From: Paramacrobiotus metropolitanus
Lineage: Eukaryota; Tardigrada; Eutardigrada; Parachela; Macrobiotidae
DNA: 64,000 nt
Assembly (NCBI RefSeq): GCF_019649055.1
Contig: NW_026570309.1
Coordinates: 434,001-498,000 of the forward strand
Direction of reading: 5' to 3'
Each line of letters opens with the position of its first letter. The first letter of the stretch is position 1. Below, one piece after another: positions 1 through 64,000 of the stretch. Position numbers and translations under genes: made by a program. The notes under the pieces were generated by a model. That model was not told the origin of the DNA. It did not search any database and worked only from the letters and a program-made list of their open reading frames with translations.

Positions 1-1684
1 GTGGCACGCTGTATGAAATACAGGCCCGCATGCCGGAATCGCTTTGTCAACAAGCCGGTGTCAGTTCTTGTACAACGGTTAACTGGACACCGTACAGAAC
101 AACAGGAACTTCGGCATCGGCTGGCTCAGGGAATGCGCTAGCGGTTTCCTGTGGGTCACAGTGTGATACGGATCCCAATTCGGCATGTGCCACTTCTTGT
201 AGTACGTGCGACGCAGGCGGCACTGTCGACGGTAAGCAAAAATTACTCAAGTACCACCTTTGCATCCGTTCACTCTTAGCCCTTGTTATCAGCTAGGTAC
301 TGTACTGTATTGTAAGCACATACGCACCTACAGATAACCTACGCCGATTAACTAGTAATCTATAATTACTTCCTGCATTACCATCGTTATGACTCGCGGT
401 GTGGTCGCATCTGTTAATAGGCGCAGATACACCGGTGACTCGCCGGTACAACGTGGGCACAACTTCCGGAAGTTTTAAATTTTATTATAAAACCTTTAAT
501 ATCAAGGATCGGGTAGCTGTGATATACGAAAACCATATTATCCATGATACCGGTTGTGTCGGCGAAGAGCAAACCGTCACTGTTACATTCAGCGGTCAAT
601 CTTCGGAGGTGCGCGTCGACGTCGAACCCAACTGTGCAGGCACAACTGGTACCGCATGGAACTTCCGGTTGGCCTGTCCCGAAGCATGTGCGAACGGAGA
701 AAGCCGCGTACGGCTGATGAACGGTGGCCGAGAAATTACCAGCGGAGGTGTGGTGTACATCAGTAAAGACGCCGAAACGCCGTCTCTTGCGGCGTACTAC
801 TGCAATAATAACCAGCGCATCGACTGGCAGCTGAAATTGGATGCCTTTTCGCACACTACTGGCAAAGTGTTCTGCACCGAAACAACGCTTACTAGTCAGA
901 AGAATCCTTGGACAAGCATACTATCGAGTTCGGGAATACGTGGAGGGCGCGCGACACTGACATGGACCGACGCCGCCGGTGTCACTGGTTCAATCACCTT
1001 CTCCATTGCCGGCACCCAACCTCCAACTGCCGAAATCCGGAATCTCATAGTGACTGCTTCCGGAAATTTGTGGTAAGTACTAGATCAGCTTTAGCTTGAA
1101 TTTTGCTGGGTTAACACTTCCGTATTCATTCTCTCAAGTGAGAGAGACAAACTAAATTTCTGTGATGTGATTCAAGGGAGTTACGCACTGCACTTTAAAA
1201 TTCGATGAAATCGGTTTCCAGGTATCCTCCATATGTTGCTGAGCATGAGAGTGGTCTACGCCAGTTCGTCAGTGGACAGCCGTTAATATCATCGGATAAC
1301 GGTGTCGGAATTTTCCAGCTTACCAATCCCGTGCCAACCTGCGAGCAAGTATGGAGCTGGAAGGCCAACGTACATGCTGGTGTTCAGTGGCTTAACGCGA
1401 AACAACGCGATGCAAACCAGTGGATGCAACGCCAGCGCCAGCAAGCTCTCGCTGAAATGGGCCGCAATGTGCCGGTGCCAGATCGTACAGAGGCTAACTG
1501 CCAGTTTAGCGACGGGACGACCCGTACGATCAACGATGCGGTAGCGATGAAGATGTTCAATGGGGCTAGCGGTGGTAATTATGCCGCCTGGGATAACGGT
1601 AAAGGGAAGTGGAAATTCAATCCCATGAACGACTTACCGAAACCGTTCAACTATGTTAACCGAGTTTGTCAACTCGTTCGCTAA
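1..1684 (+). CDS. Membrane protein with C-terminal lytic-transglycosylase-like (SLT) domain, 5' end outside window
   Basis: Three exons: <1..231, 421..1072 and 1222..1684. Donors are GTAAGC and GTAAGT, acceptors TTAATAG and TTTCCAG, and the phases (1 and 2) keep the frame open throughout. The last exon starts YPPYVAEHESGLRQF, continues with GVGIFQLTNP and ends with FNGASGGNYAAWDNG. This ES...GxGIFQL layout is that of bacterial lytic transglycosylases and goose-type lysozymes, with the Glu of HESG as expected catalytic residue. The upstream part is cysteine-rich and probably extracellular. The missing N-terminus can be inferred from the inverted copy at 9.5-11.7 kb, which begins with a type II membrane anchor. 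The likely role is cleavage of bacterial peptidoglycan outside the cell. The SLT module looks bacterial in origin, but introns in the gene argue against contamination. The domain call rests on motifs only; the gene model is well supported. Confidence 0.72.
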
Positions 1685-2810
1685 TAAAATTCTTGTTATT
1701 CCGATGAATGATAACATGTAATCCCCGTTGTTGGTCGATACCGCCATTTTACGATGCATTTCTCGACGCATTCAGCATAAAAATATTAAACATGCATGTG
1801 ATTCTGTACAAACATAGTTAAACGTAAGAATTAAAGTTTAGTGGTTGAGTTAAGAATTAAAAACTCAACCAAGTATAAATGATCGAAAATTAGGTACGGG
1901 CAACAGCATTCGTGACGCGTCCAACAATTCGAGAGCAGTAAAGAAACGGGTACAGGTAGAAAAATAAATATCAGCTGAAAAGTTCTGTACATGTCTTTTT
2001 ACTCCTGTGGAAACCTGTAATATCAGCACCTGTGCGGGGAAATTGCCGACCCTGGAAACAAAGCGCAATCCCTTCAGGTTTTTCTTGTCAGTCACTCGTT
2101 AAAGCCGTCGTAATATCGAAGCAAGAATACCGAGTCTGTAATGAGCAATAGGCATGTGCATGCGGGCACAGTACTGCACATGTGCGCAGAATGTTTCAGA
2201 AGAGAGATAGCACTGGGTTCTATGGCTTGAATTGTTATTTCGTTGATTACAACGTTTTTCGGAAAGATTGTAACTGTCAGGTAGGCAGTGAAATGTAGAG
2301 AATTTATTTCTCCACATTTCAGTGTAGAATTTGTCAAGTAAAACCTTATGAGAGAGTTTCAGAAATCATTAAACGAAATAGTCTTGTGCTGCGCTACTGC
2401 ACGGCACTGCCAAACGAGGGTGTTCACAGACTGATCTCCCAAATGGGATTTAGACATTTTCGGTAAAACTTTCCTTGTATCGCTCATTTCAGATTTTCCT
2501 AAACAAGTTATGGACCTAATTGTAGAGAAATAGATTCTCTACATTTTGGTATGCGGATAATAGCTGAACCAGCAGAAGAAATCGTAATACAAGCGTAAAA
2601 GACTTACGCCTCTGTAAATGCCTATGTACAATCTCTTCTGAAATATTATCGGCGCAAGTGTTGTACAGGGAATCTCTCAGGCCCGCCTGCACATGACTAT
2701 TGCTTATTGCCGTTACGTCTGCATGATGGCTGCGTCAAGCTAAAACCGGTATTGCGTAAGAATTTTTGTATAAGTGACACGTTCGAACGTCGGTTAAAAT
2801 TACTTAAAAT
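1685..2810. other. Intergenic, no gene seen
   Basis: AT-rich sequence downstream of the SLT gene with no open frame showing a recognisable domain. From about 2650 it begins to resemble the upstream region of the tiny-peptide genes (a GCCGTTACGTCTGCAT stretch also found near 4710), which marks the start of a diverged copy of that unit. Confidence 0.5.
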
Positions 2811-2895
2811 GACTGTACATCCGAATTAAAGGATGTCTCGATTGCCGGCTGACTGAGTCCGAACGTAAGGCGTTAAGCTTTTGACGACTCCTTGG
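2811..2895 (+). promoter_or_regulatory. Upstream block of tiny-peptide gene A, diverged copy
   Basis: The block has the order TGTACA, AATTAAAGGAT, ATTGCCGGCT, CGAACGTAA and TTGACGACT. The same order occurs before the genes at 5080 and, inverted, 8249. GCCGGCT lies about 255 bases before the start codon here, 251 at 5080 and about 258 at 8249. That constant spacing supports a promoter-proximal element. The downstream half is diverged here. Confidence 0.55.
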
Positions 2896-3098
2896 CACGG
2901 AATAGCCTAAGGCATAATCGATTTATATGCACAGCACAACAAGATTTTGTTATAAAGACAACTGCGCAATTCACGGCCTGTCTCCTCAGAAATGCTAAAA
3001 CTCGGACGGAAAATTTTGCAATCCTCAATATTTACGTGCCTCGAATTTTGCCTCTCTATAGAGCCAAAGCGGTCAACAAACGTTAGAATAGCTTACAA

Positions 3099-3185
3099 AT
3101 GGATCACATTGGAGCGGTTTCCGTTGCCGGCTCCGTATCCGCTAATTCCAGAGATGGATTCTACTATTCCGTGTATAATAAATAA
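3099..3185 (+). CDS. Tiny peptide, YYTxYN family, shortened member (A)
   Basis: A 28-codon open frame with in-frame ATG and TAA. Its N-terminal half (GAVSVAGSVSANS) aligns with the genes at 5080 and 6497, and it ends RDGFYYSVYNK instead of RDGFYTSDYYTIYNK, so four residues of the motif are missing without loss of frame. The related upstream block lies at the usual distance. It may be a functional short variant or an early stage of decay. No signal peptide or known domain is visible; function unknown. Confidence 0.55.
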   Translation: MDHIGAVSVAGSVSANSRDGFYYSVYNK

Positions 3186-4594
3186 TATGCCAAGACGTCA
3201 GGATTTGTTCCTTTCCATGCCTGCAAATCTCAACATTCCATAGAGCATTTTTTTCTGTGATAACTGCGTGTTTTTGTTTGTACTTACTTGATGATCAAAA
3301 GTTTCTAATACAGTAGTTCTGAGTGTACTCCTGCCAAAGATTTTTAATACCTTCAAAGTAATCCTGTCATGATTAAAATCTGTGAGTTTTTAACAGATTG
3401 TTGGTTGGATTACGTGGAGTTACTGTTGCGGTTGTGGCAATGATTATACATACATTAATACAAGGAAACGAACATTCGGTTAATTTTTCGATTTTAGCAA
3501 GTATTACATCAGTAGATCATCCGTCAATCTCAAAATCAGAATAATCTAAAAGAAGAAAACAAGCAAAATTTTGCTAGAACTGATTTGTGCGAAACTTCTT
3601 TTCAAGTTGAGTGTCGCCACTTTGTATACAGAAGCGCCTCCGGAAATGGTAAGTATACCAAAATCAGTACTTTGGCAGCAGAGTGAGCAGACTGCGTCAG
3701 AAGCAAGTTTAGACACAGTTACATGTAGTTTAGTTAAAACCGGACATCGGAACCTTAATCGCCATTTAACGCTTATCGAGCTCTCGGAAGTAAATCTTTG
3801 CCGCTTGAGGATACCGGGGCTTGTCGTCTACGCCGCGCGATGTCCGTACGGTGCATTGACGACGAAAGGCAACCGCAGGTCGCTTGGCAAATCAACACAC
3901 ACCGCGCCGGACACCCTTTAATCACCATAATTCATCGTAAAAAAAATGCACACAATAAGAAACAACGAGATGAATGACACCGATCAACAAGGGGCCGGGT
4001 GGGAGGGTTAAGCGAAATATGCAAACAAAACCTCAAAATGCAGTATAACGATAGTTTTTCTCATTGCAGCCCTACGCCCTGGACTATACTTTTAGCTTTC
4101 AACGAACTGCTTAATTCGTTGCCAAGCACTACGAGAGCTCTGCGTTAACGACATTTAATGCTTTCAGCATTAAATGCCAATAACGAAAATTTCCAAACTA
4201 TGCGATACAAGGGCATTATAAACAGAGTACGATACACTTAGGTTTCCGCTTCTAAAATAAATTGGTGAAAATTCCTGATAAAAGTACAGATGCCTCTACG
4301 CAAGCCGACGTCTGCAGGCATGTTAGGGTTTGGGAAATGGAAACATCACTTTGTTAAAGGCGAATCCAAGCGAATAGTTTCCCGGAGGTTAGCAAACTAT
4401 TGACATAATGTTACGGGAAATTAGCGCGTAATTACAGTTTTAGTGCATATTAAGGAAACTATACAAGTATGAATCTATATACGCGGCTAATCATATAACA
4501 CTGCTATTTGTAATACAGCTTCGTCATGTGTTTGCAAAATTATTGATTTAATGCTGTCTAGTGTCTAGATAAACTTGATAATGTGCACAGATCA
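3186..4594. other. Intergenic, no supported gene
   Basis: An open frame of 116 codons at 3571-3921 lacks an ATG start and any recognisable domain, so I do not call it. The rest is AT-rich and unstructured by eye. The next duplicated unit starts near 4595. Confidence 0.4.
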
Positions 4595-4795
4595 TCCACA
4601 TGCGTGAGTGCGCGGTAATGAACTTGAAACGAGTGCGGTGTGCCCTCGGGCTTCACACACAGTGCCGCTCACTCCGTCGTGTCTAGGTACTGTACCGAGA
4701 ACCGCAGCTGCCGTTGCGTCTGCATCAGTGTTACTCAGTTATATGGTGTCAAACGAACAATTGTTAAAGAAACGCTTTAACGCGTTGGTGAAATG

Positions 4796-4945
4796 AGTGT
4801 ACACCTGAATGAAAGGATATTTCCGTTGCCGGCTTATCAAGATCAAACGTAACGTGACAAAAGTCTGACGACCACAAGCCCTGGGGACAACGATGAGTTG
4901 CACGTGCAGCTGCCATCTGCAATATAAGTAAGCGTTAAGCCAATC
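4796..4945 (+). promoter_or_regulatory. Promoter region of peptide gene B with TATA box
   Basis: Contains GAAAGGATAT, CCGTTGCCGGCTT, CAAACGTAACGTGAC, then CTGACGACCACAAGCC, GACAACGATGAGTTGCACG and a TATA-like AATATAAG at 4921-4928. The same order recurs inverted upstream of 8249, and the TATA-proximal half recurs before 6497. TATA-to-ATG spacing is about 155 bases. Confidence 0.6.
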
Positions 4946-5079
4946 TCTCTCTCATAATTTTCACTGCAACCGAACTTGAATCTTAACTGAAACTGCACTT
5001 TAGCCACTACTCCGAATTTTTTTGTGGTCGAAGATTTCTTTTCTGCCATCGGTTTTTATTTGGCACGACGGAACGAAAA

Positions 5080-5190
5080 ATGGCCTGCAACACAAGTAAT
5101 GGAAAGACGGTGTCCGATGCTGGCTCACCGTCGGTTAACTCCCGAGATGGATTCTACACTTCGGACTATTACACTATCTACAACAAATAA
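5080..5190 (+). CDS. Tiny peptide, YYTxYN family (B)
   Basis: A complete 36-residue open frame, MACNTSNGKTVSD through SRDGFYTSDYYTIYNK, ATG to TAA. The N-terminal half is small and polar (Asn, Ser, Gly, Thr); the C-terminal 16 residues are tyrosine-rich and nearly invariant across the family. No signal peptide or membrane segment is visible. The coding sequence is better conserved between this gene and the inverted copy at 8249 than the flanks are, and a TATA box and AATAAA signal lie at sensible distances, so I regard it as a real gene. It matches no family I know; function unknown. Confidence 0.75.
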   Translation: MACNTSNGKTVSDAGSPSVNSRDGFYTSDYYTIYNK

Positions 5191-5447
5191 ACGAGTGGTT
5201 ACGTTAAACAACTGCCCTACGATTGTCCTACAATGTGCCAGTATTTCGTGGAACCTTTTTCCTGTGATCATGACGCGATTCCGTTTTGTACTATACGTTC
5301 CTGCAACTGTTTTTGCTCCACAAAGTTTTTGTTGTTTCTTAAAGATGTTACTATTGCAAAAAAGCCTGTGATTTTATGCATTCGGAACCCTTTATTGTTT
5401 GTTACGAGAAGATTTGATCACCCATATGTGGTGACAATGATTTATAC

Positions 5448-5453
5448 AATAAA
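5448..5453 (+). terminator. Polyadenylation signal of peptide gene B
   Basis: AATAAA about 258 bases after the stop codon at 5190, in an AT-rich 3' flank, the first canonical signal on this strand after the gene. Confidence 0.4.
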
Positions 5454-6303
5454 ATCGAAAAACCTTATTAATTGGCTCTTGATTCGTATTGGTGAATGAC
5501 CGCCATGGAAACTCGCTCTTCCTCGTTTGTCGATGCAATCAAAACCATGTAGTCAAAGAAGCGTTAATTTCTCAAATAGAGGATAATTATTCGCCATTCA
5601 AAAAAATAAAACCTGCAATTTTGTTACCGCAGTAAATAAGCTCATAGTAAAACTACTTAAATGGTGTAAAAATTTAATATATATATATAGATATAGAGCA
5701 TGACAATGTACTACCTCGTGAATGCACAAAAACACGGCTGTTTGAACACGGAACGTGCTGTACATACCACAAATGAGTGATATTACTTACGTATTATATA
5801 GATATAACTGGTTTGACAGGACTTTGTAACATAGTAATAATAATTTTTCAGTGACAACTTACATGATTCGATTTGATGAAACTGAAGAAAACTTTACTGA
5901 CAAGTGACAAATAACTTAAAATTTACTTTATGATCGGTCAAAAATCAGTAAAAATTTAATATGACTGACAACAGATGGTCGACGCTGTGCAGCATTTTCC
6001 GTGCAATAAACAAACTGTATGTGCATTGTGCATCAGCGGTTTGGCTGCTTGCCAACTTGTTTGCTCCACGTTCATGGATGGACAGAAGAAGCCCCCGAGG
6101 GATGGTCATTACTCACTAAACCGTGAATCTTGCGTGCTAAAGTGATACCGCGAACACCAGTCGCGGTTACGTTTACCGCTTGCCAAAAGACAAAAGCTCA
6201 CATTTGACACTTCTAGCAAACCACGGGTGACTGGGCCATGCCATCAAAAGGACGACACTGGTGCCGGCATTGTGGATTACGATACAAGTGAGATGAATAG
6301 ATT

Positions 6304-6360
6304 GACGATTGCAGCCCCGGGGACTGACGAGCTGCACTTGCTTGCCGCTTAGTATAAAAG
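6304..6360 (+). promoter_or_regulatory. TATA box and proximal element of peptide gene C
   Basis: TATAAAAG at 6353-6360 is preceded by GACGATTGCAGCCCCGGGG and GAGCTGCACTTG, which match the proximal promoter elements before the genes at 5080 and 8249. TATA-to-ATG distance is about 145 bases, as in those genes. Confidence 0.6.
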
Positions 6361-6496
6361 GAAGTTTGTGCACAACATTTACACAATCAATTCAGTGCTT
6401 ACCTGAAATTCTTGACTTTTATGCAGCGAATCGAAAAATAATAACTGCAAAGGCGTTCTGTTTTACAACTCGTCTAGTACGATACTTCCATTCAAA

Positions 6497-6607
6497 ATGG
6501 CCTCGAATGCGAGTGAATACGGAGCTGTTTCCGGTGGTGCAGTGCCTTCTGTGAACTGCAGGGATGGATTTTATACTTCGGATTATTACACGATATACAA
6601 CAAATGA
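6497..6607 (+). CDS. Tiny peptide, YYTxYN family (C)
   Basis: A complete 36-residue open frame starting MASNASEYGAVSGG and ending CRDGFYTSDYYTIYNK, ATG to TGA. Its length equals that of the genes at 5080 and 8249. The C-terminal 15 residues are identical to theirs, while the N-terminal half differs at most positions. This pattern fits selection on the C-terminal motif. A good TATA box precedes it at the family-typical distance. No signal peptide; function unknown. Confidence 0.75.
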   Translation: MASNASEYGAVSGGAVPSVNCRDGFYTSDYYTIYNK

Positions 6608-8044
6608 GTTCATGAGAGGATTGGAACCCGATAAGATTTAGAATGCAGTATCCCGCTTACCGCGTCTGTGATACAGTCTGTTGATCGATTTTTATAGTTT
6701 GTGACTGATTTTGTTCCTCTTTCAAGCATGAGACCAAATTGCTCACTTTTGACAAGCCTGTCAGTATTACTTTTTTATGTGGTTGTTCTTGATTTTTGTG
6801 AACAGTATTTATGTAATACCGTCAATTTGATTGACTGTGATTTGCGCTCCAGTCGGAGCTGTTCAGATGCAATAAAAATAAAATTACAAAAATTATTGAT
6901 ATTAGACTTGGTAGAGCACTTGCACAGTGTTAATTAGTAATTCCCGCACAGACGGTGCAGTACGGAATGTTTGGCTGTATTATGCATGGTAGTCTCTGTC
7001 ATGTTGTTCGCTATAAATTTGATGAAATTCCATTACGGCAAAGCCACGAGTTTTCGGTTTATCGGCGAATGAAACTTCAACTTACGACGTACGAAGTCGC
7101 ACAGCTTCAAACACCACACCGTAAAGTCATAAACTGTTATAATTACCGTATCTTGTGCATATACGAAAGCACCTCACAACATGATCATGAACGCGCCAAA
7201 TACCGGCGCAACAGATGGGGACTAAAACCTACTGGTCAGTCAAAAAAACGAAATCAAAAGAACGAAACGTAATAGCGCCGCAATACTATGGCAGTCGCGC
7301 CTCATGAAGCTTACCTGGGCACAAAATCAACTTCCAGGAGAAGCGTAACAAGACCTCTACACAAAGGTCAGCTCTAGACACGATGAGACTAATCTAAGTA
7401 CGCGTACAAAATTCGCAGAATACACTGCTACGAAACGTCAATGCCACAATTCCTGTTCGATGAACATTTTCTAAGGCTTCTGTCCATTTCTTTCGCGTAT
7501 CTGTGGTTTAAACTCCGATTTTACTGCAATCTTATTTTAAGACTGGTATCATATATTGCTAGTAAGTTTCTTTGTTAGCTATTTGTCGTATTTTTGTCCA
7601 AATCCGGGCTATCGAAATATATTCATAATATTTTTGTTTTATACACGTACGTAACAATAATATGTTTAGATACGTTCAGAATTATAAAAAAGGCTTTTCT
7701 TGCTGGCAAATCGCCAATGATTCAATGTCAGTTTTAGTGGCAATTCATCAAGCTGCTTATGTAATTAAGAGTTTAGCATACGTCGCGCATGACATTGGCT
7801 GGATGGAAAAATAAACACCATCATTTTCCACTATTTAGGAGCAATACCCAAATATTTTAATAAATTTTTTCTTTTTTATTGTGAGCAATGCCGGAAATTT
7901 GGCAGACCATATTTCACATAACAAACAAATACAAGCAGTAAACAAAAATCACAGATCTGTAAGATACACATAGTAAAAACTCTAAGATCGAACGCCAGAA
8001 ACTTCGTGAGAAAAGATCAACTACAGGAACAGGCAATACAAAAT
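6608..8044. other. Intergenic, centre of the inverted duplication
   Basis: AT-rich sequence with an AATAAA cluster near 6872. A 105-codon open frame at 6955-7272 starts without ATG and shows no domain, so it is not called. The axis between the plus-strand units and the inverted unit at 8.0-8.7 kb lies in this stretch. Confidence 0.4.
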
Positions 8045-8138
8045 GGAGGAGTGCATTTATCACAGGTAAACCATTCTTCGGAATACTGATACATCGTAGG
8101 ACAAGAGCGGATCAGTATGTTTTGACGAAGCCCCTCGT

Positions 8139-8249
8139 TCATTTGTTGTAGATGGTGTAATAGTCCGAAGTGTAGAAACCATCTCGGGCATTAACCGACG
8201 GTGAGCCGGCACCGGAAACCGTCTTTCCGTTATTTGTGTTGCAGGCCAT
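8139..8249 (-). CDS. Tiny peptide, YYTxYN family (D)
   Basis: A complete 36-residue frame, MACNTNNGKTVSG through ARDGFYTSDYYTIYNK. The frame is open upstream for another 46 codons, but the start at 8249 matches the ATG of gene B and sits about 140 bases after the TATA box at 8387-8394, so I use it. It differs from gene B at only a few residues (Asn for Ser at 6, Gly for Asp at 13, Ala for Ser at 21). AATAAA follows near 7875. Function unknown. Confidence 0.75.
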   Translation of the reverse strand: MACNTNNGKTVSGAGSPSVNARDGFYTSDYYTIYNK

Positions 8250-8349
8250 TTTTGATTGCGTCGTGCGAATCACAAACAGACAGCAAAAAAGAAATTTTCG
8301 GCAAATACAAAAGTGCAATTTTAGTGAAGAAAACTTTGGAAGCTTGATT

Positions 8350-8525
8350 GCATTGAGTTGTGGTGAACAGACCGGCTTGACGCTCACTTATATACTGCAG
8401 GTTGCAGCGGCACGTGCAACTCATCGTTGCCCCGGGTCTTGCAACCGATCGTCAGACTTTTGTCACGTTACGTTTGAACTTGTCAAGCCGGCAATGGGAA
8501 TATCCTTTCATTAAAGTGTACAGTC
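8350..8525 (-). promoter_or_regulatory. Promoter region of peptide gene D with TATA box
   Basis: Read on the minus strand it gives GAAAGGATATTCCC, CATTGCCGGCTTG, CAAACGTAACGTGAC, CAACGATGAGTTGCACG and TATATAAG at 8394-8387. It matches the promoter of gene B along its length and keeps the E-box-like GCACGTGC. Confidence 0.6.
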
Positions 8526-8728
8526 ATTTCACCAACGTGTGAAAGCGCTTGTTTGACAACTATTCTGTTGGCACCCACTAATTGAGTAACACTGATGCAG
8601 ACGCAATGGCTGCGGTGGTTCCCGGTAAATTACCTGGACACGACAGAGTGAGCGGCAGCGCGGGAAGCCCGAGGGCACATGGCACTCGTTTCAAGATCAT
8701 TCCCGCTTACTTACACATACGATAATAG

Positions 8729-9479
8729 CGCACATATGAACTACCCTAGCATGTAGTGACATGTACAAGTATTAACCTTATTAATTTACAAACAAATCAC
8801 GAGTTTGAAACGGAAGGGTACTGTACTTGTATTTTTACTATTTCTACACGGTTTTCAGGCGCACGTTGCCAACACCTTAAAAACTGGTTCAAATACGTAA
8901 ATTATTTTACGGTATCTGTGGGGGTTTCACGTTAACAGTGTTTCATAATGACGTCTGCTCTGGGTTCTCTGGAGCAGTTACCATCATAGTCCATGAAAGC
9001 CATTCGCTTTCTTAGGGGTAATGGTTCCCAACATCCCAGAACTGTTGCGTCGTGGTATTGTAATAAAAATAAGATAAATTTCCATTAATTTCATTTTTTT
9101 GGAATGGAATTAGCGGCTTTTCAACAGTTTCTATATGTGGTTTCTTTTCTCAGAATCGCCGCTCGCGAACGTCGAGCGTTTGATGTTCCATCTGTAGTTG
9201 GTAATATGCATGTGCTTGTTTCTTCTGTTTAACTACCGTATACAGAGTGTATGTGGCAAGATTTATAGACGAAACATTAATTTTGGCGAAAGTCCTTAGG
9301 AAATTTTTATACATATATATGTGTTTGGGCTCATTCGACATTTCTGTTTCCTCAGTTTGCTTCGTAGACCTACGAATAAGTTCAGCCTGGTGTAAGAATA
9401 ATTATTATTAGTACTTTATTTGGAGTCATCGGTAAAGCACTTCTGTACATGATTACTCATCGGAATAATAAACAAATTA
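8729..9479. other. Intergenic, nothing seen
   Basis: AT-rich sequence between the inverted peptide unit and the broken SLT gene copy. No supported open frame or repeat. Confidence 0.4.
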
Positions 9480-11693
9480 TCAACGAGCCGGCATGGGCAT
9501 ATAGCGGCCCATTTCGGCGCTGGCGTTGCATCCATTGATTCAACTCACGTTGATTTTCTTTGAGCCGCTGAACACCCTCCTGTACGTTGGCTTTCCAGTT
9601 TCATACTTGTTCACAGGTTGGTACGGGACTGGTAAGTTGGAAAATTCCGACACCGTTATCCGGCGAAATTAACGGCAGTCCACTGGTGAACTGGCGCAAG
9701 CCGCTCTCATGCTCAGCAATATAGTTTGTGCGGTGCAGTTCGGGGTTTTAGCGACTTACAACATAAAACGTTTATCATTTCATTTGAACGAAAATATGAT
9801 GAATAGCAGACTTTGGCAGAGCTGATTGAGCGGAAGCCGTTGTACGGAGAATAGCCTGCTTACCACAAATTTCCTGAGGCAGCCAAGATCAGCGTCCTGA
9901 TATCGTCAGCTGCGGGCTGGGTACCGGCAATAGAGAACGTTATGAAACCGGTTACACCGAGGGTATCCGTCCATCGAAGCGTCGCGCGCCCGCCACGCAC
10001 ATTCGAACTGGACAGTATATTTGTCCAAGGGTTATACTGACTAGAAAGCGTAGTTTCATTGCATAGTACTTTGCCAGAAGTGTGCGAAAAGGCATCTATT
10101 TTTAGTTGCCAGTCAATGGGTTTCTTATTGTTACAGTAGTACGCCGAAAGAGACGGCATTCTGGCGTCTTTGTCAATGTACACAACGCTTCCGTTGGTGA
10201 TTTCTCGTCCGCCGTTCATCAGGCGGACACGCCTTTCTCCGCTCGCACACGCATCGGGACAGGACAACTGGAAGTTCCATGTTGTGCCAGTTGTGCCAGC
10301 ACAGTTGGGTTCTACACGTCCACGCGAACTTCAGAAGACAGACCGCGAAATGGAATACTGATGTTTCGGGTAGCGCCGACGCAGTCAGTGTCGTACATCA
10401 TGTTGTTATCATGTGTGACGGTTATCCTGTCCTTGAGAGCAAATGTTTGATAATAAAAGTTAAAACTCCCGGAAGTTGCGCCCACGTTGTACCGGCGGGT
10501 CACCGGTGTATCTGCGCCTGTTAACAAATACAAGCACACCGCGAGTCATAATGCTGATATTTCAGAATATTTATTTGCGAATATCCAACAATAAGCAGTT
10601 TGCCTCGCTACATTGGGAATGCTCTAATCGACACATTTAAATGATCTGGTAAGTAGGCCAAACATGACCGCCACGTTGCTAAACTGCGAGGACATTTTGT
10701 CCAGACAAACTCTGTATGAAGAAGCTTGCTTTATAAAACTAATCTATTTATGTATTTCTTAAATGAAATTAATAGAAAACTAATGATTTGAGCAGTGCAG
10801 GTAACAGTAACACCTAACAACAGCCAGCAAGCAGCGCAAGTTATGTAAGTAAGCGGCGTAAATTATGCAAGTAATTTTCAGTACAGAGTATAATCGAATG
10901 TGCCAATATAATGCCGTACATGGCTGATATATTTTTTTTGTGGTGTGTTGCTACTGTTGAATTCCAGCTTACCGGAAACAGTGCTGGCAGCGTCACACGT
11001 ATTGCAAGACGTGGCACATGCCGAATCAGGATCTGCATCACATTGTGACCCACAGGAAACCGCGAGTGAGTTACTAGGAGAGCCAGCCGATGCCGAAGCT
11101 CTTGTTATTCTGTAAGGTGTCCAGTTAACCGTTGTACACGAACTTACACCTGCTTCCGGACAGAGTGATTTTGGCATGCGAGCCTGTATTTCATACAGCG
11201 TGCCACTACCGACTCCGCCGATTATCTTCCGCTCTCCGGATCCGGGAACATCTGCAAGCGATACCGGCACGACATTCAGATTTGCGGTGTTCCCGAAACG
11301 TATTGCTAAACCATCCTCTGCATTATGGGTGTCTTTTTTGTTTCGACCAGTATCCGCAGCCGGTAGCCAAATGTAGAAGTAATGCAGTCGACCAGTCTCG
11401 ACGACGAAAGAAGAGTCTTCTACACGAACGCCAAAATTTTTCAGCTCATCAGTTGTCAGGTTCTTTGGGGCCGCTCCCGCTGGACCGGGATCATAGCTTT
11501 CAAATGCTTTGATGTAGCTTCCGTTAGGGAATGTTGCAAGGTGGCTGATCTTGTCTTCCAGAACGTTATCATCCCGGTCGTGTGCTGTATTATACATTTG
11601 CAGACCAAAAGCTAAACCAAGTGTTACAGCAAGGATTACGGCAATGAGGGCAATAATTATACTAAACATAAGCCAGATTTTCTTTCTTTGCAT
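9480..11693 (-). pseudogene. Decayed inverted copy of the SLT membrane-protein gene
   Basis: Exons equivalent to those of the plus-strand gene lie at 10973..11693, 9864..10517 and about 9480..9732. Exon 1 is intact: a short cytosolic end, a membrane segment near residues 7-32, then an extracellular region (type II topology). Four lesions follow. Exon 2 is 654 bases against 652 in the other copy; the 2-base insertion creates an in-frame TAG at 10312-10314. The acceptor before exon 3 has lost its AG. A Trp codon after PTCEQV is TGA. About 165 bases between VPVPDR and the stop are deleted. The catalytic Glu region is unchanged. At most a membrane-anchored fragment of about 308 residues without the SLT domain could be made. 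Confidence 0.88.
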
Positions 11694-12594
11694 TGTTAAA
11701 TTTTAAGTAGACTAAACCTACAGTACTACAATCAAAAAACGGCAAGCCACAAGCGCAACTGCACTGCTTCGTGTGCTCATAGCCAGATTATGTTCTGGAA
11801 ATGTGCTTATACCTATTTCATACTTATTGCACGTTTGCAGTAAAACCAGGGTGCGTATATTGCGGTTTGTAAGTGACGTAAATTCGCGTAAGCGCAGTTG
11901 CCAGTTAGCAAAATATGTGAATGCGTTTGCGATGGGTGTATATAGTGTGTATTACCATTGCGTAATTAACGCGAGTTAGCTAACTTTAGTCTTTAATATA
12001 TAACCTGACGTCAGTGAAAGTACACGCACATTAGTGTAAATTGTGTAAGTCAACGCAAATTATGTGAATCTGTATAATTCAGTATTAGTTGACGTACTGT
12101 ATGTCCATGTAAGTTATTTAGCGTAAACTACGATAGCTTACTCAAAGTAAGTAACGGTAAGCCTGTATTGTAAACTGGAGAGGCCATTGAAGGCAACGCA
12201 AATCTGCGTAAAGTAATGTACATATAAAACTGTAAATAACGGAAGTCTGCGCAAGTCCGTGCAATTTATTGTCCACTGCATGTCTCCATTTCGCATAAAA
12301 CATTTAACCATTGATTTTTCATGAAACTGGTTTGCAGTATAAAGCAGCTAACGATAAACTTCACTGGTTGAAAGGAAATTTCAATGACCCTGAATTTGTA
12401 ATTATATTCTTAGCTGATAAAGATCAGATTCCATATACTTCTCTGAAAAACTACCATAAAATGAAAAAGGAAAGACATGTCGATCGGCGGCAGGATTCCA
12501 TCACACAACAGTATCGCTGTGCAAACCTTTAAGTATTCCGTACAAAATGTGTATAACTAGTTTCATTCCACAAAGAACGCTGGAGATGATAATA
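11694..12594. other. Intergenic with short degenerate repeats
   Basis: Between about 11860 and 12260 short words such as GCGTAAGT, GTAAATT and CGCAAATTATGT recur loosely on the plus strand, as they also do near 10830-10880. Probably old simple repeat; no gene is supported. Confidence 0.3.
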
Positions 12595-15111
12595 TTACCG
12601 ACCCGGCGGTTGATACTGAAGCATCATGAGAACATAGCCAAAAATTATGGCCAGTGCCTGCAAAAAGAAGCCGTGTTATTGACTCAGCGCAATCCATTTT
12701 GCAAAACAGTTGTAAATTGTAATGCAAATTTTAATGCTTTGTATTTAAAAAAGATGTCAAAGGCTGACCTCACCATTACCTGTACTTGCTACGTTAATTG
12801 CCTGGAGTTTAACAAGCGCACAATAATTGAAAATTATTTTATCGCTATCTACAGTACAATGCTCTGTTATCAGTACAACTATTGTGCGTACGTTAATGTA
12901 TGCTGATTCTTCTATTCGGAAGCAATTCCAGGCGGTAAAACTGACATCCGTGGTTGTAACTTGATTAATCAGCAGTTTGTACTCCGAGTCTACTGTTCCA
13001 TCCATGTCCGGCTGCCAGTTGCGTATCTGGACGATCACTTGATTTGTCTATACAATAAAAGACTGGCATTAACAGAAAATTTACGTAAAACGTAATAGTT
13101 AATATAAAACGAAAGATAGGTCTTAAAAACAAAATAAGTTATATTATTAGTTGCTTAAATTGGTAAGGTTGGAAAAAGCTATACTTCGTTGAATAGCGCG
13201 CCAAGAACAATAAAATATTAGCAAGGAAATTATTTTAAGAAAGCTTTTAACGGTTTACCAACTGCTTACAATACTGTGCACTCGCATAGCTTGCCGAATG
13301 ACCAGGAAGAAAATAATCTCCAACGTGACAAACATCAACAGCGCCTGCAGGAATGCATGCCGGTCTTGGCCGGTCGCCCTTGTCCCGAATTTCAAAACAA
13401 TATAGATAATGGAGCTATTGATGACGATAAACATGATGTAAATGACCAGCGTCATCACAGAGAAACACTCGTCCACCAATCCGGACAGTTTACACAGCAT
13501 CCAGTGCGATCGGCGCACTTTCCGCAACGAATCCGGCGTCAGCTGTTTCTTCGCTCCGAGAAACGCTACAAATCTTTTCCACTCTTTCCCCAACACATCA
13601 CACATTAGGGAGAAGAAGAACGGTACCGCGAAACAACTCAAGAAGGAGAAAAAATTCTCCACCCGAAAGACATATTTGAGCGAATTCAGAATAAACTTCT
13701 CCGCTTTGGAGTCGCTTGCATTGCGTTTCGTATACGCAATCCAGTTCTCGATTTTCACCAGGGGTGTATCAATACTGGCGAACGGATAACCCTCGTACGA
13801 TTTCTCTGTCTTAATCTCATTCAGCATATCCTCATACACCAGCGTAAAAGGAATGCCGATAATCGCGGCGGTGACGACCGTCAGTGTCGCATGGACAAAG
13901 GCCATCTTGCGATGCGATTGGACAATCGCGGCCGGTGTGATGGAGTAATACTCGCGCAGCAGTTTAACCATGGGACGGATGCGAATCGTGGCAGTTGCCG
14001 AGACGACCATATTGACGGCGCCGATAAAGAGAAAGCTGGTCTGGATCAGGGTGTTCATCCCTTTTAACGTCAGGAACCTTTCCATTAAATCGGTTTTGCA
14101 GTAGGTTTCGTTGCTGTACATGATGGACTGGAAGCCGGCGCAAAAGGCGATGGGCCATGCTAAGGAGAAGCCGAAGGTGGAGACGAAGCCCAGCCACAGG
14201 AAGATACCGACGATGACGGTGTGGACGACTAGGGCGATGTTCCATGTCTTCGTTGTATTATCTTTTACCGCATCTATTAAACAGAGCAGATTATGATTGA
14301 CACCGCTTTATGGAGATCATAGAGCGATTGCGAAAACCATACATCTGACGGATTTAATAAAATTTTATAAATGAAATTAATTTTATAAAAGAAAAAATAA
14401 ATTTAAATCATATAAATTTATTAAGCTTAATTTTTGTATTTAATAATACAATATTTTAATACGCAAGAATAAAAATATTGTTTTTGTAAAACAAAGTATT
14501 GTATTTTTAAATGCTCAAGAAATTTAGAACTACTCGTATTAACAGAAAAATAACTAACCACTTTATGGAATAAGATCTGAACATATGTTGTGTAACTTGT
14601 ACTGCTTATACAAATACAAATAGCAAACAAACAAATAAAAATACAAAAAGCAAAACCAAAATTGTTTTGAGAAAAAGAGCGTAATGTAAAAACGTATTGA
14701 TATTTTTTATACACGTCCGCTGCCACCAAGGCACTCACTGGAGGAATCGAATAATCCCACTCTCGGACATAATCCCAATATCCGCAGTACCCAGAAAAAC
14801 GGCTCCAGCCCCGCCAACGTATCCCTTGCCTGTTGCTCGGAGGACGGTCGGTTGACGAACGGATATTCCACGAACTGCTTGACACCGTCCACAGCGCCTT
14901 CTAGTGTATCACGAAACAAGCGGAATGTCTGGAAGCGTACGGTCGAACCATTGCTGGTGGTGGGTGACGTTGCTACCAGCGCCGTCCCATCCACAACTTC
15001 GATTTCCGCTGAATCCGTCGTACTGGACGGCAGCGACCGGATGGTCTGCAGCACAATGGATTCTTCGCGATCGTGATCAACAGCATCGTGTTCGCTGCGC
15101 TGGAGATCCAT
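12595..15111 (-). CDS. Gustatory-receptor-like seven-transmembrane protein 1
   Basis: Four exons: 14739..15111, 13270..14273, 12892..13047 and 12595..12657, giving 531 residues. Donors are GTGAGT, GTAAGC and GTACGC; the first intron is phase 1, the others phase 0. Exon 1 has a long polar N-terminus, then LEPFFWVLRILGLCPRVGLF, which resembles the start of insect gustatory receptors. Exon 2 encodes most membrane helices. The last exon reads ALAIIFGYVLMMLQYQPPGR, equivalent to the family signature TYhhhhhQF at the end of TM7, here GYVLMMLQY. The family forms ligand-gated cation channels for chemosensation in arthropods. The last two introns coincide with those of the receptor at 21.1-22.7 kb. 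The start at 15111 was chosen over in-frame upstream methionines because it precedes the polar tail directly; this is uncertain. Confidence 0.72.
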
Positions 15112-16396
15112 CTTGCGTGCCTTAAGAAACGATACAGATAAGTGTACCATATTGGAATTTCTTTTGCTGCACAGCATGCACACAAGTACGGATCAACCTC
15201 GTGCAATGGTTGTGTATTTAATGTATTGAATTGTATTTATCCGGAAATGCAAATGGGTTAGCCAAACAATAATGTGGATTACAATACCTGTTAATGGTTT
15301 GTTTGTAACGGAAGTCAGATCTCAGTAAACAGTATTTGGTAGCACACAAATCCACCGAAAATTAAGCCGCGCTAGATATCCACAGAAAAATGAGGCTTAT
15401 CAAATGGCAAACGGTATAAAGCTTTACATACATTTTTGTTTGAACAGTTCTTGTCTAGTCGAATTCACATAAGGTGTATTCAGCACTGAAAGCGGAATAC
15501 CGTATAACTTTAATTTCAGAATTTACGGCATGTGAATTGTTGTACGCGAAATATGTGTGATAGGTGTCAAAAGTGACGATCGTGGCCAGCAATCTGCAAA
15601 GGCGCTGACATAATGGCACTTGAAATTATTTGTTTTTAGTCCGCACACGTATCACTGCAATGAAATGTATCGGCTCGCACGGATTACATGGCATTGTCGG
15701 ACCGGTAAATCATCGCGTTATTTGACTACCAAGTGATTTCATGGTCACACATGCGCTAGGACGCTTACTATCGAGTATCGACGGGTACATCGGTTGTTCA
15801 CGCGATAAGCATATCGCACGGCAGATTATTTACACTGCCGTCTTTGTCAGCACGTGTGCTATTGTTTGCTATTGCCAGTACATATGTGATATTTATGCCT
15901 AAATTATTGTTAATTTGAATTAACTAATACACTACCATATTGCTGCCTGCCCGTTAATATATTACATATAAAGCGTCCAAGCGCTCCGAGGTACAAAACC
16001 ACAATCGATAATGTTTTCTAACAGTCGATAACTTTTCCCAACTACGTAGAATAATTTAATAATAATAATAGAAGGCGCCATTCCAAACGGCACTCAAGAT
16101 CCTTATTTGAGCATACATTGCAGTTAAGTTAAGGAAGATAACAGACGATCAAAGCAACGATGTTAAAATGCCGGAATACTACAACAATACGTATCGTATC
16201 TGTAGACGTTTAGCGGTACTGTAGTTTGTATACTTATGTAGTAAGTAGGTGGTTATCGGCGTGTGGAAAACAAGTTGGCGTCGCCCACAGAAATCAAGCT
16301 ACGGCAGCGATATGCAGCATAATTTTTGAAGTCTTCACGTGTACAAGGATGTACATTGTATTGTACTAGCACAGTACTACTCGAGTAAGTACAGAT
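15112..16396. other. Intergenic upstream of receptor 1, nothing recognised
   Basis: No open frame with a domain. It contains the presumed promoter of the receptor gene and the 3' flank of peptide gene E, without a clear TATA box. Confidence 0.35.
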
Positions 16397-17256
16397 TCAA
16401 TAATTGTACACAGTATAGTAATCCTGAGTATAGAGGCCATCTCGTGCGTTTCCGAAAAGAGGAGGATTAACGAAAACGCCATCCAGAGAGATATACTGCA
16501 ATGGCGGAGCAGGAATATTTGTGTCGACGTCGGTTTGGACCATTTTCTTGTCCAGGTTTGGCTAAAAAACAACGGAAATTAGTGAAAAAATAGTGGAATC
16601 TAAAAGTGAACTTTGGAGTTGCAGGCTTTGTTCAACGGAGAAGAAATTTGTATTTGAGAAAGTTACAATTCATTGATGGTCTGAGATAAAAGAAGACGTC
16701 TTATATGTAAGAATATATTTTTCTCACAAAATGGTTTGCCCTTAGGGTGACATTTCTCGCCCGAGCAAAACAAAACAGTCCGCTAATTACTATTATGGTA
16801 GCACCTATGCAGTTCCGTTACTCGCTTATACACAAACGGCATCGCTGATTCAACAGTAAAATAGTGAATCAACAATGACTGACATATTTGAATTCACGTT
16901 CAGTCATCTAAAAACTGTTTGTAACTGCTTTGAACGATTGCAACATGCGGAATGCTTCAGGCTACTCAAGCGACCACTCATAAAATTTTACGACCTATTA
17001 TGTAGTTTTGTTGGTGAAAAATTGGACTGCAGGGCCGGATGAGTGATGCGGTATTGCGGTGTGTACCCGGACTTCCGGTGTTGTGGTGGTGGTTAATTAA
17101 GAACAGAAGCACAGCTGAGCTTGATCGATGACTGTGTACGCGTGAACTTACCAACATTATGACGTTGTTCGCTTCAAGGTGACAATAAAGAAAAGCCAAA
17201 TACTGACGTGCAACGGATTCTACCAGAGAGGCGGTGGTGTAAGAGGATACAGCCAA
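16397..17256 (-). CDS. YYTxYN family peptide with upstream exon (E)
   Basis: Two exons, 17152..17256 and 16397..16561, joined in phase 0 (donor GTAAGT, acceptor TTTTTTAG), give 89 residues. Exon 2 alone holds an ATG-started frame of 48 residues that ends NARDGLYTQDYYTVYNY. The first exon starts MAVSSYTTASLVESVARQYL and has no known domain. The motif is diverged from genes B-D (Leu for Phe, Gln for Ser, C-terminal Tyr) but in the same C-terminal position. Whether exon 1 belongs to it is inferred from phase and splice signals only; the 48-residue frame is the safer part. Confidence 0.55.
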
Positions 17257-18342
17257 TAGTAGATTGCGTCAAAAGTACGACTGCTGTTTACGAGTTACGA
17301 CAGACGCGTGAAACACGGGCATTTTTACGTAGTACTGTCTGCGAAATACTATTGCGTAAAATGTCTGTGATATCTGCGTGACCCGTAATGCCCGTCGTGA
17401 ATTTAAATTCCTTTCATTTATCCTGCAGTATCGTCCTTCAGCTTATCCATGAGAGAATGATTCGTTACTTACAGGATAATATCTAATAAGTTGCTTGTAT
17501 TTTTACTTTACAGGCTAACGAAAGGTAGCTCATGAAAGCTTCAATTAATAAATAAGCAACATACGGTACATGTATATCTTGCTTACGCTAGTGTGATACT
17601 TTTTGTCTTATCGTTAGTATTATTGGTGGCTAACAAGGGGACGTCACAGCATGAATTTAGATCGCAAAATTGCTTCTGCACGATTGTTTATATTGTCCTT
17701 ATTGGTGTACTACAGCTGTAGTTATTCACTGATAATTTTGTAAGTCACTACCGGTTTGCAGTTCATTGTTTGCGTGCCGTAACGATGCCGTTAAACAAAA
17801 AAACGGCAGTTAGAGAATGGTACAATATTGGGTACAGCACAGTACATACAGTACAATACATCGTCTGCTGCTGTAGGGCATAAAACCTAAGCGGCACCGT
17901 TGCCGGCTTCACTGGAAATATAACTTTACGTACTGAGTATACAATTAATAGACAATTGTAACTGTGTTAATGGAGATCTAATGCCACGAAGCCTTTATTA
18001 GAAAATGCATGTGTTCCCAATTAATATGTAAATAACCGGGCTTGAGTAAATAGTTATGTTCTTATCTGGACTTCGTCACAACACACACAAAATTGAAGAC
18101 CATTCTTTGCTTTTGCAAATGTTTTAATGCTTCGTAACTGTTTCCAGCGGAAACTACAATACTGTAGAAGTAATCAAAATCAACCCGCACGTGAGACGTT
18201 CAATAAATAAATTACAAAAAATTCTCATCACTAGCAATGTAAAAATAGCTAACATATGCTGCTATCACATCAATTTGATCCATTATCGGTAATTAATACT
18301 GGCGAATAATTCACGCAATCCCGTCGAAAAAGATTTAAAAGC
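17257..18342. other. Intergenic with an orphan promoter-like word
   Basis: CACCGTTGCCGGCTTCACTGG near 17888 matches the core of the peptide-gene upstream block, but no peptide frame follows on that strand. No other feature seen. Confidence 0.3.
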
Positions 18343-18555
18343 TTAGGAGTTATACACCGTGTAGTAATCCGATGTGTAGATACCATCCTTGCGGGAGTTG
18401 TAAACGGTGTAATAATCGGAGGTGTAAATTCCATCCTTGCGGGAATTGTAGACAGTGTAATAGTCGGAAGTGTAGATTCCATCCTTCCGGCATACGATTG
18501 CCGCACTGCCGACGCTTGGGCTGTTAGCCAAAATGCCAGTCTGGATAATCGCCAT
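18343..18555 (-). CDS. YYTxYN family protein with three tandem motif copies (F)
   Basis: A 70-residue frame starting MAIIQTGILANSPSVGSAA, followed by three direct copies of the 16-residue unit RKDGIYTSDYYTVYNS and then the stop. The frame extends 14 codons further upstream to 18597. The shorter start is preferred because it gives an N-terminal half of the usual length and lies about 137 bases after a TATA-like TTTATAAAG. Repeating only the C-terminal unit shows that this is the module that can be multiplied without loss of frame. No signal peptide is convincing. Function unknown. Confidence 0.72.
   Translation of the reverse strand: MAIIQTGILANSPSVGSAAIVCRKDGIYTSDYYTVYNSRKDGIYTSDYYTVYNSRKDGIYTSDYYTVYNS
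18346..18489 (-). repeat. Three 48-bp in-frame tandem repeats
   Basis: Units at 18442..18489, 18394..18441 and 18346..18393 encode the same 16 residues but differ at several synonymous positions (for example ACTGTCTAC, ACCGTTTAC, ACGGTGTAT for TVY). That suggests the peptide sequence is kept while the DNA drifts. Confidence 0.85.
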
Positions 18556-18688
18556 TGCAAAGAAATAATTATACCGCGTAATAGGTGCAGAACACAAAGT
18601 GGCTCGAATGATGAAATTCTGTGGTTAATTTGCTCAGTTGCCGGAAAAGCTCATTGACAAGAGTGAAGAGACATTTCACGCGGAATTT

Positions 18689-18697
18689 CTTTATAAA
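18689..18697 (-). promoter_or_regulatory. TATA-like box of gene F
   Basis: TTTATAAAG on the minus strand about 137 bases before the chosen ATG, the spacing seen for genes B, C and D. Confidence 0.4.
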
Positions 18698-20156
18698 CCT
18701 AAACCGTACCACGACAGCATTACACGGCAGGAACACAAACACTGGCCGCAGGGAAATTGCGCAAAATCTGCCAAATTGTGATGAAAGTGCAGGTTGTTCA
18801 CTTACACTGTCTGTATACACAGTAATACACAATAAAAAATTATTAACAAGTATACCGGTCCTGGTGCAATACCTTCTGACGTGGAAACCGCGGCCGTCAA
18901 ACACGCTTTGGTCTGCGGTTTATGCGCGTGAAAAGCGAAGGCAACCCGGCGGCACCATGAGATCATCGCAGATCCGCCACGGTTCACCCGGCAGAAAATC
19001 CTTTGTCGGCAAATAAACCGATGATGCACAACAATAAAGGTGTGTGCAATGAGTAAGCATGTTTGTTTTTGTTATTAAGTACTATCCGAACGTGTCGTGC
19101 GTGTCGTGCCGCTATAACACATGTAATATTAGTGTTTGCAGTTGCTTTCGGTTTTCCTGATTTCAAATAACAAAGCAAGAACTGCGAAAAATAACAACAG
19201 ACAACAGTTGTGGGTACCTTCATTCAATAAACAAAGGTAATTAAAGCCGAAAACTGAGAAGAGTTGTCATTATTAATATAAAAACACATGCATTTTTTTA
19301 CAGAGAAACATCAGAATTGTGCATTAGTCGACGATGGATGGGGTGCAACTGTTTTTCTTGCAAAAGCAGTTGCTAAACAAAACTGGTCGTGGAGCAAATG
19401 TCCTTTGATGCCCTCAGTCCGTCAACAAACTTGGAGTAATAATGAATAATTAATAATCATTAATCAGAAAAATAAATTAAAATGTAAACTACCATTAAAA
19501 TCGCTAAAATTAAATTAATTTAGAGTCAGAAGCGAAAATAAGTACACACCAGTAATATTCGTTCTAAATTAGGGGACAATATTTTTTTTCGCATACACAA
19601 ACGGGATTATTTAATTTTAATCAAATGGTTACAAACTGTCCTTTCGGCAACTGAATTTCTTTCCCATTTTGCTTAGCAAAACTGGTTTTTCGTTTGGGAT
19701 TTTGCTGTCTTGCATAACCAGTACACAAGTGATCTCGGATTAATGAACGGTGTGACACTTTACAACAGCAGTTCTTACTAAAGTTTATATGTTCTTAGGT
19801 AATCATGCCGTAAATACGGTTTAATCCATTGACAAAATTAATAAATTTTATGACATTTACACGGATATGATAAAATTTATGGTGTTATAGCTTTCATTCA
19901 TAAGCCTTTAGGCAACAAAACCGTCCGTGTTGACTGTTTTACCGGTACTTAATACTACTTATAACGGTGCAAGATTTAGTGACAACCAGATCTGTTTTAC
20001 GTCTAAATAACCGGTATGAACGTATCATTCGAGCGGGTGCGCTTTCGATTACTGATTTCTGCTTTACCAGCTTTATTTCGCTGCATTTATATCAAACTTT
20101 TTCTGGAGGCTGCATCGCGTGTTTGCTTAATTAATTTTACAGGACAGGAAAAGAAA
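18698..20156. other. Intergenic, no supported gene
   Basis: Overlapping open frames on both strands at 18570-19220 have no domain and no splice logic that I can see. 19440-19900 is AT-rich. Confidence 0.35.
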
Positions 20157-20330
20157 ATGGTTTTATACGTCAGCGGTTGTTTAAATAATTCGGCTACCTT
20201 GAACAATTGTCCGCTGCCAACCGGGATGAAAAAGGATGGACTTTACACATATGACTACTACACCGTCTACAACCAGCGCCGCTGTACTTTTCCTATTAAC
20301 AAAGGATCCCCGGAGAATTTGGTTTTATGA
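20157..20330 (+). CDS. YYTxYN family peptide with C-terminal extension (G)
   Basis: A 57-residue frame starting MVLYVSGCLNNSATLNN, with MKKDGLYTYDYYTVYNQ at residues 24-40 and a further 17-residue tail rich in Pro and Asn. The ATG is preceded by TTTTACAG and GGAAAAGAAAATGG, similar to the acceptor and AAGAAAATGG context of gene E exon 2, so an upstream exon may exist. The frame is also open back to an ATG at 20016. The tail after YNQ is not found in other members and may come from loss of the original stop. Function unknown. Confidence 0.55.
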   Translation: MVLYVSGCLNNSATLNNCPLPTGMKKDGLYTYDYYTVYNQRRCTFPINKGSPENLVL

Positions 20331-21089
20331 TCCGTACAACTGTGTCCGTTATTTAACTCTGATAGACTGTGATGCTTCATCTTGCGCAATACGATGATAC
20401 CATTATAAAGTTTTGTACATTTGAGCAGTTTGTGTATTGTAACGGCACATGAGCATGGTTTCTCCCCAAGCTTTCGCTGTTACTTTGCTCAGTAGGAACC
20501 GTGATTCTGCCAGGCTCCTGGTGAGAAGTGATGTGAATACTGCGGCTTATTTCTACGACGGTGTCATCATTTCTAATTTGTTAAAAATCTTTTCACGAAG
20601 CTTACGTTGCTGTACTGAATACCTTAGTACAATAAGTAGAAGCTACAGAAGAAACTGGATAAGATGGCATTCAGATGAACATGTGTACCCGTGTAAAGAA
20701 ATGTATACCCGATAAATTGATAATTGCATAATGCTCTTTAGTTTTATGTATCGTTTCAGTATTCGAGTACAATTACTATGAATGTCATTTAATACCACTG
20801 CAGCTGCAGCGGGAATATGCAATACAATGAAATCCTTTTAGCCTGTTCTTGTGCGGCATGTCTGCAGTGCAGGAAGCTGCACAGCGTAAACTCAAAGCAA
20901 ACACGAGAATTCGATCCCTGATAAAACTCATTTACAAATTATTTACAAATGACAATCCCAGTTTTTACATTATTGCTTCCGATTTGGAAGAGGGCGAACA
21001 CACTGAATATATTGGCATTACAAGCAAAACTATAGTTGTAATGCAATCCGAATTAAAAAAATTCAACTTGATGATACTAGGATTGCTCT
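20331..21089. other. Intergenic, nothing recognised
   Basis: An 88-codon frame at 20449-20715 lacks a domain and is not called. The plus-strand frames further right (20849-21557) lie over the exons of the minus-strand receptor. Confidence 0.35.
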
Positions 21090-22738
21090 TTATGACAGAA
21101 CTGCAAGATGGACGGTGGCGTTGTGTATGTATTCCAGTGTTGCCTGAATGTCCATCTGTGATTCGCGAGTTTGATATAGCAGAATGAAATAAGTTATCAG
21201 CATGCCACACACCTGAGAAAGAGGAAACGTGCCATATTGAAATATCTCCGGACAAACCTGCTTTACGCTTTACATTGCACTGATTGCAAACTTACCATTA
21301 GAACATACTCTTTCGTCAAGTCGAAGAAACCACCGGCAGTAATTGTAGCTTTTCCGCTGTCGAAAACAGCTCGCAGTGATTGGCATTCTTTGTGGACCAA
21401 CGGATTCTTATGCGGGTCAGATATGAGTTCATTAATGGCATCTCTTACAGAAGAAGCCTACAGTTACACACAGACGACGTCGATTTCGGCAAAGGTTTAT
21501 TTCAGTACTGGTGTATTTATAGGTAAACCCTGTCGAGCGCGTACAAATAAATCGTAATAAAGAGATTTATTTTTCCCATGCCTTGCATACTACAGACGAT
21601 CAAATACAGTATGTACAACAAATGCCGTACATAAATGCTAAAAATAATATTTAATTACTGTTGCATCAATGCGCTCAGTAAGTTTTTAATTAGATACACA
21701 GATACTCAGATAGGTACTGTATGTTTTTACCTGATCATGACAGAACACACACGCCGAAACCCGTATAACTGCACTGATAAGCGACGTTGCCGACGAAAAC
21801 GACAAGTTAACCACCAGATATTCTCGGTACAGACGCAGATTATAAGCGGCTTCCGGCGATATGCCGGGATCATGGTGAGACGGCATTAACAGCACCGCCC
21901 CGAATGCCACCCAAATCATGACTTCCTGCAGGCCCACCACGAAGTTGATTGTCGAAAACACATCGTTCACGTCGTAAATACCGCAGCGCAGTTGGCGAAT
22001 CAATCCGTGACCTTTCGCAATATATGTCAACATCTTGTCGTCATCCTTGCATTGCAACAACTCCTGTAAATGCCGCGCGAAACTGCGGAACCCAAACGCT
22101 AAGGGAATGACTAAACCCATGAAGATCGCTTGGGGAACCGTGCGAATGATACTCTTAACCACTTTCGTAATGATGCGAAAGATATCGGACAAAACTTTAG
22201 GCGGTGCAGTTGTTCCGAAGAAAAACAGTGTCTCGTGCGTGCCGGTTTTGGTTTCTGGTCGTTTCACCATGAAAACAGCGGGTACGAAAAAGACGATACC
22301 GATTACTGTTACAATGAAAATTATTAGCGTAAAAAGCTGAATCAGTCGGCGATGACTAGCACACAAAACCGGTGCCAGTAAATTTTCTTTGTATGCGTAA
22401 ATCTGTGGGAGAAAACGGCTTTTCCACATCAATGTTGCGACAATCGCCAGGATGTGCAGATTCTCGGTGAAATGTGAAAGAAGAAACAGTAAGGAGAACA
22501 GCTCCAAATTGCCCAGTTCCTCTTCCTGTGATTTGTAATGGTTGTGCAGGTCATCAAGGGTGATGAGTAAAATCGCGCCGATCGCCAAAATCGACCAAAT
22601 GCGCAACAACCTGAGCCTTTTGTTCGAATAGATCTTACCGTTAGCGTCATCCCCTTTGTCCCAGTAATACGGCATTAGACCCATACATTGTAACGTGCGC
22701 AGATAAAATGTGTCGAAGAATGACAAAAACGACGCCAT
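21090..22738 (-). CDS. Gustatory-receptor-like seven-transmembrane protein 2
   Basis: Three exons, 21731..22738, 21296..21457 and 21090..21212, give 430 residues with both introns in phase 0 (donors GTAAAA and GTAAGT). Exon 1 starts MASFLSFFDTFYLRTLQCMG and contains about six hydrophobic helices. Exon 2 ends ITAGGFFDLTKEYVLM. Exon 3 begins VCGMLITYFILLYQTRES, which carries the TYhhhhhQ signature of the insect gustatory receptor family. Length is normal for the family (about 350-450). The receptor probably sits in sensory-cell membranes with the N-terminus inside, by family knowledge. It shares the last two intron positions with receptor 1, so the two are paralogues, but the sequences are very different. 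Confidence 0.82.
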
Positions 22739-23507
22739 GTCTCAAAATTTTGCTATTCAAAAGTAATGACAAAACTGTTGCGTGATGCAGATTGACTAGA
22801 TGCAGATTTAAGAATTCCTCTTACGAAAAATGTTCTTCTGTTATTTAATTTCATAATTGGGTTTGTATTTGCACATTAGCCCGGTGGAATTCAGTTCAAT
22901 CTGACGTAAAGCCGTAAAGGTGCACTTTGACAGATTGACAGGAATTTAGAGACCCGTGAGTTTAGTCAATGAATTCCGTACCTGTTGTAACCTGATCTAT
23001 TTTTTCGGAATACTTAATGTTGACTTATCTATCACAAGTGTAGTAACTTAAACTGAATTCTCCCGATGACAATTAAACGCTGCTTACCTTAAATACTCGT
23101 ATATCCTCTGGGCGCACGGTGTGCACCTACTTGAGCGAATCAACTAAATTTTAGCTGATTCGCAGAAGTGTACAGTACAGAGTACTAGCACGCTATACCA
23201 TTACTCTCTAATGCCGATACATACAATTTGATAATCGATCATCTTATCATTTCATGGGAAAGTGCACTCATAGATTTCTAGGTTTGCGCGATAATTATCA
23301 TCGTGTACGAGAGTTACTTATCGGACATTGCCTCTCGCATTATCACTACAGTGCGGGCACTATAACACACAAACCGCACGCCAATCTCCTTCACCTACTT
23401 GTTTGCTTCATCTGTATGTAGTTGCTATTCTTATTTTATGATACTGTTTTGCTGGTTTGTTAGCTTGTTTAGGTTTTTCTGATTTCCGAAGTATTTCGTT
23501 AAGGAAA
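22739..23507. other. Divergent promoter region between receptor 2 and methyltransferase
   Basis: 770 bases between two divergently transcribed genes. No clear TATA box or repeat on either side; moderately AT-rich. Confidence 0.4.
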
Positions 23508-24350
23508 ATGATCAAATTATCTAGGATTTATTTCCGTACGCCGTGGAAATTTGAAAATGCAGCGGGTCGTCGACGTTTATCAGTCCTGAATAAAGCACGC
23601 TGGATGCCGTTCACAAAAGGTCCAGACGATATCATGACCGAAACTTTCAACCAGATGGGTTACAGCGTCGACATTCTAGACCCATACACCGCGTACTTCC
23701 TCCACAAAATGCGGAAGCCCACCCAACCAGTCGCTGATCTGGGCTGCGGTTTTGGAATCGTTACCAAGCATCTGCTCAACGCCGGCGCCACGGTTATTGC
23801 CAACGACATCTCCAGAGCGCATTTGGCGGAAGTGGAAGACAGCGTCCCGCGTGAACAGCGCTCCCGTTTGACTATCGTCCACGGGGATGCCAGTCAGCTG
23901 GACTTCCCGGCAAACAGCCTCAGCGGAATCATGGCAGGCCGATGGGTGCATTTCCTCACCAGCCCCGAAGCGTACTTTGACTTCTTCCATCGAGCACTCA
24001 GATGGTTGGAACCCGGTGGGAGTTTATGTGTAACGGTGCACACGATGAAGGCATGGAGTCCACCGGAGGTCTGTGCGGCGTATGAGATTAAGCGCGCCAG
24101 TGGGATGGCGTGGCCGGGATGGGTGTCGCGGGAGATGAAGTGGGAAGGGCTGCGGGATCGCTTGCCGGATCGGGGATATGCGTTTCGTTTGGAGGAACTG
24201 AAAGGTTTGGTGGAGGAAATCGGGTTCCATGTGGAGAAGTGCGGGTTGTATGGGTTGCGCATACCGGCACATCCGCCGGAGCGGCAGGTGGAGCTGGCGC
24301 CGAATAATACCATTGGTATTGTGGCAAGTAAATCTATTTCGCTTACGTAA
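23508..24350 (+). CDS. Class I SAM-dependent methyltransferase
   Basis: An uninterrupted 280-residue frame. VADLGCGFG at residues 75-83 is the SAM-binding motif I, NDIS near 99-102 supplies the acidic residue that holds the ribose, HGDASQLDF near 126-134 is the adenine-side motif, and LEPGGSLCV is the usual strand after motif III. It belongs to the broad Methyltransf_11/25 type; the substrate cannot be read from the sequence. The first ATG of the frame with a good context (GGAAAATGA) is used. AATAAA at 24593 fits its 3' end. No intron is present, unlike most neighbours, and GC is higher than in the flanks. Either a retrocopy or transfer from bacteria is possible. Confidence 0.85.
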   Translation: MIKLSRIYFRTPWKFENAAGRRRLSVLNKARWMPFTKGPDDIMTETFNQMGYSVDILDPYTAYFLHKMRKPTQPVADLGCGFGIVTKHLLNAGATVIANDISRAHLAEVEDSVPREQRSRLTIVHGDASQLDFPANSLSGIMAGRWVHFLTSPEAYFDFFHRALRWLEPGGSLCVTVHTMKAWSPPEVCAAYEIKRASGMAWPGWVSREMKWEGLRDRLPDRGYAFRLEELKGLVEEIGFHVEKCGLYGLRIPAHPPERQVELAPNNTIGIVASKSISLT

Positions 24351-24592
24351 TCTGTTTCGATTTTGGACACTAATCCAAATTGTACATGCTAGTTTCTGGC
24401 ACATTGTTATTGTCATCGGTAATTGTTGCGTTGTGTCGCGTGCGCGCACTCTGATATTTTTCTCTGTCGTTTCCTGCGTTTTATCTTTTGTGTTTAGACT
24501 TATTATTGGAAATAGTGCAACTGCAAGAGTCATTGCTCCAAATTCCGTTTTTAAAAGGCCCCATATTTGACGTAATAACTGTACTAACGATA

Positions 24593-24598
24593 AATAAA
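24593..24598 (+). terminator. Polyadenylation signal of the methyltransferase gene
   Basis: AATAAA about 243 bases after the stop codon, followed by a GT/T-rich stretch (GTGTTTTTATTG), the usual downstream element. Confidence 0.5.
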
Positions 24599-24652
24599 GT
24601 GTTTTTATTGTATACAGTGGTGACTAAGGAGTCTATGGAATGATACACATAC

Positions 24653-24954
24653 AATGTACGACAAAAAGAGGTTGAACCGATCAGTCGGTCCGCGGTTCAA
24701 AATAACCTCGGAACGACACGCCACCACTAAAACTTGGACGCTTACTCACTACTTTCAGACGCTCGCGCTCCGTGAATATCAAAGTGCAGAATTTGTTTCT
24801 ACACCTTTTGATATGCAACTAGTATAGCTGCACTTTGATATTCACGGAGCGCGAGCGTCTGAAAGTAGTGAGTAAGCGTCCAAGTTTTAGTGGTGGCGTC
24901 GTTGCGAGGTTATTTTGAACCGCGACCGCAATTCAACCTCTTTTATCGTACATT
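24653..24954. mobile_element. Foldback MITE with long terminal inverted repeats
   Basis: Two arms, 24653..24789 and 24828..24954, are near-perfect reverse complements around a 38-base loop. The outer ends read AATGTACGACAAAAAGAGG and its complement CCTCTTTTATCGTACATT. The inner parts are almost identical over about 100 bases (GCTCGCGCTCCGTGAATATC). No coding capacity. The arms are far too long for a chance hairpin, and the high arm identity suggests recent origin or gene conversion. No clear target duplication. Confidence 0.8.
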
Positions 24955-25539
24955 ACTATAGAAATCTATACTGGTTATTTGACGACATTTTGACTGTACT
25001 GAAAACTGAATTCTTGACTGCATTTTGCAAATTTTGCCAGCATTTCAGCTCAAACAATTTATTCATTTGAGCTTTGATTCATTAAAATAATAAACGACGA
25101 GATCGTCGTATTAGCATCACAGCAAGAATAATTCTATCACTTTGTACACTATAAACAACTAACAAACAACATTTATACACAACATTTTCCGAGCTTCTCA
25201 AGGAAAGCCAACAACGTTCTTGAATGATTCAGCTGATGAAACAAGCTGACAATGACGTTTTTTTCCTGGCCAAATGACACGCATCCCGAGAAAAGAACTC
25301 GTCAGAATAGTATAAAACATACAAACACATGATATATTTGCGCATGATTACGTGGCAAGCCGTAGTAACTGGATATCTTCAACGGATGCTACCATTGTAG
25401 CAACTTCAATAACGGATTTTCGATAGGTCACGAGGGTAGTGAAGGCAAACAAGGACATGTGCTTCTTTTTTTCCATATCATTGATGTAAAACTGTTGTGA
25501 GCACTACAAATGCTTGTTCATTCCACGGGTTTCCTCATT
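24955..25539. other. Intergenic, nothing seen
   Basis: AT-rich, no supported frame or repeat. Confidence 0.4.
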
Positions 25540-25746
25540 TCACTTATAGTCGGAGTAATAGTCTCCAGTGTAGAATCCATCTCGGAAGTTAACAGATGGG
25601 AAACCATCAGAGCACGCATTCTTTGTGTCGTCCGAACAAATCCTGTGTTCCGTCCATTTTTCCGATATCGACATGGAGATAGTCTCATTCAGCAAGCTGG
25701 ATAAGGTCATCATGATTGCTGTATGGTTGCGCGGCGCACAAAACAA
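25540..25746 (-). CDS. YYTxYN family peptide, divergent (H)
   Basis: A 68-residue frame from the ATG at 25746. The last 29 residues (NACSDGFPSVNFRDGFYTGDYYSDYK region) align with gene B, keeping PSVN, RDGFYT and DYY but changing the end from YTIYNK to YSDYK. In-frame methionines downstream offer shorter products. A TATA-like TATTTAAA lies about 125 bases upstream of 25746. The N-terminal part has no similarity to other members. Function unknown. Confidence 0.55.
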   Translation of the reverse strand: MFCAPRNHTAIMMTLSSLLNETISMSISEKWTEHRICSDDTKNACSDGFPSVNFRDGFYTGDYYSDYK

Positions 25747-26562
25747 ATACGTTTGTTGGTAAACAACAGCAAAAAGTAGGCAGAAGTCAAGATTTGCTTA
25801 CTACTGCTGTGCTTTTCTTGCGAAAAGTTGGATGTATTGGATGTATGACAGTTACGAATGAAGAACGTTTAAATACTGGTCAGTAGTTACCATCTAACCG
25901 CGACAATGAATAACTGTCTCATCCCGCCTCTGGGCTATCGCACGTCTATTGTTGCGTAAGTGATAGAACCAGGAATTGTCACATAAACGTGAACGTTAAA
26001 CGGCCGGCATTGTGCACGTGCACATTCACTCAACGCTGCCGGCGTTTTTACATTTTACTCACCGTTACAGCCATTTTCACACCTCAACATGTTGCGGATT
26101 TCTCCGCAAACACCGTGCCTGGATGTGTGCATGTCTCAGTGAGAGCGGGAACCGGTGCTTCCGGTCGTTTGTATGTCAAGGTTAGTCAACTTCTGACGCC
26201 AGTAAAATTCGTTGAACCGCGACGTAGTGAACTCTGTAATGTGGCGCACAAACCACATTTTCGGAAAATAAGCAAAACACAGTCACACGACAAAATGTTC
26301 ACTACGCGTAAATTATTCACTGCCCAAAGCAAACAACTTATTTCTATTTAATGCATTTTTGGAATTTCCAAGAAGTCATGCAAAAATCATGCTTATGAAA
26401 TAAATGTATATTTTTTAAGGAAAAGGGGTGTCAAATTAATTAATTAAGGCCGATTAATTAATGAAGGCCGATGATTAATCTGTTACCAAACTTTGTCAAT
26501 GCGCATTTCCACGATAACGCTGTGCTATCATTATTATGGAGAAATTACTAATTAAACACAGT
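25747..26562. other. Intergenic, nothing recognised
   Basis: Contains GCACGTGCAC and GGCCGGC..AACGTTCACG on the minus strand near 25985-26025, loosely like the peptide-gene upstream block. Otherwise no feature. Confidence 0.3.
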
Positions 26563-28079
26563 TTAAATGCGATAGATGCCGACGCCAGCAACGCCAAAAA
26601 CTTGGACAATTTCGTCACTGGGCAGAAGATCGCGTGCCGCGACTGGTGGCGCCGTCTGCGTGCCGGTTTCCGCTAAGGCCGACTCGGAGTGTGAACGGTT
26701 AGCCATCAGCGGAGCGTTTTGATGGCCATTCGGACGCGCTAACAGCGTGGCGGCGCTGGCTGTTCCCGGAAGTCTCCGGCGTGCTCTTCGTCCTCCACTC
26801 TGAAACGGCGGGAAAAACATAAGTTGTAAGCAAAGCACTGGTTACGCAATGCACGGAATTTAGTCTGTTAAACGGAGAATAATGACCGTTCTTTCTGTCA
26901 ACGGATACAACATCGAAAACTGGTCTTTCAAGTTTATTGCATTGAACATTGCCAAACCTGTCAATCAAATTTGATGCAATGCGCGATAGAGGCTATAGTG
27001 CGGCACCGTTATAAAGCACACTGAATACCGGTACGCACTGTACTCAGCATACTGGTACTGTGAATCGTACATGTTGTACTACACGTAGCACTTACTCGTA
27101 CTTCGCTAAGTACTTCCGCAAACAGTGTCCACACGATCAAAAATGCGTAGGCCTGTCAAGACATTATATTATTATTATTATTATGTTCAAGAATTGGATT
27201 TGTGTGCCGCCACATGCACAATTTACACAAATCGCCATAAGGAATGTGTTGACAAAAAACATCCAAATCCAATACGAATATGACGGATCCTGTAAAATCA
27301 ACAGATAAAGTAACTTAAACTCACACCACCAGCTAAACAGTTAAACTAAGGCTACGCTTACGTTAACAAACGTAGAGAATACGTTGCCCGCTGTCCGGAA
27401 AAACACGAAAACGAAGTCGATGCAGAAATATGCCAAAAACGCCTCTAACTGGTTATCATTTGGTACCCCATCTTCCGGTCTTTCCTGTTAGAAAAAGCAC
27501 TCGTAGCATCATATAAGTGATAACATTTGCAAAATATCGAATGCTGAGTAATTTTGCTGCTAATAAATTCTCATACTTGTCGGAGATGCTTGAACAGCAC
27601 CGTAGCGCTTATCAGAAGCGGTATTGTCAGAGTTGCGGATAGGAGAGAAAAGAAGATCAACGAACTTCTCACTACAAAGCACATTCTTTGCTGAAACTAG
27701 TGCATACATGTTAAACCTTAAAATTATGAAGTTACGACAAATGCCGCACCTGCTGGTGTGCCGGAATAGACGAATTCATAACTGATTCCCCAACTGCCTA
27801 AATACACCACGTCATGACGCACAACGGCATAGAGATGCAGTTCGAAGATGGATATTATAAAGGTGACTGCGCCTATAAACTAACAAAATGGTTCGCACAT
27901 TATACACGATGATAGATAGAAAGAAGTTTCTTTCTGTGAAAATGCGTTCAGTGGTTACAGACCATGCACGCCAGCAGGCACTGCTGACTGGCCACTATCT
28001 GGTTGGCGCTCCTGGGAATCAGTGGACGCACGCGGACCCGCAGCGCCCATTTCGGGATAATATGTATTAGGGGAATCAT
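26563..28079 (-). CDS. Multi-pass membrane protein, family not recognised
   Basis: Five joined exons: 27959..28079 (to 28100 if an upstream exon exists), 27736..27872, 27577..27690, 27362..27484 and 26563..26799. Phases agree at every junction (1, 0, 0, 0). Hydrophobic segments include QQCLLACMVCAVTFIISIF across the first junction, SSLIFFSLLSATLTIPLLIS in the third exon and FLAYFCIDFVFVFF in the fourth. The last exon encodes a basic stretch (GGRRARRR) then a polar, probably cytosolic tail of about 70 residues. The layout is like a four-pass protein, but I find no claudin or tetraspanin signature. The 5' end is not resolved: a further hydrophobic stretch (FGVGIFIFTYSALVVI) is encoded just upstream but is separated by a TAG in that frame. 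Confidence 0.55.
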
Positions 28080-28722
28080 GATGGTCAGGAAATGGTTGCA
28101 CTATATTACAACGAGTGCGGAGTAGGTGAAAATAAAGATGCCTACGCCGAATTCGGCATTCGCGTAATTTGCATGGTGAGTGTGGACACACCACTTGAGC
28201 GATGTACGATACCGGCGGCCTGGCCTTGCGCTAATCTGTCTTGTTTGCCTCCTTATGAGCAAGAGCAGATGGCCAACTGTCAACGGTACTTTGTACTAGT
28301 ATATGCACTCTACATTTCTACTGGCATTCTACGGTCTCATAGAGTTTATTAGATCATAATAATATGTTGAGGTATAACATTTATTGCATCATAATATTAT
28401 CATATTGAACAAACATTCAAAGTTCAGATCCAAAAATCTGACATACCGTATAACAATTTACGTTCTTACAAATGCATTAATTGTCTTACTTTACTTTCTT
28501 ACTTTACTCTTACGTTTCTTACTTTACTTTCTTATTTTACTTTCTTAAAAATATTCTTATTATTATGGCCAACGCTTTTATGAAACCTCTAATTTTATTG
28601 AGCGATTCTCCCATGGAGTATCGCTCAAATGCATACACCAGAGATTATCATCCAGCAGTTATTACGTATCACAATAAAATGCAGATTACAAAAGTTAGCG
28701 TAAGCAGATTAAACTAACACGA
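28080..28722. other. Intergenic with pyrimidine-rich repeat
   Basis: 28481..28552 is a loose tandem of CTTACTTTA/CTTTCTTA words. A 50-codon frame at 28566 is discussed among the rejected items. Confidence 0.5.
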
Positions 28723-29937
28723 TCAGCGCTCTATGGCCAAAGACGGTGTGTTAGCATTATAGCGCTTCAACGGGTATTCGTCCGTTTGTTGGGTACTCTT
28801 CTGTCGCAATGACTTCTGAGCCGAAGAATCCTCCTGATATTTCCTTTTCTTCACGAACAGGTTCCTCAGTCCTTTCTTATATTCCAGGTTCATGCAGATA
28901 AAGATGGCCTAAACAGCAAACGCGGTTTCGTTTTGGTGCCATAACAATTTTATTTATCCTGTTAAGTTATTTGCGGTAAATTAAAAGTGCAGATACTGCC
29001 GTTTAAAGGATTCACATTACTAAAAAGTAAAAGCTATATAACTAACGCATAATTTTACCGGTGTTCCTGCTGAACCACATTGTTCCAGCGATCGCAACCA
29101 GACGTACGCGTAATTCCCCAAACCAGTGTACCGAATGAGGAACACCATTATCGGCACCGGCGCAAAACAGCCGATATTCCACACATACGTCACCGCCAGC
29201 AATTTGATAAGGATTACGTTCCGCCGGCTTCGCGGACTGAGGTTACTCGGCCGGCATTGCTGCAAGCACAACTTTCCCACGAGAATAACGTACGCTACGC
29301 CCTCTATAACCAGCGGCGTGGTCACCGACACTGCAGTCATTATTGTGGATGCGGCGGCCGTAGAAGGAACCGACGTGCACATTCCCAAAGGAAATTTCAA
29401 GAAGGCTTTGCCTCCCGGTTGGAACAGCGTCGGTAACTGCACCGCGAAGACCATCATCCACATAATAATGATGTACAGTACCGTCATGCGACGAGCGAAT
29501 AGGTTTTGATAGTAATGCGCTAAAAAGGTAGCGACCAGGCGGTTGACGGACAGTGCCGCCGATGTCCAGTAAGTCATCGCAAAAGATGTCGAGCGAAAGA
29601 GTGCGGATATGTTACAGTTAACGATGGGAACGTATCCCAACTGGGTGGTCATGATCATTATGTAATCCACCGGAGCGCAGAGCGCAATGTTAAAAATATT
29701 TAGCAGCAGTAACTGGCCGATCAGTAGATTACAGCGACTGCGCCCAAATGAACGTCTGGTGATGACGACGATAAGGATGGCATTGAGAAAGGTTCCCAAG
29801 GTGCTGGTTGTGATATTGAAGCTGAACCATGCCCATAATTTGGGATAAGCTGCAATGGGAAATCCGGCAATCGTGTTGTTGAACAATATGGATGAATTAA
29901 GTTTTGTCAGCGTTGTATTCATCGCTGTGGCATTCAC
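28723..29937 (-). CDS. Class A (rhodopsin-like) G protein-coupled receptor
   Basis: Two exons, 29059..29937 and 28723..28908, phase 0, 354 residues. The N-terminus has several N-glycosylation sequons (NAT, NTT, NSS, NNT). Seven hydrophobic segments follow. TM3 ends SVNRLVATFLAHYY, with NR in place of DRY. The intron falls in TM7 after CGSAGTP, and exon 2 continues AIFICMNLEYKKGLRNLF, matching the NPxxY region (TPxIF here) and helix 8. A basic, polar tail of about 45 residues closes it. The altered DRY and NPxxY motifs fit a lineage-specific receptor; the ligand is not predictable. The start is the first ATG of the frame. Confidence 0.82.
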
Positions 29938-31057
29938 AACTCAGCAAATTTCTGGGACTGGTAATTTTGGAGAGTAAAGTTAACAACTATAGAATGTACT
30001 TTCTTACGTAACGCTGCTAATTTCGTCCTCGTTTTGTTTTTAAAGCAGCGGCAAATGTGAGGCGTTTCTTGAGAAACGAGATATTGTACTGGACGCAGAA
30101 TTTGTACATTAGACGTGGCTGTTATGATTTACGGACGACAACGCTTCCGGTCGCCCACTTGCAAAATTCCACTAAAGAGTGTGACGTGGTTCCTTTAATC
30201 GCCGACTGGGAATTGACGTCTCGCTTGGGAGGATAACAATGACGTTGCCCTGCATGGATAGGTGCTAATCAGAGCCACCAAGGAGCAGTTGCGGAAACCT
30301 CCTTTAGGATCAAATGAAAACCTGGGGGTTAATTCTCTAGAAACGCCGGCTACTCATTTCACAATGAGACGTTCTGTGATCACCACGGGAAATATCAATT
30401 CAGGTGTAGGCTAATTTTACTGGTTCCTGGTAAACATGTTAGTATAATTCCTGATTTCCTGCAATAATAGTTTTCCGCAACTGCGTTGTGTGACGATTGC
30501 ATGCCGGCGGCCAAACGAGCCGCACGATGACGCAATTAATCGCAGCAGCCGGAGCACTGTCTCCTAAAGAACATTAATGGTTTTCGCAAGAATACATACA
30601 TTAGTACACAGAATAAGTGGAAGTATGTGCATGAAAGCAGATGAATATTGTCGCCACGTTGTGCCTAACTTTTTTTTACCATTGTACCATGGGAGAAGCT
30701 GACTGTGCACCTCGACGCTCGAAGCGCTAAACAAGTACTTCAAGTAGCGATGCTTTAAGAGCATCGTTTTTATTACACATATACAAAGAAGTTAATTCAA
30801 CATCAAAATTTTTTATAGGTAATCAACACTCTTTAATGCTCGCGCGTCTTGCGATTCGGGAATTTCGAGCTAAACCGTTGCACCTGTTTTCGCGACAAAG
30901 ACCTATGCTTTTCTAGTTTCTGCGCAACAGAATGATAGGTTCTTACAAGGAAAACGAAAATGCAGTGTAATCATGTTTCGATTCCGGGTAGTCGTATTGA
31001 GTGACCCTTACGAACAGCTGCTCAACGGGGTAGCGGCAGCACTGTGAATGCACAGCC
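29938..31057. other. Intergenic, nothing recognised
   Basis: Between the GPCR start and the 3' end of the F-box gene. A 66-codon minus-strand frame at 30564-30764 has no domain and is not called. Confidence 0.4.
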
Positions 31058-33356
31058 TCACTTCGGCCTCTCTTTCCTCATTTTTTCATCCAGAGCATAA
31101 ATCGAAAAGCTGCTTAATTGGGCAACATCTAACCGTTTCAGTTTCGCTTTAGTCCACTTGGTTTCCTGATCGTGGTGCTGACAGTCTAATAGCAGCTGCA
31201 ACAAACACACAGTTGTGTTAACCGTCAGATTTATAACAGACTTGTGAGCAAAACGTAGGCACGCACCCATTCGATATCTTTGAGAAAATGAGAATTACGG
31301 CTTGGACGAACAACGCTGGTAATCCAATGCGACAAACGAGCCAAGTCCACACCGGGTAGGCCTTTCTCGAAAAGGTCGTACAGATCAGCTTTGATGTTTG
31401 CGGATCCCGGATTAATAACTCCATAAGGAACTGAAGCGGTATCAATATATTTACAGCGTACAGAGAGCGCGCATTCTCGCCACATAATTCCATCGCACAC
31501 GGGTGACACACGATTGCAGGCGGATGCCAACGCCTTCACTCCATACAGCACCGATTGGAACTGCGGTCTGCATCGCCAAAACACCACCTTTAGTTTATTT
31601 GGTTTTTTGCGCAGCTTGCATAGCGCGGCAATTAACCGTAAAATGTCGCCTAGCCAGTCTCGATATTTGTAGTCCTGAGCATCGGTGATGACAATGGAAG
31701 ATGTGGCGCGTGTGACGCATTTGAGGAGACAGAGCCCTGCTGTATAATCTTCGGAATGGTACCCGCGCCGTGAGTACGATGAACGCTGCCAGCTACAAGA
31801 TACCGAGATGTGCTGAAAGGCCACGTCCCGGTTAAGCAGGAGATCCCAGAGCGCGCACACGCGGCGATACTGTGCTCGTTCGTCGGGTGGCACATACTGG
31901 AAGATTTCAGAGAGAATGCACGGTGGGAGCTCCGATAGCCGCGTAAACTGGTTCTGTACGCTTTCGTCGGTTTCAAATGACGTGGGCCCAAACGCGGGGC
32001 TGGTGGTTTTGCGACAATACAGTGGTTCGTTTATCTTGTTGGTAACGTCATTTACTGCATCCTTAATATGCTCCATCTGTCGATCAGCGCACGAGATTAG
32101 AGTACACGTTATTTTCTGTTTTCTCTTAACAATGTACCTACACACAGATATTTTGCTATACCTTTGAATGGTGGAACATCTCTCCCGGTATCAAGGTTTT
32201 TGGCTTTTTGCGTTATTAAATTTATTTTTTTGACGATACATACTCATAACTGTTACGTACGTACAACAGTACAAGCTTGTCCGGCAATTTCTGCCGGTTC
32301 AGTACAGCGAAATACACAAATTTGCGTGTTACGCCAAACGTAGTGTAGTAGCAATCGCTATAGCGCAAACTTCGCGGTAAATATGTGGTATCTGTACCTT
32401 TACGACAGAAATTACCGGACAAGCTTGTACATGTTGTACGACGAGTTGATACAAGCGTTATGTCGCGAGATTATGATTGTGTTGATTGTTTCCTGTGCAA
32501 TGTCCGCTTAGCAATAGTGTTTCTCTTATTGACCTAGAAACTTAATTTGTCATCAGCTGAGTTATTTGTCGTCTACGAGTGAAAGCAGAATAAAAAGTGT
32601 AATACTGCAAACACAACAATAACATATATCGATATTTTACTGCTACCCAATTAATTTCATGCATGGTACGATAAGCATAATATACGTCCGCCTTACCATG
32701 TTTTCCGCAAAGTAAATAATTCGTTCCCGCGCTTCTACATACACGAGCGTTCCATCCAGGACACAAACCGGGTACACACGACCGCGCCATATCAAGGCAT
32801 CTTTGAATCCATCCCACATATGCCACATTGGCAAATCGGTTCCGATCAGTTCTTGATACGTCTCTGGCAGCTGGCGAGTTCTGATTACAAAATAGTCGTT
32901 TATGATTCTCTCCTCGTCTTGCTCTTCGGGCGAGGATACCATGCGAATATGGCCGGCTGGAACTAGTACCGGTAGAGTCCCATGTTCCAACTGAACCTCG
33001 GTCAGCACAACGCTGTTCCAGTACGCACGCTGCACCAGGAATTTAGCAGAGTACCAAGCCAAGGGGCGGTCGAGGGATTCACGCATGAGCACTTCGATTT
33101 GGGCCGTGGCGTACTCTTTAAATAAACTATTGTACAGCTCGACTACCGGCGCTTGGAAGAACCAATTTTGAGTTCGGTAGACGTTCCCATGTTCGACCAG
33201 TTCAGAACGCCTTCCGGGACAATCAAAGTCCACGACGAGGCCGTTTTCCAAGACGTTGATGACACGACCGTATTCGAATTGACCCCGACTGTTTCGAACG
33301 TTAACAGCATTGAAGGTCTGTGGTCCATCGGTTGTAGATCCGTACACAAAGTGCAT
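31058..33356 (-). CDS. F-box protein with unrecognised N-terminal domain
   Basis: Exons 32697..33356, 31267..32076 and 31058..31195, both introns phase 0 (donors GTAAGG and GTGCGT; acceptors CGACAG and TTGTTGCAG), 535 residues. Residues 1-220 form a compact domain with GQFEYGRVINVLENGLVVDF near the start. I vaguely associate this type with large families in tardigrade genomes, which is memory, not proof. The F-box follows in exon 2: LSELPPCILSEIFQYVPPDE, then RRVCALWDLLL. F-box proteins bring targets to SCF ubiquitin ligases through Skp1. No leucine-rich or WD repeats are evident in the C-terminal part, which probably binds the target. The ATG at 33356 is used; the frame is open a little further upstream, so another 5' exon is possible. 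Confidence 0.75.
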
Positions 33357-34864
33357 TATGAATCCGGGGAAAAGCAGTTCGACTGTGTCTTGCAAAACTC
33401 GACTAATTACGGCTATCGAGCACAGAAAATTTCAACAGTTAAAGCTGCAGGTGATTCATGCTGTTAACTAACAGTGCAGTCGACTGCGCTGGGGAACAAT
33501 TAGCGGTTTATCCAGTCGAAAGCGGATTATCTTTTGTTATACAGTACAATGTTTTCAAGAGGCATATCTGCCCTTTAATTTCTTTATCTACAAAGTTATC
33601 ATCTTGTTCTTGTTGGTACCTTACTATGATGTCAGGTTGCCATTTAAATCGCTTTCATTTAACTTTTGATTTGTTAAGTAAAAAAGCCTTTCTCCATTTT
33701 GTTTTGTGCGATACCACATCTTTCATACGGCAAACAAACAAGCAACTTTTATGTGTTTGATAAGGCATTAGAAAGGCACAAGAACAATTTCCAGAGGAGA
33801 ACAAAATACGTTCCAGTCATGAGCTTACCATTAGTAGTGATGTGGTTTCTTAATGCTGCGAACTGGAAGGATGTCCAGATGGAAGGTCCTACTGCTTCGT
33901 TCCTTGGATACTGCTTCGTTCCTTGGATTCAGCTTCAGGATGTTTTTTTTCAGACGTTGCTTAAAGCACTATACACGTAAGAGATGGGCAGTCGTTTTAC
34001 TGGCGAAAAGGCAAAACGATCGCCATGTCTAAATTCGGCCAGCGACATCCTACCTTTCGGATTTTCATGTTTTCAGTCTTTTTTTCAACGGCTAATAATA
34101 CATTTATCTTCTGCTCTGTCAGCTTTGCTGAGGGACAAATTAGTCTTATCTAATTTCATATTACGTTTAAAAAGACATTCTTCAATCAAACTTGCTGATT
34201 GAATGTCTCGTCTCGAAATCCTGTTGTCTATTTGCATGCCGCAGCAGGCTCGTTTCTAGTGGGACGTCTTTTCCTGTTGTTCTACTGGTCACTGGGTTTC
34301 CTGTGGTTCCGTTGAGGCTGCAGTTTATCATCCAAATCATCGCAACCGCATGATTTTTATCTCGTTTACGTGAACTAACATTAGCATTGAATGAGTTTCA
34401 ATACACTACTTATGCTTATCGGTTTGTTGACCGATTGTTATTGATCATAAGAACTACAACGGGTTGGGCGTCTGTGTGGACCAATTGAAGCGGGACGGTA
34501 TTCAACAGTCATCGTTCGTTTGCAAAAATTCCTATGCAAAAATTTAAGTACTGTTCTCAGTGTACTATACGGTGTGTGCAAATGAGCAGCCAATAAGAAG
34601 ATTGGAGGCGAGGCTGGCGCCACAACGAACAAAGCACCAAGCAAAGCGGGCCTACAGTACGTACCTTATTCGACTTTTCTGACACGAAATAGCATGAAAG
34701 ATCCCATTTAAAAATCGCTGCAAAAATCACTGAACGAGGTTTTATCTTTATCATCTTGCTAGAGTGAACTTCCTAACCGTTTTGAATTATTAAAATCTGC
34801 AGACACTGTCATGGTTTTTACTCGTTTTATCGTTTCAAACTTTTATTGCTGTCTGCTGTCGAAA
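33357..34864. other. Intergenic, nothing recognised
   Basis: Contains a direct repeat of CTGCTTCGTTCCTTGGAT at 33889-33931 and otherwise no supported feature. The promoter of the Ig-domain gene should lie in its right part. Confidence 0.4.
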
Positions 34865-37800
34865 ATGGATCGCCATTTTGTGATGGCTACCATTGTTTGG
34901 CTGCAATTTGCCTGCCAGGCCCCACTCGGGCGCAGTTGCCCGGTGCAGGTTCAGCAAGGAATTGGAATCGAGAAAAGTAAGTTGATATTGATCACTCGTC
35001 CTAAGAAACCTAAGATCAGACACCTCGTTCCGAATTTTAAAAACCTAACGGCGGCAGCCGTTAGGTCCTAGAGGAGGGGGGCTTATTTCGGGGAGGGGGC
35101 GTTATTTCAGGGGGTGGTACTATTTTTCAAACAGTATGTTTCGGAGGGGGCCGTTATTTTTCAAACCACTGCGCATCCTGTTCTATTGAACTGAACGCTG
35201 TAGATATCGGTATTTCCAGTTGCACAACCTTGCAGACAGCATTCTGGAGCATAGCACCACATTATTTTTGTGAGTTTTTACCGTTTATTCATTAAATCAT
35301 AGCAATTATTATGAAGCAATTTGCGGTATATGACCGTATATCTATCATGTTGTGGCGCTTAACATTTAATAAGGCCCCCCTGGGCGGCAAATTCGGGGGG
35401 AGGCGCTATTTTTCAAACGAGTTATGGGAGGGGGGTTATTACGGAGGGGGGCCTTATTACGGGGGGAGGTGCAAATTCGATAATTACGGAATTTACGGTA
35501 ATTCGGTTCGGTTTTATCCAATGAAATAACAAGAAATATTCCCGCTATCTGAATTTATGGGCGTGGTGAGCGTAGACCAAACTTCGAAGCCGACGCAACC
35601 GAATTGCGCACCCCTCGTTTCTCAGAGAGGCATTTCCGTATGGGCCTTGGGCCATACCTACATCACGGTAAAATATAGGAGTTCTCTTTTATACTTTTAT
35701 ATGGTTTCCCTTTTAAAAAGGATTTCTCTTTTTTTGTAAATCGGATTTATCTCTTTTATGCCGTTCCTACATGAAGAATTTTTAAAGAACCGTAGCCCGT
35801 AGGTGTTCAGGGTGTCAACCGTACGCGTACGCTCCGGAGCGGTCATTCAGGCACATCGAATTACCGTGTACCTGAAAAATGAGCATACACCGCTGACCGC
35901 GCGTGGTAGCACGCCATATATATAGTGCAACAATAAAATTTGAAAACCGTCAGTCACTTCCTTCCACCCACGTTTATTAAGGCACCCCGTTTATTACAGG
36001 CACCCGTTAAATACAAGGATGATATACTCATACGTATAAACTTAGTTAATCACGGGTGCGTGTTCATATATTCATTTAACACTGTTTTAATAAATCCAAC
36101 CCCAAGAACCACGAGCAGTGAACAACCAAAGATGTTGGTTTTCTTCCCGCAAGTTAGCTTAAACGAAGGTGACCAAATGACGCCCTTCTGAGCTCGCGCC
36201 GCCGTTATCCGTTATAAAATCTAGGAATCGTAAGTAGATTGCTACAGTCGACACCAGTTACGCTTCAAGAAATAGTAAAATGATCCACATTCGCTTCCGG
36301 TGACGACACCGATGCAGCTGCCAGTTTTCTCAGCAACGTAGAAGAGGCAACTCAAAACTGTCAGCCCTGGTGAAAAGACGGTTATAAGAATTCCACTGTA
36401 AATTTTCAAGTACTCTGTTAAGATTAAGTTGTGCTGAACATGGTATACAATTGTACAAAAAACCGCAAGAAAATTGGTTCTGGAACAAAATAATGCAAGC
36501 CTGGCCACTTGAAGTTATGTCGCCCATTCATTTATCATAGGTGGCCACGAAGGTCTGTACGGGTAGTAGGATAAAATGTGTTATAGTACTTTATTGAATT
36601 TTCTATTTTCCGATGAGTATTACCCTACCGGTTTTTATGGTAATCATCTAAAGTCAGTATGGGAAAACATTCGGTGACGTGTGAGCACGTACATACATCA
36701 GAAATGCCGCCCATTGCGCGCATTAGATACCGATCCTCTCTAATACTGATCGCGGATGTGCTGCATCGCATGCTTATCAGTTGGCAGAACTTATCGGGAT
36801 TCAGTGCGAGCCGAAGTTAAGTCAGCTGTTTTTTCTAAGCATTGAGCGGCATACTTTCTGGGTCACGGTAAACGTTTTGATCCTGGTTCTACGAACCAGA
36901 AAAATTGCTGTTTAAAGACCAAAGCGTGTGCACTTTCTTAGTACTTATCGGAAAATAAAAATTTTATGAAAATACTACACATGCTACCCTATTAGTTGAT
37001 ATACAGTAATTCTCATATTCTGATGATTATGCAACGATTTGAACTATACTTGTAAGCACATACTACAGCGTGCAGAGTTTCCAACAGTAAGCACTACAAA
37101 GTCAGACACCACGTCATCGATCACGTAGCTTTTGGAATTCCAGTGCATTTATCGCTTATTTCGGGATACGCACCGACATAAGCAAAGATTGTGGTTAATA
37201 CACAAGAGCTGCCTCAAGTCTTACAGAATTACGTACTGCATTCTTCCGGAATATCGTAAAGTGCATAACTTGTGACCTTTCGCATACCGTACAAAAACAG
37301 CAGATATGTTCCATTCACTAGATTGCATTCTAGCGCCCAACGTTACGGGAAGCACTGATGGGGGTGATAGCTGTGAATCATCCGGTAGCGGCAGGCAAAG
37401 ATAGTACGGCGTAGTGCAGTGGCGCTGATGTCTCGAGGATGTTCTGTCCTCTTTAACCTCTATGTGGTGTCTGGTCTAGCATGGCAACTGCGGTAGCAGT
37501 GTGCCATGGTAGCAGTGGGTTTGCTATCGACAATAATCAGTTGGTTTATGTGCGCCCTCAGTGGCGGATCAGTATCTTACCGCCACCATGAATTCGTGGC
37601 AGATAGCAACACCGGCCCATGCAACGGTTACAAGCAACATCCCGTGGCGGGGGATTGCTACATAATAAAAAAGCGATATTAGACGGCGTCTAATAGACGC
37701 GTAACAAAGCGTGTAAGTATTAGGCAAGCTTTATTAAAAAAATTAATGGTTTTTACTTTACCTACATGGCCAAACGGGATTATCTGTAGTAAAGGCTTAC

Positions 37801-40800
37801 GACAAGCGTGTGTGTTATTTATGTGCTAATTTTGATTGGGCTAGTTTTAATAACTTTTACAAGACCGTCATTATTCGAAACTAAGCCGAGGTTCCATTTG
37901 CCGTTATATTAAAAATTCTACCAACCGGAATGTTAGCATTGAGGAATCGAGAAAAATTGATTAAAGCATAACTCCAACTTGGTAAGCAAGAGGTGGCAAT
38001 CAGTCTTCCGTTTGTTATAGACTATAGTCCTGCTAAGCTTCTGTTGTGCATTGCCCGCAAAAAGCGAGTGCACTTTCATAGTATTAAATAGTCGACCGAA
38101 ACGCAGGTCTTTTACGGGTATGTTCAAAACTTCAAGAATTATAAAAAATGTGGTGTCTGAGCGTCGGCCACCTATATACATACACGGTGCTGACTGCCAC
38201 CAGGTGCAAATATGCAAGGTTGCAGTATATGTATATTGAAGCTACATGTAACTCGTTGTGTTTGCGCGTCGCTCACCGCCACCAAATGCACATATGCACG
38301 GTGGCCGTATATATCCACTCATGCCACATGAAACTCTTGGTATCTGTCCGCCCAAGCGGTGACCGATTAGTCAAAATTTAGACTGATTCTGTATGGGAAC
38401 GCTAATTTTCCAGCCAATCCGTTATCGTTCCGAACTACTACTAGTGTGACCAAAGCGTTGTTGAACTAAAAATGTTAGCAAAAACAGACAGGAATATATA
38501 TTGCGAGAGCGTTATAATGGTTGCCCGGTATGCTGTGGTTCCAGAACGTGGAAATAGGCACCCGGTAGCGCACTCGGACATAAATATGTCCCCTACACCA
38601 CTCCCGTTTCCTACTACGTAGTTTACTTCCGCAGTAACGACCTTACTGAAAGGTCACCATCGTGAGACAGGTCGCACCTATTGCGTTCCGACAATATCAT
38701 TTTCCATAGAAGTACCCCAAACCCTTCGCTAGACCCTCTGCACCAGTTGCTCGCGCGGACACGATTTAAATCAGGGGGAACTAGCAGTTCTGGCTAAGGG
38801 GTTACCTGTTTATTACTTCAGCGTTGGTAGTAATACGCCACAAAACCTCACCGTAAAAAGTTTTCTAGGCCGAGGGTTTTTGTGCCGAATTTTGCAATCA
38901 CACACGTCCGTTCTGCCATGGACATACACAATGTTTTGCCGCGTGGAGAATAGCTGCAGCTTGGCCCGTGGCCCCGTGTGCAACTGTGGACTTTTCCAGC
39001 CGGCGCGGTGCCCGCATTTTGCAAAGACAGAACGCAGATTTGAGTTACAGATTTCGCTGTTTGTAAATCAGGGCCCGTCAGACCAGCTTATTCCCCTTCA
39101 TTTAAATCGTGACCATGCTAGGGTTATACAAAGGCGATGACAAGCTAATGTGCAGGAATCTTTGGGGATGTCAGAATTCGTTTTGCAGAAGATAGTGGGA
39201 GAATACAAGCTAGTTAGTAGCAACACGGCCCAATCAGAAGGTTGTTCCGCCTTTCTGTTTGAAAATGTGTTGTTTTTGCGTGGTTGGTACGTCAATAACG
39301 TCACAGGATCTACCAGGGGCGTATTTAGTAGTTATTCTTATCGATAATGTGCCGCTGGGTATAGGGCCGGGCCGTAGCGAGGTCCGAGCGTTGGGGGGTG
39401 CGCAACGGCCCAAAAATGGCTGCGCACCCCCCAAGAACAAATGCGCCCGTAAACTCGTCCCGGTCAATTATATGGCAGAAAAAAACGCTCTCAACCCGGG
39501 AGGGGGGTGCGCGCGCCCGTGCGCCCTCGCTACGGTCTTGCGGTATAGGTATAAGCAGCGGACCTCCACTTTAATTCCGTATCCTCCCATGACATCATGG
39601 AGGATAGCTATGCCATCATTTGTTACCTCCGCGTATGACGTCATCGCTTACTTCGATTACAAAGAGACGGACAGGCAGACACTTTTTCTTTTCGCCTGAA
39701 TTAGAGGACCTTCGCTGCGGCCGGTTGAATATTCAGAGATCTCTATTGAATTTTCTTCCTTTATCTGAATTTTATAATAATGGTCACTTTTGCATTACTG
39801 ATTTACAAAATAATTTCGATAATGAACGCATTGTCCATTAAAAACTGCCATAGTCCACGAACGCTTTCCTAATGGTCAATGCGTTTGCAGTGTATTCATA
39901 TGATTGTCCAACCTTAATATTACTTAATTTGATATAGTACACCTTATCTTGGACGAAGCGAAGGAACGTAGCAACGACAACGGTACCATTCTTCTTAACG
40001 GTTATGGGCGCCCACCAACTGCCGATGGACTGTCCACAGGGGAATGGCCGCCGCTGACCCGGATATTCCGAGCGCCAGAAGGCGGCACAGTGCTGATTCC
40101 TTGCGACAACCGTCACAACAAGAACAACACACAGGTGGGTGTATGGTCTGGGCCCTCTGGGGCATAGGCCCCAAAATAGCAGACCCCATAGTTTTGAGCG
40201 CGATTCTGGTGCCGCAGCACGTTTTCCGGTAGCTGTGTAAGTAGTATGAAAACCTTGGCGAAACGTGGAAATGTGTTCTTAAAGCAAATTGAACAACTTT
40301 TACCCGAATGGTGAGTCCCAAGCGAGGGTCAAGACATGATTTCATGATCAGAAGCGGGGCGGAGTACGTATGTACTGGGCTTTATTGCCGGGGGCAGGAA
40401 AAGTGGCTCTCACATTGACAAAATACGGTATTACCGTATAACGAACCGTAAAACTGTAATTGTGAAAATGGTTTGTCATGATCACAGTATCAATCATGCC
40501 TACGAAAGAAAAGGCCTGCGCTGAAAGTCTGAGTCTGAATCTGATTCTGAATGCTAAAAGTCTGAATACTAAAAGTCTGATCCTGATTCCTGGAACTCTG
40601 AATCTGAATAATAAAAATCTGAGTCTGGCAGGTGACGACCCGTGTCTACATAATTAAAATTGTAATGCAATTGTGTTAAAACAATAATTAATAACTCTGG
40701 CGGTAACAGCTATCAACAGTATACGAGTAATTATTGATTAGTATTAGGCCATTAGGGGCCTGCGCTAAAAGTCTGAGTCTGAATCTGATTCTGAATGCTA

Positions 40801-43800
40801 AAAGTCTGAATCTGAATACCAAACTCTGAACCTGAATAATAAAACTCACCAGGGACGCGTCACCGGCTCCCCTCTCAGAAAATTTTCATATTTTGTAGGA
40901 AGACAGAGTAACAATAGGGTATTACTAAAAAAATATTTTCAACTGCTGTGATCAACAGGGAGGGGCCAAAAAAATTAAAGATACGCTATGTTATAGCCAA
41001 TTCATTGCTTTGTACGCTAATTTAAGTAGGTACTTGTACGATTTAATACGACCCATAATTACCGCAGTGAGCCACTTCGTACGCTTTTTTATGAGGCTTA
41101 TGTTGGCTTAAAATTCTTTGTCTACCCATTTCTAGTAAATAGCAATTATTTATTTTTATAGAGACAGATCGGTCTTACTTCGGTTTTCGTGCTAGCAGTA
41201 CTTGTAATTCGCGCTAAAAGCTGATAGCTCAAACTGAAACTGAAATATGAGCACCTGCAGATTTATTCTTAAAACATAAGTTTACTTATATCACCTACAA
41301 AGTACAAACCACCTTCAGAAACAAAAAGGATATGGAACACAGTCACGCCGGTATGCCTTGTACGATATAGCAAGTGCCGCATATTACCGTATATCGCGCA
41401 TAATTTGCACCGAGCGCGAATCGCGAGGTGCTGCAATAAGTCTTCGTCAAGAGCATAACATTTGTCTGAAGCCACGAAGAGCGTACGTCACGCTTTTCCA
41501 TTTCCACAATCCCAATACCATTTCCCAGTGGTGTTGGCGCTCGCGCTCGTGCAATAATGTAGTTCGCAACGACGCAACCACCGCTAGTCGTACGCAGCAA
41601 TGCATTGGCTATAACATAGCGTATCTTTAACTTTTTAATTTTGTTTGGCCCCTCACTGTTGATCATAGCAGTTGAAACTATTTTTTTAGGAATACCCTAT
41701 TGTTACTCTGTCATCCTACAAAATAAGAAATTTTTCTGAGAGGGGAGCCGGTGACGCGTCCCTGGTCAGAGTCTGGCAGGTGACGAGTGGTGACTCGTCC
41801 TAATAAAAACTGTAATGCAGTTGTGTTAAAACACTAGTTAATTTTTTTTCGCTAATTGTACGAAGGCAGCAACGGAGACATGTTTGGGCGTTTTGAGATG
41901 CCGGTTGTGCGGGAAGCGGTGATTGAGGCACATCCCGTGCGCTCAACCTTTCTGTATAGCAGCCCCGAATGCCCACGATCAGGTGTGCGGGTGCCGGCTA
42001 TCAGACTGATCCCTTGCAAGCCGAACCTCCCCTTTATTATGAACAAAACTGCACATGGGATGCTAGCATGACAAAGCCTCCGCGCATAGGGCGGGCGGAA
42101 CGGGAGAAAAAACCATGCAAACCAGAACTACAAAAATTCAGGATGCAGCCGCAACTGTTCTGAGACTTCGAATAACTTAACAATCTGTACCAGTGTTGGC
42201 CCGTTTTTTGACGGGACCGGAAAATTACGGGAAAGTCTCCCGTTCCGTTACCCGTTTCCGTAGAAAAACGGGAACGGGTCAGACGTCTTACGGAACGGAA
42301 CCGGCCGGGAACTGAACGGCTGTTCTTACGGGAAAATTCCCGTTACCGTTTCCGTTGATAAAATAAATTTACAGATGAAAATTACGAAATCACAGTCATG
42401 CTATGAATTTACGATTGCCTAATGGCTGATGTAGTTAGGGTGGGTCTCAGATTGGAAACGAATCTAGAGATGATACAGCAATTCCCACCTCGCGAGGTGC
42501 CTTCGCGTACCGTATCTGTAGGCGCGGTCACTGCAAACAGCCACCTCGGGCGGTTAAGCAACCGTACCATAGCGAGATTCGCGCCGAATCTGAGGCCCAC
42601 CCTTAGCATTTACGGTAAGTACTAACTGTACGCAAGTAATAGTAGACCATGTACACTGAAGCTGGCTGAAATAGTAGGGGCTGAAAAAACCCGAGCTTTT
42701 TACATGTTAGCAACCCGGTATATTCTGCTTTATATAATTAAAATAATTGTGATACTAGTAGAAACCGATTCAGTGAAAACTAAAATTGTTCAAACTAGTA
42801 GTAGAATGCATGTAAGATTCACCTCGCACACCGTCCTCTTCCTGTTGATCCTTTTGTGTTTGTTTGAAACATTTATTGGTATTTATCAGTTTATTGATCA
42901 TCAGAAGTGACAGGGCAAGTTTTTACTACGAATGTAGTGATCTTTGTAGGTAATTTTAATTTTGTTAGGAAGTGAGCAAAATATGAGAAAAGCGAAGTAT
43001 TTAATCTGCTCATTAAAAGCTGTTTTCTGGCCGCAAGTTTTTAATTTTGCTGTACATTGTCTTCTGGATACTGTTCATTTCTGCACCAGAGTTTGCTCGG
43101 GGTCTACTAATCAATATTATCAGGTCCGTCGCGAGGGAAAAACGGAGGGAAAAAAACGAGAAAATGGTGCGCCGGGAGCTAGCGTAACTGGCGCTGGCTC
43201 AAAAAAATCGAACTGGCGTTGGCGCTTTGGCTGGTGCACTGAAAAAAACAGTAGAAAGCGTAGAAAAGTGCGTTTTTTGAGCCGCTTTTCTACGATTTTT
43301 TGAATTTTTGAGCCATTTTCGAGCTGGCGCGCGACCGCGCGCTCCCCCTATCATCGGACTTCGCGACGGCCCTGAATATTATTATCCGTGCAAGCCGACT
43401 GTTGATTGCCTTTTACAAGCAGGTTTTGAAATTACAGTAATAATAGTATACCTAAACTAAAACCGCGGAAAAATTTTTTTGTAATTTTTCATTTCAAATT
43501 TTTTTGAAAAATTTTAAAAACGGGCGCCGGGCCGGGAAACGGCGGCGTTTTGGTAAACGGTACGGTAAACGGGACGTGAAGGCCGGCTAACGGGACGGTA
43601 ACGGGCCGGGAGCCGAAATTTTGAAACGGGCCAACACTGAATTCTGTACATATGCACGTTTCTGGAGTACAACCCACCACAAGACTGTTGCTAAGCAATG
43701 AGCGCCAGTAGAATGCAAAAGAATCACTTCCGCTCAAGTAAATTAACCATAAATAAATGCCACATTTAATTGTACATTAATAACTCTGGCGATGAAAGCT

Positions 43801-45202
43801 ATCTACGGCATACAGTTTTATAGATTAGTATTAGGCGGTGGAAAGTACTCATAAGCATCAATGAGGGGCGCGGAACAGAGGCGTTATGAATGAATTTTTA
43901 AATTTTCGAAATTCATTTTAAAATTGGGAAAAAATGCTATCAAGCTGATATTGGTTCACTTTCGACCTTATGGCCATGTCTCTTTTATGACAAAGTTTCA
44001 AGAAGATCGAGTAATAACCAGACTTTTGGTACACAACAATGCATTTAAACTTTTCGCCCATTTTAGCACCTCATATCTCGGCAACTGGATGCTGCGCGCG
44101 CAAACGGGTTTCAGAACAATGTATACAAATCATTTAGCTTTAAAATGGCCTAAAGTATTACAAAAAAGTGATTCGGAGTGCGCGACAGCGAAAGTTTAAG
44201 TGTATGTATCCCATTCTTTACGCTATGTACCGGGCCATTTCCTTAAAGCTCCTGTAGCCCGCGTGGCTGCTATTGCAGTTGAGTGTTTCTGATTTGTTTG
44301 ATCAGCTTTTCGGCATTTGGTCTGAAATTGTGGCAGATAATTTTTGCCACAATATCCGACCAAATACCTAACGTATCTCCAATAAACACGCTTGCCGAAG
44401 TTTGGATTGTTCTAAGTCACCCACTCTGAGGTTTGTAGATCTGGCTTCGCTCGCTGTGATCGTTAGAACATTTGTTTGTCCTTCCAGGTAAACTTAGCTT
44501 CGATGCGAAATGTAACTGTCCGTTTACGCGCAGGTTTCACACGTAAACATTCCACCGGCGTTCACATACAACGGAGTTCAACATTCTGTCCCGACTGCCA
44601 ACAAGTTGACAGACGGACCGGGAGAATATTATTGCTGCAACTGCGCGAAAAAATATGATCCACAAAATCTCTATATTTGGTGCAGTATAACAGTGCCAGA
44701 GTACGATCTCATCACCGGCGAGTTCTCCATCCGTCTAATCAACTTCTCGCACATCCACGTCGGTCTGTACGAATGCCTGCATTCCAACGGCAGCCATCTG
44801 GTGGTGACGCAGCGCTACTGGGTCAGTCCACAGCTCTTCCGCAATCAGGTTTTCACTCCTCCGATGAACAATATCAGCGTGCGCCTCGGTGAGCCAGCGG
44901 AGATGGTGTGCATGGTTCGCTTCCATGCGCTTCCCGGATTACTATCAGATCGATTTTTATGGCGAAAAGGACGACACTTACTCTTCGCGCAGTCTGTCAA
45001 GGACTTTGCCAGCCGCGTCACACAGTGGAAGAATTTTCATGGATACTTTCAAGTCGGCTCAAATGACTATTGTTCGTGCAACTCGACAATGATAATTGCT
45101 CGCGTGGGTTGGGAACATGCCGGACGCTACGAATGCTGGTTTCGCATCAACGACCATTTGGATGAGTGGGTTGTACAGGAAGCTTATTTACACGTGGCTT
45201 AA
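34865..45202 (+). CDS. Secreted protein with two immunoglobulin-like domains
   Basis: Exons 34865..34976, 40040..40134 and 44534..45202 give 291 residues from 879 bases of coding sequence spread over 10.3 kb. Junction phases are 1 and 0, and donors are GTAAGT and GTGGGT. Exon 1 encodes a signal peptide (MDRHFVMATIVWLQFACQAP). The first Ig domain spans exons 2 and 3: EGGTVLIPC, then LYIWC, then FSIRLINFSHIHVGLYEC. The second lies within exon 3: EPAEMVCMV, FLWRKG, then WEHAGRYECWF. It ends at LHVA with no membrane segment or GPI signal, so it is probably secreted; a role in adhesion or recognition is inference. An in-frame ATG at 34811 would add 18 residues. Exon 1 is linked by phase and signal peptide logic only. 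Confidence 0.68.
35065..35475. repeat. G-rich degenerate repeats in intron 1 of the Ig gene
   Basis: Repeated runs of 4 to 6 G alternate with TTATTTC or TTATTAC (GGAGGGGGGTTATTACGG type) at 35070-35165 and 35375-35470, on the transcribed strand. The runs are dense enough for G-quadruplex formation. They look like the internal part of an old mobile or satellite sequence. Confidence 0.6.
38195..38345 (+). repeat. Diverged tandem duplication, about 80-bp period
   Basis: CACCAGGTGCAAATATGCAAGG..GTATATGTATATTGAAGC.. at about 38199 recurs as CACCAAATGCACATATGCACGG..GTATATATCCACTC.. at about 38279. Two clearly related units with many substitutions. Confidence 0.55.
39365..39541. mobile_element. Short old hAT-like MITE
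   Basis: Ends carry inverted GGGCCGTAGCGAGG and CCTCGCTACGGTC. GGTATAG lies on both outer sides (39358-39364 and 39542-39548), a probable remnant of an 8-bp target duplication. The terminal sequence resembles the CCGTCGCGAGG end of the element at 43121-43374. Confidence 0.5.
40512..40848 (+). repeat. TCTGAATCTGA minisatellite in two adjacent long units
   Basis: A unit of about 235 bases beginning GGCCTGCGCT, then runs of AAAGTCTGAGTCTGAATCTGAT, occurs at 40512 and again from 40747. The second unit is broken at 40849 by a transposon and resumes at 41769, then is broken again until about 43770 (AATAACTCTGGCG). Confidence 0.75.
40849..41765. mobile_element. Non-autonomous DNA transposon with about 160-bp inverted repeats
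   Basis: The ends CCAGGGACGCGTCACCGGCT and their complement at 41746-41765 open inverted repeats reaching inward to about 41015 and 41595. They are flanked by a 3-bp TCA duplication (40846-40848 and 41766-41768). The uninterrupted sister unit at about 40605-40640 shows the sequence without the insertion. There is no transposase frame. A 3-bp duplication fits PIF/Harbinger- or CACTA-like elements, but the termini do not clearly match either. Confidence 0.8.
42426..42616. mobile_element. Small foldback element nested in the hAT-like element
   Basis: The arms TTAGGGTGGGTCTCAGATT and AATCTGAGGCCCACCCTTA are inverted, with further pairing inward (ACCTCGCGAGG against CCACCTCGGGCGG). About 190 bases, no coding capacity. 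Confidence 0.6.
43121..43374. mobile_element. hAT-type MITE with perfect 8-bp target duplication, nested
   Basis: It starts CAGGTCCGTCGCGAGG and ends TTCGCGACGGCCCTG, flanked by AATATTAT on both sides (43113-43120 and 43375-43382). 254 bases, no coding capacity. It lies within the larger hAT-like element and so inserted after it. Confidence 0.85.
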
Positions 45203-46233
45203 CGAGGGAATTCACTCTGCGGCTTACTAATTAGTAGTAAAGTGGATCTTTTTATAAGGGTTTCCTGTACCGCAAAAGTCAAGAAATTTTGCTTTATGTT
45301 GGTTGATAAGCTTTTATTGACATGTGTATGAGGAATAATTGCTTCTATTGCTCCAGCTTCGGAGCGTGCTTTAATAACAGATCCGTACTGTACTGTTATT
45401 TACTAGTAACATTACGGCAATCTTTACGGTATTTACAGCCACACAGTAACACGCTACATTTTTCATTGTAAAGGCTTTCGTTGTCAGCGCTTAAGCAAAG
45501 GTGGGCTGTTCAGCAGTAAATGAAAATCAAATTTATTCCACCATTCTAAAAACAATAAAACCGCCAAAGGCTTTGTGAATGGAAATTCGGGACTTGTGCG
45601 AGACATAATCTACGAGCCAGGAGTACACCGGAAAACTCACTGTCCGACACAATATTCGTAGAATTTGACAAATATGCCGGATCCTAATTTCGCAATGACC
45701 AATAACTCCCATTACCCCAAAATGCAAACGAAAATCGGAAAACTGTATTAGAACTCAGTTTCCTGTAACGTTCGCCTGGGCTATTAAAATACATAAAGGG
45801 CAAGGAATAAGCTGCGAGAAAACAGGTGTCCATATCACAAAATTTCGCATCCAGCCTTATCTTCATCGGCCTTCCCCAACGGAAGAACAAGAGGCTGATT
45901 GGCGATAGAGCCGGTATAAATCCCGTTCAATTGGGCGTTTGCTGCAAACCATTAAGAAAAAAGTTACCATTTAAAAGAAAAGAGAAGTGAAGCGTTTCCA
46001 CCACCTTTCTAATTAAAAAATGCCCGATATTCCTAAATACAAGAATCTCACTTACCTTTCTGATAATAAGCAAAATCCAGCCCTTTTATGGATATCGCAT
46101 TCAATCAATGCAACAGTTTTGAAACAGATCCACGGGACTCGAACAAATTCTGCTTAAGGCTTCGCTTCGGTATTTTAGTGCTAGCCACGGCGGTGCACTT
46201 TCCTAGTAGTTCTTACCATGCATGGCCAGGGGG
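45203..46233. other. Intergenic with an unassigned minus-strand open region
   Basis: Minus-strand frames at 45684-45890 (68 codons) and 45533-45727 (64 codons) overlap in different frames. Both lack a known domain and may be unrelated. No gene is called. Confidence 0.3.
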
Positions 46234-47514
46234 CAGGGGATAAAAGACAGCAGTGGCATCTGCTAATGGCAGTTGCCACTGGTACTGGCACCTGCCATTA
46301 CTGGGTCTGGCAAGCGATAAAAGGTGGCAATTGCTATTGTAGAAATTCGAAATACCTTAATCTTAGTGAATCTGACACAATTTGTACACATGCACATACA
46401 CCATAGCAGAAACTGAACCGAAAACGGTCCGAAACGGTTATAAAGCCTTTGCCGCACAGGGTCATGCCAGTTATCGGAATTGTTACCGGCAGCTGTAAAG
46501 GCTGCCATAATAGTATTACATAAGTGTAGTTATGACGTACTAGAATTAAACCGTGCGCGACACTTTAAGAACAGTAGGTACTGTATCTATAGATCTTGGT
46601 GATCCTGGCTGAGTTTTTTTGTTTTACGCGTGTAACAGCAAAACGCATGAAAGCTTTTGATGACTTTGTAGAACCTTAAAACAGCATATATTCTTCAGAA
46701 ACGGTATCTAATGGCGCCACGAAAGTAACGAATATAGAGACTCAATATTACTGATTTATTGTAATATATCGTAATTGAAATGAAAAAAGATACTGTAATA
46801 CCTTATTATTTAGTTTTAATTTAAATAATGCAGCGCAAAGTACGCATTAGAAATAACCGAAGGAAAAAAAATAAGAAAACGTAGGAAAACTAAGAAACGT
46901 CACTCAAACGTGAGAAAATTTACAGTTCTGGAAAGCCTAAAAAATTAAGTAGCGCAAGAAGCCATGACTAGGCCAAAAAATTGCCCAAAAACAATTTAGC
47001 CGACGGGGTTATGCGAAAAACCTAAGAAATCTCAAATTCCAAGAACTCTAAGGCTCGTGATCAAAGCGTTTGCGATGGCAGTTATTTTTGAACATGCAAA
47101 CTGCAGAGTTGTACAGATAGAATAAACTAGCAGAGTACTGCTTAAAAATATCAAAACGATGTTACGTTTTGCTAGTTACGTTACGAGTTGGGTAGCGAGT
47201 TACGCTTCAGAGAAACGTTGCGAAGCGATAACTCGAATGTACATGTAGCTCGCGTTTAGCTACATAGTTTATAATGACAGCACACGGCTGGCAGAAACTT
47301 GTCACACGAACGCGCTGGCCCAAATGTGGAACTCCCGAAAATAACATTGGCCAAATTGTACCTTGGCAGAATCGCGTATTGCCAAACGCAGCCGAACTGA
47401 TCGGACGCGGTTAGAATCAATCATTTAAAAAAAACTCAAGCTTTGTGGCACCTGCCACGTTTTATCGCTAGCCAGTGGGCTGCCAGTTATGCCACTGCCA
47501 CCTTTTATCCCCTG
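46234..47514. mobile_element. Foldback element with imperfect inverted ends
   Basis: CAGGGGATAAAAG..GCAGTGGCAT..TGGCAG at 46234-46290 is inverted at 47450-47514 (CCACTGCCACCTTTTATCCCCTG). The interior of about 1.2 kb is AT-rich and non-coding. No matching target duplication was found, so the exact limits are uncertain. Confidence 0.55.
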
Positions 47515-48223
47515 CCGGTGTTGGTGTTAGGGCGCAACAATGTTCAGGAATTTTTCCCCTAGCGATTCGGAACAGTTATTTGATATCCCACAGCATAATT
47601 AGCAACGAAGGACTTTAAAGCAGCAGTAAATACATAATTTTAACTTGTGTCTCAAGTTAATTACGAACGACAGGTGCGCGAAAGTGGCTAATTTCGGACT
47701 TCTGAGCTCTCACAGGTATTGCTAATTACCTATTTGGTGGATCAATAGTTAAACTGGAACTGAATCAACAAGATCTGACAGCGCTTTATCTAAAAACGAC
47801 TGATACGTGTTCTGGAAGTTGAACAATAGCACTTCGCAGTCCGTCAAAACATGTACCGTGTGCCAACACCCTTGCGCATGAAGGGTTAATTTGAATAAAT
47901 GGGTGGGTACAATTTCGACGGTAGTAGCCTTTTCTCTGTAACTTGCCGACGTTGTCTAATTATAATTCCAAAGCACTTAATACTCCAGTCCCAAAAGTTA
48001 ATACGTCTTTTAAGAGCTGCGTAAATCTCCAGTGGCCTTTTCGGAAAAAAAGACTGTAAATGTTCCTCGCCGTAGACTCGCGACAAATACATAGACCCAA
48101 GCAGCCCCACGCACACAAACAATCTGCAGTATTGCTACTGTGACCTTTATAAAGGTACGAGTAATCTGAACAGGGAAACAGCGTCAGTAAATGACGCTCA
48201 CGTTCTCTACTATCAATCAGTTG
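47515..48223. other. Intergenic between two foldback elements
   Basis: A minus-strand frame at 47886-48122 begins with a signal-like stretch but has no ATG there and no domain. Nothing else is supported. The last eight bases are the left target duplication of the next element. Confidence 0.3.
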
Positions 48224-49058
48224 TAGAGCCCTGCACGAGCCGAGCCGCTCGGCTCGGCTCACGAGCGCTCGGCGCTCGCGAGCACTTCGAGCGAGCAGGC
48301 GTCGTATGGCGAATTTGCGAACGAGCTGAGCCATAGAAAAAAAACTCCGAACGAGCCGAGCGAGCGGGATGGTCGGGTGCGAGCGATCGCGAGCCTACAG
48401 GCTGACATTCTGCGAACTGGTGAAATTTCTAGTACAAAATTACATTGACCGACCTGAAAAATGTCTTAAACCACCGTCACCTTCGCGCTTCGCGCGAAGT
48501 GGTTTCCTAACTTTCCTAGACCGGTTGGGACTCAGGACTAACTTTTGATATTTTGTACTCGTACAAAACAAAAACATTATTTGACGGGTTTATGAATCAG
48601 TTGAATGCTTCCTAAGAAAGGTGCATTTTAAGTTTTAGCATTCTATTATATGTATTTATTTCAGGCTAAATTAAGAAAACTACATCCAGTTGAAAATTAG
48701 AGAAATGTATTAGCGAAAAAATGAAAAACTGTAATGCAACGGACTACCAGTATGGAGATATAAGTGATTGTCTCTGAACATCCAATTACACTTACTGAGT
48801 TTTTGTGTTGGTGAAACGTTTGGTATAATTAATTCGTGCAAAAAAATTTATACGTAAATTTTTGCCGATCTCACGAGCGAGCCGATTTGCCAAAATAAAT
48901 TTTCGAGCGAGTTGAGCGAGCGGAAGCAAAGAAAAATTGGAAAACGAGCGAGTTGAGCGAGCGGCGGTTTGGGCGCGAGCGAGCTGAGCGAGCAGGAAGT
49001 TTAAAAAAGCAGAAACGAGCGAGTTGAGCAGCACTTTTGCTGCTCGTGCAGGGCTCTA
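48224..49058. mobile_element. hAT-type MITE, 835 bp, perfect 8-bp target duplication
   Basis: It starts TAGAGCCCTGCACGAGC and ends GCTCGTGCAGGGCTCTA, flanked by ATCAGTTG on both sides (48216-48223 and 49059-49066). Both subterminal regions consist of repeated GAGCGAGC/GAGCCGAGC words, as expected for transposase-binding sites in hAT elements. The interior is AT-rich without a transposase frame. Confidence 0.9.
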
Positions 49059-49212
49059 ATCAGTTGCATCACATCCTCTGATTCAATCCTGCCCTAAGAT
49101 CTCGTTGTAGCTGACTGGTGAGTCCACCGATCATATCTTTCTAGCTGGTGGCGTTGCGCGTGTCAGCAAGGATGAGTAAAAGTGAAACAGGAGCCAATGG
49201 GTTGCTCCACAG

Positions 49213-49283
49213 GCATTGGCTTTGCGCGCGCAAAGCCAATGCATGCAATGCAATGCAATGCAATGCAATGCAATGCAATGCAA
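49213..49283. repeat. 30-bp perfect palindrome followed by (ATGCA)n microsatellite
   Basis: 49213-49242 is GCATTGGCTTTGCGC followed by its exact reverse complement. It runs straight into about eight copies of the pentamer TGCAA up to 49283. Confidence 0.85.
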
Positions 49284-49539
49284 GCCGCGCGAGGGTCTTA
49301 CCACGTTTGCGAAGCCGGATGTGAAATTACGTCAATGTTACGGCGTGTTCGGAAACAAAAACGTTTTCGTTCCTAGTGCAACTTGTAGGCTACGTTTTAA
49401 CGATCTAATCGGCACACCTATCAGAAATTCCCACATCATACAATTACAGCTACATTGGCAATAATACTGCGTTATTTTCCGTTCTCCAAAACGTTTAGGT
49501 GAATGACCGAATTTTCTATAACTGTTCTGTTATAAGTTT

Positions 49540-49578
49540 GGTAATATGGTAACCTGGTAACCTGGTAACATGGTAACC
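49540..49578. repeat. Short tandem GGTAACCT/GGTAACAT repeat
   Basis: Five tandem 8-9-base words of the form (T)GGTAAyAT or TGGTAACC. Simple sequence, no other meaning evident. Confidence 0.6.
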
Positions 49579-49774
49579 ATGCGCATTTTTCTGCATTACC
49601 GGCACCAGTGTTATTTAACAATGCAGTTTAAAAATGTGACAATTTTGCTTATAGTCGGCATAACTGTATTGTAACATGTTACGGCACTGCCGGCTAGTTC
49701 AGATTTGTCACTAAGCGCAGATTCAGATTGTCACACTTCTCGGTTCCAACAAAGCTCTACACCGCTTCATGGGG

Positions 49775-49842
49775 ACCAATATGGGGTACCCCATATTGGT
49801 TATAGTTCTTTTTTGTGTAACCGGTTACACAAAAAGAACTAT
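49775..49842. repeat. Two adjacent palindromes
   Basis: 49775-49800 is a perfect 26-base palindrome centred on GGTACC. 49802-49842 is a second one centred on AACCGGTT with a single-base imbalance in its T/A run. They are separated by one base. Confidence 0.85.
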
Positions 49843-50937
49843 CCTCGGTCTGGGACTTAAGTTCACGGTAGCGCCCAAATTATACCGGCATTTTAAGGTT
49901 ATCGTTGTAAGTTACACTGATCTTACAAGTTATAATTTCAAAACTTTGAATGCAGATGGAAGTAATTTCACTAACATGAATGTGATATTCCTGCGAATGC
50001 ATTCATGTAATTATGCAATTTTCTGAAACATGATCACTATTGGAAGTTGCAGTTTTTAAGCAAGTTGTGTCTGTTAACCTGGAAGTCCGCTTTGTTCATG
50101 CACATCAACGTTCCCGTTTGACGTTATTGGACACACATGTCGCCAGTCATTTGATAGACTGATACTTGTACATCTGATACAGAACGATAAGTACAGTATA
50201 ATGCGTCATTTCCAACACTTCTCAAATAATTATCGCCGTGTTGCAGTAATGTTTTTATCAAATATTCTTTTTATGTCCCTCGTTCTGCTTGCATTAGGCT
50301 CAGCCGAATGCAAGTTACCACCAGAACTATCTTAAACCGGCAACTACTGCGCTGAAGCATGCCAGATTTGTGGGCGGTGTCTTTGCGGTCACTCTGCATC
50401 CAAGACATCGCTTTCTACAGCGTGTCGGAAAATTGTTCGTTAAATTTTGCGTCAAAACAGTACTACAGATATTAGCATAAATCGATGCATTACTGGGCTA
50501 GCATTCTTTGCATAGAGGCTGCAGTTTAGCATGATGATTCCGCTACTTTTCCATAAAAGCAGTAATATTAATACCACAAATATTACGATTATTATTTCCA
50601 AAAAATACTGCTTTTAAATTGCAAATTGATCAATTTGCACTTGCTCCACCAATTCCGGATGGAACAGCTGACTGATGTATATGAGTAACAGGAAGTAATT
50701 ATTGCGTTTTTTACAATTTAAGGTACTTAAGCACTGCAGTATGCAGTTTTGTACGATATTCAAACACTGCATGCATTTGTAACTGCAGTACAACGTTATA
50801 TTAAATTATCCGCGAATTCTGATCCGGCAATCCGATGTGTGAGGCGACTTGACGTGCGGTTTGTGGAGTTAAAAGTCATCGGCATGGCCGGAGGTGCACA
50901 ATTGCAGCTGAGTGTCTTACCTGTCGGTACAGACTGC
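49843..50937. other. Intergenic, may include the 3' non-coding end of the retrotransposon
   Basis: No supported gene. The terminal repeat of the retrotransposon on this side must lie in the right part, but I could not identify its limit. Confidence 0.35.
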
Positions 50938-51835
50938 TCACTGCCGGCACCCTCCGCCTGTGCCCGATTTCTTCGCCCCCAAACAAACTTTCTTGTAAAA
51001 GTTCGGTCCGGTTAAGGTGGTAGGTCGGATATAGCGCTCCACGCAGTCACTCTTCCACCTTCCGGCGCGCTGGATCTGTTCCTTCGGTAAGGACTGCGCC
51101 GCAGCCTCGGTCGCCGCTCCGATGCGGAAGCTGTGTGTGTTGATCCGGGCGCGGTCTGGGTGATCATGCAACAGCGCCTTGAGGATTCGGTCAACCGTCG
51201 CGCGCGTTAGGAACCTTCCGCTCTGATAGCAGAAGAAAGGGTTGGTGGTGCCGCCCTGCTTGATCCTTACGCGGTGGTAGTTGGTGATGGCTCGTACCGG
51301 GCAGATAGACCGGTTGGTGGCGTTCAGCGTTATCGTGGCGCCCGCTGCGCTCTGATCGGTTTTGGTACGCTTCAGGTAGATTGAAACCGTACTTCCGGCA
51401 ATTACCACGTCCTGGAGAAGGAGTGTGGAAGCGTCGTCGAACTTGCGGCTGGACTTAGACGCTAACTCGCTGATGCGCAGTAAGCCAAAGAACGCGACAC
51501 AGAAGGCGCATCACACCATGACTGCTTCCTCGACGTTGCCGTGCGTTGTGATGCGCGATTTTAGCGTGCGCATGACGTCCAGCGTGATGGGCAGCCGCTT
51601 GTCCGGTTTCGGTCCGCGCGGCCTCTTGAAACCACTCACCGCCCAGGTCGTCGGCAGTAGGGTTAAGCAGGCCGGCTTCTCGGTGACTGTTGTGTACCGC
51701 TGCGAGGTAGACTTTCATGGTCCGGTAGGCTGCGTTGTCTTCGTATAAGGAAGCGACGTACGCAGCAACGGTAGAGGGAGTGGCTGGCAGTGACGCGTGA
51801 CTGTTTGCGGTGCAGAACCGTACAAAGTGGGTCAT
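50938..51835 (-). pseudogene. Tyrosine recombinase of the retrotransposon, broken
   Basis: The N-terminal half begins MTHFVRFCTANSHASLPATP at 51835 and has the core-binding-domain look. The frame shifts after TADDLGGEW. The continuing frame carries the box I motif FFGLLRISEL with the first catalytic Arg, but also an in-frame TGA after EEAVMV. Downstream come THSFRIGAAT (catalytic His and Arg), GRWKS, and ERYIR with the nucleophilic Tyr. So all catalytic residues survive, but one frameshift and one nonsense codon separate them. In the intact family the protein joins circular cDNA into the genome by recombination. Its ATG overlaps the RT stop as ATGA. Confidence 0.85.
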
Positions 51836-53889
51836 CGATGCACCGTACGTTGCTCTGGAGGAGTCGGAAATGTGGGCGCTGAGGAGCCGTCGCAGTGTGG
51901 CGCTGCGCGGAACGTATTCTGCAGACTGGGGAAGATATCCGGGTGAAGTGTGTGCGCACTGAGTGCTGCCGGGACGAGTGCTCTGAACCTTGACATCTGA
52001 AACCGAGATAGCGCGTCAGCAATGCCATTGTCAACGCCCGGTATGTGTTTGAGCGTTAACGTAAAGTTATTAGTGGCCGCCGCCCACGTCATCCTTCGCA
52101 TCAGATCGAGTACACCCGGGCTGCTGTTGCGCAGGTGTGCCCATGCCTCCACAGCGCCGGCGTTATCGGTGTGGAAGATCACTTTTTTCAGCCGGAGCTT
52201 TTGCCCCCAAACAAATATAGCGAGCTTGATGGGCACCATCTCCAGGTACTCTATTGAGAGTCCGGCTTGCAACACCCACTCCGGCCACCTGGACTGGAAC
52301 CACTCATTGTTCAAGAATGCCCCCAATCCCAGCGTGGCAGACGCATCGGTGTAGAGGTGAAGCACATCGGAGGTGGTCCAGTCTGGCTGCAAGAAGGAGG
52401 CTGTCCCGTTCCACTGTGGCAGGAAGTCCCTCCACCAGTTAAGGTCGAGGCGGAAGTCCGTGCTGATGGCGATTTTGGGTTGGCCACGGAAGTCCGCAAG
52501 AGGAAACCGTATCATTCTGCGGGTAAACAGACGACTGGAAGGGACGCATTTGGAGGCAAATGTCAGCGTGCCAATTAAGCTCTGCAGCTCGGTAACTGTG
52601 CTGGTGGTTTTCTCCCGCCACACCTCGAGGGTGTTTAGGATTTCTGCTAATTTGCCGTCCGGCAGGCTCGGAGTCTGCGCGCACGAATCAAGCTCGATGC
52701 CGAGAAATGTCAGCCGAGTCGCGGGCCCTTCGGTCTTGTCGACTGCTAGGGGAACCCCGAGCTCGCTGCACACTTCCCGCATCGAAGTCATCAGAGACTG
52801 ACACTGCGTACTCTTGGCGTTGCCAATAAATAAGTAATCGTCCACGTAGTGAAGAAGAGAGCGGATGCCGGCACGCCTTCGTACGCACCAGTGTACCGCA
52901 GTGGAGAAAAATTCAAATATGTACGGGGCTAAGCGGCAGCCAAACGGTAATACTACATCAAAGTAGTACCTACCGTTGAATTGGTAGCCGAGGAGGTTCC
53001 AATCCGCCTTCCTGACGGGATTTAGCCGGAATGCGGACTTGATGTCCATTTTCCCCATCAGCGCACCCCTACCAGCGATTGTCAGCAACTTGACTGCGTC
53101 GTCGACGGAGCAGTACTGGAGAGGCATTTCGCGGCCGTCTATGTGATCGTTCACACTTATTCCGGACGGCTGTGACAGGTCCAGAATCGTGCGGGTGCCT
53201 CCGTCCTTCTTCGGTCGGCACCCAAGCGCGTTTACCACGAAGCATGGCAGCGGAGCAGTGAAGAACGGTCCCACGGAGTGTCCCGCAGCGATCTCTTTGC
53301 TTATGTTCTGCTCCAAAGCGTCGTGGTGGATCCGTGCAGACAGGGAATTTCTGGTGTGACGTGTGAACTGGGGCCCCCTGTACCGGATGTCAGCACCAGT
53401 GCGCAGTGTCGTAGAGATGAAATGGCGCAAGCTGTCGTCTGGATGTTCGGCGAGCAGGCTTTCGAACGCTTCAGCACGCAGGGGCGTCTGAGCAATTGCA
53501 GGCACTGGCGTACACTCAACGAGAGTCAGACTTGCACTGCGGCGCCCGATGGTCTTTGTCGCGACACTTTGCGCAGACGTGCTGGCGTCCCTGGGCGCAT
53601 GGCTCACTACATCGAAACTGGTTGTAGTTGCGGCAGACTTCGCCCCCCGCAGCTGGGGCAGGTCGAAAGGGCTGGCTGCGCCCCGCATGTCCTTTGTGTG
53701 GGTACGGGCACTGAGCGATGAATTGCCCGAGTTCCCCACAGTTGCGACATCCGTCCGTCGGGGCAGCGCCCTTCTTCGAACGCGGGTCCGCTGCAGTATC
53801 ACTGGTGCCCTCCTCCGGGGCGGCATTCTGTATGTAATCCGCATACGTGTCGTCGTGCTGGCGGGCCCACATGTCGTGTTCGTGCGCAT
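51832..53889 (-). CDS. Reverse transcriptase and RNase H of the YR retrotransposon
   Basis: 685 residues, open throughout. RT motifs: RPKKDGGTRTILDLS, MDIKSAFRLNPVR, VLPFGCRLAPYIFE and the active site LLHYVDDYLFIG. RNase H: LYTDASATLGLGAF, then HTDNAGAVEAW and HIPGVDNGIADALSR with the expected acidic residues and His. The first part overlaps the gag frame by about 370 bases in another frame, so the true start is probably further in or reached by frameshifting. It copies the element RNA into DNA in the usual life cycle. Confidence 0.9.
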   Translation of the reverse strand: MRTNTTCGPASTTTRMRITYRMPPRRRAPVILQRTRVRRRALPRRTDVATVGNSGNSSLSARTHTKDMRGAASPFDLPQLRGAKSAATTTSFDVVSHAPRDASTSAQSVATKTIGRRSASLTLVECTPVPAIAQTPLRAEAFESLLAEHPDDSLRHFISTTLRTGADIRYRGPQFTRHTRNSLSARIHHDALEQNISKEIAAGHSVGPFFTAPLPCFVVNALGCRPKKDGGTRTILDLSQPSGISVNDHIDGREMPLQYCSVDDAVKLLTIAGRGALMGKMDIKSAFRLNPVRKADWNLLGYQFNGRYYFDVVLPFGCRLAPYIFEFFSTAVHWCVRRRAGIRSLLHYVDDYLFIGNAKSTQCQSLMTSMREVCSELGVPLAVDKTEGPATRLTFLGIELDSCAQTPSLPDGKLAEILNTLEVWREKTTSTVTELQSLIGTLTFASKCVPSSRLFTRRMIRFPLADFRGQPKIAISTDFRLDLNWWRDFLPQWNGTASFLQPDWTTSDVLHLYTDASATLGLGAFLNNEWFQSRWPEWVLQAGLSIEYLEMVPIKLAIFVWGQKLRLKKVIFHTDNAGAVEAWAHLRNSSPGVLDLMRRMTWAAATNNFTLTLKHIPGVDNGIADALSRFQMSRFRALVPAALSAHTLHPDIFPSLQNTFRAAPHCDGSSAPTFPTPPEQRTVHR

Positions 53890-54850
53890 GACTGGTCATG
53901 AGGGAACGGAACTGCCGGTCGTATTCGAGCCAATGGGCGGTCGGGACCTCCCGCTCGACATACGCCGCAATTAGGTCTTGATATTTTGCCAGCGCGGTTG
54001 CCAGGTGTGGTGTTACCGAGACGCGGTAGGCCAAAAAGACGGAGAACGCACGGATCCAAGATGGGAAAGAGTCGACGACAGATCTGGTCTCGTTGGGCTT
54101 AAGTACCACGTTACCCTTCGAAATCACCATTTTGGAACCTCCATGCTTAGGCCTTTCCACTCGGTTTTTAGGCAGGAGGCAGTCAAAATCGACGTGGCGC
54201 GACGGATCGAGCAGTCGCCTACGAATCCGGCTTGGAACTGCAGGCAGATGCTTTGCTGGAGCGCTGTGCCGTTCTCCTGCGGACGTCGACGCGGTTTGGC
54301 CATGCCCTAGTTGTCGATGATGGGGGTGTAGGCCAAGGCGTTCAAAAACGTCGCGGCGGACCGGTGAGCGGCTGCGGGATGACGATGAGCGGCTACGGCT
54401 GCTGCTGCTGTGCTTACCTCTTCGACGGCGCCGTCTCCGTGATGAGCTTTCCTCCCGGTAACGCACATTTCGATTTCCGTCTGCCAGCGACTCGATCTCG
54501 AGGCCAGCGTCGCCGGTGGGAGGCGAAATGGCTCGAGGTTCTCCCGGTCCTTTGGCTGCTATCGGCGTTACTATGTCGATCAGCTGCTGTATCTTTTCGT
54601 TCTGGCGATCCATTAGCGTCTTCCAGTCGGGCTGCGCTTGGTCCACGACGACACTTTGGATCGAACAGTAGGAGCAGGCAATGGTGACCGGCGGCGCTTT
54701 CGACCGGGTCTCGACTTTGGCTGTTGCTGCGGGTTGCTGCTGGCGACATCCCGGGCAGATCGTGTTCTCCGCGGGCTTGCAGCGCGGGTGCTTAGTGCGG
54801 TTCTCTTTTTCCCAGCCATAATTTTTTTTAACAGAAGAAAACCACACCAA
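53516..54850 (-). CDS. Gag-like protein of the YR retrotransposon
   Basis: 444 residues. The N-terminal part has a CPGC/CSYC pair. A long Arg/Ser-rich stretch follows near residues 135-165. A helical central part contains SFPSWIRAFSVFLAYR. Two zinc-binding regions lie near the C-terminus. CRNCGELGQFIAQC is a CCHC-type knuckle with Gln in the His position. CRNYNQFRCSEPCAQGRQHVC, continuing CAKCRDKDH and C, is the cysteine-rich finger seen in gag proteins of DIRS-order elements. It should package the element RNA. The ATG at 54850 opens the frame. Confidence 0.8.
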   Translation of the reverse strand: MVWFSSVKKNYGWEKENRTKHPRCKPAENTICPGCRQQQPAATAKVETRSKAPPVTIACSYCSIQSVVVDQAQPDWKTLMDRQNEKIQQLIDIVTPIAAKGPGEPRAISPPTGDAGLEIESLADGNRNVRYREESSSRRRRRRRGKHSSSSRSRSSSSRSRSPVRRDVFERLGLHPHHRQLGHGQTASTSAGERHSAPAKHLPAVPSRIRRRLLDPSRHVDFDCLLPKNRVERPKHGGSKMVISKGNVVLKPNETRSVVDSFPSWIRAFSVFLAYRVSVTPHLATALAKYQDLIAAYVEREVPTAHWLEYDRQFRSLMTSHAHEHDMWARQHDDTYADYIQNAAPEEGTSDTAADPRSKKGAAPTDGCRNCGELGQFIAQCPYPHKGHAGRSQPFRPAPAAGGEVCRNYNQFRCSEPCAQGRQHVCAKCRDKDHRAPQCKSDSR

Positions 54851-56339
54851 TTTCGTAGCTTAACAGTCGAGAATTTTCGGAGAGCTCGGAAAAATTATCG
54901 AAAAATCTGCAGTTAGCAACAGGTGATAACCGTTATGGCAAGCGATAGCGATACGCGATGCGCACAGGCAAGATGCACACGGCCCGAAACGGTGCCGGAA
55001 GGTACAGGGATGCGAGTACAGGGAAATGACAGAAATACGCGGTAATTAATTTCCGCTGATTCTTAACTGACATATAAACCTATGTGAGAAATTTAAATAC
55101 AGTCCTTGCTCGTACGATCCATGTTCATATTTTAATTTTTATAAATGCTACGCGTAATACTCTCCACTAGTAGACCCCGCGCAAACTGCGCGGAGTAAAT
55201 CGGCGATGAATTGCTATTTAGGAAAACTACAAACCCAGGACTACAAATTTATTAGTTTTTGGAAAGCAGCAGTGAGCCTGCATTACACTTCACTAATTAA
55301 TTGTTTTAAAATCTTTTACTGAAAACAATTTCCCGTCCCGCTGGCTGCAGAATTTACCTTCTTAGACCCGAGAATTTGAAATTTTCCAAGAATATCTGAC
55401 CTTTGAATTTGCAATTTTAAAACAACTTTTTAAACTTTCCCCCAATAAGTCAGCAGCAAATTCCGGTCAGTTTTTAAGAACTGCATATAAGAAGAAGCTC
55501 TTTAATTAGTGGAACGTTTGACTCCTTATCACCCCTGTGATCCAGATACTTATTAAATTTCAGTCTGTCCATCGTGACGGACACAATATCCAGTGAGACA
55601 ACGGTACCTTTTTACTGTTTAGAATAAAAATACCTTCCAGTGTTCAGTTTTCTCATACTGCTTACACACTAAGGCAAATTGTTTAGGTCGCATGACGTAT
55701 GACTACTACTGAGTACAAAATTTCATTGTACGGTACAGGTTCTGCCGTTAAGTAACGTCGAAAACGTTTTGTGCCGGGGTGCTATAACTTTCGCTTTTTT
55801 CGGATTTTTTGATTCATTTGTTTGTTTTAAGTTGTAATATAGCGTTTTAGTTTTTCATAAAACCTTTTGTTTCGACGTTCCTCAGATTCTTTTTGAAGAA
55901 TATTTTAGCCTCCCCCCTCTCCCCACCCCCGCTGCGGACATCCGAAAAGTCGAAAAAGACGTTCCCCCCTCTCTCCCGGAAAAAAATCTGGGCGCCCGTC
56001 CCCATGGGCGGTGTTTAGACTCCATTCCCATGCCCTCTGGGGCTGATACACGCTGTTTTGCTTAAACAATATTTTCGGTCGAACACCAAAATTCTCAAAA
56101 ATTGACTCTCAGAGTCTCTAAAAAATGTGTTTGCACGCCAAGAATCACTGATCGTTAGTAATCGGTAATTAGTGCAGCAAGGCCAGCACTTAATGTTTTT
56201 GCAAACCCAACCACCCCGGGAAGCAGTTGAGATATTAAATCTAACCAACCCGCTGCGGAAAGCAGCTGTTTTATCTTTGGAATTTGAGTCGTTCGGACTC
56301 CAACTCGTTCCAACTTCGCAGGAGATTTCATGCTGTGTC
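54851..56339. other. Intergenic, includes 5' non-coding end of the retrotransposon
   Basis: No supported gene. 55900-56000 is C-rich (CCCCCCTCTCTCCC). The left limit of the retrotransposon leader is not visible. Confidence 0.35.
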
Positions 56340-57115
56340 TTTAAAAGTATCACTCTTCAAGCCTTACATTTTTTTAAAAACTAACTCTTGATAAAAAACT
56401 TATGAACTTAAGGCAATCGGATAACTTACGAACACCAGAGTTCCATCAAATGTAGATGGAAGCGTTTCCTATGCTGTTCGTGACAGTGGTGGCGTGGGTG
56501 GGTTTGCAGTGGTGGGTTCTCCACTTTTCCCGTAGACTTTGTATGTTAGGTTCTTTAAGATTTTCTCTGAAATTTTACGTGCTTTCAAAAAACTGACGGG
56601 TTTCTGCAAATCTGGAAACTCGCGGCTATTGAATGACATATAGACAGCAAAGTTTGGTTCAGTGGCTCGCTCAAAAAAGGGAGACAGAAATGGAATTCGC
56701 TAAGGCTTATTTTATTAATATATAGGATTTAAAAGTATCACTCTTCAAGCCTTACATTTTTTTAAAAACTAACTCTTGATAAAAAACTTATGAACTTAAG
56801 GCAATCGGATAACTTACGAACACCAGAGTTCCATCAAATGTAGATGGAAGCGTTTCCTATGCTGTTCGTGACAGTGGTGGCGTGGGTGGGTTTGCAGTGG
56901 TGGGTTCTCCACTTTTCCCGTAGACTTTGTATGTTAGGTTCTTTAAGATTTTCTCTGAAATTTTACGTGCTTTCAAAAAACTGACGGGTTTCTGCAAATC
57001 TGGAAACTCGCGGCTATTGAATGACATATAGACAGCAAAGTTTGGTTCAGTGGCTCGCTCAAAAAAGGGAGACAGAAATGGAATTCGCTAAGGCTTATTT
57101 TATTAATATATAGGA
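56340..57115 (+). repeat. Perfect 388-bp tandem duplication
   Basis: 56340-56727 and 56728-57115 read the same base for base as far as I can check by eye, from TTTAAAAGTATCACTC to TTAATATATAGGA. No coding frame. Such identity means a very recent duplication or an assembly error. Confidence 0.9.
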
Positions 57116-57398
57116 TATCCCAAATGCAAATTAAGTATAACAAATTTAGCTCAAATTAGGATGGTGGTAACGGAAAGTTGCAGATACAAAACCACCTGAT
57201 TACAACGAAAAATTTTCAAAACGGCATGACCGTACGGTCATTTGAAATGATACGCGTATCATTTGAAAACAAAATGGAGAAACAAATCAAACAAGAACAT
57301 TATTTTAGAATTTGCCGAGTTTTCCGTTCCGTTTCTCTAAGATATATGAGCAAAAAAGCGCACCATGGAAATAAGTGAAAAAGTCACCGAAGCAAAGA

Positions 57399-58731
57399 TC
57401 AAAGGATATTGCAGCTTCTAGCTGCGGCAGGGGCCGTCGATTTCAGCAGCATATGCTTGCTCATTTTATTCATGTCTGCGCGTTCGGTACTCCGCGCAAT
57501 AAGACATAACCGCAAGAAATCTTTCGCCGAATGCAAAAAGGCTTCTTCATTGCCGTGCACCTTTTTGCGCTGAAAATCTCCATCAATATACGGAGCATGA
57601 CCGTCCAACAGCGCCCTCCTAATATCTGCGCTCGACTTAGCAAGAATGACATGCCGGCTTCGGTACTGAAAAAATGGATCTTTTCCTTGGAGCATGAAGA
57701 TTAGTACGCAAGCAAGACTCCATACGTCACTTCTTCGACCAGGGTTACCGAATTTTTTGTTTGCTACCTCCGGTGCCTGGTACGCCCACGGGGGACCGCC
57801 CGTGGTGGTTACTTCTCCCGACTGCGTCAGGGATCCGTCCAGTTTGACCACAGCACTATAGTCAGCAATTTTCAAAGTTTTCCTGTTCGTTTCCGCAAAT
57901 AACAGGTTTTCAGGTCGGAGGTCTCGGTGTACAATTTTATGCTGATGTAGAAAATGCAGACCAGATACAGCATTTTCCAAGTAGGCAGTGCAGTCCGCTG
58001 AAGAGTAACCGGTGCTGTAGAGCCCGTAATGTTGGCGCATATCATCAAGAAGAGCGCTGCCTAACGGACAGTAGTCACAGTACTCATACTATATGCATAT
58101 GAAAACAAACGATCAAGTTACTGTACGCTAACTAGTCCTTGTACGTACTTTTGTCGTCTCTTGACAGGACTCTAACGTTGCGGCTGAAAATGGTGTTTAG
58201 CCGCACCGTTATGAACTGATAGTTATCCTTTTAAAATAAAGCTACATGCAGCTGATTCCGACTACTGGTTTGAGAAAACCAGTTTATTACTTCTACCTCT
58301 TGTTATTTATATGCAGTTGCGTAGGGCCCGCAAGTCCACTTACCATAACAGCGCTCCATTGCAATATGCAGCTGGTACTGCTGTCGCCTTCCATCCAGTT
58401 GCGTGTCGATGTAGAAATATTTAACCAAATTTTCTTGTTGAAACTTGCTGATTTCTTTAAACTCTTTAACAGCATCCTTAATAGATTTGCCAGCAGCATC
58501 ATCGAGTAGAGCATTTTGCCCATTTTTTGCACAGGTCACAATGTCAGGATTGATACGAAACACCTTAACGGCATACTTCCGCCTGGTGTCTTTTGCTTGC
58601 CCTTTGTAAACACCTTCACACATGCTCCCGTCGCCAATTTTTTCGTAGGTTTTAATGGTTAATCTAGGGCGCAGCTGATTGATTCCGAGGAATTCCACAA
58701 GTTTCTCGCAAGTATCATCGTAAGGTTCCAT
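57399..58731 (-). CDS. Protein kinase with C-terminal CaaX box
   Basis: Exons 58344..58731 and 57399..58060, phase 1, 349 residues. P-loop KIGDGSMCEGVYKG near 31-44, ATP-site Lys56 in YAVKVF, catalytic loop HRDLRPENLL with Asp176, metal-binding motif ADYSA at 195-199 (Asp kept, Phe-Gly changed to Tyr-Ser), YQAPE for the APE motif, SDVWSLACVL in the following helix. Key catalytic residues are present, but DYS in place of DFG may weaken activity. The protein ends CNIL, a CaaX box expected to be geranylgeranylated because of the final Leu. The same two-exon start and intron position occur in the kinase at 60.4-61.7 kb, so the two are paralogues, of a loosely STE/MAP3K-like type. Confidence 0.82.
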
Positions 58732-60373
58732 TTGTAAAGGTCCAGAGGTAACGACATGGGGAATACTGACAGGAATTCTGTTTCCGTCTGGAAGGTCGAT
58801 TATACTATATGTATTATGTACTCAGTATTAAATAACTGCATCATTTTATCGGCCAAATATAGAGTACACGGTAATTGTATTATAATTATTTTATGAAATG
58901 CAGCTGCAAACTTCGTGAAAATTAAAAAGCAAATAAATATCTTATGTACAGTTATCTCTGCAAAACTGCATGCTCTCTAATGCTGGCTGCCAAAGAAACC
59001 TAATGACTGCCGTGGTTATCAGTTCATGCGGTAACCGGCGTAAAACGGCGATCTTACCTTTAAACAGTACACAGGTGCTGATTTTGACCAATAAATATGT
59101 TTTGTCTAAGCATACCCAAACCGGGGCAGCACAATTTCTTCGTTACTGTAGCAGTATGTACTTCCCGTACATGACGCTAGTAATCACGGGACGTCTAAAT
59201 CACATTCAACCGAACGTAAACAATAATTTAGCGGAATTGTATCGGATGTAATATGGCGAAATACTGCTAGAAGAATTTTACCGGATGTGCATAAATAAAG
59301 CGACACGAACATAGAGAGAAACACTACTCAGTATTTCACGTAGAAAAATTAGTTACGACTCATTTTGGCTTTAGCAAATTTTTCTTGTTGCTCATCAGAC
59401 ATTTTTGCCCATGGTGGCTATGACATTGTACGAGCATTCGTAAAGTGCAACTACAGTAGTCAGACAGACATATAGGGTAGCAGAATATGATTAATTCCTT
59501 CTAAGGAACGTGGGAGCCAAGCCTTCCTTCAAGTAACATCATAAAAGGCCCTTCCCTACCCAAAAACCTGATTCATGAACGTTAACATTTGACTGGTTTG
59601 GCAGAAATGGCGTAGTTGCCTGAAGTTGCTGGAGATACAGTGTATGCTGTACAACTGCTGTTCACAATCCCAATGTTTAAGTCATATTCAATGTTATAAA
59701 AAATTATGTTTTAAATGTAGCATAATACGTTGTACCACAGGTGAATAATAACACCACTGTCTCCGAAAGAAAAATTAACATCTATCAGTCTGTTATTGCA
59801 GGAACTAACACTTAACGGAATAACACTAAATTTTGAGTTGCAGAAGTTGCAAATGCGAATCTTAAGTTTATTTTATTCTGCCAGTCGATCATTCAAATGC
59901 GCTATCTCAAGAGTTAACAATAAAGTTAGTATCGCGTAGTATAACACAAGCGAAATAATTATGTTCTATAATAATTAATGATTATTATTAGTTCCATTAA
60001 TTAATTAATATAATTATTTAATTAAATAATTAATATTTATTATCAATTAATTAAATAATTATGTGCGCGATCAAGCTGCGTGACGAGTACGGGTAACTGA
60101 AAGCCAATTAAAGCCAAACCTGCTGCACATGCGCTTTATCGTATACCACCATGTCGGGTTATGATGAGCAATCCATAAAGTCTTCACCAAAAATGCGTTT
60201 TTATTACTGCCCTCGAAAGGAAAGCAAAAATAACAAAAACGATAACGTGAACAACAAATCATGTTACGACGTAAGAAAAAAAAACCATAACTGCGTTACT
60301 GCTCTGTTTATAAGCGTTTGCTGTTGTTGTAATCGCTTTTTGGTCATTGGAACTGAGAAAACAAGTCTTATTC
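58732..60373. other. Intergenic between the two kinases
   Basis: A 93-codon plus-strand frame at 58970-59251 has no domain. 59955-60065 is almost pure A and T (ATTAATTAAT words), probably simple sequence. Nothing else is supported. Confidence 0.4.
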
Positions 60374-61692
60374 TTATGATATTAAAAGATGGGAGGCTTC
60401 AAGGACCACTATAACGAAAAGCGCTCCCAGCGCCACAACGGAAACGGGATCGTCCTGAACTGCGTCAAAGAACTGTCTGTTGATCCTCTGGATGCCAACA
60501 TCGAACGCTCGCTCCATACTCCGCAGTGTTCCGGGTATTTTCCAGTTGCTCTAGGATTCAAAATCGAATATATTGTCAGAGTCTTATAAAATTCAGCTCG
60601 TAGCAGCTGTTGTTCCCAGCTTACCTTTATTAAGGGTTGCTCTAGCAGCATTTGAACGGTCTCTCTATTGGCGGCCTTGAATGCGAAACAGTGGTCCAGA
60701 AATTCTGCGGCAGCATAGTGAAAGCCTTTGCCATCCCCACATTGTTTACGATTGAACGTTTTGTCATAGTGTGGCCGTTGCTCACTAAACAGTTCCCGTG
60801 ATATGTCCATTTCGGACCTTAGTGGCTCTTTAGTACCGCCCCGGCGGCTGTAGTAGCGGGGCGGATGACCCAACAGCATCTCCAGCAGAACACAGCCTGC
60901 TGACCAGACATCACTTGCGCGCCCTATTTCTCCAAATCGGTCGTGGAAGGTTTCCGGTGCGCGATAATTCGCCGTTCCGGCTCCACCGGCTACTTCATTC
61001 GTGCCGGTTTTCGAGGCCATTAATTGAATAGCTAAACCGAAGTCGGCAATCTTAGGAGTACCACTGGCAGTGAACAGTATATTCTGGCCTCTTAAATCCC
61101 GATGAACGATGTTGTTATCATGCAGGTAGCCCAGACCGTTGAGGATGCCAGCAAAATCTTCAATAATTGCTGCTTGTGTGTAGCGCTGATTGCGAGATTC
61201 TAGCCGAAGGTTTCTGGTTTCCAGTGTTTCCCCTGTTTTAGGTGACACGGGGTTAGGTGTTCGAAATTATTCGAAGACAAGGAGGAAATAAACGTGGAAA
61301 GGCTGGAACGATAGTTTTAATGCAGCACTATGAGAAAACACCGTACCTGGGCAGTACTCCATCAAAAAGCGAATTTCTGGTTCACCGTCGTAAGTAATCA
61401 AATCCAGATAGTAGTACATTAGCACGTTTTTGTGCGGATTTTGATTCAGTTGTATTATCGACCGGAATTCCCTGAATTTTCTTCCAACATTCAGCTCCCG
61501 CCTAGCGTAGTCCGCATTCGGAACTTTTATACATTTTACCGCGAATTCATCCATATCAATTCCCTGTGCTGTGCCTTTAAAAACTCCACGGCAGAGCGCC
61601 CCGGTGCCCACTCTTTCCTCGAGAGTGTAAGAAAAAGGTGGTCGATACTGTTCGATACCAAAGATCTCGATTAGCTGATCCGTAGATGACAT
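60374..61692 (-). CDS. Protein kinase with C-terminal transmembrane tail anchor
   Basis: Exons 61347..61692, 60625..61232 and 60374..60550, phases 1 and 0, 376 residues. P-loop RVGTGALCRGVFKG, ATP-site Lys53 in FAVKCIK, HRDLRGQNIL with Asp161, IADFGLA with a normal DFG at 179-181, YRAPE, SDVWSAGCVLLEML. All catalytic motifs are intact. The last exon encodes PGTLRSMERAFDVG, then PVSVVALGALFVIVVLEASH close to the end, a hydrophobic stretch of about 18 residues that should act as a tail anchor. If the donor GTAAGC at 60624 is ignored, the frame reads on into a different, polar C-terminus; the spliced form is favoured because donor, acceptor and phase all fit. Paralogue of the kinase at 57.4-58.7 kb. 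Confidence 0.8.
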
Positions 61693-63214
61693 GATTTACC
61701 GGTATCCAAAGCGTCAACAAGTGAAACACGAAAAACACAGAAACTGAATAGTTAATGTTTTTAATTAAGTCTATGCTTCCGAATGACGCAAGCAGGTTCA
61801 AAAAGATGCTTTGAAGGCAAAAGTATAGTGCGACATACATACAAGTGTTCGACCGTACTGCAGATAAATAGTTAGCTGCAGAAAACAAAACTACTGCAAA
61901 CGGAGGTTTGCGGCAAATAGATGCGCCGATTAAGTATGTCGGCTAACTCTGCACCCGGTTTGTCTGACGCATTCGGATCGTTGGCATTGCGTGTAGCAGG
62001 ATAATGACCTTGTGCTCTTCCGGTACTACCTAACATAACGTCCGTCCGTGTTTTGCGCCTAACCTTTTACACCATTCCACAGTGACAGTTCTGAATCATC
62101 AGTCTGGCGTGTATGAGACATGTCTGCGACCGTGCGCAGTGGCGCACCTAATTAATCCGGACCAACCCCATCTAGTAATGTGCTCGTTTGCAAAGAGAAA
62201 ATTTACTCAGTAGATGTTGCAGATGCTTTATGATAAGCAGAACAGCAAGGGAGATGAGATGGTTGTAATAATAACGTACTTTCTGGTGTGCTGCTGTAAT
62301 ACACATTGTATTTATTGTGCACTCTGTAATTAGAGTGAGCATTACAGCAGCAAACCAGAAACTGCGGCACGGCTGACGGTACAGAGGCACGCTCCCTACT
62401 TATTGTTATTTCCATAAGCATGTACAAATGTACGAAAACATTACAGATTAATGCTTAACGTTATGCAGATGTTTCATAACAAATGGCAGACAATTTAGAT
62501 TTTAGGGCACTGGGGTCAAGTCTAAAACGACTCACGCGTACTGGGAAATTAGAATTACTAAAGGTTGTCGAATCAATACTGTTACGGCAATCATTATTAG
62601 TCGGACCGAGAAAATCGGATGGCCACCCGTAAAATCGGCTTTAAATTCGGCGTTGGGCCGAACGGCTCATTTCCCAATCGAGCGTTTTAAACGAGCTGCA
62701 GCTTCATAATGTCCAGTTGCTTTAGTTTTCTGTTAGTCCGGTTATGCTTTTGATCGAGTGACGTTGACAGCCGTTTAGAATCTGTGACAGAAAAAAAGGA
62801 TTACGCACGTAACGGAACTACAATTCTGTGACAGCAGTATGGGGAAGTACGTACTGGAATGGGAACGACAGTACGCTTATCTCTCGCTAAGATGTTTGCT
62901 AACAACAACGGAAGTGTTCGTTACCACCGTGGTTAGTAGTTACGTCATGAATTACAGTATGCACTACCATGATACACGATTTTGTTGGCCACCTTGTTCG
63001 TGTCAAACAAATGTTTACCCAACGTGTCCGCTGGGATTTCTGGAATTGTCAAGGCCTATGTGGACCGATGAATTGCATTCTGCCAGTAGTGTATCTCCCG
63101 TTGATGTGTACATACTACAACATACCTTTCCGGCATCAGTTTTGTGATGCTTTAAATTTTTGAAGTCTCAGGCAGACCTGGAAAACCTGATTTCTGCTGC
63201 TGCTCAGCATTTAT
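61693..63214. other. Intergenic, nothing recognised
   Basis: Short frames at 62172-62427 (minus) and 62839-63147 (plus) lack domains and are not called. The right part should hold the promoter of the GPCR that follows. Confidence 0.4.
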
Positions 63215-63920
63215 TTGTTCGGAATGAATTGTCCTAATAATACAACATCAGGATTTGACAATTCTTCACGGATTCCGGCACCACAACTTAACCCGTTCAT
63301 TTTAGCTACCACATGGTTCACTGTCATAGCTTGCGCATTAAGTCTTTTAGGCAACGGACTTGTGTTGTTCCTGTTTGTGCGCACTCGCGCTTTGCGCACT
63401 AGTTTCAACATCTACATCGCGAATGTCGCCGCGGCAGAGATTATTTACGGCATTTGCGGCATTCCGGTACAGTTCGCGAATCAATACTACAACTACTGGC
63501 CGTATGGGTTTGGTTGGTGCAGTTTTCTGGAGGGTGGCGCTACGGTAGCGGGTGCCAGCATCCGGCAGGCGCACATGCTGATGACCCTCAATCGGATGTG
63601 GGCCATTCTGCAGCCACATTCGTATAATCAGCAACATACATGGAAGATGGCCCTGTTTTTTATTCTTCTGACCTGGGGTTTGGTCGCCGGTTTGTACCTA
63701 CCAATCTGTGTGCATGGAAGAACGCTTATTTCACCGGAAGAGAAATTGTGCATTATTAATGTCAGTTATCAGTTTCTCACGGTAATTGCTGCACGGATGG
63801 TTGCGTACGATTTTCCACTGCTGACACATCTAGTCTGCTTTCCGATTATCGCGTGCATGTTGTACAAAAGGAGTCGAAAAAAAGAAAATGCTGGCGTAGA
63901 GGAAAAATCTCAAAACACCG
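63215..63920 (+). CDS. Class A GPCR, first exon, runs off the window
   Basis: Starts MFGMNCPNNTTSGFDNSSR with N-glycosylation sequons. TM1 is FTVIACALSLLGNGLVLFLF with the family GN. Further helices follow; TM3 ends MLMTLNRMWAILQP, with NRM for DRY, as in the NR variant of the GPCR at 29 kb. After TM5 the exon reaches a basic intracellular loop (KRSRKKE) and a donor CACCG|GTGAGT at 63921, so TM6 and TM7 lie beyond the right edge. About 235 residues are visible. Ligand unknown. Confidence 0.8.
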
Positions 63921-64000
63921 GTGAGTATGACGATCTCTTTTTGAGTTTTTGCCGTAAATTTTAATCAGATTAATATTTTTCTATTATAAAATAAACTATG

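Follow-up and report, generated by a model that had tools for sequence, protein, structure and literature searches.

In Drosophila, the Bearded family and the Enhancer of split complex consist of clustered genes for small proteins that carry K boxes, TGTGAT, in their 3' UTRs (PMC3261227, PMC2760746), and a proposal cited in PMC3261227 holds that, by curbing gain-of-function effects, miRNA control made duplication easier. The Drosophila genes reaper, hid, grim and sickle are also small and clustered, and one short terminal motif, N-terminal and IAP-binding, carries their function. They are targeted by miR-6 and miR-11 (PMC11277110); both of these miRNAs carry the K-box seed. Lineage-specific micropeptide clusters, such as the nematode-specific peptide families, comprise tens of tiny paralogues with rapid birth and death. 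The tardigrade family described here resembles the Bearded/E(spl) genes in its clustering, small products and 3' K boxes, and differs from them in protein sequence: the Bearded motifs VPVHFARTXXGTFFWT and DRW(A/V)QA (PMC2760746) are absent, by eye, from all 17 intact members, and a Pfam scan of 16 members returned no such family. It differs from the reaper group in where the conserved unit lies, at the C terminus or inside the protein, and in its N terminus, where positions 3-5 vary and no tetrapeptide is constant. Among such systems it seems unusual for one motif to be almost absolutely constrained beside a free N-terminal half.

The genome is most likely that of the tardigrade Paramacrobiotus metropolitanus, with which its GC content and three trehalose-synthase loci agree. 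The family has at least 22 loci. One lies on a second contig (C112) and 21 on the contig (C89) that contains the window, the 64-kb stretch of DNA that was analysed, where they span about 94 kb. Eight are inside the window and 13 of the 21 lie to its left, a cluster rather than the dispersed family that had been proposed from the window alone. In a search of the genome with the 5080 peptide (loci are named by their start, with a minus sign for the reverse strand), 8249- was matched at E = 6e-17, 6497 at E = 1.5e-8 and the copy on C112 at E = 1.5e-6, similarities far above chance. A local profile search covering 136 kb around the window, 10 kb around the C112 copy and 36 kb of a kinase cluster recovered 20 of the 22 loci at E-values from 6e-27 to 6e-10; the weakest scores were those of 3099 (E = 2e-4) and a degenerate copy at C89:397.6 kb (E = 0.01). 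As 16 rows of the family itself went into the profile, these E-values flatter the members. Repeat listings place inverted and direct duplications of 64-78% identity around many copies, and the two strands are interleaved across the family; segmental duplication accounts for the copies.

In 17 of the 22 copies an open frame leads from an ATG across the motif; the other five are degenerate. Two copies, C89:365 and 391, have an open motif frame without an in-frame ATG, while 374- and 20157 have extra in-frame ATGs upstream of the chosen start; for these two, the start is a choice guided by the family alignment. The 16-row alignment of whole members (A1) omits 3099 and the five degenerate copies, with 377, 18555- and 20157 trimmed after their first motif; a second alignment of motif pieces (A2, also 16 rows) excludes 8249- and adds the degenerate copy 365.

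All eight frames of the original prediction are present in the window, share the motif and are open to their stop. On the forward strand these are 3099 (3099..3185, 28 aa), 5080 (5080..5190, 36 aa, MACNTSNGKTVSDAGSPSVNSRDGFYTSDYYTIYNK), 6497 (6497..6607, 36 aa) and 20157 (20157..20330, 57 aa); on the reverse strand they are 8249- (8139..8249, 36 aa), the inverted-duplicate partner of 5080, 16543- (16397..16543, 48 aa), 18555- (18343..18555, 70 aa) and 25713- (25540..25713, 57 aa). The statement that three frames are exactly 36 residues long held (5080, 6497 and 8249-). A start at 25746 for the last gene did not, as the in-frame codon there is TTG and an in-frame ATG lies at 25713. Two further points held in part. 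The locus 3099 is not a full-motif member, since an in-frame loss of 9 nt removes three motif residues, TSD, and leaves RDGFYYSVYNK; and the motif does not always stand directly before or near the stop, since 20157 carries it internally and 18555- as a tandem array. The motif of 25713- has a divergent end, GDYYSDYK.

The family motif can be written [RK]DG-x-[YF]-T-x-DYY-[ST]-x-Y-N. Purifying selection, inferred from sequence alone, holds about 13 of its residues nearly constant. In eight close pairs, the motif has accumulated 31 synonymous and no nonsynonymous differences, with pS of 0.21-0.81 while dN is zero; these pairs are not independent, as members recur. Within 18555-, a 16-residue unit, RKDGIYTSDYYTVYNS, is present three times in tandem, and the three units differ only at third codon positions: at least 14 substitutions are needed, none of which changes the protein (P ~7e-10). 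Pairwise comparison of 20 motif copies gives a pS of 0.85 and a pN of 0.13, and third positions hold 1257 of the 2012 differences; this set leaves out 428, 397, 3099 and 25713-, counts 18555- three times and includes three degenerate copies. The proposed selection on the C-terminal unit is thereby upheld, and a dN/dS near 1 across the motif, which would have refuted the original prediction, was tested for and not found.

The N-terminal half behaves differently in the two parts of the cluster. In the left subgroup, pN is about equal to pS in four pairs, indicating near-neutral drift. In the right-hand pair 5080/8249 this half is constrained as well (pN 0.06, pS 0.26), so that it cannot be regarded in general as a mere spacer. 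An MA start is common to 10 of the 16 aligned copies, in which position 2 is Ala.

The leaders are depleted of upstream ATGs. The final 60 nt ahead of the start contain no ATG in any of the 17 intact copies, all of which were counted, against 16.3 in random windows; within the last 95 nt, one was observed and 26.1 were expected. A TATA-like box is found at -190..-120 in 14 of 17 intact copies (background 9%), and GTGACAA occurs upstream in nine (background 6%). In the window, seven of eight genes have a TATA-like box at -140 to -165 from the ATG: at 2951..2958 (3099), 4923..4930 (5080) and 6353..6360 (6497) on the forward strand, and at 8387..8394 (8249-), 16698..16705 (16543-), 18688..18695 (18555-) and 25868..25875 (25713-) on the reverse. 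None was found for 20157. Promoter blocks are common to several members, and both the TATA boxes and the shared blocks had been predicted correctly. It is likely, inferring from sequence and without expression data, that the members are translated genes.

The 3' K box was no part of the original prediction. In an unbiased ranking of 7-mers in 21 3' flanks (397 left out), the top 7-mer was CTGTGAT, which is a K box and the seed site of miR-2. Twelve of the 17 intact copies, and none of the five degenerate ones, have TGTGAT no more than 150 nt past the stop; its reverse complement is found there in none of the 17, so the signal is strand-specific. The flanks of control ORFs contain it in 4 of 64 cases (Fisher 1e-7 against 12/17); the 65 controls originally included the family member 374-, whose removal changed 5/65 to 4/64, and they are unverified genes. 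The 150-nt limit was chosen after the offsets were known, but with a limit of 300 nt the count is still 12/17, against 7/64 in the controls. When alignable UTRs are collapsed, TGTGAT is present in 9 of 14 groups (P ~2e-8 at the control rate).

On the forward strand of the window, CTGTGAT lies at 3255..3261 (3099; followed by A, the full 8-mer), at 5262..5268 and 5366..5372 (proximal and distal boxes of 5080), at 6666..6672 and 6835..6841 (6497; the proximal one an 8-mer, the distal one with a predicted miR-2 duplex of -21 kcal/mol) and at 20367..20373 (20157). On the reverse strand, 8249- has a proximal 8-mer at 8059..8065 and a distal CTGTGAT at 7948..7954, and 18555- has TGTGAT, followed by A, at 18264..18269. 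Among the 12 copies with a site, only the 6-mer is present in 375 and 381; the C112 copy has only the 6-mer within 150 nt and an 8-mer further out. In five of the 17, TGTGAT is missing from the first 400 nt after the stop: C89:377, 379 and 393, and 16543- and 25713- in the window. Unlike the K box, the Brd and GY boxes of the Drosophila genes are found in none of the 17 tardigrade UTRs within 300 nt.

The same genome contains a mir-2 hairpin, with UAUCACAG... in its 3' arm, next to a mir-71-like hairpin. The mir-2 match is just over its cut-off (46.6 versus 45.5 bits), and the mir-71 match is under its own (36.6 versus 50). Predicted miR-2 duplexes average -12.0 kcal/mol at the family sites and -10.8 kcal/mol at 98 background TGTGAT sites (P = 0.056), so pairing at the family sites is not clearly the stronger. 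The K boxes of most intact copies are likely miR-2 sites, a conclusion that rests on seed matches, without repression data.

The proteins belong to no known family in the Pfam, PDB, phage, viral and prokaryote searches, as had been predicted. The Pfam scan of 16 members gave only weak matches, to DUF903 (best E 0.011, two of 16) and Microp_apicomplexa_14 (0.12, one member); with the two family profiles not one PDB chain, kinase or other, reached E <= 10, and one further comparison of Pfam/PDB type gave four weak matches, the best to Kaede (E 0.13). A tblastn search of phages, for which the query was the 48-residue triple motif, found no match. Viral contigs and GTDB prokaryote genomes, compared with the 70-residue member alone, gave six and 75 pattern matches, with no confirmed relative in either. 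Rfam at the gathering score found nothing in the window or in L001-L009, and a tRNA scan none. In the literature searched, the sole match to motif strings was an unrelated antibody paper, and the part of the results examined held nothing relevant on tardigrade microproteins, lineage-specific duplications or small-ORF families. The family is apparently undescribed and lineage-specific.

Mean AlphaFold pLDDT for the family protein is 42, from an alignment of eight short sequences, which is weak evidence of disorder. Bearded-family proteins have a basic amphipathic N-terminal helix; in the tardigrade proteins the N-terminal halves, judged by eye, vary in sequence, are short and contain little K/R. 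Inspection by eye also showed no signal peptide or processing site, leaving an earlier guess of a processed peptide unsupported. We read the protein as disordered and, by inference, probably cytosolic.

We interpret the locus as a cluster of disordered, cytosolic, miR-2-repressed micropeptides that present one linear binding motif, a reading to which we assign a probability of about 0.6. Each micro-gene would be driven by a separate promoter, in most cases one containing a TATA box. The leader would measure about 110-165 nt, provided that transcription begins some 30 nt past that box, and a single uninterrupted frame would encode one protein of 28 to ~78 residues, followed in most intact copies by a K box. 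The protein would act as the carrier of the linear motif, which is predicted to dock onto a common partner, and the N-terminal half would serve mostly as spacing or as a second arm that is free to change. Since internal and tandem copies of the motif exist too, we favor a binding motif over an end-recognition tag. The partner, probably a tyrosine-recognising signalling protein, would be bound competitively, and its class is a guess. Repression of the messages by miR-2 from the same genome would limit the dose arising from a duplicating cluster. Transcription, repression by miR-2, cytosolic location and competitive docking are all inferred, without expression or binding data. Other motif classes were considered and rejected: a C-terminal degron or PDZ ligand (20157 has the motif internally, 18555- as tandem units), an IAP-binding N terminus (its residues are not constant among copies) and LIR, YxxPhi or ITIM motifs (the pattern after DYY differs between subgroups).

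The family is a clean natural case in which selection keeps about 13 residues and frees much of the remainder. Its frames, at 28 to ~78 codons of a length often passed over by standard annotation, are set in gene anatomy (promoter, leader, frame and 3' box). Through the K boxes, the function of miR-2 could be tested cheaply and specifically in a tardigrade. They also suggest that the K-box control of tiny-gene clusters seen in the fly Bearded/E(spl) genes has a counterpart here that arose in an unrelated protein family. Should the partner prove to be a tyrosine-signalling protein, the micropeptides would be natural peptide modulators of it.

A more specific alternative, which we consider unlikely, is that the motif copies the YxxxYY activation loop of receptor tyrosine kinases of the insulin-receptor/Trk/Ror class. 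It would act as a pseudosubstrate, or would bait phosphatases or SH2 adaptors, and in this way dampen signalling by the receptors. In TrkB, the activation-loop motif that is phosphorylated is YxxxYY (PMC11405271), and the [YF]-T-x-D-Y-Y that follows RDG resembles loops encoded in the same genome: RDVYETDYYRK (C207), RDLYSSDYYKV (C104) and RRLYACDYYRI (C2), three kinases with which the family shares the local pattern R-[DR]-x-Y-x-x-D-Y-Y. We take the C207 kinase to be insulin-receptor-like. RD.{1,2}Y..DYY arises in only 0.05% of shuffles of the motif's letters, and kinase domains of this type are numerous in the genome (129 matching stretches at E <= 0.001). Against the mimic, the comparison of so short a motif is post hoc, and Y..DYY alone arises in 3.7% of shuffles. 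The family, which lacks a kinase domain, is offset by one extra residue between RD and the first Tyr, has other residues after YY, none of them basic, and replaces the first Tyr with Phe in five copies (C89:374, 377, 379, 387 and 389). The family profiles match neither a kinase nor any other PDB chain at E <= 10. The loop differs in the kinase cluster that shares the contig (C89:294-321 kb); proximity to that cluster is not used as evidence, as by a rough estimate a random locus would be equally close to one of the genome's many kinase clusters several per cent of the time. The boldest form of this idea, that the genes encode free-standing activation-loop mimics competing for loop-reading kinases, phosphatases and adaptors at a dose set via miR-2, is equally doubtful.

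Self-association is also improbable. Here the tyrosine-rich segment would form fibres, gels or condensates, perhaps a protective glass on drying, with the N-terminal half as solubiliser. The high Tyr/Thr/Ser content, the tandem triplication in 18555- and the low-confidence, disorder-like model are in its favor, and tardigrades use disordered proteins in desiccation. However, the 13-residue segment is kept residue by residue, including the charged D and the DG pair, and composition-driven assembly usually needs less exact sequence. We also infer that dosage control by miR-2 suits signalling better than a bulk protectant.

Very unlikely is the possibility that the motif is a conserved C-terminal exon of larger spliced genes, with the reading from an ATG incidental. 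The two copies without an in-frame ATG, and the additional upstream ATGs of 374- and 20157, would fit; the uATG-depleted leaders that end at the family's ATG, the TATA-like box at a similar distance, the recurrent MA start and the interleaved strands do not. A non-autonomous mobile element or relic, spread without function by transposition or local duplication, is all but excluded: the duplications around many copies and the five degenerate ones speak for it, but the motif is under strong purifying selection, the K box is retained outside alignable DNA, 21 of 22 copies form one 94-kb cluster, unlike dispersed elements, and the repeat listings revealed no terminal repeats shared by the copies (no transposon library was compared).

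Upstream of the genes, the family departs from the Bearded/E(spl) pattern in that Su(H)-type sites are not enriched (1 of 17, background 5%), and Notch-type control through such sites was rejected. Heat-shock, AP-1, FOXO, CRE-half and general GATA sites and RCAGSTG E-boxes were not enriched either. CACGTG, one of 11 motifs tried, is present upstream of 5 of the 17 intact copies (background 5%, P 0.0016).

The tyrosine-motif family consists of real genes that are under selection and very probably translated; the family is apparently undescribed, its translation is inferred from sequence, and the partner of the encoded peptides remains unidentified. Its members, micropeptides of 28 to ~78 residues sharing [RK]DG-x-[YF]-T-x-DYY-[ST]-x-Y-N, occupy at least 22 loci, recovered by single-sequence searches of the whole genome with five different family queries, together with a motif-pattern scan of the DNA retrieved and a profile search of 8,979 local six-frame ORFs. 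Since only top candidates are scored in the whole-genome search, more distant members could have been missed. Twenty-one loci lie at 365.5-459.7 kb on the contig carrying the window (C89, where the window spans 434001-498000) and one at 86.9-87.1 kb on contig C112. Among them are all eight frames of the original prediction (window starts 3099, 5080, 6497, 8249-, 16543-, 18555-, 20157 and, with its start moved from 25746 to an in-frame ATG, 25713-; a minus sign denotes the reverse strand), each confirmed in the window DNA; other C89 copies are named here by kb position. The neighbours of the family are animal genes, including rhodopsin-type GPCRs, a 7tm_7 chemoreceptor, and F-box and kinase genes, and the window has a GC content of 43.4%.

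Seventeen of the 22 copies are intact, with an in-frame ATG and no stop up to and through the motif; of these, 377 has lost its own stop codon and 3099 the motif residues TSD. The five degenerate copies are 365 and 391 (no in-frame ATG), 389- (internal TAG), 397- (frameshifted) and 428 (TAG within the motif), and assembly errors may lie behind some of these defects. The left subgroup (365-393 kb) usually ends in RDGY[YF]TxDYYSTYNK; the right copies and the C112 copy usually carry [RK]DG[FIL]YTxDYYT[IV]YN, from which 25713- deviates (DGFYTGDYYSDYK). Copies 5080 and 8249- are the arms of an inverted duplication, and on the left, copies 375, 381 and 393 are 69-73% identical over 538-779 nt; we therefore consider local duplication to be the main source of cluster growth.

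That selection acts on the motif, as originally proposed, is supported by several comparisons. Across its 13 codons, all pairs of 20 copies give a pS of 0.85 and a pN of 0.13, with 1257 of 2012 differences in third codon positions, 412 in first and 343 in second. Eight close pairs, which are not independent because some members recur, show 31 synonymous and 0 nonsynonymous motif differences. For the N half, the part preceding the motif, pN and pS are 0.28/0.31, 0.28/0.27, 0.33/0.26 and 0.40/0.43 in four left pairs, 0.06 and 0.26 between 5080 and 8249-, 0.33 and 0.71 between 5080 and 6497, and 0.25 and 0.54 or 0.23 and 0.47 in two pairs that include the truncated 428 copy. These values indicate that the motif is nearly frozen and that change in the N half is unconstrained in one subgroup and somewhat constrained in the other. 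Copy 18555- contains three tandem 48-nt units that require a minimum of 14 substitutions, all in third positions and causing zero protein changes, an all-silent pattern with a probability of 7e-10 by a simple neutral estimate. The motif residues D, G, T, D, Y, Y and the last Y do not vary in 16 aligned copies, an alignment that omits 3099, which lacks the motif T and second D.

Of the 17 intact copies, 14 have a TATA-like box between -190 and -120 relative to the ATG, compared to 9% of random windows; it is absent from this interval in 377, 20157 and the C112 copy, the last of which has TATATA at -196. Upstream ATGs are missing from the last 60 nt of the 17 leaders (0 vs an expectation of 16.3 set by random windows in this region) and nearly so from the last 95 nt (1 vs 26.1), a shortage that we take as the signature of scanning translation that begins at the family ATG itself. 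GTGACAA is present upstream of 9/17 copies (background 6%), in both subgroups and the C112 copy, and AGGATCT upstream of 6/17, in the left subgroup only; these promoter motif counts are not corrected for kinship among copies. At about -290 from the ATG, several left copies share a block around AATCAGATA with a GATA-type core, often preceded by GTGACA.

In the 3' flanks, an unbiased count returned CTGTGAT as the top 7-mer (9/21 copies; background 3.7%; uncorrected P 2.5e-8). In the fly E(spl)/Bearded genes, TGTGAT is known as the K box (PMC3261227, PMC2760746), and CTGTGAT is complementary to bases 2-8 of miR-2 (UAUCACAG). Within 150 nt past the stop, TGTGAT occurs in 12/17 intact and 0/5 degenerate copies, the first sites lying at 37-125 nt, and its reverse complement in 0/17 intact copies; within 300 nt the counts are 12/17 and 1/5, and five of the 17 intact copies lack a site even out to 400 nt. 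Control flanks, taken from stop-to-stop ORFs of >=130 codons in the fetched DNA that are not verified genes, carry TGTGAT in 4/64 cases at 150 nt and 7/64 at 300 nt. Kinship does not explain this frequency, since the family UTRs fall into 14 groups without alignment detectable by blastn, and in 9 of the 14 the majority carry the site (P ~2e-8 at the control rate). At C2:1153.7-1153.9 kb (L022:1365-1591), Rfam places side by side a mir-71-like hairpin that scores 36.6 bits, under its cut-off of 50, and mir-2, of which one hairpin reaches the cut-off (46.6 bits, just over 45.5); such an order is usual in protostomes. TATCACAGTCATCTTTGATGAC is part of the mir-2 precursor. Outside the seed, the pairing advantage over random TGTGAT sites is marginal (P 0.056), which counts against miR-2 control. 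Control by the K box and miR-2 is well supported as sequence, an inference from sequence alone; regulation is untested.

Searches for relatives yielded no convincing Pfam match for 16 family members and no PDB chain at E <= 10 for two family profiles; the best PDB match of the 70-residue member has an E of 0.13. Phages, IMG/VR and GTDB genomes, each queried with the tandem-motif member only, gave no confirmed relative, and a partial literature search returned nothing relevant for six motif strings and no relevant tardigrade small-peptide paper. "Lineage-specific" accordingly means not found in the collections searched, none of which is eukaryote-wide.

The motif, originally placed directly before or near the stop, is flexible in position, being internal in 20157 and tandem in 18555-. 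An AlphaFold model of the 70-residue member, built on an 8-sequence alignment, has a mean pLDDT of 42, a prediction that fits disorder, weakly. Given this positional tolerance, the invariant residues, the lack of a confident fold for the motif and the absence of a signal peptide visible by eye, we propose that the motif is a short linear motif that would dock onto one partner. The most concrete idea for a partner is that the motif mimics a kinase activation loop, as RDVYETDYYRK and RDLYSSDYYKV are present in kinases of the same genome. This reading is attractive, but the comparison was made post hoc and the first loop tyrosine is Phe in five copies; we therefore retain it only as a bolder and unlikely elaboration of the docking motif.

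Tyrosine-kinase domains are very numerous in this genome, with at least 129 stretches matching an insulin-receptor kinase query at E <= 0.001, a lower bound counted exon by exon with 150 of 209 candidates scored. Many are clustered; a cluster of five at C89:293.7-321.5 kb (L010-L013), ~44 kb from the micropeptide cluster, has activation loops of the type REQPEYILEREKV. At window positions 57399-58731 and 60409-61692 are two adjacent protein-kinase genes of the same type, both of which appear to be divided between two ORFs.

Other features surround the family. Window positions 1-1439 and 9516-11206 form inverted-duplication arms (76-88% identity) that carry copies of a gene whose family is unknown. 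Part of it (1205-1684) is lysozyme/transglycosylase-like by eye, with only a sub-threshold Peptidase_S6 match in Pfam; of the four control ORFs whose 3' flank has TGTGAT, two belong to this gene. DIRS-like retroelement remains (50938-54850, minus strand) comprise a reverse transcriptase ORF and two further ORFs; one of these ends, by eye, in a zinc-knuckle-like stretch, and the other, tyrosine-recombinase-like, falls slightly under the Pfam cut-off. A 388-nt unit is perfectly duplicated in tandem (56340-57116, 100% matches), a duplication that could be very recent or an assembly artefact. Satellite-like tandem arrays (L005, L006, L008) occupy the gap between the micropeptide subclusters at C89:403.2-405.8 kb and 407.8-408.8/425.3-426.2 kb, the second array occurring twice in inverted orientation. 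Elsewhere in the genome, trehalose-6-phosphate synthase matches are found at three loci, on contigs C67, C208 and C84; Paramacrobiotus sp. TYO has three TPS-TPP genes and a GC content of 43.46% (Hara et al. 2021, PMC8277472).
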